DNA of 64,000 nt from Galerina marginata (Eukaryota > Basidiomycota > Agaricomycetes > Agaricales > Galerinaceae). A program made the translations under genes and the position numbers. Location: assembly GCA_023014335.1 (NCBI GenBank), contig JAECYW010000029.1:124001-188000 (forward strand). Reading direction: 5' to 3'. Each line of letters opens with the position of its first letter. Positions within the stretch are counted from its first letter, which is position 1. The notes beneath the pieces are model-generated. The model was not told where the DNA came from, made no database searches, and saw only the letters and a list, made by a program, of their open reading frames with translations. Below are positions 1 to 64,000 of the stretch, in pieces.

Positions 1-1998
1 ATAACTCAGCCATCTCTGGATCGAACGTCGAAGGCATAACCAAACGCCAACGCCGAGAAGAGGATTTCGGCAATGAGATTGTCCGTTTAACTAAACAATT
101 GCTCATTGGTCTCGAAAACTACACAACCTTCTTTACGTTCCTGGAAAAAAACCATCCTTGGTTCCACAACCCAAGCACTATACTTCGGGGAAGCACAGTT
201 CACCTCATTTCACTTCTATTATCGCATGGTGACATCCCTACCAACAAGGTTGTGAGGAAGTTCACTTGCAAAGAGCCTTTAAAGATTGTGGATATACTGA
301 AGCACCACAAGATCGAGCTCCCTACATACGCTGATATCGCCCAGGATCCCAAGTACAGCAGTTTCTTTTCCACTAGCGATTTCATCGATCACCCAGCCCA
401 AAGCTTAGAAAATATACTTCAACTCCAACAACAGATACTGGAAAATGGATCGCGACTGCAGGCGTCACTTAATCAGAAGCCGAATAGCTTTCAATTTGGA
501 CAACGTGGGATCTGGCACGACAAGCAGCTGGGCAACAACCCTATACTGTGTCATAGACCGGCAAGGAACCGACCACACCTTCCTTTGCAAATATTGCATC
601 CCGCGTTTTATATCTTTACCACCAACACCACTTTTCCTGAATCCAGGTTACCGGAATTTCGCGAGGCTGCATTCAAACTGGCTAAATGCCTTACCGATCC
701 AGCGGTAGCAGGGACTGCCGCTGCAGCACGGGCTTCGAAGATCATGGATTCGCTCACGCCGATCTTCCCTCAAAGCCATGACCACGAATGGACCCATGAC
801 TTAAAAGGCAAGAAGATACCAAGAGGCAGAATTTCCATCGTCTACCGAAGACGTTCGGCAGAAAATGTTGGCACCAACATTTTCATCATCGATATAAAGT
901 TAGAGGAGGGTGATAACGGTGACGCCTTCATGCAATCCGCCCATGCGTTCAACGAAATCATCGAGGATAGTCCTGAATTCCGTAAAACAGGTGCCCCAAC
1001 CTTTCTAATTACCATGTCTGGTATGTCTCTTGCATGCTTATCTCAATTAATCTTTGAATTCATCCTCAATTAGGACCCAATATCAAGTTCTGTGGTGGTT
1101 GGGCAAATTCATGTGCCGGCCCTTCTGTCGATGTGTTCCAGTCTCATTTTGCATGTTTGGATGCTGCGAGCGATCATATGGAAAGGCTTGCGAGGTCACT
1201 TTATTCCTTGAAAAGTGCCATAGATCTCCTTCCTTTGTAAGTTGATCAGTTATGTTATCAACTCATTCCAAATATTAATTGACCTTCAGGAACCATATTC
1301 CTGTTGGGCCCGGCATTATGGCTGATGTACCCGGAATTTTCCATAACTACCAACCCTTTGATGACATGGAAGCTTGTTTAAAGCTACAGGTTCTCCGCCC
1401 CTTGAACGGTAATCAGCACTTTTCCGTCTTCGAGGCTCAAGCTGGTGGCATTCCCAGCCAAATGCATCCTGGCAATGAAGCCCTGGCAGGAAACTGTGTG
1501 GCGAAGCTCGTTTATGATCAGTATGCTCAGGATGTCCACAGAGCCCTCGAACCAGAGTTTGCCCCTAGGTTATTTGGCGTTTCCTCAAAGCCAGGGATTA
1601 ATGCCAAGATCTATGTTATGGAACATATGCAACTTCCTAAGGGCAATCAGGGAGGCTGGTCTACGCTTTCTAGCTTGGACCCGGTATTGCCTGCATCTTG
1701 TCTTGAGGATATTCACACTGTCCTCAGGAAAATCACCTGCCGGCTAAAATCCCTTCATTTTGTTCATGGGGGATTATATCCTGACAATCTTTTGATCAAA
1801 ATGGCAGGTGTGACTAAAATTGCACAGCCAGTGGAAATCAAAGTCCTCAACTTTGAATTGGCGGGTGTGGCTGGAACAGTGCGCTATCCACTGAAATCCG
1901 ACACTGCTGGCTTCATTGGTGATGGTGATGGCACAAACATGATTGATAAATGGGTCAACAAGATTCAGGTAAAGATTCAGTCAAAGTTCAGAGCCTGA
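1..1998 (+). CDS. Kinase-like protein, 5'-truncated by window edge, three visible exons
   Basis: The frame is open from base 3 to the left edge, so the start lies outside the window. Exons are <1-1020, 1074-1236 and 1290-1998, with two 53-bp GT-AG introns, and about 629 residues are visible. The C-terminal third has a degenerate protein-kinase fold: YVMEHM (hinge-like), HGGLYPDNLLI (about 1759-1791) where active members have HGD, and LNFELAG (about 1846-1866) where active members have DFDWAG, followed by RYP. This matches my memory of a kinase-like family common in agaricomycetes. Both catalytic Asp positions are replaced (Gly and Asn), so it is probably a pseudokinase. The N-terminal half is unrecognised. 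It is the only gene left of the repeat cluster that starts at 2.17 kb. Exon structure is strong; function is inferred. Confidence 0.8.
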
Positions 1999-2168
1999 AG
2001 CTTTCTGTGACAACCCTATGCACTCTACATCTCTTTCCTCGTACTAACTAAAGCTCGTGTCATCAATATCTTGTAAATTGTACTTTTCACAATGAATCTC
2101 CAATCGCTTTTAAATTGTTTGTAGCTAGCTGATAAGATTAGATAAATAGTCTTAGTAAGCTAGATCAC

Positions 2169-2235
2169 AATGTATGCCGTTGAATCCGTCGCCAAACCGA
2201 ACTGGAGTAGCTCAAGTTTTTCCTACTTTCGGGAC
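2169..2235 (-). pseudogene. Remnant of the WD40 gene 3' end
   Basis: This short stretch matches the last codons, stop and first 3' bases of the WD40/membrane gene at 35406-37180 and its copy at 48792-50566, read here on the + strand. It includes the segment encoding the conserved C-terminal SVAKLE, now altered. It marks the left boundary of the inverted repeat block that follows. About 95 bp present between the WD40 stop and the next module in the 48.6-48.8 kb copy are missing here. Confidence 0.65.
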
Positions 2236-3295
2236 CGCTGTGCCTGATTTTCTTGGGGGCTCTCGACAAGAACCGACAGGCAGCATGAGTTCTATCGAGC
2301 AGCGCGGTTTGTTTTCGGGGAGAAGATTTTTTGAAGACGGTGCGAGGGTTGGAAGTCGACCGGTTTTTGGCGGGAGGTCGATCATTGATTTGGGACGCCT
2401 GTGAAGACTTTGTCACAGGTGATCTTGCAGGCCTTTGAAAGAGAGTGGTTTTCAAAATATATTGAACGCTGAACCTCAGGCTCAGTAACTTGCTCGGTAA
2501 TGAGGGATCGATGGCAGAAGCTGGAGACGACGCTTGACATATCGCAGAACTAGAAGGAGGTAGCGCGTCCGCTGCTTGGTGTGAGTTCAGTAGGCAGCTA
2601 AGTACCTATGGGTTGTTTGATGCAGTAGGATCTACAGCAACGTTCTGGCATGCGCTATAAGCAGGTCGTCCACAAGATATAAATTAAGTTGATTGGGATC
2701 AACAGTTGCCTCCCTTGTCGTGTTGTTTGAGCAAATCTAAGCGTGACAACGCAAATAAGAAAACGAATAAATGAAGAAAACGATCTTACCGTCGAACGGC
2801 AAAATGAGCAAACCGCGTGTCCTCTCTCTATTGACTATGTCCATGATATTGTCTAAAGCTGGAATGGCCATGAGCTTCCTCCTGCTTCATGGCCCTACGA
2901 AACCAGTCCTCCTGAGCTACCAGCACCATCAGGCTCCGGGTGTGCTAGTTCAAGGTTAGGTCCGCCAGGCTTGATCGGAGGTGTTCTCTTTAGTAGCATG
3001 ACGTTCGGGGGTCGGGGTCGCATATGTCGGTGGCTTCCGCAACTACAGTACGCGATATGTAGGGGGTTCAAAATGAACTCGAAGGACGACGTAGAAGGCG
3101 CGTTAGTAGCGTGAGGAAACCGTTTTCTTGGGCTAATGGCCATGCGAGTGCAGTCGAACAACCCGTTGCTAGCCAAAGAAAAGAGCTTCGAACGGCAATG
3201 GGCATTGCAGAAATCCAGGAAGGACCACAGCAACGTTTCCGTGCTAGCGATTCAACCGGCTCCATAGCAGCCTCTCAGCGTTAGCGGATTAAGCA
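2236..3295 (-). repeat. Module Y' of the chimeric repeat family (inverted copy)
   Basis: Inverted copy of 47700-48680. It contains the segment encoding VPDFLGGSRQEP on the + strand. On the minus strand it contains DLLKQ-type codons after an intron-like polypyrimidine tract (about 2690-2790), the EPDGAGSSGGLVS segment (about 2895-2930) and the MEPVESLARKR segment near 3265. The same EP-GAGSSGGL module recurs at 7208-7545, 27070-27306 and 38618-38962. No intact reading frame spans it. It is probably a decayed captured gene or a non-autonomous part of the transposon family, and I cannot name the source. Confidence 0.6.
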
Positions 3296-3329
3296 TCATT
3301 CTGTAGCACCCGCTCCTTTGAAATTGTGA

Positions 3330-3692
3330 CGACATTTGGAGCAAGCACGCGGTCCGAAAAAAAACGTTCTTGCCGAACGTTCAACCTTTCCCCTAATCTC
3401 TTTGAAGGTTGGAGGAAATTATATCGTTTCTGGCAATTTTTATGTCTTGAAAATAGGTCACCGAACACATGCAAAACTGCTAGGAAAGAACAAGAAGCAG
3501 TTTGCTTGGAAGGAAATCCTTTCAGGAATAACCGACGGCAAGATAGTGCACCTAAAAGACCGCACAATGACTGCTAACGGCTTCCATCCACAATGGTGGA
3601 AGAAAGGGGCACTGGAAATGCCCTCTAGCTTTCCTCCTGCCGTCTCAGGGGTTTTCATGCAGGAAACCGGCGTTTGCACCCTAAACAGCTAA
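3330..3692 (+). pseudogene. Degenerate copy of the HPQWW small-protein family
   Basis: The + strand frame encodes FPLIS, KVGGNY, HLKDRTM and NGFHPQWWKKGALEMPSSF. These match the intact small gene at 18050-18469 and another copy at 47335-47660 (-). The reading continues to a stop near 3692. It lacks the N-terminal region and the GDFHV segment seen in the intact gene. It lies antisense to, and directly abuts, the RPB1 fragment at 3681. The same junction occurs at 47330. Function unknown. Confidence 0.6.
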
Positions 3693-5870
3693 CGAGGGCG
3701 TCTTGAAGTTGAGCTGCCGTTCCACTAAATTCTCAAAGGATTCGCGGATCGTCACACCAGACACGGCTTTCATACAGTTATGAATAGCATCTTTAATCAT
3801 CTGAACCACGTTCGCCTTCCACGCGGCAATGTGTTGGGTGATGTATGACATAGTTGCAGAGTCGGCAATAATATCGCCAATGCTGAAGTCGTTATGGAAG
3901 AGCCAGAAATTATCGACCATCTGGATGCCAATAAACGATTGGCGAGTGGCGTCAGGTCCCTTTGCACAGAACATGACAGGCACTAAACCACCCTGCGACG
4001 CTCTAACGGTCTTCTTCCCGACGATTCCAAATATCAGCTCGCCGCCATTCTCAATTAAAATACCGTCGTCAAAAATGGGAGTAAATGATTTTGGGTCTGG
4101 CGCACGGTGAATGTTGATACCACGGGGAATGGTCAAGCTGAGGATTTGCTTTCCTGCCCACAGAGGCTCGGCTTGAGGCCGTCCGACGATCCAGCCATAC
4201 TGAAGGAAAGCGTCAGCACGCTTGTTATAATGAGGATTGATTCGTTTTCAGGTGTCCCGAACTACATATCTTGTGCCTGGGTATGTCGTCGGGCGGTTTC
4301 CAACCAGTTCTTGAATATATGCGGTGTTACTGGAAAGGGGTTAGATCGAAGACTAGACCGAAGAGTAAATAGAATGGTACCTCTCTCAGGACAAGTTAAG
4401 TTCATGGCTATCGTGTCCGGTACACCAACTTCGTCCAGATCCATTCCAGTCTGGCGTACTCGTCTGAGAGGCCCAGGAGATGAAAATCATGATCCGACAT
4501 CTTTTTCAAGACAGTAAGCCTCAGAAGGGGTGACGAGCCTCTTATCAGGCTGCCACGACTTAACTTCCTGTATGAAGGTAAGTTAATACTATCCGGTAAA
4601 ACGAAGACAATACTAACGTCATCGCCATCCTTCGTCTTCTTGTACTGCACGAAAAGCTTCAGGCCTTCCTTCCTGACCTGAGGTGGACTGTGCCCACAGC
4701 CGCCGTCACCCTTTTTTGCCTCCTTAACCTCTGGATCCGCACCTTCTTCCTTGGGCTCGTCAGGCTCGCAAATCGTCTTCGTCTTATAATGAGCCCAAAC
4801 AGCCGCCATCCGGTTCTTGGGATCACGGATATGACGAATCTTCTCCGCAAAATTCGGGTCCGACTTAATACACGAAAACATGAAGTGGAAAGAGAAGTCC
4901 ATGAGGGTTTCAAGTCGGATATGCAAATAAAAGCATCAGCATGAGGTGTCTACGGGATACGATATCTGAGGCAACAAATTCAACAATACAGGGGGCAAGA
5001 GACATCGAGCAACAGTGCAGGGCCTTCTCACACGCATCCGGTACTGCGTCACAGTAGAGAGCGGTTGGCCAAATTCCATCTATACAACACATGACCCTTG
5101 ACAGTACACGTATGTTTATTTTTTTTTCCGCACTACTCGTTCAGCCCCCCATTTCACCACACAGCCTCGTGGCCAACCGTACGCCGCGACGGGTGCAATG
5201 GGTCGACACAGCGATCAAGCGACCGAAACACGCACCACATGACCCCCCCGTCATGGGCGAAAGAATGCCTTCAATTGTCATTGTCAAGGGGTTTGGGGTT
5301 CCCGATGGGATGTGGAGAGAGCCCCAGAAAATTGAGATGGTGGGGTGCGAAACAAGTAGAGGAAAGTAAACAATGCAACTCACGGTGTCGGCTTTCAGCT
5401 TTCCGCAATTGACACATATACTCTCCAAAATCTTCTTTACTTTCATGAGGAAACCTTTATAGCACACAATATCGATCAGTGCCCACTTGAGCAATTGCAG
5501 TAAGCAACACACCTGGATGGAACACAGGCCTCGCCAACTCGATATAACCAACATGACCAGGATATTCCGACATTCCTCGCTTGAAATTCCGGTCGATAGT
5601 GCCCAAACCTGGGTCCATCAGACCACCTGAGTAGCTTCGTCCATATCCTCTGGATGTTTGATTTTGGCAACGGAGATGGCTTTCTATGAGTCAGAAAAGG
5701 CTGTTTGTAAGCATTTCTAGGGCCGTGATAAAATTCATAAAAGAAAACGCACGATCTCCTCCGGTGAAAGAATACCAAACTGAACCTCTGGAAAGGGCTT
5801 AGATCAATGACTAGAACGAAGAACAAATAGAATAGTACCTCTCTCAGGATAAGTTAAGCTCATGACTATG
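3681..5870 (-). pseudogene. RPB1: RPB1 fragment block A (rearranged, intron-containing)
   Basis: Read on the minus strand this is a series of RNA polymerase II largest-subunit segments. First come NLTYPER-like codons fused by an intron to the N-terminal EVQFGILSPEE, then ELARP-type and GFLMKVKKILES with CVNCGKLKAD. Next come SDPNFAEKIRHIRDPKNRM through GLSDEYAR (about 4890-4460), then LDEVGVP (about 4440), and [16 protein letters not shown] through LVERQLN (about 4127-3710). It ends in KTPSLAV from a much more distal part of RPB1. Introns are still recognisable, so this is DNA-level capture and not retroposition. Stops, frameshifts and large internal deletions rule out a working subunit. Confidence 0.85.
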
Positions 5871-6990
5871 GTCTTCGGTGAAGCAGCGTCTCAGCGACCA
5901 GCGGCGTCGTGATGGTGGGGGTATCGCAGACTTTAGCTGGCCATCCTGCTGCTTCAATATCGATTCGCTGGCGCGGGGTCAGACCTTGATTTCCGCTAAA
6001 AGTTCGAAAGATCTTGTTCTCCTCAATTCACCGTCATTGCCCGAGATTCCAATTTTAGTTATTGTCGCGGTGTTGTCATCGACCTTCGCCTAATCTCCCT
6101 CGTCGCTGCTGCTACTGGTCGCATTGACTTCTCGAATGCCCTTGTGAGGAAGTCAATGACGCGGAGCATTTCCCCCCTGAAGGGACCTATGACTTCCCAG
6201 TCGCGATCGACGTAGTAGTACTTGCTGCAAAGCCCTGCGATTTCAGTCCACCAATGCCACCAGCGCCTTCGGGCTCCGGAATAGCTAAGTTGGTTCACCA
6301 GGCTCGACCGGGGCAGACTTCTCGGCGTCCGAATTGACTTCCTCCACTAAGAATTTTGAGAAGCCGAAGCGGGGCTTCACAAGTCGCTCGAGCGTCATTC
6401 AAATTGTAAGAAAACTTGATTCTAAGAAGTCGGAATACAGCAGCGTGCCAGCGATAGCGATTTGGCCCAGTCCGATGCAAAACCCAGTGGCGATACCGTG
6501 CACAACCTGGATGACAGAGGAATGAGCAGCGGGTGATCGCGCTACTCCTCTGCTAATTCTACGACTCAGATCTGGTCTTGAGGCAGTGAGGCGAGGTCGA
6601 GGGTTGAGCTTGACATGCTTGACATGCAAATCGTGATGTTTAACTCTGTTTGGCTTTCCAAACTCCCGGTTACCCGTCGGAGCTCTTCTTCTAGATCTGC
6701 GCGTCTTGACCACTCCTTTCGCCAGATGGTGCAAGCAAGTGGTTCTGCATCGTTGTCTATTGGCTCTGAAGGGCCTGCTCCTTTCACCTTGGTGCGAGCT
6801 AGCAAAAAACCCCTCAGACTTCCCGTTACACATCCCATAGGCGAACCCAAATTATTGTCCTTACGCCGTAGGCCGATGACGCGGTAAGTGGACTGTGTGC
6901 CTCTCAGCGTGCGCTTATTCATCTTCAAACAGGGCCTTACGACCACTTTGAACAAATTGCGCAGCGAGATTTGTCTGCAAAGCCCAAATT
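5871..6990 (-). repeat. Module X of the repeat family (inverted copy)
   Basis: Near-identical inverted copy of 39150-40290 and 56740-57850. On the minus strand it begins at an intron-like 3' end (CTAAC branch motif, then a CAG acceptor). It then encodes FKVVVRPCLKMNKRTLRG and continues to DLASLPQDQI (6955-6566), and on to an overlapping frame with RGVARSPAAHSSVIQ and the LSYSGA-RRWWHWW segment. No domain is recognised. It lies directly upstream of the RPB1 N-terminal segment, an arrangement shared with 39.2 and 56.8 kb. Confidence 0.7.
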
Positions 6991-7009
6991 GTTAGTGCTC
7001 TCTATTCAT

Positions 7010-7940
7010 TTTTTTCAAAACTCAACTAAGCTTCGAATGTCTCTGAATCAAGTGGTTATATGCGGCGCCTTCGTCGTTGAACTGCCATTGCGAGCAGTGC
7101 AGACTTCATTCTGGAGTTTCCAGAACGACGCTTAGTCCACCAACGCTGAGACGCTGCCGTAGATCTACCTATGGAGCCGGTTGAATCGCTAGCACGGAAA
7201 CGTCGCTGTGGTCCTTCCCCCCATCTGGATTGACTACACTTTATGGACTCTCGATTTCTGCAATGCTCATTGCCGTTTGAACCCCTTCACTCTGGCTAAC
7301 AACAGAACTTGGACTGCACTCGTATGGCCATTAGCCCGAGCACTTGGTTTCATGTTGTTCATTTCGAATTCCCAACATGTCGCGTGCCCGCATGTGCTAC
7401 CTCAACCTCCGACGTCATGCTGCCCAAGAGAGCGCTTTCGATCAAGCCTGGTGGACCTAACCTTGACCTAGCACATCCGGAGCCTCATGGTGCTGGTAGC
7501 TCAGGAGGGCTGGTTCCGCAGGGTCAGGAACCTCATGCACGCTGAATCTGATTTCGCTGCAAATCGTCTCGTCAACGGCTTCCTCTTCCTCAACTACTGT
7601 TTACCGCCTGGGTCGGCTATATCATACTAGACCGTCGTCATCGACGACGACTGTGCCATCGTGCCTTCCAGCAGTGATCGGCGACTCTAATTCATCCTCT
7701 GCGAGTGGTCAACAGCAACGCTCATTCTTCGTCTCCCTGTCTGTGGTTACTCAGATCATCGACTCGGAGAGTCAAACTGTATCAACGGCCGTTGAGTTTG
7801 GAGCAGTCGAATCCAACCTTCTGAGGAGGTTATTCCAATTCGGAATATTCGCAATCCGTCATCCTTCCCACGGATACGTGGTCTATGGGCTGAATGTCTG
7901 TCTTCAGCAATTTGCCGCTTCGTGTCATTTTCTTATAAGA
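7010..7940 (+). repeat. Modules Y and Z upstream of a Tnp2 fragment
   Basis: Module Y (about 7150-7545) encodes NAHCR-type, KPGGPNLDLAHPEPHGAG and SSGGLVPQGQ segments. Module Z (about 7653-7943) encodes GDSNSSSASGQQQ, VTQIIDSESQTV and LLRRLFQFGIF. The same order X(-), Y(+), Z(+), Tnp2(+) is seen at 26.3-31.8 kb and, inverted, at 37.2-39.6 kb. These modules therefore belong to the 5' part of the transposon or were captured before it spread. Frames are broken between segments. Confidence 0.65.
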
Positions 7941-9258
7941 TGACAGACCACCACTTTCGCCCCATCCTGAAGGGGTGAACCCGGTCATCCAACTGATAGT
8001 GTTTACCATTGTGGTTTTGCAGATCGTCTCGAAGGTCCCTAGATCTGGATGCCATTTCGTTCTGGAAATGATGGGCTATGTTCTCCGACTCGCTCTGCTC
8101 GGATCTGAAGCTGAAATTACACCTCAAACAGCAAAATTGTTAAGTGATCTTCTAGTTGACTCTGAATCATACTCGATGGAAAAACCATAATCTATGCTGT
8201 TTTCCCGCACCCTAGCTGCCATCGTACATACAAGCCGATATACAAGCGAGGCTGCCCGATAGCAGAGCACCCAAACCGCTACAGTTACAAGGGATTTCCG
8301 AATAGCCCGTCCTGCGGTGCGGTTCTTACAAGACCTCGGATCATCAAGGATATTGAAATCCAGGTTCCCATCAAACCCTTCGTCTCTTTCGACTTTAAAG
8401 ATTGGTTTGCAGCGCTGTGTTCGCGTCCCGGCTATGAAGATCTCATGGATGGGGCATGGGCAAAGGCAAATGCAAATCGAACGGAGGAAATGGGAGATAT
8501 ATTCGATGGCGACTTCCTCCGTAATTTCGTGGGTCCTGACGGGAAGAAGTTATACATGGACGGCGATGGGGAAGGTCGTTATGTCTTCTGCCTTTGCGTA
8601 GACTTTTTCAATCCTCATATGAATAAGCAAGCGGGGAAGAAAGTTTCCATCGGGATTATATCGCTCGCTTGCCTCAATCTTCCCCTTAGCAAACGTTCCA
8701 AGTCGGAAAACATGTTCCTCGCTGGCATATTCCCTGGTCCGGTTGAACCACCTTTGAACTTGCTCAACCCTTACCTTACAGCGATCGTGGACGATTTGAT
8801 GGAATTCTGGAACGCCGGAGTTCGCTTTTCACGTACCTGCAAATGTCCAAATGGTCATGTCATGCGTTGTGCCCTTGTTGCTGTTGTCTCTGACCTTCCT
8901 GCGGCTCGGAAGACGGCCGGATTTGCATCGTTTCATCATCAACACTTCTGCTCTATTTGCCACTGCACCAAATTTCAAGAGGGCAAGGAAAATACGAACT
9001 ATGAATCTTGGCGGAGCAGGACCAATGCCGAGTGTCGCGAGTTCTCCGATGCATTTGCCAGAGATCCTGATGCTGCATCCCAACATGCCGTTTTCCAGGC
9101 CAGTGGTATTCGTTATTCTGAATTCTCGCGCCTTCCGTATTTTGACTTGGCTAAGTGTATTGTGGTTGATGCCATGCACAACCTCTTCCTGGGCCTCGTC
9201 AAAGATATTTTTCATGGTATCATTGGAATTGGCAGAGCCAGGACAGTGGAAGGCTCTG
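7931..9258 (+). pseudogene. Tnp2-type (CACTA) transposase pseudogene, 5'-deleted
   Basis: Closely matches exon 2 of the intact transposase gene (28778-30117). The first exon is missing. The sequence resumes at the end of intron 1 (7930s) directly after module Z. A one-base deletion after HFRPILKG and a short deletion near 8165 shift the frame. From 8445 the frame is open and retains [15 protein letters not shown]-like [18 protein letters not shown] and [12 protein letters not shown]. At about 9258 it runs in frame into ACC1 sequence. Confidence 0.85.
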
Positions 9259-9800
9259 TTTCAGCATCTTTGCAATATCTCGACTTCCGTTCAATTACAA
9301 ATGTTTGGGGTTACTTTTCCGTCAGCACAGCCCGCGGATTGCATGAGTTTGCGGATTTCCAGTTTGGCCTTATCTTCGACGGTGAGAAGGGAGGGGAGAG
9401 CCGAAAGAATATGACTGTCGGCCTGAAGGAACTGAGACTTTGAATGACTGTCAAGTACCTCATCAAACTTCTGGAGCTGGAGGCCTTCAAAAAGAACACC
9501 ATGACCAGTGGATGGCTGGATTTTCCCATTAATAACAAACCCACCGGTGGCGCTGCGCCCCGGCACAACTTCAGCTGTCATTTGCGGTGCTGTCACAAAA
9601 GCATACCTGGCCTTTGAAGCATGGTCCTCCAGTGGCCGGACCAAAGTGCCCCACTGGTTGCCATCGGCCTACTCCTCTGCGAAACACGTGCTTGATCCCG
9701 CTACTCCTCGCAGCGTTAATATGAGATACAATCCCATGGATCCCTTTGCTAGCAGCCGTGGATGCGCGAAAGGCTACAGTACCAAACTCCTCTGCGAAAC
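9258..9800 (+). pseudogene. ACC1: ACC1 fragment fused to transposase
   Basis: From 9258 the reading frame of the transposase pseudogene continues into acetyl-CoA carboxylase sequence between the biotin-carboxylase and biotinyl domains: [42 protein letters not shown] stop at 9441-9443 is followed in the same frame by VKYLIKLLELEAFKKNTM. A frameshift then leads to AVICGAVTKAYLAFEAW codons around 9570-9620. Similarity fades by about 9650-9800. It matches blocks at 43075 (+) and 25230 (-). Confidence 0.8.
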
Positions 9801-10029
9801 GTAAGACAGAAATCGGACTTTTAGTTGGTAATACTCTGGGCTCTTAAGTCCATGCATTGCAGCGCCGATAGCGACTGGCAAGGCCCACCCCCTCTTTTTG
9901 CAAGTTGATTTTTGCTTTGCCCAACGTCAGGTCCTCAGTTAAGCTTGTGAATGGTATTTTCTTCAGAGGGCCCAATGCTCCTTGGCCTTCTCAATGTTCA
10001 GCTCATCAAATTCCAAACTCCCAAAAATA

Positions 10030-10706
10030 CTAAACTCTCTTTACAAATAGCGCCTTAAAATTATTACAGCACATTTGTTGGGAACGATATCCAGATTGCA
10101 CCAAGTAATAACTTGGGCCAGTAATACAGTCAGTCCTCGAAGATTGACTGGATGGGACTGAAAATGAGCGGCTGTAATCTTTGTAGTTTATGGGTTGACC
10201 AAGTTCCATTTGACGCTGACACATGTTGCACTCGGCGTCGGCAAGCAAAATGGAGAAAGCAAGGGTTTGGCACTCATAGTAAATCAGTTGTGGAGATAAA
10301 CATAGTTAAATAACTTACCTTTATGGCAAATTTCCAACCAAGTTCTTCCCAAGAAGCACCAAAGTCAACATGGACGATTTGGAAAACAAGCTTGGTAGTG
10401 AACGGAAGGTCGTCGCGGCCAGCAGTAAGACAGAGATCAGCCCCGGAAAGGCTAAAGTACCGGGACGTGTTTCCAGATATGTTCGAGAAATACAAATGTA
10501 CGGGGAAAGAACTTACCTAACAACGACGACATGATCGATTTCCCGCCTGAGAAAGCCCGGATATGTAGACAGGTCAACGACGAGCTATTGAAGCGCCGTG
10601 CGTGCTGTCCCGGAGGTGGGTCCCATTTAGCTTTACGGCAAGACGACGGTATATTGGGCTGCAATTTGCTGCCTGACGAAGTTTTCGAGGATCTTTTCGG
10701 CGGCAT
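10030..10706 (-). CDS. Hypothetical protein, tentative three-exon model
   Basis: An ATG at 10706 opens a basic, Ser/Lys-rich exon (10517-10706) followed by a good GTAAGT donor. Exons at 10319-10451 (encoding DLPFTTKLVFQIVHVDFG and WEELGWKFAIK) and 10030-10272 (encoding CNMCQRQMELGQP, ending at a stop) splice together in frame through a 46-bp intron. The first junction does not keep the frame of the second exon: it is off by one, so either a frameshift or another splice site is involved. Cys-X2-Cys pairs in the last exon could bind metal. No family recognised. Confidence 0.35.
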
Positions 10707-10947
10707 ATTCAAAGGAAATACTTATATGGACGTAAAAGGTGAATTTGGAGGCGAAGGAAAAGCGAGGCATGCGACGGAGTGCCCGCGAAGAAGATACAGA
10801 AAAATAGACTGCAGAGTCGGTGAAGACGCAATGATGTGCATTGAAACAGTTTATGCTTGCGTCCGGGGTCATAACCTAGCAGGGGCGTGACCGTGTCCGG
10901 AGTTGACTAGTATTGAGCACTCCATTTTTTCCTTGTCATTCATTCAA

Positions 10948-13038
10948 ATGCCGAAGCGTCCTCCTACCGACCATGGTGGAGAAGAACCTTCGAAACGATT
11001 TTGTGGGAGCCAGAAGAACCTAGCTTCACTCGCGGAGCAGATCATCAGTCCTGAACCCATTTTTTGGGACCGAACATGTGGGGATGGTCTTGAACTATCG
11101 CAAGAAGGGATTCTCTTTGAGCGTAAGGGCCTTTACACAATATGACTACACCGCTAATGTCGTTGTGCTTCAACAGTAGGACCCGTGCAGCAAAAACAAA
11201 AGGATCTTTCAACCAAACTTACTCTCAATGGCCATCTGACATATGTAGATATTATCATCCTGAAACTGGTCGATCATTGGACGATAGCAGACAAAGAGAT
11301 AAACGAGAAGGAATTCATGCGATACTGCCACTACTGTGTGAACTACTATGCATTCTATGTCCTGTTCAGCGAACAGCTCAAGCAACAGGTAGCACTTGCA
11401 AAAAACAAGGATGATGTCAACTTTGGCCAGTTTCTGGCCTTAAAAACATCCCTGGAAAATGACACCAAACCTTTTGTATGTAATCCCTTACCTCTCTGGT
11501 CTTGTTTTAACATTAAAGTTGCAATAGATGCTCCGACGAGCTGTCTTTCTCCGCTTTTTAGAAAAAACATCACGTCATACTGGACGACTTCGCGAGTATC
11601 TCAATGAAGGGAAATTGATGAGACGGGAAATTCGTTTGTTTGAGAATATTGGAAAATATATGCGCAAAAAGGCAACTTATATTGGGTTGGAAAGGTAAGT
11701 AATACTTTTTCTTTCCAACCTCAGAGGCTCTTATGCCTTTTCCAGAGCAAGTCGGGGATTTGTAGATGAACTCAAAATGAAGCACCTTGTTGAGCTTGAA
11801 ACACAGGTGCTTAAAGGTCTAGCATCTGGAGAACTCAGTGACACCAGCGAAGAACATGATGGTCATCCAAATTATATTCTACTTGAAGGAAAGATGCACC
11901 GAATTCGTCGTCCGACAGATGAGAAAGTCCATCCTTGTATACTTTGGACAAAGGACAGCCCAGACGATGATACAGTAACACCAAGAAAAATAGTATGCAT
12001 CCTTTCTTTTCCTTGCCAGTTTAATTCTTTCAGGGAGTTTACAAGGCTTCATCCAGTTTGGTGGTTTCATCCATGGCCTGCACCATCATTTTGAGGTGTT
12101 TGAGGAAGAAAATATATTCACCCAGGCAGAAATACAATCAACTACGTCATGTGTCTGGTGAGTGATTTGTCCTGTCCTCTTTTGCTTTCTCATTGTCCTC
12201 AGCACCAAGTCTATCCTCAATCGCAAGCGCGTTAATGCACGAGGGAAAATGACTAAGGCTCTAGGCTTGCACTCATCTTTTAGCATTCCTTATCATATGC
12301 AGGTTCGTGCTTTTCCCTTCATTTGCGACAACTTTTCATAGATAGCCTTAGGTACCTAGTGGAACGCAGCCTGATGGTTCTCGGATCACTATCACAAACC
12401 TAGAACCCTGTATGTCATCTCATGATTCAAAAGTGGTAAAAGGTAGAAAGTTCTTGCATTTTAGTTCTCGAGGCACGGCACTTTGCATTCTTAACTGGGT
12501 TTCTTCCCGAATTTGCCACTCGACACATGGTTTGTAAAACTTCTTTCCGTGAACACACAAATGTTGAGATATTCTACTAATTATGGTTCCCTGCAGACAG
12601 CGGCAAGAAATGCAAATATGCTCAATATATTGGGATCTCCAAAACCATCTACTTTCGGAACATATGACTACTCAGCATCGTCTCACCTTGATGATGACAT
12701 GGGACCTTCGTCAGGCTGGGTTATGAAACGTCCAAAATCTGTATGTTTCTATAATCCTTAACTGTGACTAAATATCTTATCATATCCAGGTTCAAGACAG
12801 CACCAAAAATTTTGTGTGGGTCTCCCACCGTCTTATAGTTGAGCTGGCGGAGCACACTCAGTGGTTTTGGGATGCGAGCTCCGAGGAACATGCGACAACC
12901 ACAGATGATTTTTCTCTCCCTCGACCTAAACTAACCAATGGATACATTAAAAATCACCCAAACTCTGCACAGTGGACCCGCGTGGCAGTCATTACAAAAG
13001 CAGTAGCATCTTCATTCAAGCGGGCTACTGCCTTTTAA
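10948..13038 (+). CDS. Unrecognised multi-exon gene, about 523 aa
   Basis: The start ATG at 10948 opens a basic N-terminus (MPKRPPTDHGGEEPSKR). Exons: 10948-11122, 11177-11475, 11528-11694, 11746-11936 or -11992, 12034-12157, 12203-12302, 12352-12409, 12465-12529, 12597-12740 and 12790-13038. All junctions are GT-AG and in frame except the exon 4/5 junction. That junction keeps frame only if exon 4 ends at 11936, giving a 97-bp intron. Ending at 11992, the more obvious coding end, gives a one-base shift. The middle is Lys/Glu-rich and probably helical; one exon has a His/Phe-rich stretch (GFIHGLHHHFEVFEEE). No catalytic motif or domain recognised. Confidence 0.65.
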
Positions 13039-13515
13039 ACAACAACTAGCTCACAATTTGTCAGGCTATATACATATAGAAATCACCCAAGACACAGTAC
13101 CGTGCTCCGCACGGTGTTATTTCTCGATATGCCATGTACATGAAACTGCTGCCACTTGTTGAATAATGATAAGAGTACAGAATGGATAATGTTTGTAGGG
13201 TATAGTTTGTGCTAGGATCACTGGTAACCGAATCTAATGCCCTGCATCCTCACGTCCACGCTTTAAAGGGCCACCAGCAGAAGAGGATGGCGAGTACTGA
13301 GCCTGAGCCGAAGAGGAGGAAGCCTGCGGTTGACGAACAGGCAGGCGGACTGGCTGGCCATGTGAAAGGGATGCCGCCGAGTATAAGTCTCGCTGATAAA
13401 AATTAGTATTGTATGTATCTAGAATCATTCACTGTGAAGGCATGGGTGGTGCAGACCATCACACACAGCAAGGCCATGATGACAAAGTCATTCCGTTATT
13501 AGAAGCTCAGTCACT
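13039..13515. other. Intergenic, contains one perfect hairpin
   Basis: No coding region is supported here. The only structure seen is a 7-bp perfect inverted repeat at 13099-13115. Confidence 0.5.
13099..13115. repeat. Perfect short hairpin ACCGTGC-TCC-GCACGGT
   Basis: Seven-base stem with a three-base loop. A nearly identical hairpin lies at 53934-53948. Such GC-rich hairpins occur at Helitron 3' ends. No CTRR motif follows at a suitable distance here on either strand, so a mobile-element end is not shown. Confidence 0.5.
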
Positions 13516-14712
13516 TCAGGAATCAGGAGGCAGGTAGAAACTTTGAGTTCCTTGAAGGTAGAGGTCATGACGGACGAAAGCCGTGTTGTAAGTTCTTACA
13601 GAGTTGTTGTATCGTAAATGCCGACGTATAGTCAGAAATCCAAAATCCTTTGTGATTGCAAAATCCACCTCTTCTGACTTGACCTCGTGCTGACTGAAGT
13701 TTGCCATGATTGCATATTGTGGAAGTCGGAAACGAGGCACTGGCCAATATAAGGACAAGAAAAGACAAGAAATTTCGATGACTACGTTGTAACAGAGCCC
13801 CGCGCAAGGTCAGATGAAATCCTTGCCGCCACGAGTACCCCGGGACGCTGCTTCTTTTTCTGGGCCTCAGACGTGATCCTCATAGCTCCGCAATACCCTT
13901 TTCAGTGTTTCAAGAAAGATATGCAGACTTTGGATCCACATAACAATAGTATGCCATACGATTCTGCCAGGAAGATTCTAGATTTGAGGTAACGAGTCTC
14001 CATTCCCTGAGACATACCCGCCAACGAAGTGCCAGGGTTAGGAAGACCACCTAAACGATCCAGAAAATTACGAGGTGAAGTGTTAGGTGATGTATCACCG
14101 CCTTCATGAAGGGACGGGGATCGAGAAGGAGGCGGACGACGACGACAAAGGGGTGATGGCAGCTGATCTTGGGGCCGGGATGTGTGGGGAGAAATGCAGA
14201 ACTGACTGGAACCACAGAACGATTTACTCCTGCTGCGAATGGTCGAAGTGACAGATCGTGATGACAGGCTCAGAGAATTCAAATTGCGACGACGAGATCG
14301 CGACAACGAACGTGGCTCGTCTGGAGAATATGACCGTCGGTATGGCTGGCGCAGCGACCGCGAAGACCTTCCACGCTCAGACGATAAACTCGGAGACCTC
14401 GGGCCCAATCGACGAGGTCGCGACAACGAACGTGGCTCATCTGGAGAATATGACCTTCGGTATGGCTGGCGCAGCGACCGCGAAGACCTTCCGCGCTCAA
14501 GCGATAGGCTTGGACAATTCGGGAAGCGACGTCGGGAACGGGATCGACTGTATGGGGAATGAGGCCTGCGCACTGAGCGGGAGGATGGGTGGCGGGGGTG
14601 ACGGCTGATGTGAGGCGCGGCTGTAACGGTCGAAACGAGAAGACGGGGCGGGATGAGGAGGGCGAGGAGAGGGCGAACAGTGGTAAGGACTCAGGTACGT
14701 ATCAACATCCAT
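13516..14712 (-). CDS. SR-rich (Arg/Ser) protein locus, structure uncertain
   Basis: On the minus strand, 13902-14573 is open and encodes an Arg/Ser-rich protein with SRSRSRRR, GRSSRSLRQPYRRSYSPDEP (twice) and SRSKSF. An ATG at 14712 (MDVDTYLSPYH) starts a proline-rich frame that would need an intron or a +1 shift to reach the SR frame. A separate frame at 13516-13758 (LYWPVPRFRLPQY, ITKDFGFLTIRRHLRYNN) may be a 3' exon. SR domains usually act in RNA splicing or mRNP binding, but no RRM is visible. The repeat also leaves the opposite strand open, which I treat as a by-product. Confidence 0.4.
14291..14530. repeat. Two tandem 120-bp units in the SR-coding region
   Basis: Units begin at 14291 and 14411, exactly 120 bp (40 codons) apart, and differ at only a few positions. 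A weaker partial third unit starts near 14531. The period is a multiple of three, so unit gain or loss keeps the SR frame. Confidence 0.85.
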
Positions 14713-14829
14713 AGTGAAGGAGTCGCGAAGCAGACTGCGTGGGGCGGCGAGCGGCCAAGATGTCGTGGACAAATAAGTACTAGCCCAAGAGGCGCATCAG
14801 CATGAAGCCTTCAAGCCCTGTGATTCCAG

Positions 14830-15320
14830 CCCGCCTGAGTCACCAGCGCTTTTCAGTTACGGAATAGCTAGGTTAAGGATTAGTTCAACACGTTTGTCAG
14901 GGCAGGCTAGGCGTGATCGATTTCCTCCCATGGGCTTTCCAGAAGCCGAATCAACGAGTAGCAGCAGCGACGAGGAGGTTTGGGCGAAGTGGATAAAGTC
15001 GGAGAATAGCACCTTGGCCGTAAATCATGTGCACACCCTCGATGACAACATCGCGACAATCACTAATTAGTAACAAACTCGGCTGGAATGTCGGCAATGA
15101 CGAATCGACGTTGTTCTGGAGTACTGCAGGACGGAGAGCTAGAGTCTGCGGTACCCCAACCATTATGAAGCCGCTGGTGTGAAGGGCTTTGGTATCCTGA
15201 GGGATGACAGAGGAGAGAGCAGCGAACGATCGCGCTACTCCTCTGCCAAAAGTTCGACCTGCAACTTTTGTCCCAGAAGATGGGCAAATATGGATGGAAA
15301 GGCGTGGACGTAGCATAATA
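14830..15320 (-). repeat. Diverged copy of part of module X
   Basis: On the minus strand 14951-15316 encodes GRTFGRGVARSFAALSSVI followed by SGFIMVGVPQTLAL. This matches the RGVARSPAAHSSVIQ and following GFCIGLGQIAIA region of module X, but with much more divergence than the other copies. The flanking CAACGAGTAGCAGCAGCGACG stretch near 14950 also resembles module X. It is an older copy, or a relic of the source gene. Confidence 0.5.
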
Positions 15321-15573
15321 GTATATTATTTCTATCCCTATACACTTTATACTATATAGTACAATTTTTTTAATGCCTAAAGTCGTCAGAAACAGCCTCG
15401 GGAGCCTTCATCGACGATGAAGAGTCGAAGTGGAACTCATTTGGCAGGTTTGTGGTGGCTGTGCGCTTAGTCATCTGTCCAGATTTATTGGAGGCGTTGC
15501 GCCTCCCCAAAGCATAAGTCGATGACAAGATAACAATTATAGGGTTCGAGCAGGTGCATAGAAGGTAAAGACG

Positions 15574-15948
15574 TTAGTGAAAACCATGAAAAGCAAGGAC
15601 GAACACGACTAAAGTCATTTTGTAGTGCATACCCACTCCCACCGCTTGATATATGAAGATTAACTTTTTCAACAATCTCCTATCTAAGCATGACGATGCA
15701 AATAAGAAAACGAATAAAATGATGAAAACAAATCTTATCGTCGGATAGCAAAATGAGCCAACCGCGCTGTCAAACCATGTATTCCAAGCGAGAATCGTCG
15801 GAGTGACGACGAAGGAAGCTTTCCCGAGGGCTCGCTGAATTAAAACGCCGTGGTAAAACAGTAGAGTGGCGTCTAAAATGACCATCTGCCCTATGAGGCT
15901 ATGGGAAAGTTGGTGTCCAAACTGCACGAATCCCTGAGTAGAAGGCAT
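15574..15948 (-). pseudogene. Diverged relative of the module Y' intron/exon segment
   Basis: A minus-strand open frame contains SAVGSFCYPTIR followed by an intron-like Phe/Val-rich translation and a DRRLLKKLIF segment. Nucleotides 15680-15780 align by eye with 2710-2830 and with the reverse of 48180-48260. These share the pattern of exon end, pyrimidine-rich intron, then DLLKQ-type exon start. It therefore belongs to the same source gene as module Y'. No function assigned. Confidence 0.4.
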
Positions 15949-16310
15949 GACGAGGAGAATTTTGAAAGGTGGAGAAATCGAAGCCGGAGGATGTCACGGG
16001 TGGCGAGAGGTAGCCTGCGTAGCTCTTAAGTCGTTCATGGAGGTCGATGACTGTCGATGAACGTTCGTCATCTCCGCGTGTCGGTGAAGCTCATAACTGT
16101 AAGAGGGCTGGTGATAGGGTTATGTAGATTAAACGGGAAAGCGAAAGCAGAACCAACCTGTTCCGTGCTTGGTTTGCAACGCTAAAACCTACGTAATCCG
16201 AAGGGCACATCACATATATCGTGGTATGGCTAGGAGAGACTAGATAAAACCGCCTGCTGACTCGGACTCCGAATAGCCCGCTTGAAAGAATGAGTCGACC
16301 AGCACAGCAG
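15949..16310. other. No supported gene
   Basis: The 3' flank of the minus-strand gene ending at 16311. I see no convincing coding region, repeat copy or structured RNA here. Confidence 0.4.
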
Positions 16311-17698
16311 CTACAAAGCGCTACCGCTAAGCTCAAGAGGATGGAGTTGGTGGTAAGCCGAGTTCAGACGCAGCGTATGCGTGTCGGTTTCGGCAACAGG
16401 AGTGGCTGAAGGTACGGCATGACTCTCATCGGACGTGTTGGCGTGTTGTCAAGATCCATTTGTTAGAGACTTGTCGGCGTCGTACTCACGCCTGTTCTTC
16501 AGGAAGGGGGTAGGTGACTGAGAGATTTCGCGTTCGATCATTCTTCGTCTGACGTAGGCGCGTTCCCCAGCGAGGTTTGTCCTGATGTTGGGCGATGTGA
16601 CAATCGAAGATGAAACGAGATTGGTGAGATCTTTGCATTGACGAATATCCGACGCCTTGATAAATACCTGCGGCGACGCAGTGATGTCAATGACGTGGCC
16701 AATTTTGACTGTTGTCCAGTGACCCAGAGTTTTGCGAAAGATATCGAAGGTATTTTCGGGGGCAAGTGATAGCCCAGCTTGGCAGAGAATGGCCTCGTTC
16801 AGAATGAAGAGGGGCCAGACAAAGCCTTCCTGAACCTCAAGGCCTTCGGTTCAACGTTAGCATGTATAAGGTTACGGTGGGAGGGAGACTCACAAGAACT
16901 GTGTGTTTTGCTCTCTCCCTACTCTGAATCTGAAGGGCGTCCTTTTGACTTCTTCTTTCCCACTGCCGTTGTGCCTCAGCCATCTGCTCGGCAAAGATAT
17001 CCGTCATGTGAGAAGAGAATGCGGGCGCAGTCTGAGTACGCTTTGTAGCCAATGGAGGAGGTAGTAACACCTCAACGCCTGATAAGGCGGGATCAATGGC
17101 GAAATGTGGGGAACGAGGAAGAGGTTCAGGTGTGGACCGTAGTTGCGTAGACAAGGCGGGAAGTGGTGGCGGCGGTAGCATGAATGCAGGGCTTGTCTGA
17201 AGAGGAAATGGTGGCGGCGGTAACGTTCTGTCGGACAATAAAGCTTGACGGGGCCGAACGACCTCGTGCGCCGCCTGAGGGCAACCAGCGTCGGCCTCGA
17301 TGCAGTGAGCCTTGCACATCTGACTTGTGCATCCCTTGCGGATTCGCGTTGAGCGGCACCCAGTCGCTCTGCATGTAAGGGGCGCGCCCTGTGTGACAGT
17401 ACTCCTTGAGGCGGGGTTCGTCGGCGTGGGTCTAAAGTCTTAATTGGAAGGTCCCAGTATAGGCAGCAAAGGTGATCGTGGCTGGTCGGAGCGTCAGTGC
17501 CAGAAATCACAGGTTGTTCGTTTCCTGGCACTGGAAAGAAATGATGTCTTAAATCATTGACGAATCATCGCAAACACAAAAGAGGTTCACCTTTGCAAGC
17601 CAACGACCCTGTTTGCCTTCCTCGTCTGCCAGGACTTCCTGGTACTCAAACCGACGGTTACAAGTAGAGCAGTTGGTCGCTAAAGATTCCCCCGCCAT
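16311..17698 (-). CDS. Agaricomycete Cys/His-motif hypothetical protein, 368 aa
   Basis: Five exons on the minus strand join in frame from the ATG at 17698: 17591-17698, 17511-17530, 16894-17431, 16490-16835 and 16311-16405. The last acceptor is the least certain. Order along the protein: a CSTCNRRF N-terminal Cys pair; a Cys/His cluster (CRATGCRSTRIRKGCTSQMC, then KAHC and GC); a long proline-rich linker with repeated PPPP; and a C-terminal region with WTTVKIGHVIDI, VFIKASDIRQC and RTNLAGERAYVRRR. As I recall them, the Cys/His cluster and the LRTNLAGER-YVR pattern recur in uncharacterised agaricomycete proteins. Metal binding is inferred. The frame is fully open, unlike the neighbouring repeats. 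Confidence 0.75.
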
Positions 17699-18049
17699 CC
17701 TGGTCTATCAAAGAAAGAGGGCGGCGAAGAGAGATAAAGTGGCGGCATAGAAAGGTGAGCATGTCGGTAACTGTCGGGCAAGCCGTTAGATATTATAGTC
17801 AGACAACAAAGCGAGGAAGGAACCTACCAAGGAAAAATAGAATGGATAGCACATACGGTGTTGGACGCACAGAATAGTGATAGACGACGGGTGTAGTGAA
17901 TCTGATGTTGAAGACGCGACGAGCAGCGTGGGTGAGCGTCAGTGGGAATGTAAGAACTCGTGATCGTGTCAAGTCACGACTGCCCCTGCCGGAGTCCGCC
18001 CCAATGGGTCGGAATCTCGAATTCCATAACAGGAACTCTCACCTCCCTC
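17699..18049. other. Short intergenic region between divergent genes
   Basis: Lies between the starts of the minus-strand gene (17698) and the plus-strand small ORF (18050), so it could hold a shared promoter region. I see no clear TATA box or repeat copy. Confidence 0.35.
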
Positions 18050-18469
18050 ATGGACAGCGAAGTGCTCAGCGACGGTACACGCGTCTTCTTCCAGGAGTTC
18101 CCCTTAATATCGTCGAAACTGGGAGGGAAATACAAGGTCTATTATTCAACCAACAGCCCCCCTGTTGATGAGTTAGGCCACCCAGGCGATTTTCATGTCA
18201 TAAAGGATGGCTATAAAACATTTATTAAACTTCCTGACAACCAACGCGACTTCAAATGGCAGCAAGTTTTAGAACTCAAGCCTGATGGAGAGACATGCCA
18301 TCCGAAAGATAGGACAATGGTCCTCAGCACCAACGGTCTCCACCCTCAGTGGTGGAAAAAAGGTGCCTTGGACGTGCCTTCCACCTTCGCCGCTGCTGTG
18401 AGAGGTTTTTTTGTAATGTTCGAAGCAGGAAATAAAGTTTCAAGGCCTCTTGACCTCACTAAAGAGTAA
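18050..18469 (+). CDS. Small hypothetical protein with HPQWW motif, 139 aa
   Basis: An ATG at 18050 opens a single uninterrupted exon of 140 codons ending at 18469. It contains SDGTRVFFQEFPLIS, LGGKYKVYYSTN, LGHPGDFHVIKDGY, CHPKDRTM and GLHPQWWKKGAL. Two decayed relatives sit in the mobile repeats (3330-3692, 47335-47660) and share the LGG/VGG, HPKDRTM and FHPQWWKKGAL segments. This is the longest and least damaged copy. The frame is also open upstream to about 17960 without an ATG. Function unknown. Confidence 0.55.
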   Translation: MDSEVLSDGTRVFFQEFPLISSKLGGKYKVYYSTNSPPVDELGHPGDFHVIKDGYKTFIKLPDNQRDFKWQQVLELKPDGETCHPKDRTMVLSTNGLHPQWWKKGALDVPSTFAAAVRGFFVMFEAGNKVSRPLDLTKE

Positions 18470-18834
18470 GCTCCCCCAATTTATATATATGTCTGTATGG
18501 GAACTGAAACATCTACTAGCTAAGCGGCATTGATGCATCCTTGAGCAGTTCAAACTTCAAAGGGAGGGACACAGCCTCAGAAAGCAGCCCTACTTACTGT
18601 CTTGCCAGTCACTGCAACTAGCTTGTAGGCCAGTGCAATGCATGGTGCATATGAGTCCACTTCCACTTTCTTTTTTATTCACCCTTCCTTCTTCTTATGG
18701 AGATTTACTCATGGAATATAAATTTAAATACTATACATGCTCCATCCAATTATCTGAGGCCAGCAAACCTAGAGGAACATATAATGTATGCCAAAGTTCC
18801 AATAAGGTGGAGAACCTTCCAAATGCACAGCATC
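18470..18834. other. No supported gene
   Basis: Starts with a short TA-rich run (about 18481-18490). No coding sequence is convincing before the RPB1 fragment that begins near 18835. Confidence 0.4.
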
Positions 18835-19675
18835 AACCATGTAGGCCGGGTTGAGGTCACTTGGTTTGCGACGATTGACGTGAAAGATCTAGATAGCGTT
18901 CTCGACAATGCAGTAGAGATTGACAGGAAGATAGTAGGGCTGGTTGGTGGGCACTCAGGGAAAAACAAACTCGCAAAGGAGTTGGCGATCTTCCACCAAG
19001 CGGGCATATTCCTCATCCAGCTTCATTGAAATTTGAGGGAACTGTCGTCAATGCCAACGCACAAGACACCGGGGAGGAAGCCGCCGGCTGGATCTGCGAC
19101 ATCTAGACGGTAATTATGTTCGAATTCCCTGTCGTTGAAGTGGAATGTCTTGATAGTTTGCTTCTCAATGAAGGCACTGTCTATTACGTCTCACCATATA
19201 CAAACTGGATGGGATGGCCGAGGGAATTTCGGACGATGCCGTTGTAGCAAACCATGACGTCCTCCAGAGCTTGCACTAGTCGACGTTGGATATAGCCAGT
19301 TTCAGCGGTCTTGACAGCAGTATCAAGGAAACCTTCACGACCTGCCATCGCATGGAAGAAGAATTCCTTGGGAGTCAGGCCACGAAGCTATGAATTCTCG
19401 ACAAGTCCACGCAACTCTGGACTGAGGTCGTCTTTAGTGAAACAGTGTTACTGGAAAGGGGTTAGATCAAAGACTAGACCGAAGTGTAAATAGAATGGTA
19501 CCTCTGTCAGGATAAGTCAAGTTCATGGCTATCGTCTCCGGCACACCAACTTCGTCCAGATCCATTCCGGTTTGGCGTACTCGTCTGAGAGGCACAGGAG
19601 ATGAAGATCGTGATCCGACATCTTTTGAAAACAGTGTAAACCTCAGAAGAGGCGCACTGACGAACAACGAAGAAA
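18835..19675 (-). pseudogene. RPB1: RPB1 fragment block B
   Basis: On the minus strand: SSEVYTVFKR (about 19660-19625), a frameshifted region, [20 protein letters not shown] (about 19560-19505) and the intron that follows this exon in the other copies. It is then fused near 19445 to [65 protein letters not shown] and PAYMVDAV. Several stops and short deletions are visible. The exon join skips several hundred residues of normal RPB1. It follows a partial module X upstream. Confidence 0.8.
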
Positions 19676-20330
19676 CAATATGTGAAATAAAAACAGTCAT
19701 TCCGCCAGGACTGGTGACGTCGCTGACTCGATGTCGACCTTGACAATATAATGGTGATACGGGGAGTGATATGCGGCCTTTATGAAGGGTTTGTCTTGGG
19801 AGAAATGTTGATGGGAGATAAATCGAATACTGCTCCTGAAGGTCTAGACCTTGAATCACATCCCCGGAACTTGGCTTGCAAGCCTGTCCAGCAGAAATGA
19901 GAGATACAGAGTCGAGTAGTACTTGCTGCAAAGCCCTGCGATTTCAGTCCACCAATGCCACCAGCGCCTTTGGGCTCCGGAATAGCTAAGTTGGTTCACC
20001 AGGCTCGACCGGGGCAGACTTCTCGGCGTCCGAATTGACTTCCTACACAAAGAATTTTGAGAAGCCGAAGCGGGGCTTCACAAGTCGCTCGAGCGTCATT
20101 CAAATTGTAAGAAAACTTGATTCTAAGAAGTCGGAATACAGCAGCGTGCCAGCGATAGCGATTTGGCCCAGTCCGATGCAAAACCCAGTGGCGATACCGC
20201 GTGCACAACCTGGATGACAGAGGAATGAGCAGCGGATGATCGCGCTACTCCTCTGCTAATTCTACGACTCCGATCTGGTCTTGAGGCAGTGAGGCGAGGT
20301 CGAGGGTTGAGCTTGACATGCTTGACATAA
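19676..20330 (-). repeat. Partial module X (inverted copy)
   Basis: Minus-strand copy of the 3' two thirds of module X: DLASLPQDQIGVVELAEE, RGVARSSAAHSSVIQ, LSYSGAQRRWWHWW, then the DSVSLISAG branch also found at 25742-26098 and 42174-42623. The 5' part (MNKRTLRG onward) is missing and is replaced at about 20330 by ACC1 sequence. Confidence 0.75.
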
Positions 20331-22105
20331 ATACAGGATGTGCATGTAGGAGACGCCAACTGTGCGCGACGCAGCCGCAAACAATTGTAAGTAGTAAATA
20401 TCGTGGTCCCAGGTATCGAGGGTCAGGCAAATAGGAAGCGGTCCGTCCTTGATCTCACGCACACAGGAAAGTCGTTCAAGGATGACTGCCTCTTTGGAGG
20501 TCGCTGCTAGCATTAAATGTGAAAATCCATTCTTGGATGTATAGGCTTCTCATTCGACCACATTGTTCAGAGCAGAGGCCCTGGTCAAGATGATAAGTTC
20601 GGCCTTCGACTTGAACGGCACATTCTCCGAGACCGACGAGGTATGCACCAATGCCGACTGAGCGAACGCTGACAAGTATAATTGTGAAAATGTCGTCATA
20701 AGCTCTGGAGGTTTCTCCGGCAAGAAGGCCAGAGCCTTTCCAGTATTCGACACCAAGACCATCCTGCATTTCAATAACATATGTGATCTAGTTACGGCGT
20801 TGGCCAGCTCCTTGAATCACCAAGGTGGTCACAGAATCCGGGCCAGTCTCTTTGGTTTAAGGTTGGTTTACGGTCGTTTTCGGGTGTAAGATAGCTAACA
20901 CCTTTCTCATGGCGTTTAGGATCGTTCGCCGACAAGTATATACATGGCAGGTCTTGATCGCGAGCATACTGTGTGACCAAAGGAACCGATCTTGTAAGTG
21001 CTGTCGTTGGTGATGACAACAGCTTTTCGGCCTCTGAGGGAATTCGAGGGTTCTTAGGAAGAATACCCCACCATACCGCAGGTGCTATTATCCTGCGCCT
21101 TGTTGACCTCGGCAAGTTTGCCATATTCATTCAAGACGAGTTCTTTGGATTCTAAGAATACCTTCGGCAAAACAAGGAGGATAAGTCTTGCGAGCCTTGA
21201 TCCAAACGTCGGCAAAGCTTGGTAACGCTAAAGCTGCAAAGACTCCCTGGTAGGGCATGCCTGATGAACGGGTAAAAGGTGCAAATGGCCTTTGTCGCCG
21301 ATGAACTTGAGGATGATAGTTCCTTTGTCCGCAATGATTTCTTGATATCCACCGTAGGCGACAACGAAACCAGATACATTTTCGACGACGCAGAGTATGG
21401 GGGTCACGTTGACTTCGCTGGCAAGAGCTATCCTAATCTCTGAACCAGTAACATGGAGACGTCATAGGCGCTTACCATTCAACGGAGCCTGAGATGGCAG
21501 CCAGTACATCTTCGTAATCAACAGCGAGGTTATTCACGAAGGTGTGGTTGCAATCTGCATTCTGATGTTCGGCGCTGACGATTTCAATGGCGTCAAGGTT
21601 GCTCGTCACAAACCGGTCCGTATCAGAAATGAGATATTCCGAGGTGCTCATCATGAAGAAGCGGTTGTCAAGCTGATTTTCGCGTGCGACAGCATGGTAT
21701 ATGTGAATTTGCTTCAACAAAACATGGTTTCAGATTGCAGTCGGACAGGCGGCAAAGTTCCAACTGGAGGGCCAAAGCTGGTTCGATATTATGAATGGTC
21801 GCCTCTGCTTTCCAGATTCCCTCAGAGCCACGCAAGGTGAAGTAAGCCGGTTATTCGTCACGACGGCAGAGAAGGATGGAGATGCGGCAAACCCCACAGC
21901 AAGTAAGGATTTCAGTATGATTGTTCACGAAGTTCAAGTTGACCATTTCTTTCTTCCAGTCGCCAATGTCCTCCTCATCGCGGAAAATACGAAGAGCTAC
22001 ATTGGCAACATTGGGTGTTGGCTATTAGGACTATGTCGCTCTCAGGATGCCCGTGCATCGACGGCAGGCAGCATGGAGACCACTGCATCGAAACCTTTGT
22101 ATCCA
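20331..22105 (-). pseudogene. ACC1: ACC1 fragment, central and carboxyltransferase region
   Basis: Minus-strand sequence collinear with acetyl-CoA carboxylase: FDAVVSMLPAVDA (about 22095), VANVALRIF, IHNIEPALALQLELCRL, IHIYHAVARENQLDNRFF (about 21715), STSEYLISDTDRFVTSNLDA, NADCNH, YEDVLAAISG, VSGFVVAYGGYQEI (about 21370), SKELVLNEYGKLAEV, YKIGSF, then in the carboxyltransferase domain QDGLGVEYWKGSGLLAGETS (about 20768-20700) and EIKDGPLPI. Frames switch repeatedly, and segments such as the one after NRFF are deleted. No biotin-carboxylase domain is present. It is a captured, decayed fragment with a transposase join on one side and module X on the other. Confidence 0.85.
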
Positions 22106-22535
22106 TGAGATCTTCGTAGCCGGGACGCGAAACCAGCGCTTGTAAGAACCGTACCGCAGGACGGGCTATTCGGAAATCCCTTGTAACTGCAGCGGTTTGG
22201 GTGCTCTGCTATCGGGCGGCCTCGCTTGTATGTATGATGGCAGCTAGGGTGCGAGCAAAGAGCCTAGATCGTGGTTTTTCCATCGAGTTCAAATTGCCTT
22301 GTGGCTGATTCAGGGTCAACTGGAAGATCACTTAACAATTGTGTTGTTTGAGGTGTAATTTCAGCTTCAGATCCGAGCAGAGCGAGTCGGAGAACACAGC
22401 CCATCATTTCCAGAACGAAATGGCATCCAGATCTAGGGACCTTCGAGACGATCTGCAAACCCACAATGGTAAACACTATCAGTTGGATGACCGGGTTCAC
22501 CCCTTCAGGATGGGGCGAAAGTGGTGGTCTGTCAT
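22106..22535 (-). pseudogene. Tnp2-type transposase fragment
   Basis: Minus strand, starting exactly at the end of transposase intron 1 (ATGACAG acceptor) and encoding HHFRPILKG-like, NPVIQLIVFTIVGLQIVSK, CHFVLEMMGCVLRLAL and SATRQFELDGKTTI. An internal deletion then leads to RPGYEDLMD. It is joined upstream to RPB1 (KVKKILES) and downstream to ACC1 (YKGFDAVVS). Confidence 0.85.
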
Positions 22536-22975
22536 ATACTCTCCAAAATCTTCTTTACTTTCATGATGAAACCTTTATAGCACACAATATCGATCAGTGC
22601 CCACTTGAGAAGTTAAAGTAAGCAACACACCTGGATGGAAAACAGGCCTCGCCAACCCGATAGACCAAAAATGACCAGGACATTCCGACATCCCTCACTT
22701 GAAATTCCGGTCGATCGTGCCCAAACCCGTGTCCATCAGACCACCTGAGTAGCTTTGTCCATGACTTCTAGATGTTTGATTTTGGCAACGGAGGTGGCTT
22801 TCTATGAGTCAGAAAAGGCTGTTGGTAAGCACTTCTAGGGCCGTGATAAATTCATGGGAGAAAACGCACGATCTCCTCCGGTGAAAGAATACCAAACTGA
22901 ACCTCTGGAAAGGGGTTAGATCAATGACTAGAACGAAGAACAAATAGAATAGTACCTCTCTCAGGATAAGGTAAG
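22536..22975 (-). pseudogene. RPB1: RPB1 N-terminal fragment block C
   Basis: Minus-strand copy of the RPB1 N-terminus. It has the truncated NLTYPER-type exon end and intron (about 22975-22905), EVQFGILSPEE (about 22890-22860), the SVAKI segment, GDRPEFQ-type codons matching the normal TIDRNFKC region, and GFIMKVKKILES ending at 22536. Homologous to 5450-5870, 40300-40775 and 57860-58335. Broken by several stops. Confidence 0.8.
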
Positions 22976-23590
22976 TTCATGACTATGGTCTTCGGTGAAG
23001 CAGCGTCTCAGCGACCAGCGGCGTCGCGATGGTGGGGGTATCGCAGACTTTAGCTGGCCATCCTGCTGCTTCAATATCGATTCGCTGGCGCGGGGTCAGA
23101 CCTTGATTTCCGCTAAAAGTTCGAAAGATCTTGTTCTCCTCAATTCACCGTCATTGCCCGAGATTCCAATTTTAGTTATTGTCGCGGTGTTGTCATCGAC
23201 CTTCGCCTAATCTCCCTCGTCGCTGTTGCTACTGGTCGCATTGGCTTCTCGAATGCCCTTGTGAGGAAGTCAATGACACCGAGCATTTCCCTCCTGAAGC
23301 GACATATGACTTCCCAGTCGCGATGCAGATAACGATTTGGCCAAGTCCAATGCGAAACCCAGTGGCGATACAGTGCACCACTTGGATGACAGAGGAATGA
23401 GCAGCGGGTGATCGCGCTACTCCTCTGCTAAGGACTCGTTCTACGACTCTGATCTGGTCTTGAGGTGAGGCGAGGTCGAGGTTGAGCTTGACAACATGCC
23501 AATGTTAACTCTGTTTGGCTTTCCACAACTCGCCGGTTACCCTTTTCAGACGGAGCTCTTCGTCTGCGCGTCTTGACCACACCTTTCGCT
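22976..23590 (-). repeat. Truncated, rearranged module X
   Basis: 22976-23300 is very similar to the module X segment at 5871-6180. 23340-23590 carries parts of RGVARS/AAHSSVIQ and the KGVVKTRR region with short deletions. The middle of X is missing. At about 23590 it joins ACC1 sequence. Confidence 0.65.
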
Positions 23591-25310
23591 AGGTTCAGAG
23601 CAAGCCGACACTTTGTACCAGCCATGAAGCCCGCAGGTGGACGGAAGAAGAACGATCCAGAAAATTCTGCCATTATCGACGTATTGATCCAAGGAGCAGT
23701 TATACATTATATGCACGCCTAACGTAAACCTCAAATACGCCTGCAAAAAAAAGTGTCAAAACCGGGACAAGTCAACGATGACTCGTCTGACCAACCTTGT
23801 CGAACCATGCTCTGGACTTTGATAAAACCTGACTGACAGTGGTATCAAGATCGCGAAGTGCAAGGAGGCCTGTCACGATGCTACCACCAAACAGCTCTTC
23901 CGCAGCTTCATTGCGATATAAAAGGTTTGCAAAAGGTTTCTGTTGCATAGCCCTTCAAACTCCAAGGTACTGCTTCACGACGTCATATTGGAGCGGAACA
24001 TGGCTTGGTCCTTTGAGGCAAGACATTGTCCTGAGCATAATGGTCTATTAAATTCTTGATAGAAACGCCAAAAAAATTCAGTGATTTCCCCTTTGGCTTT
24101 AGCGGTTTCGAGAGCTGAACGGATACTGTCTTCCAATTTTGATGGGATGCGGCCCGACGGGGAAGAGAGGATGGCATTTAGTTCCGAATAACGAAGCAGA
24201 GGATATGCAAAACTTCAATGACTTCCTTGAGGGTGGAATTCATGACAGACTGATTGTCGAAGCCATCTAAGGTATCGTTCAAAACACCCAGACAGTGGCT
24301 AAGACTTCGATGGGCTTGTTCCTGATGACACCAGGAGAACCGGTGGAGGAAGGAGGCCTTCGAAAGGCTTCGCATGTTTGACGCGTGTGAGGTCATCTCA
24401 GTCAGAATACTCTGGGCTCAAGGCTGACACCGGGTTGCTTGATCAACTGAACAACACCCTCTTCAGATGTAACAAGAAGCATGTACGTCTTTACGACCTA
24501 ATAGCACTGGTATCAACCAACCAATGCCTCGATATTTAAAGCAGGACTTTTTCGATTTTGGCACATTGATCGCCAGCCTTGACATGATCTCCACTGCCCA
24601 GAAAGTATCGGATAAGTTTCCCGAGACTTGGACTTCTGAGCTGAGAAGGGTCGTTTTCCTGTAATCAAGCAGGTCTAGGCGTCGTTCAATCAATCTAAGA
24701 GCGCCAACTTCCTCTCGCCCGTATGTGGAGTAACTCTTCCTATCCAGAAGAACGAGTAACTCGCCGTCTGCCAAAATGCGCGAATTCCGACCACACTGCC
24801 TCCGTTCGAGTAGGGAGTAAAAGAATAACGAGTATTTTCGTATGTGAAATCGATGCCAAATACTGTGCGGAGAACGGAGCTCGACCTTTATGAAAAGTGA
24901 GTTCATAGTCTGTCCAGCATGCTTCAAAGGCAGGTATGCCTTTGTAACAGCACCGTAAACGACGGCTGAAGTCTTGCAAGGGCGCAGCGCCTCTCGTGAG
25001 TTTGTTGCTAATGGAAGAATCCAGCCATCCACTGGTCATGGTGTTCCAGCTCCAGAAGTTTGTCAAGGTACTTGATGCTCAGTTCCTTCAGAGCGACAGT
25101 CATATTCCTTCGGATCTCCCCTCTTCTCACCGTCGAAGATAAGGCCAAACTGGAAATCCGGACATTCATGCAATCCACTGGACGTGCTGACGGAAAGGTA
25201 ACCCAAACATTTGTACCCTAACGGAAGTTGAGATAATGCAAAGGTCCCGATGTGGGTTTGAAGCCTGTTTTCCTGGAGCACAGCGAGGACGGCGATATGG
25301 GCAAAGGCGA
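23591..25310 (-). pseudogene. ACC1: ACC1 fragment, end of biotin carboxylase through biotinyl domain and beyond
   Basis: On the minus strand, collinear with acetyl-CoA carboxylase: [18 protein letters not shown] (about 25255), [18 protein letters not shown], [24 protein letters not shown] with [54 protein letters not shown], an intron, VTSEEGVVQLIKQPGVSLEP after the biotinyl site, VKHAKPFEG, LNDTLDGFDNQS, STLKEVIEVLH, LIDHYAQDNVLPQ, EELFGGSI and VFEVYVRRAY (about 23720). Stops and frameshifts throughout. The inverted counterpart at 42990-43948 is shorter. Confidence 0.85.
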
Positions 25311-26760
25311 ACCGCGCCGAGAGAGGCGCAGGGCCTGCAGTGGGTCGGGGAGCAGGCCTGGTGGGGTAGGAGCGCTGTCGGAATCTTTAGGAAATGAACA
25401 ATGGAAGACGGCGGTTGAGACATCGGGAAGATGTCGACGTAAAGGAGGAGCGTGGAGCAGTGACCCAGGCCGCACGTGCGCGATGTTCAAGAACGTATTC
25501 AAAGGACGGCGCTGTAACTACTTGAGGCGCGGGCGCTTTTTCTGAGGGGGCGGGTTTGCTTGGAAAACCGACTAGCCAAGGTTTAACTGAGTTACTTCTC
25601 GCAGGCGAAAAAAAAAGGTTGACCCACAGAGTCGTCCACGCGGCCAGCTCAAACGTCAGCGACTTTCACGGGCCGTTGCAAAGAACAGAATCGTCACATT
25701 GGCTACTGGAAGCGTACTGACGAACAATGAAATCAAGATAGTCATTCCGCCAGGACTGTTGACGTCGCTGAATCGATGTCGACCTTGACAATATAATGGT
25801 GATACGGGGAGTGATATGCGGCCTTTATGAAGGGTTTGTCTTGGGAGAAATGTTGATGGGAGATAAATACTGCTCCTGAAGGTCTAGACATTGAATCACG
25901 TCCCCCGAACTTGGCTCGCAAGCCTGGTCCAGCAGAAATGAGAGATACGGAGTCGACGACGTAGTAGTACTTGCTGCAAAGCCCTGCGATTTCAGTCCAC
26001 CAAAGCCACCAGCGCCTTTGGGCTCCGGAATAACTAAGTTGGTTCACCAGGCTCGATGGGGGCAGACTTCTCGGCATCCAAATTGACTTCCTCCACAAAG
26101 AATTTTGAGAAGCTGAAGCGGGGCTTCACAAGTCGCTCGAGCATCATTCAAATTGTAAGAAAACTCTAAGAAGTCGGAATCGAGTCTAATGGAGTACAGC
26201 AGCGTGTCAGCGATAGCGATTTGGCCCAGTCCGATGCAAAACCCAGTGGCGATACCGCGTGCACAACCTGGATGACAGAGGAATGAGCAGCGGGTGATCG
26301 CGCTACTCCTCTGCTAATTCTACGACTCCGATCTGGTCTTGAGGCAGTGAGGCGAGGTCGAGGGTTGAGCTTGACATGCTTGACATGCAAATCGTGATGT
26401 TTAACTCTGTTTGGCTTTCCAAACTCCCGGTTACCCGTCGGAGCTCTTCTTCTAGATCTGCGCGTCTTGACCACTCCTTTCGCCAGATGGTGCAAGCAAG
26501 TGGTTCTGCGTCGTTGTCTATTGGCTCTGAAGGGCCTGCTCCTTTCACCTTGGTGCGAGCTAGCAAAAAACCCCTCAGACTTCCCGTTACACATCCCATA
26601 GGCGAACCCAAATTATTTTCCTTACGCCGTAGGCCGATGACGCGGTAAGTGGACTGTGTGCCTCTCAGCGTGCGCTTATTCATCTTCAAACAGGGCCCTA
26701 CGACCACTTTGAACAAATTGCGCAGCGAGATTTGTCTGCAAAGCCCAAATTGTTAGTGCT
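25311..26760 (-). repeat. Module X plus the DSVSLISAG branch, inverted relative to 41.5-43.0 kb
   Basis: Minus strand from about 26760: intron-like CTAAC...CAG, FKVVVGPCLKMNKRTLRG to DLASLPQDQIGVVELAEE (26716-26303), RGVARSPAAHSSVIQ, LSYSGAQRRWWLWW and DSVSLISAGPGLRAKFGG. It then runs, with less recognisable sequence (25311-25640), into ACC1. It is the inverted partner of 41545-42990, with several small indels. Confidence 0.7.
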
Positions 26761-26769
26761 CTCTATTCA

Positions 26770-27790
26770 TTTTTTTCAAAACTCAACTAAGCTTCGAATG
26801 TCTCTGAATCAAGTGGTTATATGCGGCGCCTTCGTCGTTGAACTGCCATTGCGAGCAGTGCAGACTTCATTCTGGAGTTTCCAGAACGACGCTTAGTCCA
26901 CCAACGCTGAGACGCTGCCGTAGATCTACCTATGGAGCCGGTTGAATCGCTAGCACGGAAACGTCGCTGTGGTCCTTCCCCCCATCTGGATTGACTAAAC
27001 TTTATGGACTCTGGATTCTGCAAATGCTCATTGCCGTTCGAACCTCTTCACTCTGGCTAGCAACGGAACTTGGACTGCACTCGTATTGCCATTAGCTCAA
27101 GCACCCGGTTTCATGTCGTTCATTTCGAACTCCCAACATATCGCGTGCCCGCATGTGCTACCCCAACACCCGACGTCATGCTGCTCAAGAGAACGCCTTC
27201 GATTAAATCTGGTGGACCTAACCTTGACCTAGCACATCCGGAGCCTCATGGTGCTGGTAGCTCAGGAGGGCTGGTTCCGCAGGGTCAGGAACCTCATGCA
27301 TGCTGAATCTGATTTCGCTGCAAATCGTCTCTTCAATGGCTTCCTCTTCCTCAACTACCGCCTGGGTCGGCTATATCATACTAGACCGTCGTCATCGACG
27401 ACGACCGTGCCATCGTGCCTTCCAGCAGTGACCGGCGACTCTAATTCATCCTCTGCGAGTGGTCAACAGCAACTTTGACTCTTCGTCTCCCTGTCTGTGG
27501 TTACTCAGATCATCGACTCGGAGAGTCAAACTGTATCAACGGCAGTTGAGTTTGAAGCAGTCGAATGCAACCTTCTGAGGAGGTTATTCCAATTCGGAAT
27601 ATTCTTATTCTTAGTTAATCATCCTTCCCACAAATACGTGGTCTGTGGGCTGAATGTCTTCCTTCAGCAATTTGCCGCTTCGTGTGATACAATTGACGAA
27701 GAAACTTACGTGCCGGAAAATTGCCTACCCAGAGGTTGTAAAGGTCTCACTCCGATCTCCTCGCCCCAGCTTGGAACGACAACCTAACGG
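26770..27790 (+). repeat. Modules Y and Z directly upstream of the intact transposase gene
   Basis: Same layout as 7010-7940: KSGGPNLDLAHPEPHGAG and SSGGLVPQGQ (27190-27300), GDSNSSSASGQQQ, VTQIIDSESQTVSTAV, LLRRLFQFGIF (27420-27610). Here module Z extends further (ASCDTIDEETYVPENCL, to 27787) before the transposase start. The EP-GAG-GGL motif resembles a segment of module X, so X and Y may share an origin. Confidence 0.65.
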
Positions 27791-28033
27791 AACCTGTTTT
27801 GGCTCTATCTAACCTTCAATATTACATACTAAAGCGGCCGCCGACCCTGCAAGGTCTTGTAACTACATTGTTGGCCTTCCAACAAGGAATGTACCGCCTA
27901 TCGGCTTGGTTACTTTGTTCTTTTTAATGGAACAATGAGGGTAGCAGCCTTGCCACCGTATAAAGATTCTTCGAGCTCCCTTTTGTCTTTCTAACTCAAC
28001 GCTCAACTGCTCGACATTGCTTGACCACAATTG

Positions 28034-31000
28034 ATGCCACTCTGCAAGTGCATCAGTCAAGGCTGTGGCCGTACACCATCTGGTGGAAAGGATGTCGATA
28101 AACGAACACTGGAGAAGCATATCATCCTCGACTACCGGCTTGCAGCGAAGCAAGCCCACAGCGATGTTCTACAGAAAACTGACAGTCTCGTAGCAACCTT
28201 CGTTTCGTCAATGTCCGTCGCCGATAAGGCTTCGGGTCCCCCCACGCAATCGGGGAGCCGGTTATGGTCGATGTCACGACCGTCTCCTTCTGATGTCAAT
28301 ATCTTGGAGGCACATATTTCGCACCAACCCCAACCATCTCAGCCTAAATATCCTATTTTACCGTCTCGCAGAGAACGCGTTGCAGACCTCTTGGATCGGA
28401 TGAAGATGATCGAGCTCAAAGTGCACGAGTTGAGCACCAAATGCTCTCATGTGCTGACAGGTCTCGCTTCCCCCCGTCGCATCGATGAACCATTTCCGCT
28501 GGAATATGATCTGCAACGTGCAAGAGATCTACGCTCCGAACTCTACAGCATCAAGACAGGGTTTCATGAAGTGGATACTACGAAGCAGGTCATTGGCGAG
28601 CACATTGACAAGCTACTGGAAACTCTAAAATCCGCCATGAAGATCTGGAAAGAAGCTTCAACGTTGGCTAACCAGCAAACGTATGCCCCACGCGCTCCTG
28701 GTGCCCCATCTGAGTATATGTCTGGTGAGTAGTTTGATATCTTCTTGATGACTATGCATTTTCTTATGATATGACAGATCACCACTTTCGCCCCATCCTG
28801 AAAGGGGTGAACCCGGTTATCCAACTGATAGTGTTTACCATGGTGGTTTTGCAGATCGTCTCGAAGGTCGCTCGATCTGGATGCCATTTCGTTCTAGAAA
28901 TGATGGGCTGTGTTCTCCGACTGGCTCTGCTCGGATCTGAAGCTGAAATTACACCTCAAACAGCGAAATTGTTAAGTGATCTTCCAGTTGACCCTGAATC
29001 AGCCACAAGGCAATTTGAACTCGATGGAAAAACCACGATCTATGCTGTTTGCCCGCACCCTAGCTGCCATCGTACATACAAGCCGATATACAAGCAAGGC
29101 TGCCCGATAGCCGAGTACCCCAAGCGCTGCAGTCACAAGCGATTTCCAAATAGCCCGTCCTGCGGTACGGTCCTTACAAGACCTCGGATTATCAAGGATA
29201 TTGAAATCCAGGTTCCCATCAAACCCTTCGTCTCTTTTGACTTTAAAGATTGGTTTGCAGCGCTGGTTTCGCGTCCCGGCTACGAAGATCTCATGGATGG
29301 GGCATGGGCGAAGGCAAATGCAAATCGAACGGAGGAAATGGGAGATATATTCGATGGCGACTTCCTCCGTAATTTCGTGGGTCCCGACGGGAAGAAGTTA
29401 TACATGGACGGCGATGGTGAAGGTCGTTATGTCTTCAGCCTTTGCGTAGACTTTTTCAATCCTCATATGAATAAGCAAGCGGGGAAAAAAGTTTCCATCG
29501 GGATTATATCGCTCGCTTGTCTCAATCTTCCCCTTAGCGAACGTTACAAGCCGGAAAACATGTTCCTCGCTGGCATAATCCCTGGTCCGGTTGAACCACC
29601 TTTGAACTTGCTCAACCCTTACCTTACACCGATCGTGGACGATTTGATGGAATTCTGGAACGCCGGAGTTCGCTTTTCACGTACCTGCAAATGTCCAAAT
29701 GGTCGTGTCATGCGTTGTGCCCTTATCGCTGTTGTCTCTGACCTTCCTGCGGCTCGGAAGACGGCTGGATTTGCATCGTTTCATCATCAACACTTCTGCT
29801 CTATTTGCCACTGCACCAAATTTCAAGAGGGCTACGGAAATACGAACTATGAATCTTGGCGGAGGAGGACCAATGCCGAGTGTCGTGAGTTCTCTGATGC
29901 CTTTGCCAGAGCTCCTGATGCCGCATCCCAACATGCCGTTTTCCAGGCCAGTGGTATTCGTTATTCCGAACTCTCGCGCCTTCCGTATTTTGACTTGGCT
30001 AAGTGTATCGTCGTTGATGCCATGCACAACCTCTTCTTGGGCCTCGTCAAAGAGCATTTCCATGGTATTATTGGAATTGGCAGAGCCAGGACAACGGAAG
30101 GCTCTGTTGTTCCCATTGAATTCGCTGAACCTCCAAGCGACTTCTCGGAAAATGAAAGGAAGTCCCTGAGGGGCTTACAATCAATGTTGCAGAGCCCCCT
30201 GAACGATAAAATCCAGGGTTCCTATGCTGACATTGAAAAGAAGTTAACGAGATTCCATCATCGTTCTCTCGCATTCGCATGCGAAGAGCTTCAGATTGAC
30301 GACGAACAGACTTATCTGGATGAAGATGGGAAGGCTGTATTTACCAAGGCTCAGTGCTGTAAGGATTTGCTTAATTGGGTCAGTATTCTTTGTCTTCTTC
30401 CAGTGGCCTACTTTACTTACATTCGATCCAGCGCTTCGATCAAGTCGAATACCGCGACTCAGGTGCCGACACGTCGACTCGCCTCGGGCAAGTGTTGACG
30501 GACGAGGAAATGCTCCAGATTCGATCTGATTTATCGAAAATATCTACACCAACATGGGTCACGTCCGTGCCTTTGAACCTGGGAAGTGCGTCGCACGGAA
30601 AACTTAAAGCAGATCAGTGGAGGACGCTTGGGATAACGCACCTTCCGCTTTCCTTGATTCGTCTTTGGGGTCTTCGCAATTCTGACGACCGTCGTTCGCA
30701 AAAATGCAAGGAAATTCTTGATGTTACGATATCTCTCATCTCGGCTGTTGTTCTGGCTTCATCGAGAAGGACTTCCCCGTCGATTGCCACTGCATACCTT
30801 ATCCATATGAGGGCGTACATGGAGGGTATCAAGACTATATTTCCTCACTATCAATTTCGTCCCAATCACCACATGGCGTTACACTTGCATGAATATCTTC
30901 GCCGATTCGGACCTGTTCATTCGTGGTGGACATTTCCGTTTGAGAGACTAATCGGTATGCTTGAGCGGATTCCGACCAATTTTAAAATCGGTATGTTTGA

Positions 31001-31811
31001 CCCAGATCCTTTGGTCGGATTTAGTTATTAATCGTTCACTGTCATAGGCCAACTCGAACAAACGATTTCGGAAAGCTTCACTCGGTCTGCGAATCTCCGA
31101 GCCGTTATCCACAAGACCAATCAGTGCCCTCCTGCTATCCTTGCTTGCCAATCTATCTTTAGTAAACTGACCAATGTCAGTACCCGCGATACGACTAATT
31201 TGGACGCATTGGCTTTCATGTCCGGTTCGCCAGAACCAAAAGTTGAATGGAACCTTCAAGCTACTGTCAAAGTCCCATCGTCTCTACGATCCATCCTGCT
31301 TCAGTACAACAGCAGCTTACGGGCGGAAAGGGCTCAATTCCTGAACCGTTTTACTACCGGCGGTTTACACTACACCATTTCATCCAAACATTTTGGCAAT
31401 TCGTGCATCCTATTAAAACACAACACGATTGCTATTGGCGTCCCTGGTGTCATCGAATCTATTTTAAGAGTCCAAGGCGAAGGGTCGACCAATAAGGTCC
31501 ACACATTGCTCGCAGTTCGTCGCTACAAGCCGCTACCGGTTCCTTATAATGGCAACTCCCAGTTTTGTGCTATTGGGGTATCCATTTGGTCTTCGGAACT
31601 TTGTGATGTCGAGATTGTCAAGCCTGAAATTATCCGGGCCCACTGTGCCTCCCTCGTCATTGAGAGTAACATCCCTGGGGTCGTTACACGAGGAGGCGGT
31701 CCTAAAGCCATTGCTTTCATTTCCTTGGAAAGGGTATCACCACCGGTGGTGCCTGACAATGACTCTGGAATCGTAGATATTTCTGTCTTACTGAGAAATT
31801 TAGATCTTTGA
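28034..31811 (+). CDS. Tnp2-type (CACTA-like) transposase, intact four-exon gene, about 1204 aa
   Basis: ATG at 28034. Exons 28034-28724, 28778-30378, 30432-30990 and 31048-31811 join in frame through introns of 53, 53, 53 and 57 bp. The N-terminus has a Cys cluster (MPLCKCISQGCGRTPSGGK); exon 1 is otherwise charged and helical. Exon 2 holds the core known from Tnp2/CACTA transposases: [69 protein letters not shown] and [20 protein letters not shown]. Exon 3 ends FPFERLIGMLERIPTN. The enzyme would cut and join the ends of its element. No stop or frameshift is seen, so it may be functional. I could not identify CACTA-type terminal inverted repeats around it. Three broken copies lie in the window. 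Confidence 0.9.
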
Positions 31812-32155
31812 TTGTTTCTTTCAGATATTTCTTCAGTTTCCTGTTTTCAAGGTGGCCACAGCAGGATTTTACTTGTCCTCCTTGAATCTTCTGATTATTG
31901 TTTTATTTAGTGTTGCACTGTCATATATAATTTGTGTTACATCTATTTTGTACTTTTATTATTATTGGGTAGCTCATCTGTAAGGCCGAGAACAAGGTAG
32001 CGCGATCATCCGCAGCTCACCTCCCTTTCAGTACACCCTAAACACTCACAAACCGAACCACCGAGCTCGCGATCGTGTCTGCTATTTCAAACTACAAAAT
32101 GTATTTCCATCTGCATTTCATCAATACGGTATAAGCAGAAGCAACGATGTAAGCT
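31812..32155. other. Between convergent genes; partial match to module X motif
   Basis: No gene. At about 31996-32035 a GGTAGCGCGATCATCCGC stretch resembles the RGVARSPAAHS-coding bases of module X (GTAGCGCGATCACCCGC). This suggests a relic of the repeat, or of a transposon subterminal region, at the 3' end of the transposase gene. Confidence 0.4.
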
Positions 32156-34317
32156 TCACTCCACACTCTCGATCTCCAGTAATTCCAATTTGGGCGCGGC
32201 GTTGATGTCACTCTTTTGTATCTCTGAGAGTGTGTTGAACCATTCTTCGTCATAAAAGTTGATGGGTAAACCGGGTATCGCAGTCCTTGAAGTCTCCGTT
32301 GCATTGACCCTGCGCTTGCGCATCCTTGGGGGATTGCCTGGCCTTACATTGTTGTAGACAGTAGTGGTATTTCGGTCTTTGTCAATCCGGATCAGTCTCC
32401 CCGTTAATGTCTTTTTTCGCCAACTCATCTTCTTGACCCAATATACTCGCTGGCCATCGACATCGATATCGCTTTCATCGGAACTCATACCCCCAGCTCC
32501 CAATTTTTCAAGGATGGTGTCAAAATGGTCCCAAACGATCTTTCCTTCTCCCTTCTGCACCATTCCATTCTGGACCGTTATACTACTTCGATTTCTGTAT
32601 TGCTGCAACGGACTGTCAATACATTTACCCAGCATACACATCACTGTCAATATACACTGCTCACCTCATTTCGTCGCGAGTTTCGTCTTTGTTCCTTTAG
32701 TGTATGAAAATCTTTGGACACAATTCGCCTGTATGCGGCTCTGTTCGTTTCATCTGGCTGTCTGCTCCGTTGCTTAACTCTCCTCCGAAGCCTCTGGAGC
32801 CTATCTATAAACATCTTGCAGACGTCGTCTTGTTCGCCCTGATCCCCGATGGGGTACTTCTGTGTGTACTCCCCCATGAACAAGACTAGCAGAGCATGAT
32901 TCCAAGCGCCTTTGATATCTGCCCAATCCGGAGCATAAGGGGCAGCAGGGGGAGGTCCTATGCCAGCTTCATAAGCTTGGATCTCGTCTTCAGAAGCGGG
33001 ATTTTTCATGGGCATGTCGTTGTCGCATGTAATCCCGAAGAAGTCGTTCATGACCAAACGAACCGATTTCTATAGAAACTTATCATCTCACTCTCGAGGC
33101 CGAAAGTGAAACCTTACCAGCCTCTCATTCCTCTCCGGCGTCGTGGTCCTATCAGGCGGACTTTTGAATTCACGAGGCCGAATGGCTCCATATTTCTTCA
33201 TGCGCGAGGGTTTTCCGTCTGACATTTGCTCGGCCAACTTGGTGACGCAACTTGTTAGTTGCAAAATCGCTCTTTCCAGGGACCCGCCCTTCAGTAAAAT
33301 TCAGCGACCACTACGACCTTCAGCATATTCACCACGTACTTGACCATGTTGGGGCTGAGACGCGCCTACTAAATCTTCACTTTCCGGAGAGTCAGGACAA
33401 TTATTAATCGACGACGGCTGTGACCGTCGAATATCAGGAGTATGGTCGATAATATTAATAAATGCATTCTCGGCATCAGCGGGCCTGGGCTTCAACCTGA
33501 GAGATGGACCTGCGCCGATAATCGATCTCGGAAACCTAGAAGCCAGGTTGTTCCAACGCAGATTCGACTGTGCATCCTCAAAGTGTTGTCAGCACCAACA
33601 TTTATAGCCATTGTAACAACAAAGTACTCACATCATCATCTACGTCACTCTCGTCGTCTGCATCACTCCCAAAGTTGCGCTGCCCTCTCTTGTCGTTTGT
33701 TGTCAATAACCGCATGCCAACGGGGCCTTTGTTGACAAGCCCAGTCGACGCAGGCGGTCTTCCAGGCTGGACAGGATCCTGTCGGTTTCGCCTCAGAAGA
33801 ACACCCAGCTCTCGATTGTCTGTATTATTCCCGAAGTCAGACTGTTTTCCCTTCTGGCTCGTGGTCAATGACTGCATATCAACGTCGCCTTCGTTGATAG
33901 GCCCAGTGGAGTCGGACGGAGATGGTCTCCCAAGTTGGACGGGGAGCTGTTGTGTTCGTCTTAGAATATCTTCGAGCGTTCTTACGTTGTTTTCAGCTTC
34001 TTCGGCGCGCCTATGTGCAGCATTCGTTTTGATTTCCATCTCCCGGATCTTATCTTAGTGTTCAACAAACGAACGTGCTCCCAATATCTATATCGGACAT
34101 ACCTTTGCCATGAGGGCTCGAAGAGTTGTGGGGTTTTCAGTTTCGTCCTGCAAAGGCCGGTTCGATGAATAGGGCGTACTGAAAGCTTTGGTGGTGAAAT
34201 TACCGGATCCAATAGGTTGTTGACCTGGTTCATCTCAATGTCTTCGGACAAGGAATCGCCTGGGTTATCACCTGAGTTGGGGTGACGCACCATTGTGTAG
34301 CTGATAGGATTGTCCAT
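32156..34317 (-). CDS. Hypothetical agaricomycete protein of the GMSSDES type, 608 aa
   Basis: ATG at 34317. Seven exons join in frame on the minus strand: 34204-34317, 34103-34147, 33632-34048, 33340-33567, 33118-33288, 32665-33069 and 32156-32602. Introns are 48-64 bp, all GT-AG and all phase 0. A charged N-terminal half with a helical ALMAKIREMEIK segment and acidic DDESDVDDD is followed by DKR/RR-rich helices (RLQRLRRRVKQRSRQ). The C-terminal domain has QYRNRSSIT, LGAGGMSSDESD, VYWVKKMSWR, RPGNPPRMRKRR and LPINFYDEEWF. I recall this C-terminal pattern in many agaricomycete proteins of unknown function that occur in multiple copies. Convergent with the transposase gene, so it may be a transposon accessory gene or a host neighbour. 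Confidence 0.8.
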
Positions 34318-34519
34318 TCCGTAGCTGATTCAGAGCGAGCGGGACGGGGTGCAATTGGAGATTATTGGACCGGCTGTACATTCTATAAATGTGTCTCGCG
34401 AGCGCTCGATCCGACGCACTCATTATGAGCGTGTGTGGCTATCGAGTCATCCGTTTCGCGAGGGTCGACGCTATGTATTTGTATGACTTGATCATATTGT
34501 TCATCGGCTCGAGTCAAAT

Positions 34520-34912
34520 TCAACTACGCTCCTGACAACATTCTCGTCTTGGTCGTCCCGGGCAGTCCCGGGCCCTTGCTCTTCTTCGTCGAAAGTTTTC
34601 GGAAACGGCCTTCAAATGAATTTCAGGATAGCCCGACCTAGCCAGTGCTCTTTGTAGAGGTTTGGTAAATAACGCAGGAAGAAAGAAAGACGCCATTTGG
34701 CAGATGCTGTTGACCTTCGATGCTGTTTCCACCTGACCCTGTTCCGAGTCAGAAGTTTCAGACAAGTCGGTCAACTCGGATTCGCCATCGGGGGTCACGG
34801 TGGTGGTCCGCAAGGGAATCGAGGAACGAAAGAAATTCGGTTGGTAAATCATTTTGTGGGCGTAGGATCATGCTTCCCACGAGATTTCATTGACCATTAT
34901 GTTCCTGCAGAA
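34520..34912 (-). pseudogene. Fragment of a GRPKSGGY-family gene (left copy)
   Basis: The minus strand reads ATGGTCAATGAAATCTCG-type start codons near 34905, then DGESELTDLSETSDSEQ (about 34795-34745), then unrelated-looking sequence with ALFTKPLQRALARSGYPEIH. The first part matches 51558-51860 (+), where it continues into KIPKPSGEPGRPKSGGY. The second part matches 56100-56270. An early stop follows the start segment. It mirrors the arrangement beside the second WD40 gene. Confidence 0.5.
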
Positions 34913-35405
34913 TCGCTGGAGTCATCGACGCGCTCTTGTCAAGGGCGACTCTCACGCCCATCGTTGGAGAACGACCGACGGACTCTCGGGATTTCCTATT
35001 GGAAATGGCAGTGAGCAGTGAGAAGTCGAGTCATGCATCACCCGACGCGCGCTCGTCAAAAGGTGACTCTCACGATTCATTTACTGCCTCGTTAAGTCTT
35101 CAAGAGTGGCCCTCACGGTGTTCATTTCAGGGTTCACCGTCGCAGATAGCGGACCCAGTGCTGCGCTCGAGGTGACTCGACTTATAATATAAAAAGCAGA
35201 TTGGGTCAAGGCAAACTGCGCGGTGCTAATCGCTTTATCAATAACCCAACAGAACAGACGATTTTGTGATGGAAATGTTCTTGCAACGATACTGGAATCG
35301 CCTTTTTCTTCCTGCCCATGTTCGTTTCGACCTTTGTCACCGTTTGACTTATTTGACTGACATGACTTCACATCTCCTCGACAGAAATACCGCCTCGTTG
35401 CGAGA
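34913..35405. promoter_or_regulatory. Upstream region of the WD40 gene, TATA-like box at 35183-35194
   Basis: Contains repeated GTCAAG/GGTGACTCTCACG-type short direct repeats (about 34935-35070). An AT-rich TTATAATATAAA box lies about 215 bp before the ATG at 35406. From 35081 onward it is identical or nearly so to the upstream region of the inverted WD40 copy, so the promoter-proximal sequence was duplicated with the gene. The flanking minus-strand fragment makes this a divergent intergenic region. Confidence 0.4.
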
Positions 35406-37232
35406 ATGGAGAGCCACCACGGCCCAATCAATTGCTTCGCAGTTGTCGGAGACGCAGAACTGCTCGCTAGTGGCGGTATGCCCTCTGCTGGTTTATAGTG
35501 CCGAGCCATGACTTCATGCTGCTTAGGTGACGACGAGACCGTTCGAATTTGGGACCTCACTTCCTTCGAGTTGAGAGAAACTCTGATTGATAAGGCAGGC
35601 CATTGGGGTCAAGTCACTTGTTTGCACTGGATACGTTTAGATGGTAATGTATCCGGCAGTGGTCTGTTATCCGTCGGGACGGGCAGAGGGCGTGTTGTAA
35701 TCTACAAGCGGCAAAAAAGAAGGGTGTGTCCTCTCATTAGCCGGCAATAGTCTTTCGGGCCAATTAATTACTCTCACTTTTTACTAGGACCGTTTTGTGG
35801 AAATATCGGATACCCAAGTTTTTAATTCCGGCGACAGTGTTGAAACCTTAGCCTTCGATCCCGTTAATTTCCGTCTCGTCATGACCAGCCACCACGGAAA
35901 AATTAAGATGTCTCGACTTGTTGGAGAAGGTAACGAATCTCTACATGGCTGGTTCTTCTTACTGATCTCTTCTATATTAAGATATGTCGCCTTTGTGGAC
36001 TGTAGAGTTGAACGAGGCGATTCCCCGATCTGCTCGCTTCATCAACAGAGGCGAAGATATCCTCGTGTATGCTCTTGAAAGTGGTGAAATGTGAGCGTTC
36101 AAAACGGTTAGTCATAGCACACGTACTGACGAAATGACAGCACTTGTCGTGATGCCCAGACAGCGGCTCTCAAGCATACCAAAACCCTCAAGTCTGCGAT
36201 GTATGTATGTTTTCTTCTTTGTGCTCTCTCAATTTGACTGGCTGAGCAGTGGGAATATCGACATGGATGAATTTGAGAGAAACATCGTCGTCGACAACAT
36301 GAAAACTGGTTACGACGTATATTCGATCCATCGCTCCACACCTCTCCATACTTTCGACGTTCCGAATAGCAGAAATTTCGTTAGAATGGTCGTGTTTGGG
36401 GAGAAGGGTACTGTGATTGTCGGCGGCAGTGACCATGGCAAAGTGTATCTCTTCGATCTGAAAGCGTCTCAGCAACCTGTGCAAACCTTTATGCATGGAA
36501 AACCAACAACTCTCTTACAGGCGACTATAGTAAGACACTTTTAGTATTTTTCCGAATCGGTCGATAGATTTTTTTTTCTGTAGACAGCAAGCACGGAGAA
36601 TCGGCACCTCATTATGACAGGCAGCTCTGACGACAAATCGTCCATCTGCGTATGGGAAAAGCCGGCAAGTCAATATCTATGTAGTGTTTATCCGTTCGAT
36701 TGATCTGTAACGGATAGACGCAGCGTGCGCTACTGCAGAAGAGGCGCGAGACCGAGAGGCGAGGAGAAGTTGGCCTGGTGGTTGCTCTTCTGCTTTTGAA
36801 CATTGTTTTGGTGGTTGTCTCTCCAGCGTGGTTTCAAGCATTGAAAAGTTTATGCAAGGTCTTACCAGATGTCATTCTTTTGGATGGAACTGACACACTT
36901 TCTCCAGGATTTGACCCAGATACCCACAAAGGCGCGATCTGTTGCGGAGAAGGTGGTAGTCGACCCATTCAAGACCTCACTAGGTGAAGAACCAACTCAA
37001 GGAGCCGCTAAAGGCTCTCTGGTGATTTCCCGCGAAGTTCTGATGCAACTTCCTCATGACGTTTTGATGCAGCTTGGGAAGCAGACTGCAAGCAGTATTC
37101 GTACTGCAAGACCACTGCCCCTGAATATTTTGCGGGACTCTGAGGATGATGCCATTGGATCTGTCGCCAAACTGGAGTAGCCCGAGTTTTATTTCCTACG
37201 CCACAATGCTGCTACATCAGCCTGTAATGTTA
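35081..37232 (+). repeat. Left arm of 2.15-kb inverted repeat carrying the WD40 gene
   Basis: Pairs with 48740-50891 in opposite orientation; positions add to 85972 over the whole gene with no indel seen until about 37228. Only a few substitutions were found by eye. The arms enclose about 11.5 kb of transposon and captured-gene sequence. Confidence 0.9.
35406..37180 (+). CDS. WD40-repeat protein with C-terminal membrane segment, copy 1, 450 aa
   Basis: ATG at 35406 begins MESHHGPINCFAVVGDAELL. Exons: 35406-35475, 35527-35723, 35788-35929, 35982-36090, 36141-36200, 36250-36529, 36584-36664, 36718-36858 and 36908-37180; all join in frame. The intron 36665-36717 is GC-AG. WD40-type segments include SGGDDETVRIWDL, GLLSVGTGRGRVVIY, FGEKGTVIVGGSDHGKVYLF and IMTGSSDDKSSICVWEKP. 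The C-terminal part has a hydrophobic span (VGLVVALLLLNIVLVVVS) followed by a Gln/Leu-rich tail. It is likely a membrane-anchored beta-propeller scaffold; partners unknown. The whole gene sits in a 2.15-kb inverted repeat with 48792-50566. Confidence 0.85.
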
Positions 37233-37234
37233 GC

Positions 37235-37906
37235 TATCTCTAATACAAATTTTGTATTTCTACTTCTCAATATCTCCCATTTGTCTTCGCCTATGCCCCA
37301 TCCACGAGATCTGCATAGCCCGGACGCGAAACCAGCGCTGCAAACCAATCTTTAGAGTCCAAAGAGACGAAGGGTTTGATGGGAAACTGGATTTCAATAT
37401 CCTTGATGATCCGAGGTCTTGTAAGAACCGTACCACAGGATGGGCTATTCGGAAATCGCTTGTAACTGCAGCGGTTTGGGTACTCTGCAATCGGACAGCC
37501 CTCCTTGTATATTGGCTTGTACGTACGATGGCAGCTAGAGTGCGGGCAAACAGCATAGACCGTGGTTTTTCCGGTTAGGGTAAAATAGGAAATTTAGGCT
37601 GAGATGGTGGGGTTGGTGCGAAATATGTGCCTCCAAGACATCGACATCAGAAGGAGATGGTCGTGACATCGACCATAATCGGCTCCCCGATTGCGTGGGG
37701 GGCCCCGACGCCTTGTCAGCGACGGACATTGACGAAACGAAGGTTGCAACGAGACTGTCAGTTTCCTGTAGAACATCGCTGTGGGCTTGTTTCGCTGCAA
37801 GCCGGTAGTCGAGGATGATATGCTTCGCCAGTGTCCGTTTATCGATGTCCTTTCCACCAGATGGTGTACGGCCACAGCCTTGACTGATACATTTGCAAAG
37901 TGGCAT
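37235..37906 (-). pseudogene. Internally deleted Tnp2 transposase copy
   Basis: The minus strand starts with the transposase N-terminus (MPLCKCISQGCGRTPSGGKD at 37906) through VLEAHISHQP. It then jumps near 37580 to KTTVYAVCPH-type exon 2 sequence and [33 protein letters not shown], and ends near 37240 next to the WD40 3' flank. The N-terminal 120 codons remain intact, but most of exons 1 and 2 and all of exons 3 and 4 are gone. Confidence 0.8.
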
Positions 37907-38990
37907 CAGTTATGGTCGAGCAGTTGAGGGTGAGCCAACACAGATTCCGTTAGGATGTTGTTCGAAGCTAGGGCAAGGAGATCGGAATGAGACCTTTAGA
38001 ACGTCTGGGTGGGTTATATGACAGAGATGCAATTTTCGGCACGTACATTTCTTCGTCAATTGCATCACACGAAGCGGCAAATTGCTGAAGGCAGATATCC
38101 AGCCCATAGCCACGTATCTGTGGGAAGGATGATCAATTGCGAATATTCCAATTTGGAATAACCTCCTCAGAAGGTTGCATTCGACTGCTTCAAACTCAAC
38201 GGCCATTGATCCAGTGTGACTCTCCGAGTCAATGTTCTGAGTAACCACAGAAAGGGAGACGAAGAGTTAAAGTTGCTGTTGACCACTCGCAGAGGATGAA
38301 TTAGAGTCGCCGGTCACTGTTGGAAGGCACGATGGCACGTTGGGGGAGTCCCGAGAGGGAAACCTCGCAAGGGAGACTCGGGCTGGCTGGTTGGCTGGCT
38401 ATGGATGTGGTTGCTGGTAAGCGTGATCTGATTGGTCATAGCTAGCTACGAGTCCGTAGGTACTATAGTCGACCTAATGCAGTGGGATGCGCTCCCAGCA
38501 CTGCCACAACGTTCATCGTCGATGACGACGGTCTAGTATGATATAGCCGACCCAGGCGGTAAACAGTAGTGGAGGAAGAGGAAGCCATTGAAGAGACGAT
38601 TTGCAGCGAAATTAGATTCAGCATGCATGAGGTTCCTGACCCTGCGGAACCAGCCCTCCTGAGCTACCAGCACCATGAGGCTCCGGATGTGCTAGGTCAA
38701 GGTTAGGTCCACCAGGCTTGATCGAAAGCGTTCTCTTGGGCAGCATGACGTCGGGGGTTGGGGTAGCACATGCGGGCACGCGATATGTAGGGAATTCGAA
38801 ATGAACGAAGTTGAGGCCGCCCAACCGGGTTCTTGGGCTAATGGTCATACGAGTGCAGCCCAATCCGTTGCTAGCCAGAGTGAAGAGGTCCGAACGCCAA
38901 TGGGCGTTGCAGAAATCGAGAGTCCATAAAGTGTAGTCAATCCAGATGGGGGGAAGGACCACAGCGACGTTTCCGTGCTAGCGATTCAAC
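37907..38990 (-). repeat. Modules Z and Y (inverted), with an insertion
   Basis: Minus-strand copy of the same 5' unit: Z at 37910-38330 (LLRRLFQIGIFAIDHPSH, SNSSSASGQQQ) and Y at 38520-38962 (NAHWRSDLFTLASNG, KPGGPNLDLAHPEPHGAG). It follows the deleted transposase and precedes module X. Compared with 7653-7700 and 27388-27450, extra bases lie between Z and Y. Confidence 0.65.
38339..38511. mobile_element. About 173-bp insertion with MITE-like ends
   Basis: At this point the two other Y/Z copies run straight from GATGGCAC into the GTCGTCGATGACGAC stretch. Here about 173 bp intervene. The insertion starts GTTGGGGGAG and ends CTGCCACAAC; the reverse complement of the end is GTTGTGGCAG, an imperfect terminal inverted repeat (8 of 10). 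Internal GC-rich inverted repeats (near 38348 and 38380) could fold. No coding sequence; no clear target-site duplication. Confidence 0.45.
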
Positions 38991-39119
38991 CGGCTCCATA
39001 GGTAGATCTACGGCAGCGTCTCAGCGTTGGTGGACTAAGCGTCGTTCTGGAAACTCCAGAATGAAGTCTGCACTGCTCGCAATGGCAGTTCAACGACGAA
39101 GGCGCCGCATATAACCACT

Positions 39120-40298
39120 TGATTCAGAGACATTCGAAGCTTAGTTGAGTTTTGAAAAAAATGAATAGAGAGCACTAACAATTTGGGCTTTGCAGACAAA
39201 TCTCGCTGCGCAATTTGTTCAAAGTGGTCGTAAGGCCCTGTTTGAAGATGAATAAGCGCACGCTGAGAGGCACACAGTCCACTTACCGCGTCATCGGCCT
39301 ACGGCGTAAGGACAATAATTTGGGTTCGCCTATGGGATGTGTAACGGGAAGTCTGAGGGGTTTTTTGCTAGCTCGCACCAAGGTGAAAGGAGCAGGCCCT
39401 TCAGAGCCAATAGACAACGACGCAGAACCACTTGCTTGCACCATCTGGCGAAAGGAGTGGTCAAGACGCGCAGATCTAGAAGAAGAGCTCCGACGGGTAA
39501 CCGGGAGTTTGGAAAGCCAAACAGAGTTAAACATCACGATTTGCATGTCAAGCATGTCAAGCTCAACCCTCGACCTCGCCTCACTGCCTCAAGACCAGAT
39601 CGGAGTCGTAGAATTAGCAGAGGAGTAGCGCGATCACCCGCTGCTCATTCCTCTGTCATCCAGGTTGTGCACGCGGTATCGCCACTGGGTTTTGCATCGG
39701 ACTGGGCCAAATCGCTATCGCTGGCACGCTGCTGTATTCCGACTTCTTAGAATCAAGTTTTCTTACAATTTGAATGACGCTCGAGCGACTTGTGAAGCCC
39801 CGCTTCGGCTTCTCAAAATTCTTAGTGGAGGAAGTCAATTCGGACGCCGAGAAGTCTGCCCCGGTCGAGCCTGGTGAACCAACTTAGCTATTCCGGAGCC
39901 CAAAGGCGCTGGTGGCATTGGTGGACTGAAATCGCAGGGCTTTGCAGCAAGTACTACTACGTCGATCGCGACTGGGAAGTCATAGGTCCCTTCAGGGGGG
40001 AAATGCTCCGCGTCATTGACTTCCTCACAAGGGCATTCGAGAAGTCAATGCGACCAGTAGCAGCAGCGACGAGGGAGATTAGGCGAAGGTCGATGACAAC
40101 ACCGCGACAATAACTAAAATTGGAATGTCGGGCAATGACGGTGAATTGAGGAGAACAAGATCTTTCGAACTTTTAGCGGAAATCAAGGTCTGACCCCGCG
40201 CCAGCGAATCGATATTGAAGCAGCAGGATGGCCAGCTAAAGTCTGCGATACCCCCACCATCACGACGCCGCTGGTCGCTGAGACGCTGCTTCACCGAA
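39120..40298 (+). repeat. Module X, complete copy
   Basis: Intron-like 3' end with CTAAC and TTTGCAG (39174-39195), then FKVVVRPCLKMNKRTLRG through DLASLPQDQIGVVELAEE (39215-39628), RGVARSPAAHSSVIQ, LSYSGAQRRWWHWW, and a segment with DRDWEVIGPFRGEMLRVIDF (to 40113). The remaining 180 bp lead to the RPB1 intron end. Two overlapping frames (39215-39628 and 39337-39750) and one antisense frame (39283-39555) are all open. The coding frame, if any, is not clear. Confidence 0.7.
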
Positions 40299-41541
40299 GA
40301 CCATAGTCATGAGCTTAACTTATCCTGAGAGAGGTACTATTCTATTTGTTCTTCGTTCTAGTCATTGATCTAAGCCCTTTCCAGAGGTTCAGTTTGGTAT
40401 TCTTTCACCGGAGGAGATCGTGCGTTTTCTTTTATGAATTTCATCACGGCCCTAGAAATGCTTACAAACAGCCTTTTCTGACTCATAGAAAGCCATCTCC
40501 GTTGCCAAAATCAAACATCCAGAGGACATGGACGAAGCTACTCAGGTGGTCTGATGGACCCAGGTTTGGGCACTATCGACCGGAATTTCAAGTGTCAAAC
40601 CTGCGGCGAAGGGATGTCCGGAATGTCCTGGTCATTTTTGGTAATATCGAGTTGGCGAGGCCTATTTTCCATCCAGGTGTGTTGCTTACTATAACTTCTC
40701 AAGTGGGCACTGATCGATATTGTGTGCTATAAAGGTTTCATCATGAAAGTAAAGAAGATTTTGGACAGTATACCTTCTTGGACTGTAATCACGTGCAAAC
40801 ATCCTCTTGTGGGTCCCAGAATGGCACGGCGCCATTCTGATTTCTGCCGTCCTCAAGCCGAAGACTCTGTGGGCAGGAAAGCAAATCCTCAGCTTGACCA
40901 TTCCCCGTGGTAAGTATCAACATCCACCGTGCGCCAGACCCAAAATCGTTTACTCCCATTTTTGACGACGGTGTTTTGATCGAGAACGGCGAGCTGATAT
41001 TTGGGATCGTCGAGAAGAAGACCGTTGGAGCGTCGCAGGGTGGTTTAGTGCCTGTCATGTTCTGTGAGAAGGGACCCGACGTCACTTGCCAATTGTTTAC
41101 TGGCATCCAGATGGTCGATAATTTCTGGCTCTTCCATAACGACTTCAGCATTGGCGATACTATTGCCGACTCTGCAACTACGTCATACATCACCCAACAC
41201 ATTGCCGCGTGGAAGGCGAACGTGGCTCAGATGATTAACGATGCTATTCATGACTGTATGAAAGCTGTGTCTGGTATGACGATCCGCGAATCTTTTGAGA
41301 ATTTGGTGGAACGGCAGCTCAACTTGGCTCGTGACATGTGTGGTCAATATGCTCAAAAGCACTTCAAGGAGGACAGCAATGTAAAGCAGATGGTGGTTGA
41401 CGGTTCAAAGGGTTCATTCATCAACATTTCGCAAATGTCTGTCTGTGTTGGACAGCAGTCTGCCGAAGGTCGTCGTAACCCATTCGGCTTCCGTCATCGC
41501 ATCCTACCGCACTTCACTAAAGACGACCTCAGTCCAGAGTC
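40299..41541 (+). pseudogene. RPB1: RPB1 fragment block D
   Basis: Starts with an altered NLTYPERG exon end (about 40310-40335) and its intron, then [27 protein letters not shown] codons, [10 protein letters not shown] and GFIMKVKKILDS (40735-40770). It then jumps to the FLDWN...LLWVP region and [22 protein letters not shown] (40918 on), [53 protein letters not shown] and [10 protein letters not shown] (to 41541). The part 40907-41541 is open and continues in frame into module X. About 400 residues of normal RPB1 are missing at the jump. Confidence 0.85.
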
Positions 41542-42989
41542 AATCTCGCTGCGCAATTTGTTCAAAGTGGTCGTAAGGCCCTGTTTGAAGATGAATAAGC
41601 GCACGCTGAGAGGCACACAGTCCACTTACCGCGTCATCGGCCTACGGCGTAAGGACAATAATTTGGGTTCGCCTATGGGATGTGTAACGGGAAGTCTGAG
41701 GGGTTTTTTGCTAGCTCGCACCAAGGTGAAAGGAGCAGGCCCTTCAGAGCCAATAGACAACGACGCAGAACCACTTGCTTGCACCATCTGGCGAAAGGAG
41801 TGGTCAAGACGCGCAGATCTAGAAGAAGAGCTCCGACGGGTAACCGGGAGTTTGGAAAGCCAAACAGAGTTAAACATCACGATTTGCATGTCAAGCATGT
41901 CAAGCTCAACCCTCGACCTCGCCTCAAGGCCTCAAGACCAGATCGGAGTCGTAGAATTAGCAGAGGAGTAGCGCGATCACCCGCTGCTCATTCCTCTGTC
42001 ATCCAGGTTGTGCACGGTATCGCCACTGGGTTTTGCATCGGACTGGGCCAAATCGCTATCGCTGACACGCTGCTGTACTCCATTAGACTCGATTCCGACT
42101 TCTTAGAGTTTTCTTACAATTTGAATGATGCTCGAGCGACTTGTGAAGCCCCGCTTCAGCTTCTCAAAATTCTTTGTGGAGGAAGTCAATTTGGATGCCG
42201 AGAAGTCTGCCCCCATCGAGCCTGGTGAACCAACTTAGTTATTCCGGAGCCCAAAGGCGCTGGTGGCTTTGGTGGACTGAGATCGCAGGGCTTTGCAGCA
42301 AGTACTACTACGTCGTCGACTCCGTATCTCTCATTTCTGCTGGACCAGGCTTGCGAGCCAAGTTCGGGGGACGTGATTCAATGTCTAGACCTTCAGGAGC
42401 AGTATTTATCTCCCATCAACATTTCTCCCAAGACAAACCTTCCATAAAGACCGCATATCACTCCCTGTACGACCCTTATACTTTCAAGGTCGACATCGAC
42501 TCAGCAACGTCACCAGTCCTGGCGGAAAGACTATCTTTATTTCGCCTATTGTTTCTTCGTTATACGCCGCCGGTAGCCAATGCGACGATTCTGCTCTTTG
42601 CAATGGTCTGTGAATGTTGCTGATGTTTAAGCTAGGCCGCGTGGACGACCCTGTGAGTCAACCTTTTCTTTTCGCCTGCAAGAAGCAACTCATTTAATCC
42701 TTTCTCGTACCTCTCATTGTTCATTCCTTGCATCCAGGATAATTCGATTTTCCACCCAAAACCTTCCCGCCCCCTCAGAAAAGCGCCCGCGCCCCAAGTA
42801 GTTGCAGCGCCGTCCTTTGAATACGTTCTCGAACATCGCGCCCGTGCAGCCTGGGTCTCCAGCTCCACGCTCTTCCTTTACGTCGACATCTTCCCGATGT
42901 CTCAACCGCCGTCTTCCATTGTTCATTTCCTAAAGATTCCGACAGCGCTCCTACCCCACCAGGCCTGCGCCCCGACCCACTGCAGGCCC
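41542..42989 (+). repeat. Second module X in tandem, with DSVSLISAG branch
   Basis: Begins abruptly at ISLRNLFKVVV, right after RPB1 codons and without the upstream intron end. It continues through MNKRTLRG to ELAEE (41971), RGVARSPAAHSSVIQ, LSYSGAQRRWWLWW (42250s), DSVSLISAGPGLRAKFGG (42320s) and less recognisable sequence to about 42989. Inverted partner of 25311-26760. Confidence 0.7.
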
Positions 42990-43948
42990 TGCGCCTCTCT
43001 CGGCGCGGTTCGCCTTTGCCCATATCTCCGTCCTCGCTGTGCGCCAGGAAAACAGGCTTCAAACCCACATCGGGACCTTTGCATTATCTCAACTTCCGTT
43101 CGGGTACAAATGTTTGGGCTTACCTTTCCGTCAGCGCATCCAGTGGATTGCATGAATTTGCGGATTTCCAGTTTGGCCTTATCTTCGACGGTGAGAAGAG
43201 AGGGCACAACCGAAGGAATATGACTGTCGCTCTGAAGGAACTGAGCATCAAGTACCTTGACAAACTTCTGGAGCTGGAACACCATGACCAGTGGATGGCT
43301 GGATTATTCCATTAGCAACAAACTCACGAGAGGCGCTGCGCCCTTGCACGACTTCAGCCGTCGTTTACGGTGCTGTTACAAGGGCATACCGGCCATTGAA
43401 GATTGCTGGACAGAGTACGAACGCATTTTTGATAAAGGTCGAGCTCCTTTCTTAACACAGTATTTGGCATCGATTTTACATACGAGAATACTCGTTATTC
43501 TTTTACTGCTGCGCGGTCCTCATCCACTGTGGACTCTCTACGTCAACGGAGACAGTACAATGGGCGTTTTGACGGATGGCGGGTTACTCGTTGGTCTCGT
43601 TCTTTTGGATAGGAAGAGTTACTCCACACTCCACATACGGACGGAGGAAGTTGGCGCTCTTAGATTGATTGGTCGACGCCAGGACCTGCTTGATTACAGG
43701 AAAACGCCCCTTCTCAGCTCAGAAGTCCAAGTCTCGGGAAACTTATCGGATACTTTCTGGGCAGTGGAGATCATGTCAAGGCTGGCGATCAATACGCCAA
43801 AATTGAGGTAAGTCTTGCTTTAAATGTCGACTCGTCGGCTGGTTGAGCTGGTTGATGCCAGTGCTATTAGGTCGTGAAAACGTACATGCCACTTGTTACA
43901 TCTGAAGTGGGTGTTATCCAGTTGATCAAGCAACCTGGTGTCCGTGTA
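42990..43948 (+). pseudogene. ACC1: ACC1 fragment joined to RPB1
   Basis: Acetyl-CoA carboxylase sequence in shifting frames: [18 protein letters not shown] (43030s), [97 protein letters not shown], an intron (about 43809-43872), and VVKTYMPLVTSEVGVIQLIK QPGV just after the biotin-carrying lysine motif. At about 43948 the reading continues into RPB1 (SDPNFAEKV). The EVMKM biotinyl motif is degraded to VVKTY. Confidence 0.85.
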
Positions 43949-46900
43949 TCAAGTCGGACCCGAATTTTGCGGAGAAGGTTCGTCATATCCGTGATCCCAA
44001 GAACCGGATGGCGGCTGTTTGGGCTCATTATAAGACGAAGACGATTTGCGAGCCTGACGAGCGCAAGGAAGAAGGTGCATATCCAGAGGTTGAGGAGGCA
44101 AAAAAGGGTGACGGCGGCTGTGGGCACAGTCCACCTCAGGTCAGGAAGGAAGGCCTGAAGCTTTTCGTGCAGTATAAGAAGACGAAGGATGACGAAGACG
44201 TTAGTATTGTCTTCGTTTTACTGGATAATATTGACTTACCTTCATAGAGGAAGTTAAGTCGTGGCAGCCTGATAAGAGGCTCATCACCTCTTCTGAGGTT
44301 TACACTGTCTTCAAAAAGATGTCTGACCATGATCTTCATCTCCTGGGCCTCTCAGACGAGTACGCCAGACAGGAATGGATGGTTTTAACTGTCATGCCTG
44401 TTCATCCTCCTGTTTGTCCCAGTATCGCTGTAGATGATGGCGCCATGCAAAGTGAGGACGATTTGATGTACAAACTTGGGGATATCATCAAGGCATCCGC
44501 AAACGCCCGACGCTCTGAGCAAGAAGGAGCTCCGGCCGACGTTATCATCGAATTTGAACAACTGCTGCAAGTAAGTATCGCAGTGGCTTATCATTAGCCC
44601 TGGCTGACGGATACCCATAGTTTCACGTTGCCACTTACATGGACAACAATATTGCTGGTATTCCGCAGGCACTATAAGAGTCTGGTCGACCTGTGAAGGC
44701 TATTCGTGCCCAACTAAAGGGCAAAGAATGGCGTTTGCGTGGAAATGTGACGGGCAAACGTGTGGATTTCTCAGCACGAATGGTCACCATGGGCGATCCT
44801 AAGTTGGAACTGGACGAAGTTGGCGTGCCGAAGACCATAGCCATGAACTTAACTTATCCTGAGAGAGGTACCATTCTATTTATTCTTCGGTCTAGTCTTT
44901 GATCTAACCCCTTTCCAGTAACACCGTACGACATCGCATATCTTCAAGAGCTGGTTGGAAATGCCCGACGACATATCCAGGAGCAAGATATGTAGTTCGG
45001 GACACCAGCAAACGAACCAATCTTCGTTATAACTAGATCGTCGAAAGGCACCTCAAGGACGGAGGGTAAGCAATCTCCGAGTTTTTTTGAGACTCCGGAT
45101 TTTAATTTCCTTTGTAGTTTGGTACTGTTCAACCGTCAACCCTCTCTGCATAAGATGAGTATGATGAGCCATTGCGTCAAGCTTATGCCCTATTCCAGTA
45201 AGTGTCCAGGGGTTCGTGACTTTGTTTCCTTTGCTAATATTGTCACCATAGCCTTCTGCCTGAACCTGTCGGTGTAAGTTGACTGCAACAGCCACTTTGG
45301 CATGTTAATCATGAGGTTTAGAACACTGCCTTACAATGCCGCCTTCGACGGTGATGAAATGAACATGCAGTACGTCTTCTTGTAACCATGTTTATTGTGG
45401 AGATCTTCTAAATAATCCTTAGTGTGCCACAAAGCGAGGAAACTCGAGAAGAACTTAGCCAGATTGCATGGGTTGCCAGACAGGTTGGTTTGCCTGCATG
45501 TTTAAGTTGGGTCCTGCCTTGCTAACTGCAAAACACAGATTATTTCTCTCAAGCCAACAAACCCGTCATGGGTATTGTGCAAGATACTCTTTGAAGCATT
45601 TGAATGTTCACGCTTGTGATACCTTCTTGGACTGGAATCAAGTGCAAAATATCCTCTTGTGGGTCCCAGAATGGCACGGAGCCATTCTGATTCCTGCCGT
45701 CCTCAAGCCGAAGCCTCTGTGGGCAGGAAAGCAAATCCTCAATTTGACCATTCCCCGTGGTATCAACATCCGCCGTGCGCCAAGCCCCAAATCGTTTACT
45801 CCCATTTTTGACGACGGTATTTTGATCGAGAACGGCGAGCTGATATTTGGAATCGTCGGGAAGAAGAGCATTGGAGCGTCGCAGGGTGGTTTAGTGCCTG
45901 TCATGTTCTGTGAGAAGGGACCCGACGGCACTTGCCAATTGTTTACTGGCATCCAGATGGTCGATAATTTCTGGCTCTTCCATAACGACTTCAGCATTGG
46001 CGATACTATTGCCGACTCTGCAACTACGTCATACATCACCCAACACATTGCCGCGTGGAAGGCGAACGTGGCTCAGATGATTAACGATGCTATTCATGAC
46101 TGTATGAAAACTGTGTCTGGTGTGACGATCCGCGAATCCTTTGAGAATTTGGTGGAACGGCAGCTCAACTTGGCCCGTGTCATATGTGGTCAATATGCTC
46201 AAAAGCACTTCAAGGAGGACAACAATGTAAAGCAGATGGTGGTTGCCGATTCAAAGGGTTCATTCATCAACATTTCGCAAATGTCTGTCTTTGTTGGACA
46301 GCAGTCTGCCGAAGGTCGTCGTAACCCATTCGGCTTCCGTCATCGCATCCTACCGCACTTCACTAAAGACGACCTCAGTCCAGAGTCGCGTGGATTTGTC
46401 GAGAATCCATATCTTCGTGGCCTGACTCCGAATGAATTCTTCTTCCATGCTATGGCAGGTCGTGAAGGTCTCATTGACTGAAACTGGTTATATCGTCAAA
46501 GCTCTGGAGGACGTCGGTTTGCTACGACGGCATCGTCCGAAATTCCCTCGGCGGATCTCATCCAGTTTGTATATGGTGAAGACGGAATAGACAGCGCCTT
46601 CATTGAGAAGCAAAGTATCAAGACGTTCCACCTCAACGACAGGGAGTTCGGACATAATTACCGTCTAAATGTCGCAGACCCAGCCGGCGGCTTCCTCCCC
46701 GGTGTCTTGTGGGTTGGCATTGACGACAGTTCCCCAAACTCCTAGTGAAGCTGAATGAGGAATATGCCCGCTTGGTGGAAGATTGCCAACTCCTTTGCGA
46801 GTTTGTCTTCCCCCGAGTACCCACTAAACAGCCCACTATCTTCCTGTCGATCTCCACAGCGTTGTCCAGAACGCTATCCAGATCTTCCACGTCAATCCTC

Positions 46901-47321
46901 GCAAACCAAGTGACCTCAACCTGGCCTACATAGTCGATACTGTGCATGAGCTTGGCAAACAACTGGTTGTCGTCTGTGGCTATGACCATCTCAGCAAGGA
47001 GGCCCTGGAGAACTCGACACTGACCTTCAGGATGCTTCCTTTGCGTCCCGCTGCATTTTTGAGAAGTTCCATCTAACACGAGAAGCTTTTGATTGGGTGA
47101 TTGACGAGGTGGAGACAAAGTTTAACCAATGAGTCGTACACCCAGGAGAGTTATGTGGCACACTGGCTTCCCAGTCAATTGGAGAATCGGCCACCCAAAT
47201 GACGCCCAACACTTTCCGTTATGCTGGTGTCTCCAGTAAGAACGTCACCCTTGGTGTACCGCGTTCGAAGGAAATTATCAATGTCGCCACAAATATCAAG
47301 ACGCCCTCGTTAACTGTATAG
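43949..47321 (+). pseudogene. RPB1: RPB1 fragment block E (longest copy)
   Basis: The longest collinear RPB1 stretch: SDPNFAEKVRHIRDPKNRM, GGCGHSPPQVRKEGLKLFV, TSSEVYTVFKKMSDHDLHLL, an intron after EFEQLLQ, FHVATYMDNNIAGIPQAL (stop), [28 protein letters not shown] plus intron, [40 protein letters not shown] (45335-45365), [33 protein letters not shown] through [14 protein letters not shown] (45468-46481 open), [34 protein letters not shown] and [10 protein letters not shown]. Introns are retained. Stops at about 44677, 44992 and 46479, plus frameshifts, destroy it. The catalytic NADFDGD motif has Asp to Ala at 45341-45343. Confidence 0.9.
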
Positions 47322-47334
47322 GCCCTTATAGGGT

Positions 47335-47660
47335 TCAACCGCCGGTTTCCTGCATGAAAAACCCTGAGACGGCAGCAGGAAAGCTCGAGGGCATTTCCAA
47401 TGCCCCTTTCTTCCACCATTGTGGATGGAAGCTGTTAGCACTCATTGTGCGGTCTTTGGGGTGCACTCTCTTGCAGTCGCTTATTCCTGAAGTGATTTCC
47501 TTCCAAGCAAAACGCTTCTTGTTCTTTCCTAGCAGTTTTGCATATGTGCGGTAACCTGTTTTCAAGACATAAAAATTGCCAGAAACGATATAATTTCCTC
47601 CAACCTTCAAAGAGATTAGGAGAAAGAATTTTTTTTCCGGACCACGAGCTTGCTCTAAAT
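47335..47660 (-). pseudogene. HPQWW-family copy antisense to RPB1
   Basis: The minus strand encodes KKFFLLISLKVGGNY, VSGNFYVLKTGYRT, HPKDRTMSANSFHPQWW and KKGALEMPSSF. It abuts the end of RPB1 block E (KTPSLTV), just as 3330-3692 abuts block A. It lacks the start and GDFHV region of the 18050-18469 gene. Confidence 0.6.
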
Positions 47661-47699
47661 TATGGTTGTTACAATTTCAAAGGAGCGCGTGCTACACTT

Positions 47700-48740
47700 T
47701 GGAGATTGATGCTTAATCGCTAACGCTGAGAGGCTGCTATGGAGCCGGTTGAATCGCCAGCACGGAAACGTTGCTGTGGTCCTTCCTGGATTTCTGCAAT
47801 GCCCATTGCCGTTCGAAGCTCCTTACTTTGGCCAGCAACGGGTTGTTCGACTGCACTCGCATTAGCCCAAGAAAACGGTTTCCTCGCGCTACCAAGGCGC
47901 CTTCTACGTCGTCCTCCGAGTTCATTTTGAACCCCCCACACATCGCGTACTGTAGTTGCGGAAGCCACCGACATAGGCGACCCCGACCCCCGAACGTCAT
48001 GCTGCTGAAGAGAACGCTTCCGATCAAGCCTGGTGGACCTAGCCTTGACCTAGCACATCCGGAGCCTGATGGTGCTGGTAGCTCAGGCGGACTGGTTTCG
48101 CATGGCCATGAAGCAGGAGGAAGCTCATGGCCGCCCCAGCTTTGGACAATGGATATGGTCAATAGAGAGGACACGCTCATTTTGCCGCTCGACGGTAAGA
48201 TCGTTTTTCTTCATTTTTTTCGTTTTTTTGTTTACGTCGTCATGTTTAGATTTGCTCAAACAACACGACAAGGGAGGCGACTTTTGATTCCCAGACAGCT
48301 TAATTTATATCTTGTGGACGAGCTGGTCATAGCGCATGCCAGAACCGTTGCTGTAGATCCTGCTGCATCAAACAACCCATAGGTAGCTGCCTACTGAAGT
48401 CACACCAAGCAGCGGACGCGCTACCTCCTTCCACTTCTGCAATACCTCAAGCGTCGTCTCCAGCTTCTGACATCGATCCCTCATTACCGAGCAAGTTACT
48501 GAGCCCGATGTTCAGCGTTCAATATAATTTGAAAGCCACTCCCTTTCAACCCTCGCACCGCCTTCAAAAAATCCTCTCCCCGAAAACAAACCGCGTTGCT
48601 CGATAGAACTCGTGCTGCCTGTCGGTTCTTGTCGAGAGCCCCCGAGAAAATCAGGCACAGCGGTCCCGAAAACGCGCGCGGACGGGTATGCGGCGTGGGG
48701 AAAAGTCTCTCTTATGTTGTAGATTGAATTAAAGCTAACA
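47700..48740 (+). repeat. Module Y' (forward copy)
   Basis: Forward counterpart of 2236-3295: MEPVESPARKR (47739), RPPNVMLLKRTLPIKPGGPS, HPEPDGAGSSGGLVSHG (48050s), SWPPQLWTMDMVNREDT, an intron-like tract (about 48195-48250), DLLKQ-type codons, then 48500-48700 encoding (minus strand) VPDFLGGSRQEPTGS. It then runs into the 3' flank of the second WD40 gene. The frame is interrupted. The source gene is not recognised. Confidence 0.6.
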
Positions 48741-50891
48741 TTACATACAGGCTGATGTAGCAGCATTGTGGCGTAGGAAATAAAACTCGGGCTACTCCAG
48801 TTTGGCGACAGATTCAATGGCATCATCCTCAGAGTCCCGCAAAATATTCAGGGGCAGTGGTCTTGCAGTACGAATACTGCTTGCAGTCTGCTTCCCAAGC
48901 TGCATCAAAACGTCATGAGGAAGTTGCATCAGAACTTCGCGGGAAATCACCAGAGAGCCTTTAGCGGCTCCTTGAGTTGGTTCTTCACCTAGTGAGGTCT
49001 TGAATGGGTCGACTACCACCTTCTCCGCAACAGATCGCGCCTTTGTGGGTATCTGGGTCAAATCCTGGAGAAAGTGTGTCAGTTCCATCCAAAAGAATGA
49101 CATCTGGTAAGACCTTGCATAAACTTTTCAATGCTTGAAACCACGCTGGAGAGACAACCACCAAAACAATGTTCAAAAGCAGAAGAGCAACCACCAGGCC
49201 AACTTCTCCTCGCCTCTCGGTCTTACGCCTCTTCTGCAGTAGCGCACGCTGCGTCTATCCGTTACAGATCAATCGAACGGATAAACACTACATAGATATT
49301 GACTTGCCGGCTTTTCCCATACGCAGATGGACGATTTGTCGTCAGAGCTGCCTGTCATAATGAGGTGCCGATTCTCCGTGCTTGCTGTCTACAGAAAAAA
49401 AAATCTATCGACCGATTCGGAAAAATACTAAAAGTGTCTTACTATAGTCGCCTGTAAGAGAGTTGTTGGTTTTCCATGCATAAAGGTTTGCACGGGTTGC
49501 TGAGACGCTTTCAGATCGAAGAGATACACTTTGCCATGGTCACTGCCGCCGACAATCACAGTACCCTTCTCCCCAAACACGACCATTCTAACGAAATTTC
49601 TGCTATTCGGAACGTCGAAAGTATGGAGAGGTGTGGAGCGATGGATCGAATATACGTCGTAACCAGTTTTCATGTTGTCGACGACGATGTTTCTCTCAAA
49701 TTCATCCATGTCGATATTCCCACTGCTCAGCCAGTCAAATTGAGAGAGCACAAAGAAGAAAACATACATACATCGCAGACTTGAGGGTTTTGGTATGCTT
49801 GAGAGCCGCTGTCTGGGCATCACGACAAGTGCTGTCATTTCGTCAGTACGTGTGCTATGACTAACCGTTTTGAACGCTCACATTTCACCACTTTCAAGAG
49901 CATACACGAGGATATCTTCGCCTCTGTTGATGAAGCGAGCAGATCGGGGAATCGCCTCGTTCAACTCTACAGTCCACAAAGGCGACATATCTTAATATAG
50001 AAGAGATCAGTAAGAAGAACCAGCCATGTAGAGATTCGTTACCTTCTCCAACAAGTCGAGACATCTTAATTTTTCCGTGGTGGCTGGTCATGACGAGACG
50101 GAAATTAACGGGATCGAAGGCTAAGGTTTCAACACTGTCGCCGGAATTAAAAACTTGGGTATCCGATATTTCCACAAAACGGTCCTAGTAAAAAGTGAGA
50201 GTAATTAATTGGCCCGAAAGACTATTGCCGGCTAATGAGAGGACACACCCTTCTTTTTTGCCGCTTGTAGATTACAACACGCCCTCTGCCCGTCCCGACG
50301 GATAACAGACCACTGCCGGATACATTACCATCTAAACGTATCCAGTGCAAACAAGTGACTTGACCCCAATGGCCTGCCTTATCAATCAGAGTTTCTCTCA
50401 ACTCGAAGGAAGTGAGGTCCCAAATTCGAACGGTCTCGTCGTCACCTAAGCAGCATGAAGTCATGGCTCGGCACTATAAACCAGCAGAGGGCATACCGCC
50501 ACTAGCGAGCAGTTCTGCGTCTCCGACAACTGCGAAGCAATTGATTGGGCCGTGGTGGCTCTCCATTCTCGCAACGAGGCGGTATTTCTGTCGAGGAGAT
50601 GTGAAGTCATGTCAGTCAAATAAGTCAAACGGTGACAAAGGTCGAAACGAACATGGGCAGGAAGAAAAAGGCGATTCCAGTATCGTTGCAAGAACATTTC
50701 CATCACAAAATCGTCTGTTCTGTTGGGTTATTGATAAAGCGATTAGCACCGCGCAGTTTGCCTTGACCCAATCTGCTTTTTATATTATAAGTCGAGTCAC
50801 CTCGAGCGCAGCACTGGGTCCGCTATCTGCGACGGTGAACCCTGAAATGAACACCGTGAGGGCCACTCTTGAAGACCTAACGAGGGGGTAG
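48740..50891 (-). repeat. Right arm of 2.15-kb inverted repeat carrying the WD40 gene
   Basis: Inverted partner of 35081-37232. Differences seen by eye include one silent change (36478/49494), Gly to Glu near the C-terminus (37158/48814) and Glu to Lys in the RRETERR segment. Both copies stay open. Confidence 0.9.
48792..50566 (-). CDS. WD40-repeat protein with C-terminal membrane segment, copy 2
   Basis: Exact mirror of the gene at 35406-37180. Subtracting those positions from 85972 gives start 50566, stop 48792 and the same nine exons, including the GC-AG intron. The 450-residue product differs at about two or three positions (RRKTERR for RRETERR, AIESVAKLE for AIGSVAKLE). Splice sites and frame are kept, so it should be as functional as copy 1. 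The shared region includes about 325 bp upstream of the ATG, so expression may be similar. Its 3' flank runs into module Y'. Confidence 0.85.
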
Positions 50892-51557
50892 TTGGTCTAA
50901 TTATGACTCTGCGCGACACCATGGGAATCCTAAGTCGTACACGCAAGCCGCCCCTGACGAGGGCGCTGAACGCGTCAAGCGATACCCGAAACAGCGTCCT
51001 CGACAATCGGAAAGCGCATGTCTCGATGGGGACGTATCAGCGACTCCACAAGATGTTGGCCGAGTTACAGAAAGTGGTGGGTGTGTTGAATAGGATGTAC
51101 GCTGACGCTAGACAACCACCAGCCACGGAAATCCGGCATTAGATTCCGTCAATCCCCTTCGGCTACTCGACCTCCGCCCACAGGGAAGTTGAATAACGGT
51201 AAAGGAAAATTCGAAACTAACAAAACAATTCACTGAGAGTAATGAGGGCCATTAGCCTTAACAGGATTCGCGGCAGTGCCTCCACGCTAGCAATCAAGTG
51301 TAGACTTAGTTTGAGACTTTGTCCACAGGCGTGGGCAGCTGCCGCGTGTTTTCGGGCTCCGCGAGCCAACCAAACCGTCTGTTTCGTGCTTTGAAGGCCC
51401 GGAGGCCGGCGTCCTTGGGACTTTACTCACAAATTTGCATCCATCTCCAACAGGCAATCCCGCTGGGAAACCCAAACTACAGGGTTGCGAAGTCGAGTCA
51501 TGCATCGCCCAACCCGCTTGTCAAAGGCCACGATTCATCGGTTTCGCAGGAACATAA
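50892..51557 (+). other. Region between WD40 copy 2 and a GRPKSGGY-family fragment
   Basis: A short frame at 50903-51142 (+; MTLRDTMGILSRTRKPPL, YQRLHKMLAELQKVVG) is weakly gene-like and may be an exon of the downstream family. The rest shows no coding region. A GAAGTCGAGTCATGCATC stretch near 51490 also occurs at 35020, so the regions flanking the two WD40 copies are themselves related. Confidence 0.3.
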
Positions 51558-51932
51558 ATGGTCAATGAAATCTCGCGGAAGGCAGAACATCCAATGATCT
51601 CTAGGCACTGCCCACTAATTACCAACCGAATCTCTTTCGCCCCTAATGCGATTCCGCCTCCTCCAGTAATCACACCCAGGACTCATTTCGTCCTCGGACC
51701 CAGAGGACTGAAAGAGGGTGAAGGAGCGCCACCGAGCCGGGAACTTACTCCCTCAGTCGACGGCGTTTCAGTTTCCGATCCTACCGACCACCACACCGAC
51801 GACGGCGAATCCGAATTAACCAAACTATCTGAAACTTCCGATTCGGAACAGCAAGTGTTGGTCGCTTCAATGAAGAAGATTCCTAAGCCTTCCGGCGAAC
51901 CTGGGCGACCAAAGTCAGGCGGATACCAGTGA
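51558..51932 (+). pseudogene. GRPKSGGY-family gene fragment (right copy)
   Basis: ATG at 51558 (MVNEISRKAEHPMISRHCPL), then DDGESELTKLSETSDSEQ and KIPKPSGEPGRPKSGGYQ, ending at a stop at 51930-51932. I recall proteins in which a PKP-GEAGRP-SGGY motif is followed by a longer conserved region. That continuation is missing here, so the gene appears truncated or continues through an unseen intron. The left mirror copy is at 34520-34912. Confidence 0.5.
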
Positions 51933-52130
51933 TTCGACCCGGAAAAGTTCACCAATCTTTGCCCGACCCCTCTGTTACTGTATAGTGACTCATAATTTTC
52001 CAGCACCCCTTGCGCGGCACACATGTCTTAGGCCGTCACCAATACAGCAAAGGACATCTTCAATATGACTCGGATTTTATTTCATATAAGCTGCAGACGA
52101 GCTCGCCTTTCCTCACAAGATTCCGAGTTA

Positions 52131-52812
52131 ATGGCCAATTTCGACTTCCTTCCACACTTTCAAGAAGCAGAACATTTGTCGGTAAGCTATTTGCGATCAG
52201 CTTTTCATACGCTGCTTTGCTAACCATAATGCCCCCTAGGTTTTGATTGATGACTTCGAAAAATCGTTGGAGAACAGTCGACGCAAGATTCATGAACTGG
52301 AACAGATTTCCAGAGGCCTACATTTGTCTGAATATGCGCCTAGGTTGGAACTCTTACATGTACATCTTAAATTTTGATTCGTAAAGGCGCAAGAATTTAA
52401 AATCACCTAGCGTAAGCTTTTAGGCCAGCTACGGATTTTCCTCGACACTACCCAGAAGATGCTTCAACTCTTCGAAATAGCTAACTGTCTTGATTGTTTG
52501 GCTTTTCATCCTGAATGTCCTCGTCCAGACCAGATCAGTTACCACATATTTCAGCTTGTGGGTCCTGTTGACACGTTACTAGGGTACTCGACCTAACCGC
52601 CTTTCATCTTACTCCAGGTATACTTATACGGACTAGTAGGTTGTTCAGCCTTTGGCCTCGTCTATAGCTGACAACCTTTCTCCTAGGGGACCATGCGCGT
52701 CAGCGTTATTGAACTCCGGGCTGATCTGACTGCACTGGACGAAGAACTCAAAACTCTTCAAACCAGAATGTGGTTCTCCTACAGAAGAGGGTTCGTTGAG
52801 GGGCACTTTTGA
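52131..52812 (+). CDS. Small helical/coiled-coil hypothetical protein, about 147 aa
   Basis: Exons 52131-52181, 52240-52359, 52411-52557 and 52687-52812 join in frame at phase 0 with GT-AG introns of 58, 51 and 129 bp. The product starts MANFDFLPHFQEAEHLS and is rich in Leu, Glu and Lys with heptad-like spacing (DDFEKSLENSRRKIHELEQI, ELRADLTALDEELKTLQTRM), which suggests a coiled coil. The long last intron might hide another exon. An upstream exon is possible because the ATG is close to a splice-like TTCCGAG. Function not recognised. Confidence 0.5.
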
Positions 52813-55196
52813 AAGCAGTGATCTTACCAGCTGCTACAATGTCCAGGCGGTTCTAAGTCTTTTTTATTAGACAAGATCCACCCATATGTATACCATGATG
52901 ATGAGCCATCTCTATCTATCTACATATACAAAGCAACATAGGTTTCGACTTTGACCAGGACAAGTCTTGAAATTGTCTGGCACATAAGTTTGAAATTGGG
53001 CTGAAGTCATGCGTTATCAATTTACTACATAACGATAGAAATCATTTATTACTTAGCTTGCTTCAGAGTCGGTCGTTGTAGAGTCGTAGTGACATCTGGC
53101 TGTAGATTAGATACAAATGCCATCAGTGGCAGTGTAGCCCTACAATTTCAAAGCCAAATGCGTACCGCACTGCTCGCCATGTTTCCCAAGCTTCGCGGCC
53201 TCAGCTTTTGCCAGCGTCAGACTGATAGAGTATGCTTGATACACCTTCTATACCATGTTACCTGCAAAGTCGACGTAATTCTCCGTTATTGCTCAAAAAT
53301 TCACCTTTCCTCGATCTTGCTCTGGCTGTGCACTGCTTCGCTGATCTCAACACTCGGCCTTCATTGCTAAGGCCTGGGTGGGATGTTTACCGGCACTTTA
53401 TGATCACCAATCTGTTGCATTCTGCCCAGGAGAACAACAGACAGCATTCGACAACTACTTTGACCATTCGGAGGCAGGTCAACATCAACGGCATGACTTG
53501 GAAGCTGTAGAGGCTCCATCTGGGCTCCATAGTCATTCCTTTAAACTTGGATCACCTATGACAATCACTCCGCATACTGATTCTTAAGTGGCGGGATGTT
53601 AAAAATTTGCCATCGCGTTATTCGACAGATCAGTATTCAACCACCGAGATTAAAAATCTAGGGCTTGACACCCAATCACTGTGTTACGCCTTCTGGGTCA
53701 GGCCACTACAAATTGGAATAGCGCTTCTCAAGGTCTTCTGTCTCGCGAACCGTTGGTCAACGTCTGCAGTTTTCTTTTACCCAGGAAACTGTGTGCACAA
53801 CGATGACAAGTTAGATGAGCTGCCTACAGCAGTCAAGGCCGGGGTCAAGAGGACACCGACAAGGGGATTTATGGTCCATAGATGACACTAGACACTATCT
53901 ATTACAATATTTGTTCGATGAAATCAACTCCCACCGTGCTTCGCACGGGTACCCTGCTAGTTTCCTTTTAAGCAGGCACGATTTTAAGGACCCGACTGAC
54001 CGGGCGGGATGGCGGGAGGCGATGTGCGCCAGTGGGACTAGCTGAGATTAGCCGCGTCATTGGCAGGTACACAGAAATGTGTTTTCGGGAATGGAGATGC
54101 TCTCGGATTTCAAATTTCAGAGTAAAATTATTCAGGAATAGCAAAGAATGAATTCAGGAACAAGAAATCGTGTCGGGAAAGACGAAAACCTCTGGGGAAT
54201 GACTGATAATGGTCTCGAAAATGGTCAGTGTTTCGGGAAATGCCATTTTAATTTTTTTGGAGCTCACGGTAAGTTCTCGGGAAAACATGTGTAATTCTAT
54301 GGAGAATACAAAAATCACCTTGCTGAAAGCAAGGTCCCTGCACCCCTCTAAATTCACGTTTAAGGAAATCTTTGTTGCCATCACCATCCTCATCGTCATT
54401 GGTGATGTTTGCCTTTGAGGCCAATGCCATGTTTGCACTTGTTATTTTGACTACCCCGTCCAAGTTCCTATATGGAAGGGTATGGTGGTGAAGCTTGAAG
54501 CTTGAGAGCTGGAGATGATGTTGCCGACCCAGGCCCTTTGCGATCATGTAGGCCGAGACAAAGATGAAGGCCACTGTTTCCTTGAATTCGAGTTTCAAGC
54601 ACTGCCTGAGGCTCATAGAGGTACAACTGAGCTCATGAGCATAATGCAGCAAGCATCCCTGCGATGATGTGAGGGTACCTGACCAATGATGGAGTCCACC
54701 AGAGTTATGGAAGACAGGAGGACCTCTTCTGTGGTCGACGGAATGGTCCTCCTATATACAGGTAACCTGCAAGTGTATGGGCGCCCACCTGCCCCCGCAC
54801 CTGCCAGTACCCGTAACCGTGACCCACACGGGATTACCTGTCAAAATGGCTCCAAGAACGTCGAAAACGCCTGGATGAGATATGCTCAATTTCGATGATT
54901 TTCACAAAATTAGGTATAACTCACTCATTTCTCCACCAAAAATTGACTTCTCGGGTTTGTTTTGAAGGTTACAGGTATGAAAATCGCTACCTGTACTCGT
55001 ACCTGCCAATAATACCCTTACTCGTGACCCGTGCAGGTTGCAAACCCTTGCATTTCCCTGTTTTGAGGCCACGAAAGAATCTCATCCTTCCGATAAAGCG
55101 CACCACATTGGCAACAGGCAATGTCCATTCATCCTAGATTGTGTTATTTGGTTCCATGTGGGAATGGCGAGCGATGCTGAAAAGATTAGCGAGCGG
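52813..55196. other. No supported gene; one hairpin
   Basis: Several short open frames exist but none shows convincing exon structure or a recognised motif. The interval 54130-54300 has recurring TCGGGAAA-type short repeats. A short hairpin at 53934-53948 is listed separately. Confidence 0.45.
53934..53948. repeat. Perfect hairpin CCGTGC-TTC-GCACGG followed by CTAG
   Basis: A six-base stem with a three-base loop, followed 8 bases later by CTAG at 53957-53960 and then T. This is the form expected of a Helitron 3' end (hairpin, CTRR, T target). There is no Rep/helicase gene and I found no 5' TC end, so the call is weak. Confidence 0.35.
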
Positions 55197-55396
55197 CTGG
55201 GGCACATGTGGCTGGAGGACAGCTACGGAGAGGGATATCGGCATACATTTAGTTTAAATAAAAAGAAGTTCAGTGTACCCACTTGCTTATCCATTCTGCC
55301 TTCCATGATTTAATATAGGTGACTGGGAGGGAGCGTGAGCTAGATCGACGGGAAAATGTGGTCAGTGAGGCGGATTATATCCATCAGGGCTGAAAT
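55197..55396 (+). repeat. Direct repeat of about 200 bp, first copy
   Basis: Matches 55843-56038: both share TTAGTTTAAATAAAAAGA, the CTTATCCATTCTGCCTT stretch and AATGTGGTCAGTGAG, with roughly 10-15% differences by eye. About 450 bp separate the copies. No coding meaning seen. Confidence 0.8.
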
Positions 55397-55842
55397 ATTT
55401 ATACCTGAAGCAGCAGCCGTTGCATGCAAAGAATCTCGATGAACAGTTGGCCGGGGTACTTGCACGGTGATGACCTGTTGAATAGGCTGGGGAAAGTCAG
55501 CAAACTAATATAAAAAGACGGAAGAGAGATGACCGACCATTCTAGAGTGGGGAGGAATTGCGAGTGTCGGTTGTCGCACCGCTACAGTATTGCATTTGAT
55601 CGAATTGGGAGCAGGAGCAGAAACCCAAGAGAAAATTTGTGCGGCCATTGTTCGTAGATCTGTTGGGGCCATCCAATGGTGGAAGAGAGCGTTGGAAAAT
55701 AATAGAATTGAAGGAACAACCCGGCGGCAGAACACTTAGAATGACAGTGATCGAAGGCGCCGCAGTGCTCGAAATGAGTATGATTTCCGCGGGTCGCCGA
55801 TCTCACGTGCCCTCAGGTCGTTCCGCGACGATTCCAGTCGAC

Positions 55843-56038
55843 TGGGGCATATGTCGAGGTAGGACAGCTGTGGAGAGCGGCGTCAGCATACAGTTAGTTT
55901 AAATAAAAAGAGGTGCCGTGTACCCACCTTCTTATCCATTCTGCCTTACATGATTTAATACAGGCGGCTGGGAGGGAGGTCGAGCTAGACCGGCGAGAAA
56001 ATGTGGTCAGTGAGCTGGATTATATCCATCAGAGCTGG
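55843..56038 (+). repeat. Direct repeat of about 200 bp, second copy
   Basis: See 55197-55396. This copy leads directly into the fragment at 56045-56344. Confidence 0.8.
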
Positions 56039-56044
56039 AATACC

Positions 56045-56344
56045 TTGTGCAGCAGCTGGTGCGTGCAATGCGTTCCGATGAACAGTCTCTTGGTCATCCG
56101 GGTCATCCCTTGGTGCTTCTCTTCACGTCGAAAATTCTCAGAAGCCGCCTTCAAATGGAGCTTCAGAATGGCCCGAACTGGCCAGTGCTCTTCGTACTTG
56201 TCAACGATTGGATGGTTTTGGGCAACCTGAGCTTTGGTAAATAACGCAGGAAGAAAGACAATAGCGCAAAAAAAAGAAAGACCATTTGGCAGAGGCTGTT
56301 GACCTTTGCAGAGTCTTGTTTGCTGTAGCTCTTGGTCCTGTCCA
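56045..56344 (-). pseudogene. Fragment shared with the 34.5-34.7 kb region
   Basis: The minus strand encodes FFCAIVFLPALFTK, ILKLHLKAASENFRRE and a VNSLCQM segment. These match ALFTKPLQR, IHLKAVSENFRRR and VNSICQMASFF at 34550-34720. It ends at the start of the module Y remnant (about 56345). The source gene is not recognised. Confidence 0.45.
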
Positions 56345-57859
56345 ACTGCATATGTTGGGAGTTCGAAATGAACAACATGAAACCGGGCGCTTGAGCTAAT
56401 GGCAATACGAGTGCAGTCCAAGTTCCGTTGCTAGCCAGAGTGAAGAGGTTCGAACGGCAATGAGCATTGCAGAAATCGAGAGTCCATAAAGTGTAGTCAA
56501 TCCAGATGGGGGGAAGGACCACAGCGACGTTTCCGTGCTAGCGATTCAACCGGCTCCATAGGTAGATCTACGGCAGCGTCTCAGCGTTGGTGGACTAAGC
56601 GTCGTTCTGGAAACTCCAGAATGAAGTCTGCACTGCTCGCAATGGCAGTTCAACGACGAAGGCGCCGCATATAACCACTTGATTCAGAGACATTCGAAGC
56701 TTAGTTGAGTTTTGAAAAAAAATGAATAGAGAGCACTAACAATTTGGGCTTTGCAGACAAATCTCGCTGCGCAATTTGTTCAAAGTGGTCGTAAGGCCCT
56801 GTTTGAAGATGAATAAGCGCACGCTGAGAGGCACACAGTCCACTTACCGCGTCATCGGCCTACGGCGTAAGGACAATAATTTGGGTTCGCCTATGGGATG
56901 TGTAACGGGAAGTCTGAGGGGTTTTTTGCTAGCTCGCACCAAGGTGAAAGGAGCAGGCCCTTCAGAGCCAATAGACAACGACGCAGAACCACTTGCTTGC
57001 ACCATCTGGCGAAAGGAGTGGTCAAGACGCGCAGATCTAGAAGAAGAGCTCCGACGGGTAACCGGGAGTTTGGAAAGCCAAACAGAGTTAAACATCACGA
57101 TTTGCATGTCAAGCATGTCAAGCTCAACCCTCGACCTCGCCTCACTGCCTCAAGACCAGATCGGAGTCGTAGAATTAGCAGAGGAGTAGCGCGATCACCC
57201 GCTGCTCATTCCTCTGTCATCCAGGTTGTGCACGCGGTATCGCCACTGGGTTTTGCATCGGACTGGGCCAAATCGCTATCGCTGGCACGCTGCTGTATTC
57301 CGACTTCTTAGAATCAAGTTTTCTTACAATTTGAATGACGCTCGAGCGACTTGTGAAGCCCCGCTTCGGCTTCTCAAAATTCTTAGTGGAGGAAGTCAAT
57401 TCGGACGCCGAGAAGTCTGCCCCGGTCGAGCCTGGTGAACCAACTTAGCTATTCCGGAGCCCAAAGGCGCTGGTGGCATTGGTGGACTGAAATCGCAGGG
57501 CTTTGCAGCAAGTACTACTACGTCGATCGCGACTGGGAAGTCATAGGTCCCTTCAGGGGGGAAATGCTCCGCGTCATTGACTTCCTCACAAGGGCATTCG
57601 AGAAGTCAATGCGACCAGTAGCAGCAGCGACGAGGGAGATTAGGCGAAGGTCGATGACAACACCGCGACAATAACTAAAATTGGAATGTCGGGCAATGAC
57701 GGTGAATTGAGGAGAACAAGATCTTTCGAACTTTTAGCGGAAATCAAGGTCTGACCCCGCGCCAGCGAATCGATATTGAAGCAGCAGGATGGCCAGCTAA
57801 AGTCTGCGATACCCCCACCATCACGACGCCGCTGGTCGCTGAGACGCTGCTTCACCGAA
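56345..57859 (+). repeat. Truncated module Y and complete module X (right copy)
   Basis: 56345-56640 is the end of inverted module Y (NAHCRSNLFTLASNG on the minus strand). 56740-57855 is module X, nearly identical to 39180-40294, including the CTAAC...CAG intron end, MNKRTLRG to ELAEE (56815-57189) and DRDWEVIGPFRGEMLRVIDF. From 56450 it is the right copy of the 2.65-kb direct repeat. Confidence 0.75.
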
Positions 57860-59102
57860 GACCATAGTCATGAGCTTAACTTATCCTGAGAGAGGTACTA
57901 TTCTATTTGTTCTTCGTTCTAGTCATTGATCTAAGCCCTTTCCAGAGGTTCAGTTTGGTATTCTTTCACCGGAGGAGATCGTGCGTTTTCTTTTATGAAT
58001 TTCATCACGGCCCTAGAAATGCTTACAAACAGCCTTTTCTGACTCATAGAAAGCCATCTCCGTTGCCAAAATCAAACATCCAGAGGTCATGGACGAAGCT
58101 ACTCAGGTGGACTGATGGGCCCAGGTTTGGGCCCTATCGACCGGAATTTCAAGTGTCAAACCTGCGGCGAAGGGATGTCCGGAATGTCCTGGTCATTTTT
58201 GGTAATATCGAGTTGGCGAGGCCTATTTTCCATCCAGGTGTGTTGCTTACTATAACTTCTCAAGTGGGCACTGATCGATATTGTGTGCTATAAAGGTTTC
58301 ATCATGAAAGTAAAGAAGATTTTGGACAGTATACCTTCTTGGACTGTAATCACGTGCAAACATCCTCTTGTGGGTCCCAGAATGGCACGGCGCCATTCTG
58401 ATTTCTGCCGTCCTCAAGCCGAAGACTCTGTGGGCAGGAAAGCAAATCCTCAGCTTGACCATTCCCCGTGGTAAGTATCAACATCCACCGTGCGCCAGAC
58501 CCAAAATCGTTTACTCCCATTTTTGACGACGGTGTTTTGATCGAGAACGGCGAGCTGATATTTGGGATCGTCGAGAAGAAGACCGTTGGAGCGTCGCAGG
58601 GTGGTTTAGTGCCTGTCATGTTCTGTGAGAAGGGACCCGACGTCACTTGCCAATTGTTTACTGGCATCCAGATGGTCGATAATTTCTGGCTCTTCCATAA
58701 CGACTTCAGCATTGGCGATACTATTGCCGACTCTGCAACTACGTCATACATCACCCAACACATTGCCGCGTGGAAGGCGAACGTGGCTCAGATGATTAAC
58801 GATGCTATTCATGACTGTATGAAAGCTGTGTCTGGTATGACGATCCGCGAATCTTTTGAGAATTTGGTGGAACGGCAGCTCAACTTGGCTCGTGACATGT
58901 GTGGTCAATATGCTCAAAAGCACTTCAAGGAGGACAGCAATGTAAAGCAGATGGTGGTTGACGGTTCAAAGGGTTCATTCATCAACATTTCGCAAATGTC
59001 TGTCTGTGTTGGACAGCAGTCTGCCGAAGGTCGTCGTAACCCATTCGGCTTCCGTCATCGCATCCTACCGCACTTCACTAAAGACGACCTCAGTCCAGAG
59101 TC
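56450..59102 (+). repeat. Right copy of 2.65-kb direct repeat
   Basis: Matches 38890-41541. Beyond 59102 this copy continues with RPB1 sequence, while the left copy switches to module X. This copy therefore shows the uninterrupted order. Confidence 0.9.
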
Positions 59103-59712
59103 GCTTGGATTTGTCGAGAATTCATATCTTAGCGGCCTGACTCCCAAGGAATTCTTCTTCCATGCTATGGCAGGTTGTGAAGGTCTCATTGATACTGCTG
59201 TCAAGACCGCTGAAACTGGTTTATATCCAACGTCGACTAGTGAAAGCTCCGGAGGACGTCATGGTTTACTACGACGGCATGGTCCGAAATTCCCTCGGCG
59301 ATCTCATCCAGTTTGTATATGGTGAAGACGGAGTAGACAGTGCCTTCATTGAGAAACAAACTATTAAGACGTTCCACCTCAACGACAGGGAGTTCGAACA
59401 TAATTACCGTCTAGATGTTGCAGACCCAGCCGGCGGCTTCCTCCCCGGTGTCTTGTGGGTTGGCATTGACGACAGTTCCCTCAAACTCCTAGTGAAGCTG
59501 GAGGAGGAATATGCCCGCTTGGTGGAAGATCGCCAACTCCTTTGCGAGTTTGTCTTCCCCCAAGTACCCACTAAACAGCCCACTATCTTCCTGTCAATCT
59601 CCACTGTATTGTCACATCGTTCACGTCAATCGTCGCAAACCAAGTTACCTCAACCCGGCCTACATGGTCGATGCTGTGCATGAGCTTGCCACACAACTGG
59701 TTGTCTGCATCC
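57860..59712 (+). pseudogene. RPB1: RPB1 fragment block F
   Basis: Same as block D to 59102, then continuing: [40 protein letters not shown], a frameshift, [99 protein letters not shown], a deletion, NRRKPSYLNPAYMVDAVHEL and ATQLVV, ending near 59712. The deletion between the N-terminal part and the FLDWN region is shared with block D. 58468-59325 is open but ends after the frameshift. Confidence 0.85.
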
Positions 59713-60200
59713 TTCAGAATAACGTCGATTCGCTAGCACGGCGTTAGTCGTCGGTTTCTGCCAGGAGTCTGTTCTCCTGATTCATTTCCCGATAATACAA
59801 CCAAGTTTCAGTGATTGTTGGGGTATCTTCATCGACAGTGTGCACATTGGTTTCCGGGCAAGTGCTATTCTCTGACTTTATCCACTTTATCCGATCCTCG
59901 TCGCTGCTGCTACTCGCCCGCTACGGGCTTCTTGAATGCCCTTGTGAGGAAGCCAAGGACGGCTAGCCCGCCGCACCAAACCTGGCGAACCAATCCTCAA
60001 CCTAGCTGTTCCGGAGCTCAAAAGGGAAAGCGCTGGTGGCTCAGGTGGGCTGGAATCGCCGCGCTTGAAGGCTTCCTGGGCTTCGGCTTCGTAGCCTTTT
60101 CTTTGACTGGTACTTATTTGTTCGCGACGACTTCGACTCCGCCTCTCTTGTCTCTGCTTAACTGAGCTTTCGGGACGAATTCGGAGGGAATATTTAATTT
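59713..60200 (+). repeat. Diverged relative of module X/Y segments
   Basis: 59895-59965 resembles the CGTCGCTGCTGCTACT...CTTGTGAGGAAG part of inverted module X. 59965-60060 encodes TKPGEPILNLAVPELKR and SAGGSGGLESP, related to KPGGPNLDLAHPEP with GAGSSGGL in module Y and to AIPEPKGAGGIGGL in module X. Much more diverged than the other copies. Confidence 0.4.
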
Positions 60201-60339
60201 TGCCTTTGAGGTCTCTGCCACGACTACACTCAAGGCGAACTTGGTACCAGAGCGCACGACCTTGGGTGGCTCGCTTCCCTTCAACGATCTCATTAGCTTC
60301 GGCACCCTCCAACTCTCATTCAATATTCATCAAGCAGAA

Positions 60340-60646
60340 ATGGCACAAGCTGTATTTGCCATCGTCGTGGTTATCTTCTGTATTCTTGTTGTTCTTGGTT
60401 TTGATGCAAGTCAACAACGTTCCTGTGAGTCAGTTGGTTTCACCTTTGAGATCGTAACTGACTGAAGCAGAACGCTGTCAAAAACTGCGAACTCGACGAA
60501 TTCGACGAGAAGACCGCGAAGTTCAAACAGAGACGGCAGTATTATCGCCTGCCCAATCCCCTGACGTCGTCGTTCAACAACCGCACGCTCGAGGAGAAGA
60601 TCGTGAAGTGCGCCAGTATCGCCGCCCGCCCAAGCCTCCGACGTAG
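60340..60646 (+). CDS. Small single-pass membrane protein, about 87 aa
   Basis: ATG at 60340 opens MAQAVFAIVVVIFCILVVLG, a strong hydrophobic span. Exon 1 (60340-60424) joins exon 2 (60468-60646) in frame through a 43-bp GT-AG intron. The downstream part is Arg/Glu/Gln-rich (RTRRIRREDREVQTE) and ends in a proline-rich tail (YRRPPKPPT). The layout resembles small tail-exposed membrane proteins of basidiomycetes, but I recognise no family. The acceptor could also be 3 bp downstream, but that choice gives a stop at the junction. Confidence 0.45.
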
Positions 60647-62620
60647 TCCGATATCAGTTCGGAGACTTGAATTTCAATAATTTCAACTGTCAGTTCCATA
60701 AAGTTGAAGGCGACGTAGTCAATCCAGAACGCGCTTTTTTCTGTGAGTCTTCTATTTCGACTTCTTTTCGTCATCAGCTTATATCTCCATGCGCAGCGCA
60801 AGAGATGATCAGCCAAGTGATTAGTACGGCCATGCTTGAAAGGAATACCGAAGTACCAGCTGTCGGTACTATTACTACTAAGCGTGAGCCCTCGATCCCA
60901 ATCTTCTTCATCTTTGTTAATCAAATAACCGCTTCTTGCCCTATTTTGCCTTGATACTTTTACAGCAAAAAAAAACGTTCAAGTTAACGCTACGAATACC
61001 TGTTTTTTAAATCTGCCTTCCTTTGAAATATATATATGTACGACAACAGAAAAAGATGCAACTGAGCGACATGAGTGAGAAACCTGTTCACCGAAACGAC
61101 GTATTTTTCTTGAGGGACGATACGATGAGCTACAAACAGGGGGTTTAGTCACAATAAGTAATATATAACTCGCTGATACGAGTTTTTTTTTTCATGCCAT
61201 CTGGTCGCAGTCGGGATCGCGGTGCGTCACATCACGGGTGACGCGGTGACGGTCACAATGATGGACCCTTAATTTCCAAATTCTGAACTTTCTCACGCCT
61301 TTCGCCTTCATGACTAGCCCGTCGCCCTAGGCCTGGCGCGCCTCCAACACCCCCACGGACTAACTCTTGCCTGCTACACTACAGTAAGCCCCACCGTCAT
61401 CCTGTTCCATATCCCCCACCACTGATACATCCCAGGCGGTTCCAATGCGCCAGTCGGTGTCATGCAATGTCGCATTTCCTGCCGCCAAACTACCACTAAC
61501 CCTCTTGATCGACGTCAGCAATCCCCTTGTCCAGTCAGTGCCGCTAACCACCAACACTACCTTTCCCCGTGAAGCTTATCCTCAGCGACTCTTCACTCGC
61601 ATGGCTGCCCCTTGCTAGCCCTTGCTACCAACCTATACGCAATTGCATCAGAATCGGACTAAGACCACCCACTTACCGTCTTTCCAGCCACCGTCACCCC
61701 AGCCTCCTATCATTTATTACGACTACCTAATGAAAGTAAGTGTCTTATTTATTCAAAAGTTTTCTTATTTTCATGATAAGTATGACAGGTGCTTGAAAGA
61801 ATCACGACTCCTTAACTGCCGAATCCGCCTCTCAACCCGCCGATTCATCCGCGCACACCGTATTTTCAAGATCACCCTGATGCTAACCCCGCCTCTCATC
61901 CCAATGAACCCACCTATTTGTCTTCGCGCACGGCGTCTCCAAGTCATCTTGATCCTCGGCAACTTTGTCGCCCCCAATTCCTCTCCAGCTTCGGACCATC
62001 GGCAGGTGTAGGTGTAGATGCCACCAAGGCCGCCGTCCCTGCTATCTACCCCATACGCTGAAGATGCTCGGAATTCTTGCTCAGTGTAGGCGGCTCGAGG
62101 ACGGCTGGAGGGAGTTGGACGACATCAGAATGGGGGTGCGCTGGGGTGTTGGCATTTCGAATTCGGGTGAGTTTAAGGTCATTTCCATCTCCATCTGGCT
62201 CACTCGCAACCTCGCCCAGATGCCCATTCTCAACGACATCTGACACTTGCTCCACAGGGGCGGCACCAACAGAGGGACACAAGCGAGCCTGGCATGAGCA
62301 ATGGAGAGGGCGGCTACGACCCCGCGTCTGACGAAGAGAACTGGCTGATATATGGAAGTGAGCACCAGCCTTACACGGGTACTCTGGTATCAAACAGCCT
62401 TTTTCTTTTTTGTACATTGATTTATAAATGCAGCCTCAGCGGAAATCCGGACAAACGACATAAATGGTCCAGTTTGGCGGTTGGGGGAGTATTGGAGGTG
62501 TGGTGAAAGCAATTGGGAGCTTGGACTCAATATGTCTAGACTACATAAGGAGATAAAAATGGATGGCAGTTCGTCGAAGAACGAATCTTGGATTTGCTTT
62601 CTCTCGGGCGCCTTGAGATT
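60647..62620. other. No convincing gene
   Basis: A short frame at 60667-60954 (+) and others at 61.6-62.5 kb lack clear exon structure. A GCGTCAC...GTGACGC inverted repeat lies at about 61224-61244, and T/A runs are present near 61180. Confidence 0.4.
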
Positions 62621-63202
62621 TCAAAAGACAAGGTGTCTTGGCAATACCAGGCGCCTACCTTGCCTTGCATGGCGAAGAAAACTAGACAAGAGCAGGACGG
62701 TATGAGGCACCCAAGAGGACGAAAATGATAAAGAAACACACCCTCTAAGAGCAGAATCGGCGGCACGCCAATCATCCCCAGCCATATTTACCACCGTAGG
62801 AGTGCTAATTCCCAGGCGCATAATAACGATGTCCCCGTTCCAACGACACCCAGGAACTGTCGATGCGACCGTTGGATTTAAGTGCAGAAGGCAGTGATTC
62901 TTGAAAAATATTTGAAAACGATACCAACGGCCTGCCCATTGGACGGTTACAATAACGTCGTGAATATATGGCTGCGTTCTTCTTTCGGAGAAGACCTCTT
63001 CGACAACGGGGAATCGTTGGCGACCGGAAATTTTTGTTAAGACGGGAACAGAAATAGGATTGGCGCTGAAGACGCTGTACAGCCTTGCTCGCACAAAGGC
63101 ATACCTTGTCTATGAAGTAAGGTTGTAAGTAAACTGAACTTGAGAATATCAGGCAGAATAGTTACATTACGAGCAAGAGGAATTTGACAGCGTGAAGAAG
63201 GC
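62621..63202 (-). CDS. Hypothetical agaricomycete protein, partial model
   Basis: The minus strand has a short possible first exon (ATG about 63202, MPSSRCQIPLARN). A longer open frame (63094-62621) encodes PYIHDVIVTVQWAGRWYRFQ, LNPTVASTVPGCRWNGDIVI, MRLG and VVNMAGDDWRAADSALR. The GDIVIMR...VVNM pattern resembles uncharacterised agaricomycete proteins I recall. The exon junctions are not resolved, and the C-terminal part after ADSALR may be intron read-through. Low confidence in limits. Confidence 0.4.
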
Positions 63203-64000
63203 ATGCTTTGACAGTGGTCAGTGGTCTTGGTGGGGGTAGTGTCGACCTGCGTCCTCTTCCGCCCTTTATAGGGCGCTAACATACTCCATCTGAAAGCTGA
63301 CTCCGAGTCCTCCTAGAGACAATATTGGGCGAGTGAACGAAACAAAGAAGGTCGTCGATGTCCCTGTAAGTGAGAAGGAGTAGTAATTGTGGGACGGTGG
63401 GCTGAATGATGGTGCAGTGAGCCGGCTGGTCGTTCAATGTATTCGACCCGTGCGTGGAATATTCGAGTCAATCAGTCCGCCTGGACTGCTGTGCATGGTT
63501 GACTCGACCATTATACCGCCTGTTCAATCCCAGAAGCGGAATCGTTATCGGGGCATTTACAGGGTCTTGCATCTATCTATTACTCCCATGGTGCCGTTCA
63601 AACTCTAGCCAGGGCTTGGGTCGGGTCGGGCTCCTGCCTTCGATAGCTAAATTCAACCTTTGGTCGGGAACTTGAAAACATCGGTCCGTTCGTGGGACCC
63701 GCTGATGATGAGCGGGTGAGTCGGGCATGAGTCAATTTCACTGTGGAGTGCGCGACTGACTCGACCAGGAATATCGCTGAGTACTGAAAACTCAACCAGT
63801 GATCACCGTAGCTCGTGATAGGACTGTATCTGCTTTCCTCGGGCGTGCCACTCCTTGAGATTTGGGCTAGGTTCGGCCCCCTCCTCCCTTGTTCCGTCCT
63901 GTTATTCCACAGCCCACGATCGTCGTAAATCCCGGAGCACCAAGGGTGCCTGGCGCCGTACTACCCGCCCGCGCACGAAGCAAAAAGTCGAAACAACTAT
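63203..64000. other. No supported gene at right edge
   Basis: Short frames only. The sequence is GC-rich with repeated GAGTCA/TGACTC-like words (63460-63770). No repeat-family module recognised. Confidence 0.4.

Follow-up and report, generated by a model that had tools for sequence, protein, structure and literature searches.

The 64,000-nt stretch of DNA analysed here (the window, on contig C22) carries pieces of two essential host genes, RPB1 and ACC1, which alternate with pieces of transposase within a repeated family, as the first-pass annotation had proposed. All six RPB1 blocks that it named are real by alignment to native RPB1, their edges being off by 1-25 bases, and DNA identity to the native gene is 83-89% when taken piece by piece:

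3706..5878, minus strand: RPB1 piece, native RPB1 3530-4006, 2604-2879 and 774-2176, with a 91-bp ectopic piece (native 2627-2717) before 774
18823..19652, minus strand: RPB1 piece, native RPB1 2083-2176, 2604-2726 and 4194-4814
22533..22995, minus strand: RPB1 piece, the 91-bp piece, then native RPB1 774-1175
40294..41542, plus strand: RPB1 piece, the 91-bp piece, native RPB1 774-1173 and 3448-4223
43943..47320, plus strand: RPB1 piece, the window's longest, native RPB1 1738-5197, with an intron and frame-breaking indels
57855..59705, plus strand: RPB1 piece, the 91-bp piece, native RPB1 774-1173 and 3448-4838

The longest piece aligns to its native span without a break. The Pfam domains RNA_pol_Rpb1_3, 4, 5 and 6 score above their cut-offs in at least one window ORF, and Rpb1_1 stays below its cut-off in the window ORFs. 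The four ACC1 blocks likewise all align to native ACC1, with edges 3-177 bases from those first drawn (the largest differences being at 9800 and 23591) and piece-by-piece DNA identities of 76-91%:

9261..9623, plus strand: ACC1 piece, native ACC1 2775-3148
20391..22098, minus strand: ACC1 piece, native ACC1 5149-7095, with internal deletions
23692..25267, minus strand: ACC1 piece, native ACC1 2758-4282 and 4751-4862, with the BT domain (Pfam)
43053..43942, plus strand: ACC1 piece, native ACC1 2758-3683, joined directly to RPB1 1738 at 43942/43943

Pfam ACCA_BT is above its cut-off at 24463-25035 and below it at 43245-43811, and the piece at 23692-25267 also matches PDB 5csk (E 8.4e-5). Chance is ruled out for the RPB1 and ACC1 matches, whose E-values go down to 0.

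The transposase pieces are equally real. PF02992, the tnp2-type transposase domain (CACTA/EnSpm-Plavaka), is above cut-off in two window ORFs (E 4.6e-13 at 8166-9443 and E 3.2e-14 at 28738-30498), and PF18759, with a cut-off of 26.3, reaches 28.5 bits in one tnp2 ORF and 25.6 in the other:

8166..9260, plus strand: tnp2 transposase piece, broken at 9260/9261, where the ACC1 piece starts
28025..31811, plus strand: longest tnp2 transposase region, with the tnp2 domain above cut-off in 28738-30498

Within the longer region DUF4218 remains below cut-off in 30375-31031, and the ORFs 28025-28732 and 31032-31811, which have no Pfam transposase match, are placed there by position. The modules X, Y and Z of the first-pass annotation were confirmed as repeated modules, and they are accompanied by a leader (X2) and an inverted repeat (E3):

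38509..39964, plus strand: module X, with other window copies at 6208-7650 (minus), 25957-27405 (minus), 41542-42315 (plus) and 56350-57525 (plus)
39965..40293, plus strand: module Y, flanked by X and the 91-bp RPB1 piece, with further copies at 5879-6207 (minus), 22996-23327 (minus) and 57526-57854 (plus)
42316..43052, plus strand: leader X2, between X and ACC1
47325..48549, plus strand: module Z, after RPB1 5197
35087..37235, minus strand: E3 inverted repeat, left arm, 2.15 kb, 99.6% to 48733-50885
48733..51926, plus strand: E3 repeat, with the right arm at 48733-50885

Module Z includes ~440 bp of inverted homology to X (67%), and the second half of X2 has three short pieces that match C5:1083118-1083669 at 79-86%. 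X was rejected as a known gene: its ORF at 41662-42228 has no Pfam match and none of 26 candidate proteins is related. A 131-bp relative at C8:1810841 did not help to identify the module.

The assembly also has native copies of both genes outside the window, RPB1 on C12 and C7 and ACC1 on C5, and these different contigs agree with the earlier description of the two genes as unlinked. Native RPB1 (C12:3898001-3906000), for which splicing was taken from a coarse protein alignment only, has open frames from MLGHQ through the CTD heptads; a second copy (98%) lies at C7:50562-58570, and native ACC1 at C5:407001-416500. The claim that introns were kept is borne out by one RPB1 intron, native 2385-2419, a gap between exon alignments that is fully aligned (97%) in the piece at 43943-47320. 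Since this intron was kept, copying occurred at the DNA level, and a retrocopy (processed pseudogene) was rejected on the same ground. The Pol III large subunit was considered as the source and rejected: the first two matches to the family, on C1 and C6, are RPC1 by our reading of their ORFs and resemble the window only over short stretches (72-75%).

Essentially all copies of X, Y and X2 and of the ACC1 pieces lie within C22:27-281 kb. Among the matches listed, which make the counts lower bounds, 49 of 50 for X and 28 of 30 for ACC1 fall on C22; the two remaining ACC1 matches are the native gene and a weak hit. This confinement does not support the genome-wide mobility that had been envisaged, nor do X and ACC1 have the genome-wide dispersal of Pack-TYPE elements; the family therefore multiplied locally. 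Mating-type linkage, judged by STE3 only, was rejected as the cause of confinement, with 0 of 31 STE3 matches on C22. The region holds dozens of broken and shuffled copies of RPB1 and ACC1 DNA beside transposon pieces, and it includes a 31.7-kb inverted duplication (C22:165542-197254 and C22:206280-237996, 99.95%), which extends into the window:

41542..64000, no strand assigned: part of one arm of the 31.7-kb inverted duplication, 99.95% to the other arm

An inverted duplication of such high identity could in itself be a misassembly, in which case the contig would be chimeric. However, several copies that have diverged share the same mosaic junctions, which is not expected from random misjoins, and we hold an assembly artefact to be very improbable.

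The C22 pieces of each gene are all subsets of a single native span, ~4.4 kb for RPB1 and ~4.3 kb for ACC1. The 91-bp piece precedes every C22 RPB1 piece starting at native 774 (10 of 10, one of them shortened, a set that includes two pairs of inverted-duplication twins). RPB1 ends at native 5197 in four pieces (two are twins), and ACC1 has its start at native 2758 five times (one in a twin) and its end at native 7092-7096 also five times (two in twins). A 6-bp deletion is common to all seven aligned C22 RPB1 copies and is found neither in the native gene, nor in the C13 stretch read, nor in any of the nine other agaric proteins compared. Because of these shared edges, the shared 91-base filler before RPB1 and the shared 6-base deletion, the sequences point to one putative founder each for the RPB1 and the ACC1 pieces on C22. 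In a tree, the C22 copies form one group (split support 0.983); this tree lacks an outgroup and shows only that C13 falls outside the C22 group, and a grouping of C13 with native RPB1 was dropped for that reason.

The RPB1 pieces on C13 form a cluster at 759-905 kb and look like a separate capture. It could be speculated that the region is selfish or regulatory, that its sense and antisense pieces make small RNAs acting on host RPB1 and ACC1, and that RPB1 was captured repeatedly (on C22, C13 and perhaps C17), being favoured as a hold on host transcription, but we give this idea very little credence.

The pieces are distinguished by internal deletions, at which microhomology is in excess. At least 2 bases of microhomology occur at 11 of 23 junctions versus 15% of random joins (p 2e-4), the remaining 12 having 0-1 bp, and with two look-alike pairs merged the count is 10 of 21 (p 4e-4). 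Indels that are not multiples of three occur in all nine copies analysed, which depart from the native sequence by 6-13% at the first and second codon positions; the copy at C22:189307 has only two such indels, 16 bp from each other, and they may offset one another. The chimera had been put forward as a striking case of exon shuffling by a transposon. This is left unsupported by the many joints that fall within open frames of the native genes and by the indels that disrupt the frame of the copies. Functional exon shuffling, with a constrained open frame across the fusion, likewise found no support, as all nine copies analysed have such indels and changes at the first two codon positions. RIP-like mutation was rejected as well, as the copy at 43943-47320 has only mild CpG decay, with C-to-T type changes at 63 of 391 CpG bases versus 76 of 1273 other C/G bases. 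The copies look dead, multiplied on the spot and then decayed, and not like new genes moved around the genome.

The tnp2 sequence (CACTA/Plavaka-like) is oriented divergently next to the chimeric block and adjoins X in several copies, and from this divergent placement it is likely that a transposon helped in the capture of the host gene pieces. We consider repair-type capture into a tnp2 element, followed by local segmental amplification and decay, to be the probable origin of the family. A multi-gene tnp2-type (CACTA/Plavaka-like) DNA transposon would have acquired the RPB1 (~4.4 kb) and ACC1 (~4.3 kb) stretches, both without gene ends, as host DNA copied in double-strand-break repair, and the 91-bp piece would be templated filler from the RPB1 capture. 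The resulting block, with tnp2 pointing away from X and X leading to ACC1 and RPB1 and on to Z, then multiplied within ~254 kb of C22 by segmental, often inverted, duplication; its copies were trimmed through the internal deletions rich in microhomology, and in the copies analysed the host gene pieces are frame-broken passengers. The start of X differs widely from copy to copy, a pattern more in line with duplication during repair than with transposition.

A transposon-free origin would also suit several observations: the family is confined to one region, it has inverted duplications and microhomology, and its pieces end anywhere. In this reading a large unstable region (e.g., a centromere or another stretch with little recombination) would have taken up pieces of host and transposon DNA by repair and reshuffled them. 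The C13 cluster, for which the scored candidates include neither an X nor a tnp2 match, agrees with this. Such an origin is nevertheless rather unlikely given the recurrent order of tnp2, X and gene piece, the expected trace of a single element with cargo, and the mostly shared sense of X and gene pieces.

Were the family truly Pack-type, the RPB1 and ACC1 pieces would sit inside the ends of a non-autonomous CACTA/Plavaka-like element, which would hop locally, driven by tnp2. The adjacent transposase, the inverted and 99.6% alike E3 arms (35087-37235 and 48733-50885) around an 11.5-kb block with both genes, and the E3-like stretches (67-69%) inverted on either side of tnp2 and a neighbouring ORF on C24 speak for such a family, and host gene pieces do lie within the repeat. 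Element termini, terminal inverted repeats and target-site duplications were, however, not established for the chimeric block: the inverted-repeat search of the window gave partial X/Z homology without clean termini, this 67% homology and the inverted E3 pair yielded no shared ends, copy ends vary, and neither termini of published kinds, nor 2-3 bp duplications, nor a clean empty site of the whole element emerged. With copy starts at many positions and X essentially limited to C22, we regard a Pack-type family as distinctly unlikely.

Helitrons have TC at their 5' end and a hairpin and CTRR at their 3' end. Of the 38 window ORFs with at least 150 aa, 28 were scanned with Pfam and none showed a Helitron (RepHel) protein; inverted duplications and internal deletions predominate. 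We hold Helitron capture to be very improbable, although basidiomycete Helitrons, as in Pleurotus, are reported to capture gene pieces (PMC4289320). Hence neither the Pack-type element nor the Helitron named in the first-pass annotation was demonstrated.

Among systems already described, Pack-TYPE transposons and host-gene-carrying CACTA elements (PMC8903248; PMC1947982) resemble our family in DNA-level capture beside CACTA-class sequence and in having more than one gene per family. Our family differs from them in its ~254 kb confinement, its mushroom host, its copies broken by microhomology deletions and its termini and target-site duplications, which were not established. Fungal Plavaka/EnSpm (CMCT) transposons, found in Agaricales, carry TET/JBP genes and so likewise have cargo in addition to a tnp2-related transposase, but there the dioxygenase gene lies within defined ends, whereas here dead RPB1 and ACC1 pieces have undefined ends (PMC12730594, in excerpt). 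The gene-capturing Helitrons of Pleurotus ostreatus share with our family a class-II element that captures host gene pieces in a mushroom (PMC4289320, in part); here, in contrast, the rolling-circle protein is absent from the scanned ORFs and inverted duplications are prominent. Our family further resembles the segmental-duplication clusters that arise from microhomology-mediated repair, with local, often inverted copies, microhomology joints and filler, though its unit has transposon sequence and pieces of two essential genes.

Altogether, the graded copy series with one putative founder per gene makes capture, filler, inverted duplication and microhomology deletion readable base by base, and what most deserves follow-up is the apparent second RPB1 capture, which lies on a different contig. 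A striking chimera of essential genes in a mushroom need not mean exon shuffling.

The reading of six RPB1 and four ACC1 blocks interleaved with transposase pieces, put forward in the first-pass annotation, was borne out in every block by alignment to the native genes (6/6 and 4/4), with which Pfam agrees. A match to the yeast-type acetyl-CoA carboxylase PDB 5csk is consistent with the ACC1 blocks. The native RPB1 lies on contig C12, and its protein shares 94-95% identity over 500 residues with the Psilocybe, Gymnopilus and Flammula proteins, which marks the host as an agaric mushroom; a second copy (98%) lies on C7, and native ACC1 on C5. The Pol III large-subunit gene likewise occurs as two 98.6% copies (C1:609001-617000 and C6:1976001-1984000). 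These pairs suggest that the assembly (69.3 Mb, 43 contigs) holds parts of both nuclear haplotypes; ACC1, unlike the paired genes, was found once, which tempers this reading.

The family is concentrated on the contig that holds the window (C22, 670,646 bp; window at bases 124001-188000), where other copies cover much of 35-250 kb. Among the matches listed, which are lower bounds, C22 accounts for 49 of 50 for repeated module X (27-281 kb; one weak on C8), 19 of 21 for module Y (the remaining two being 40-bp matches), 15 of 18 for X2, the leader before ACC1 (three short at C5:1083 kb), and 28 of 30 for ACC1 (the others being the native gene and one weak match). For RPB1, 49 of 69 are on C22 and 12 on C13; three short matches lie on C17, and the others are at native RPB1 and Pol III genes. 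The family has been duplicated locally and in inverted orientation.

One inverted duplication, real or misassembled, spans C22:165542-237996 (from 41542 in the window), with 31.7-kb arms 99.95% alike and a 9-kb spacer. Part of X2 (window 42749-43052) matches C5:1083118-1083669 in three short pieces, so that a third host locus may have been captured. About 180 bp at window 48543-48725 belong to a dispersed repeat with nine matches on other contigs at 79-84%. One X copy carries a 169-bp insert (window 38340-38508) that is missing from neighbouring X copies, where the empty site shows about 3 bp of overlap.

RPB1 and ACC1 pieces were copied at the DNA level, and the C22 copies descend from one founder per gene. 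Within C22:1-250000, all RPB1 pieces found fall within native 774-5197 and all ACC1 pieces within native 2758-7096. A misplaced 91-bp RPB1 piece, shortened in one case, precedes 10/10 C22 pieces starting at native 774 (two of them beyond 250 kb; the inverted duplication accounts for two pairs of twins among the ten). A 6-bp deletion relative to native RPB1 is common to 7/7 aligned C22 copies and absent from the native gene, the C13 stretch read and 9/9 other agaric proteins printed. The C22 copies also group together (split support 0.983) in a tree built from a single 331-bp segment. This tree comprises 14 sequences, of which three are identical twins, and has no outgroup; a further, shorter copy was left out.

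A second cluster of RPB1 pieces lies at C13:758957-904990, on both strands and lacking module X. It has its own deletion (native 3884 to 4031), and its pieces extend to native 5276 and 5373, past the C22 limit of 5197. The stretch read lacks most amino-acid changes common to the C22 copies as well as their deletion, and no match on C13 was found for X (37/37 candidates scored), tnp2 (40/52) or Z, another repeated module (40/62). Together these differences make it most likely that RPB1 was copied at least twice; with the tree unrooted by an outgroup, a single capture in which C13 and C22 split very early may also account for them. Pieces on C17 (native 5748-6088, plus weaker ones) may represent a third capture in addition to the two favoured here. 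Short colinear pieces of RPB1 5748-6230 occur at C17:562051-562350, near a tnp2 relative (C17:568833-572114). A preference for RPB1 as target is not demonstrated, since just two genes were looked for.

In the window, the tnp2 transposase and the captured pieces lie on opposite sides of X. The transposase is directed away from X, and the pieces share, for the most part, one sense; relatives of the transposase on C9, C24 and C17 are at 75% and others at 65-71%. E3, a 2.15-kb repeat, stands inverted on either side of an 11.5-kb block containing both genes, and E3-like stretches (67-69%) likewise flank tnp2 on C24. This arrangement suggests a large element, whose ends were not found.

The copies have decayed by deletion with microhomology and carry broken frames. 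Those on C22 differ from one another chiefly by internal deletions, and microhomology of at least 2 bp occurs at 11/23 junctions, recurring ones counted once, versus 15% in a set of 5000 joins made at random (p 2e-4); it is zero at 9/23. Two junction pairs look like one joint placed slightly differently, and merging them gives 10/21 (p 4e-4); single values are rough because several mismatches adjoin some joints. Frame-breaking indels occur in 9/9 copies analysed, the sole two in the C22:189307 copy being close together, so that they may cancel. Difference from native is 6-13% at codon positions 1 and 2 and 16-21% at position 3, where the higher value is as expected if the living gene has itself undergone silent change.

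Known capture systems include plant Pack-TYPE and CACTA gene capture, Pleurotus Helitrons and Plavaka elements carrying TET genes (PMC12730594). By title and abstract opening, none of the open-licence papers listed concerned a mushroom transposon carrying fragments of RPB1 or ACC1, RPB1 being queried by name once and ACC1 never; the sole paper on the RPB1 query is unrelated by its abstract.

The region could in principle be selfish or regulatory, its sense and antisense pieces giving rise to small RNAs against host RPB1 and ACC1 and thereby favouring repeated RPB1 capture. In the native spans, perfect 21-mers common with C22:1-250000 cover 2059/4424 bases for RPB1 and 807/4339 for ACC1, and C22 copies occur on both strands; these sequence features are compatible with such a role, which we regard as very improbable. 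We find it reasonably probable that repair-type capture into a tnp2 element was followed by local amplification and decay. A break within or beside the element would have been filled by copying of host DNA, the 91-bp piece would be a templated filler of that repair, and low recombination would have held the cluster in one place.
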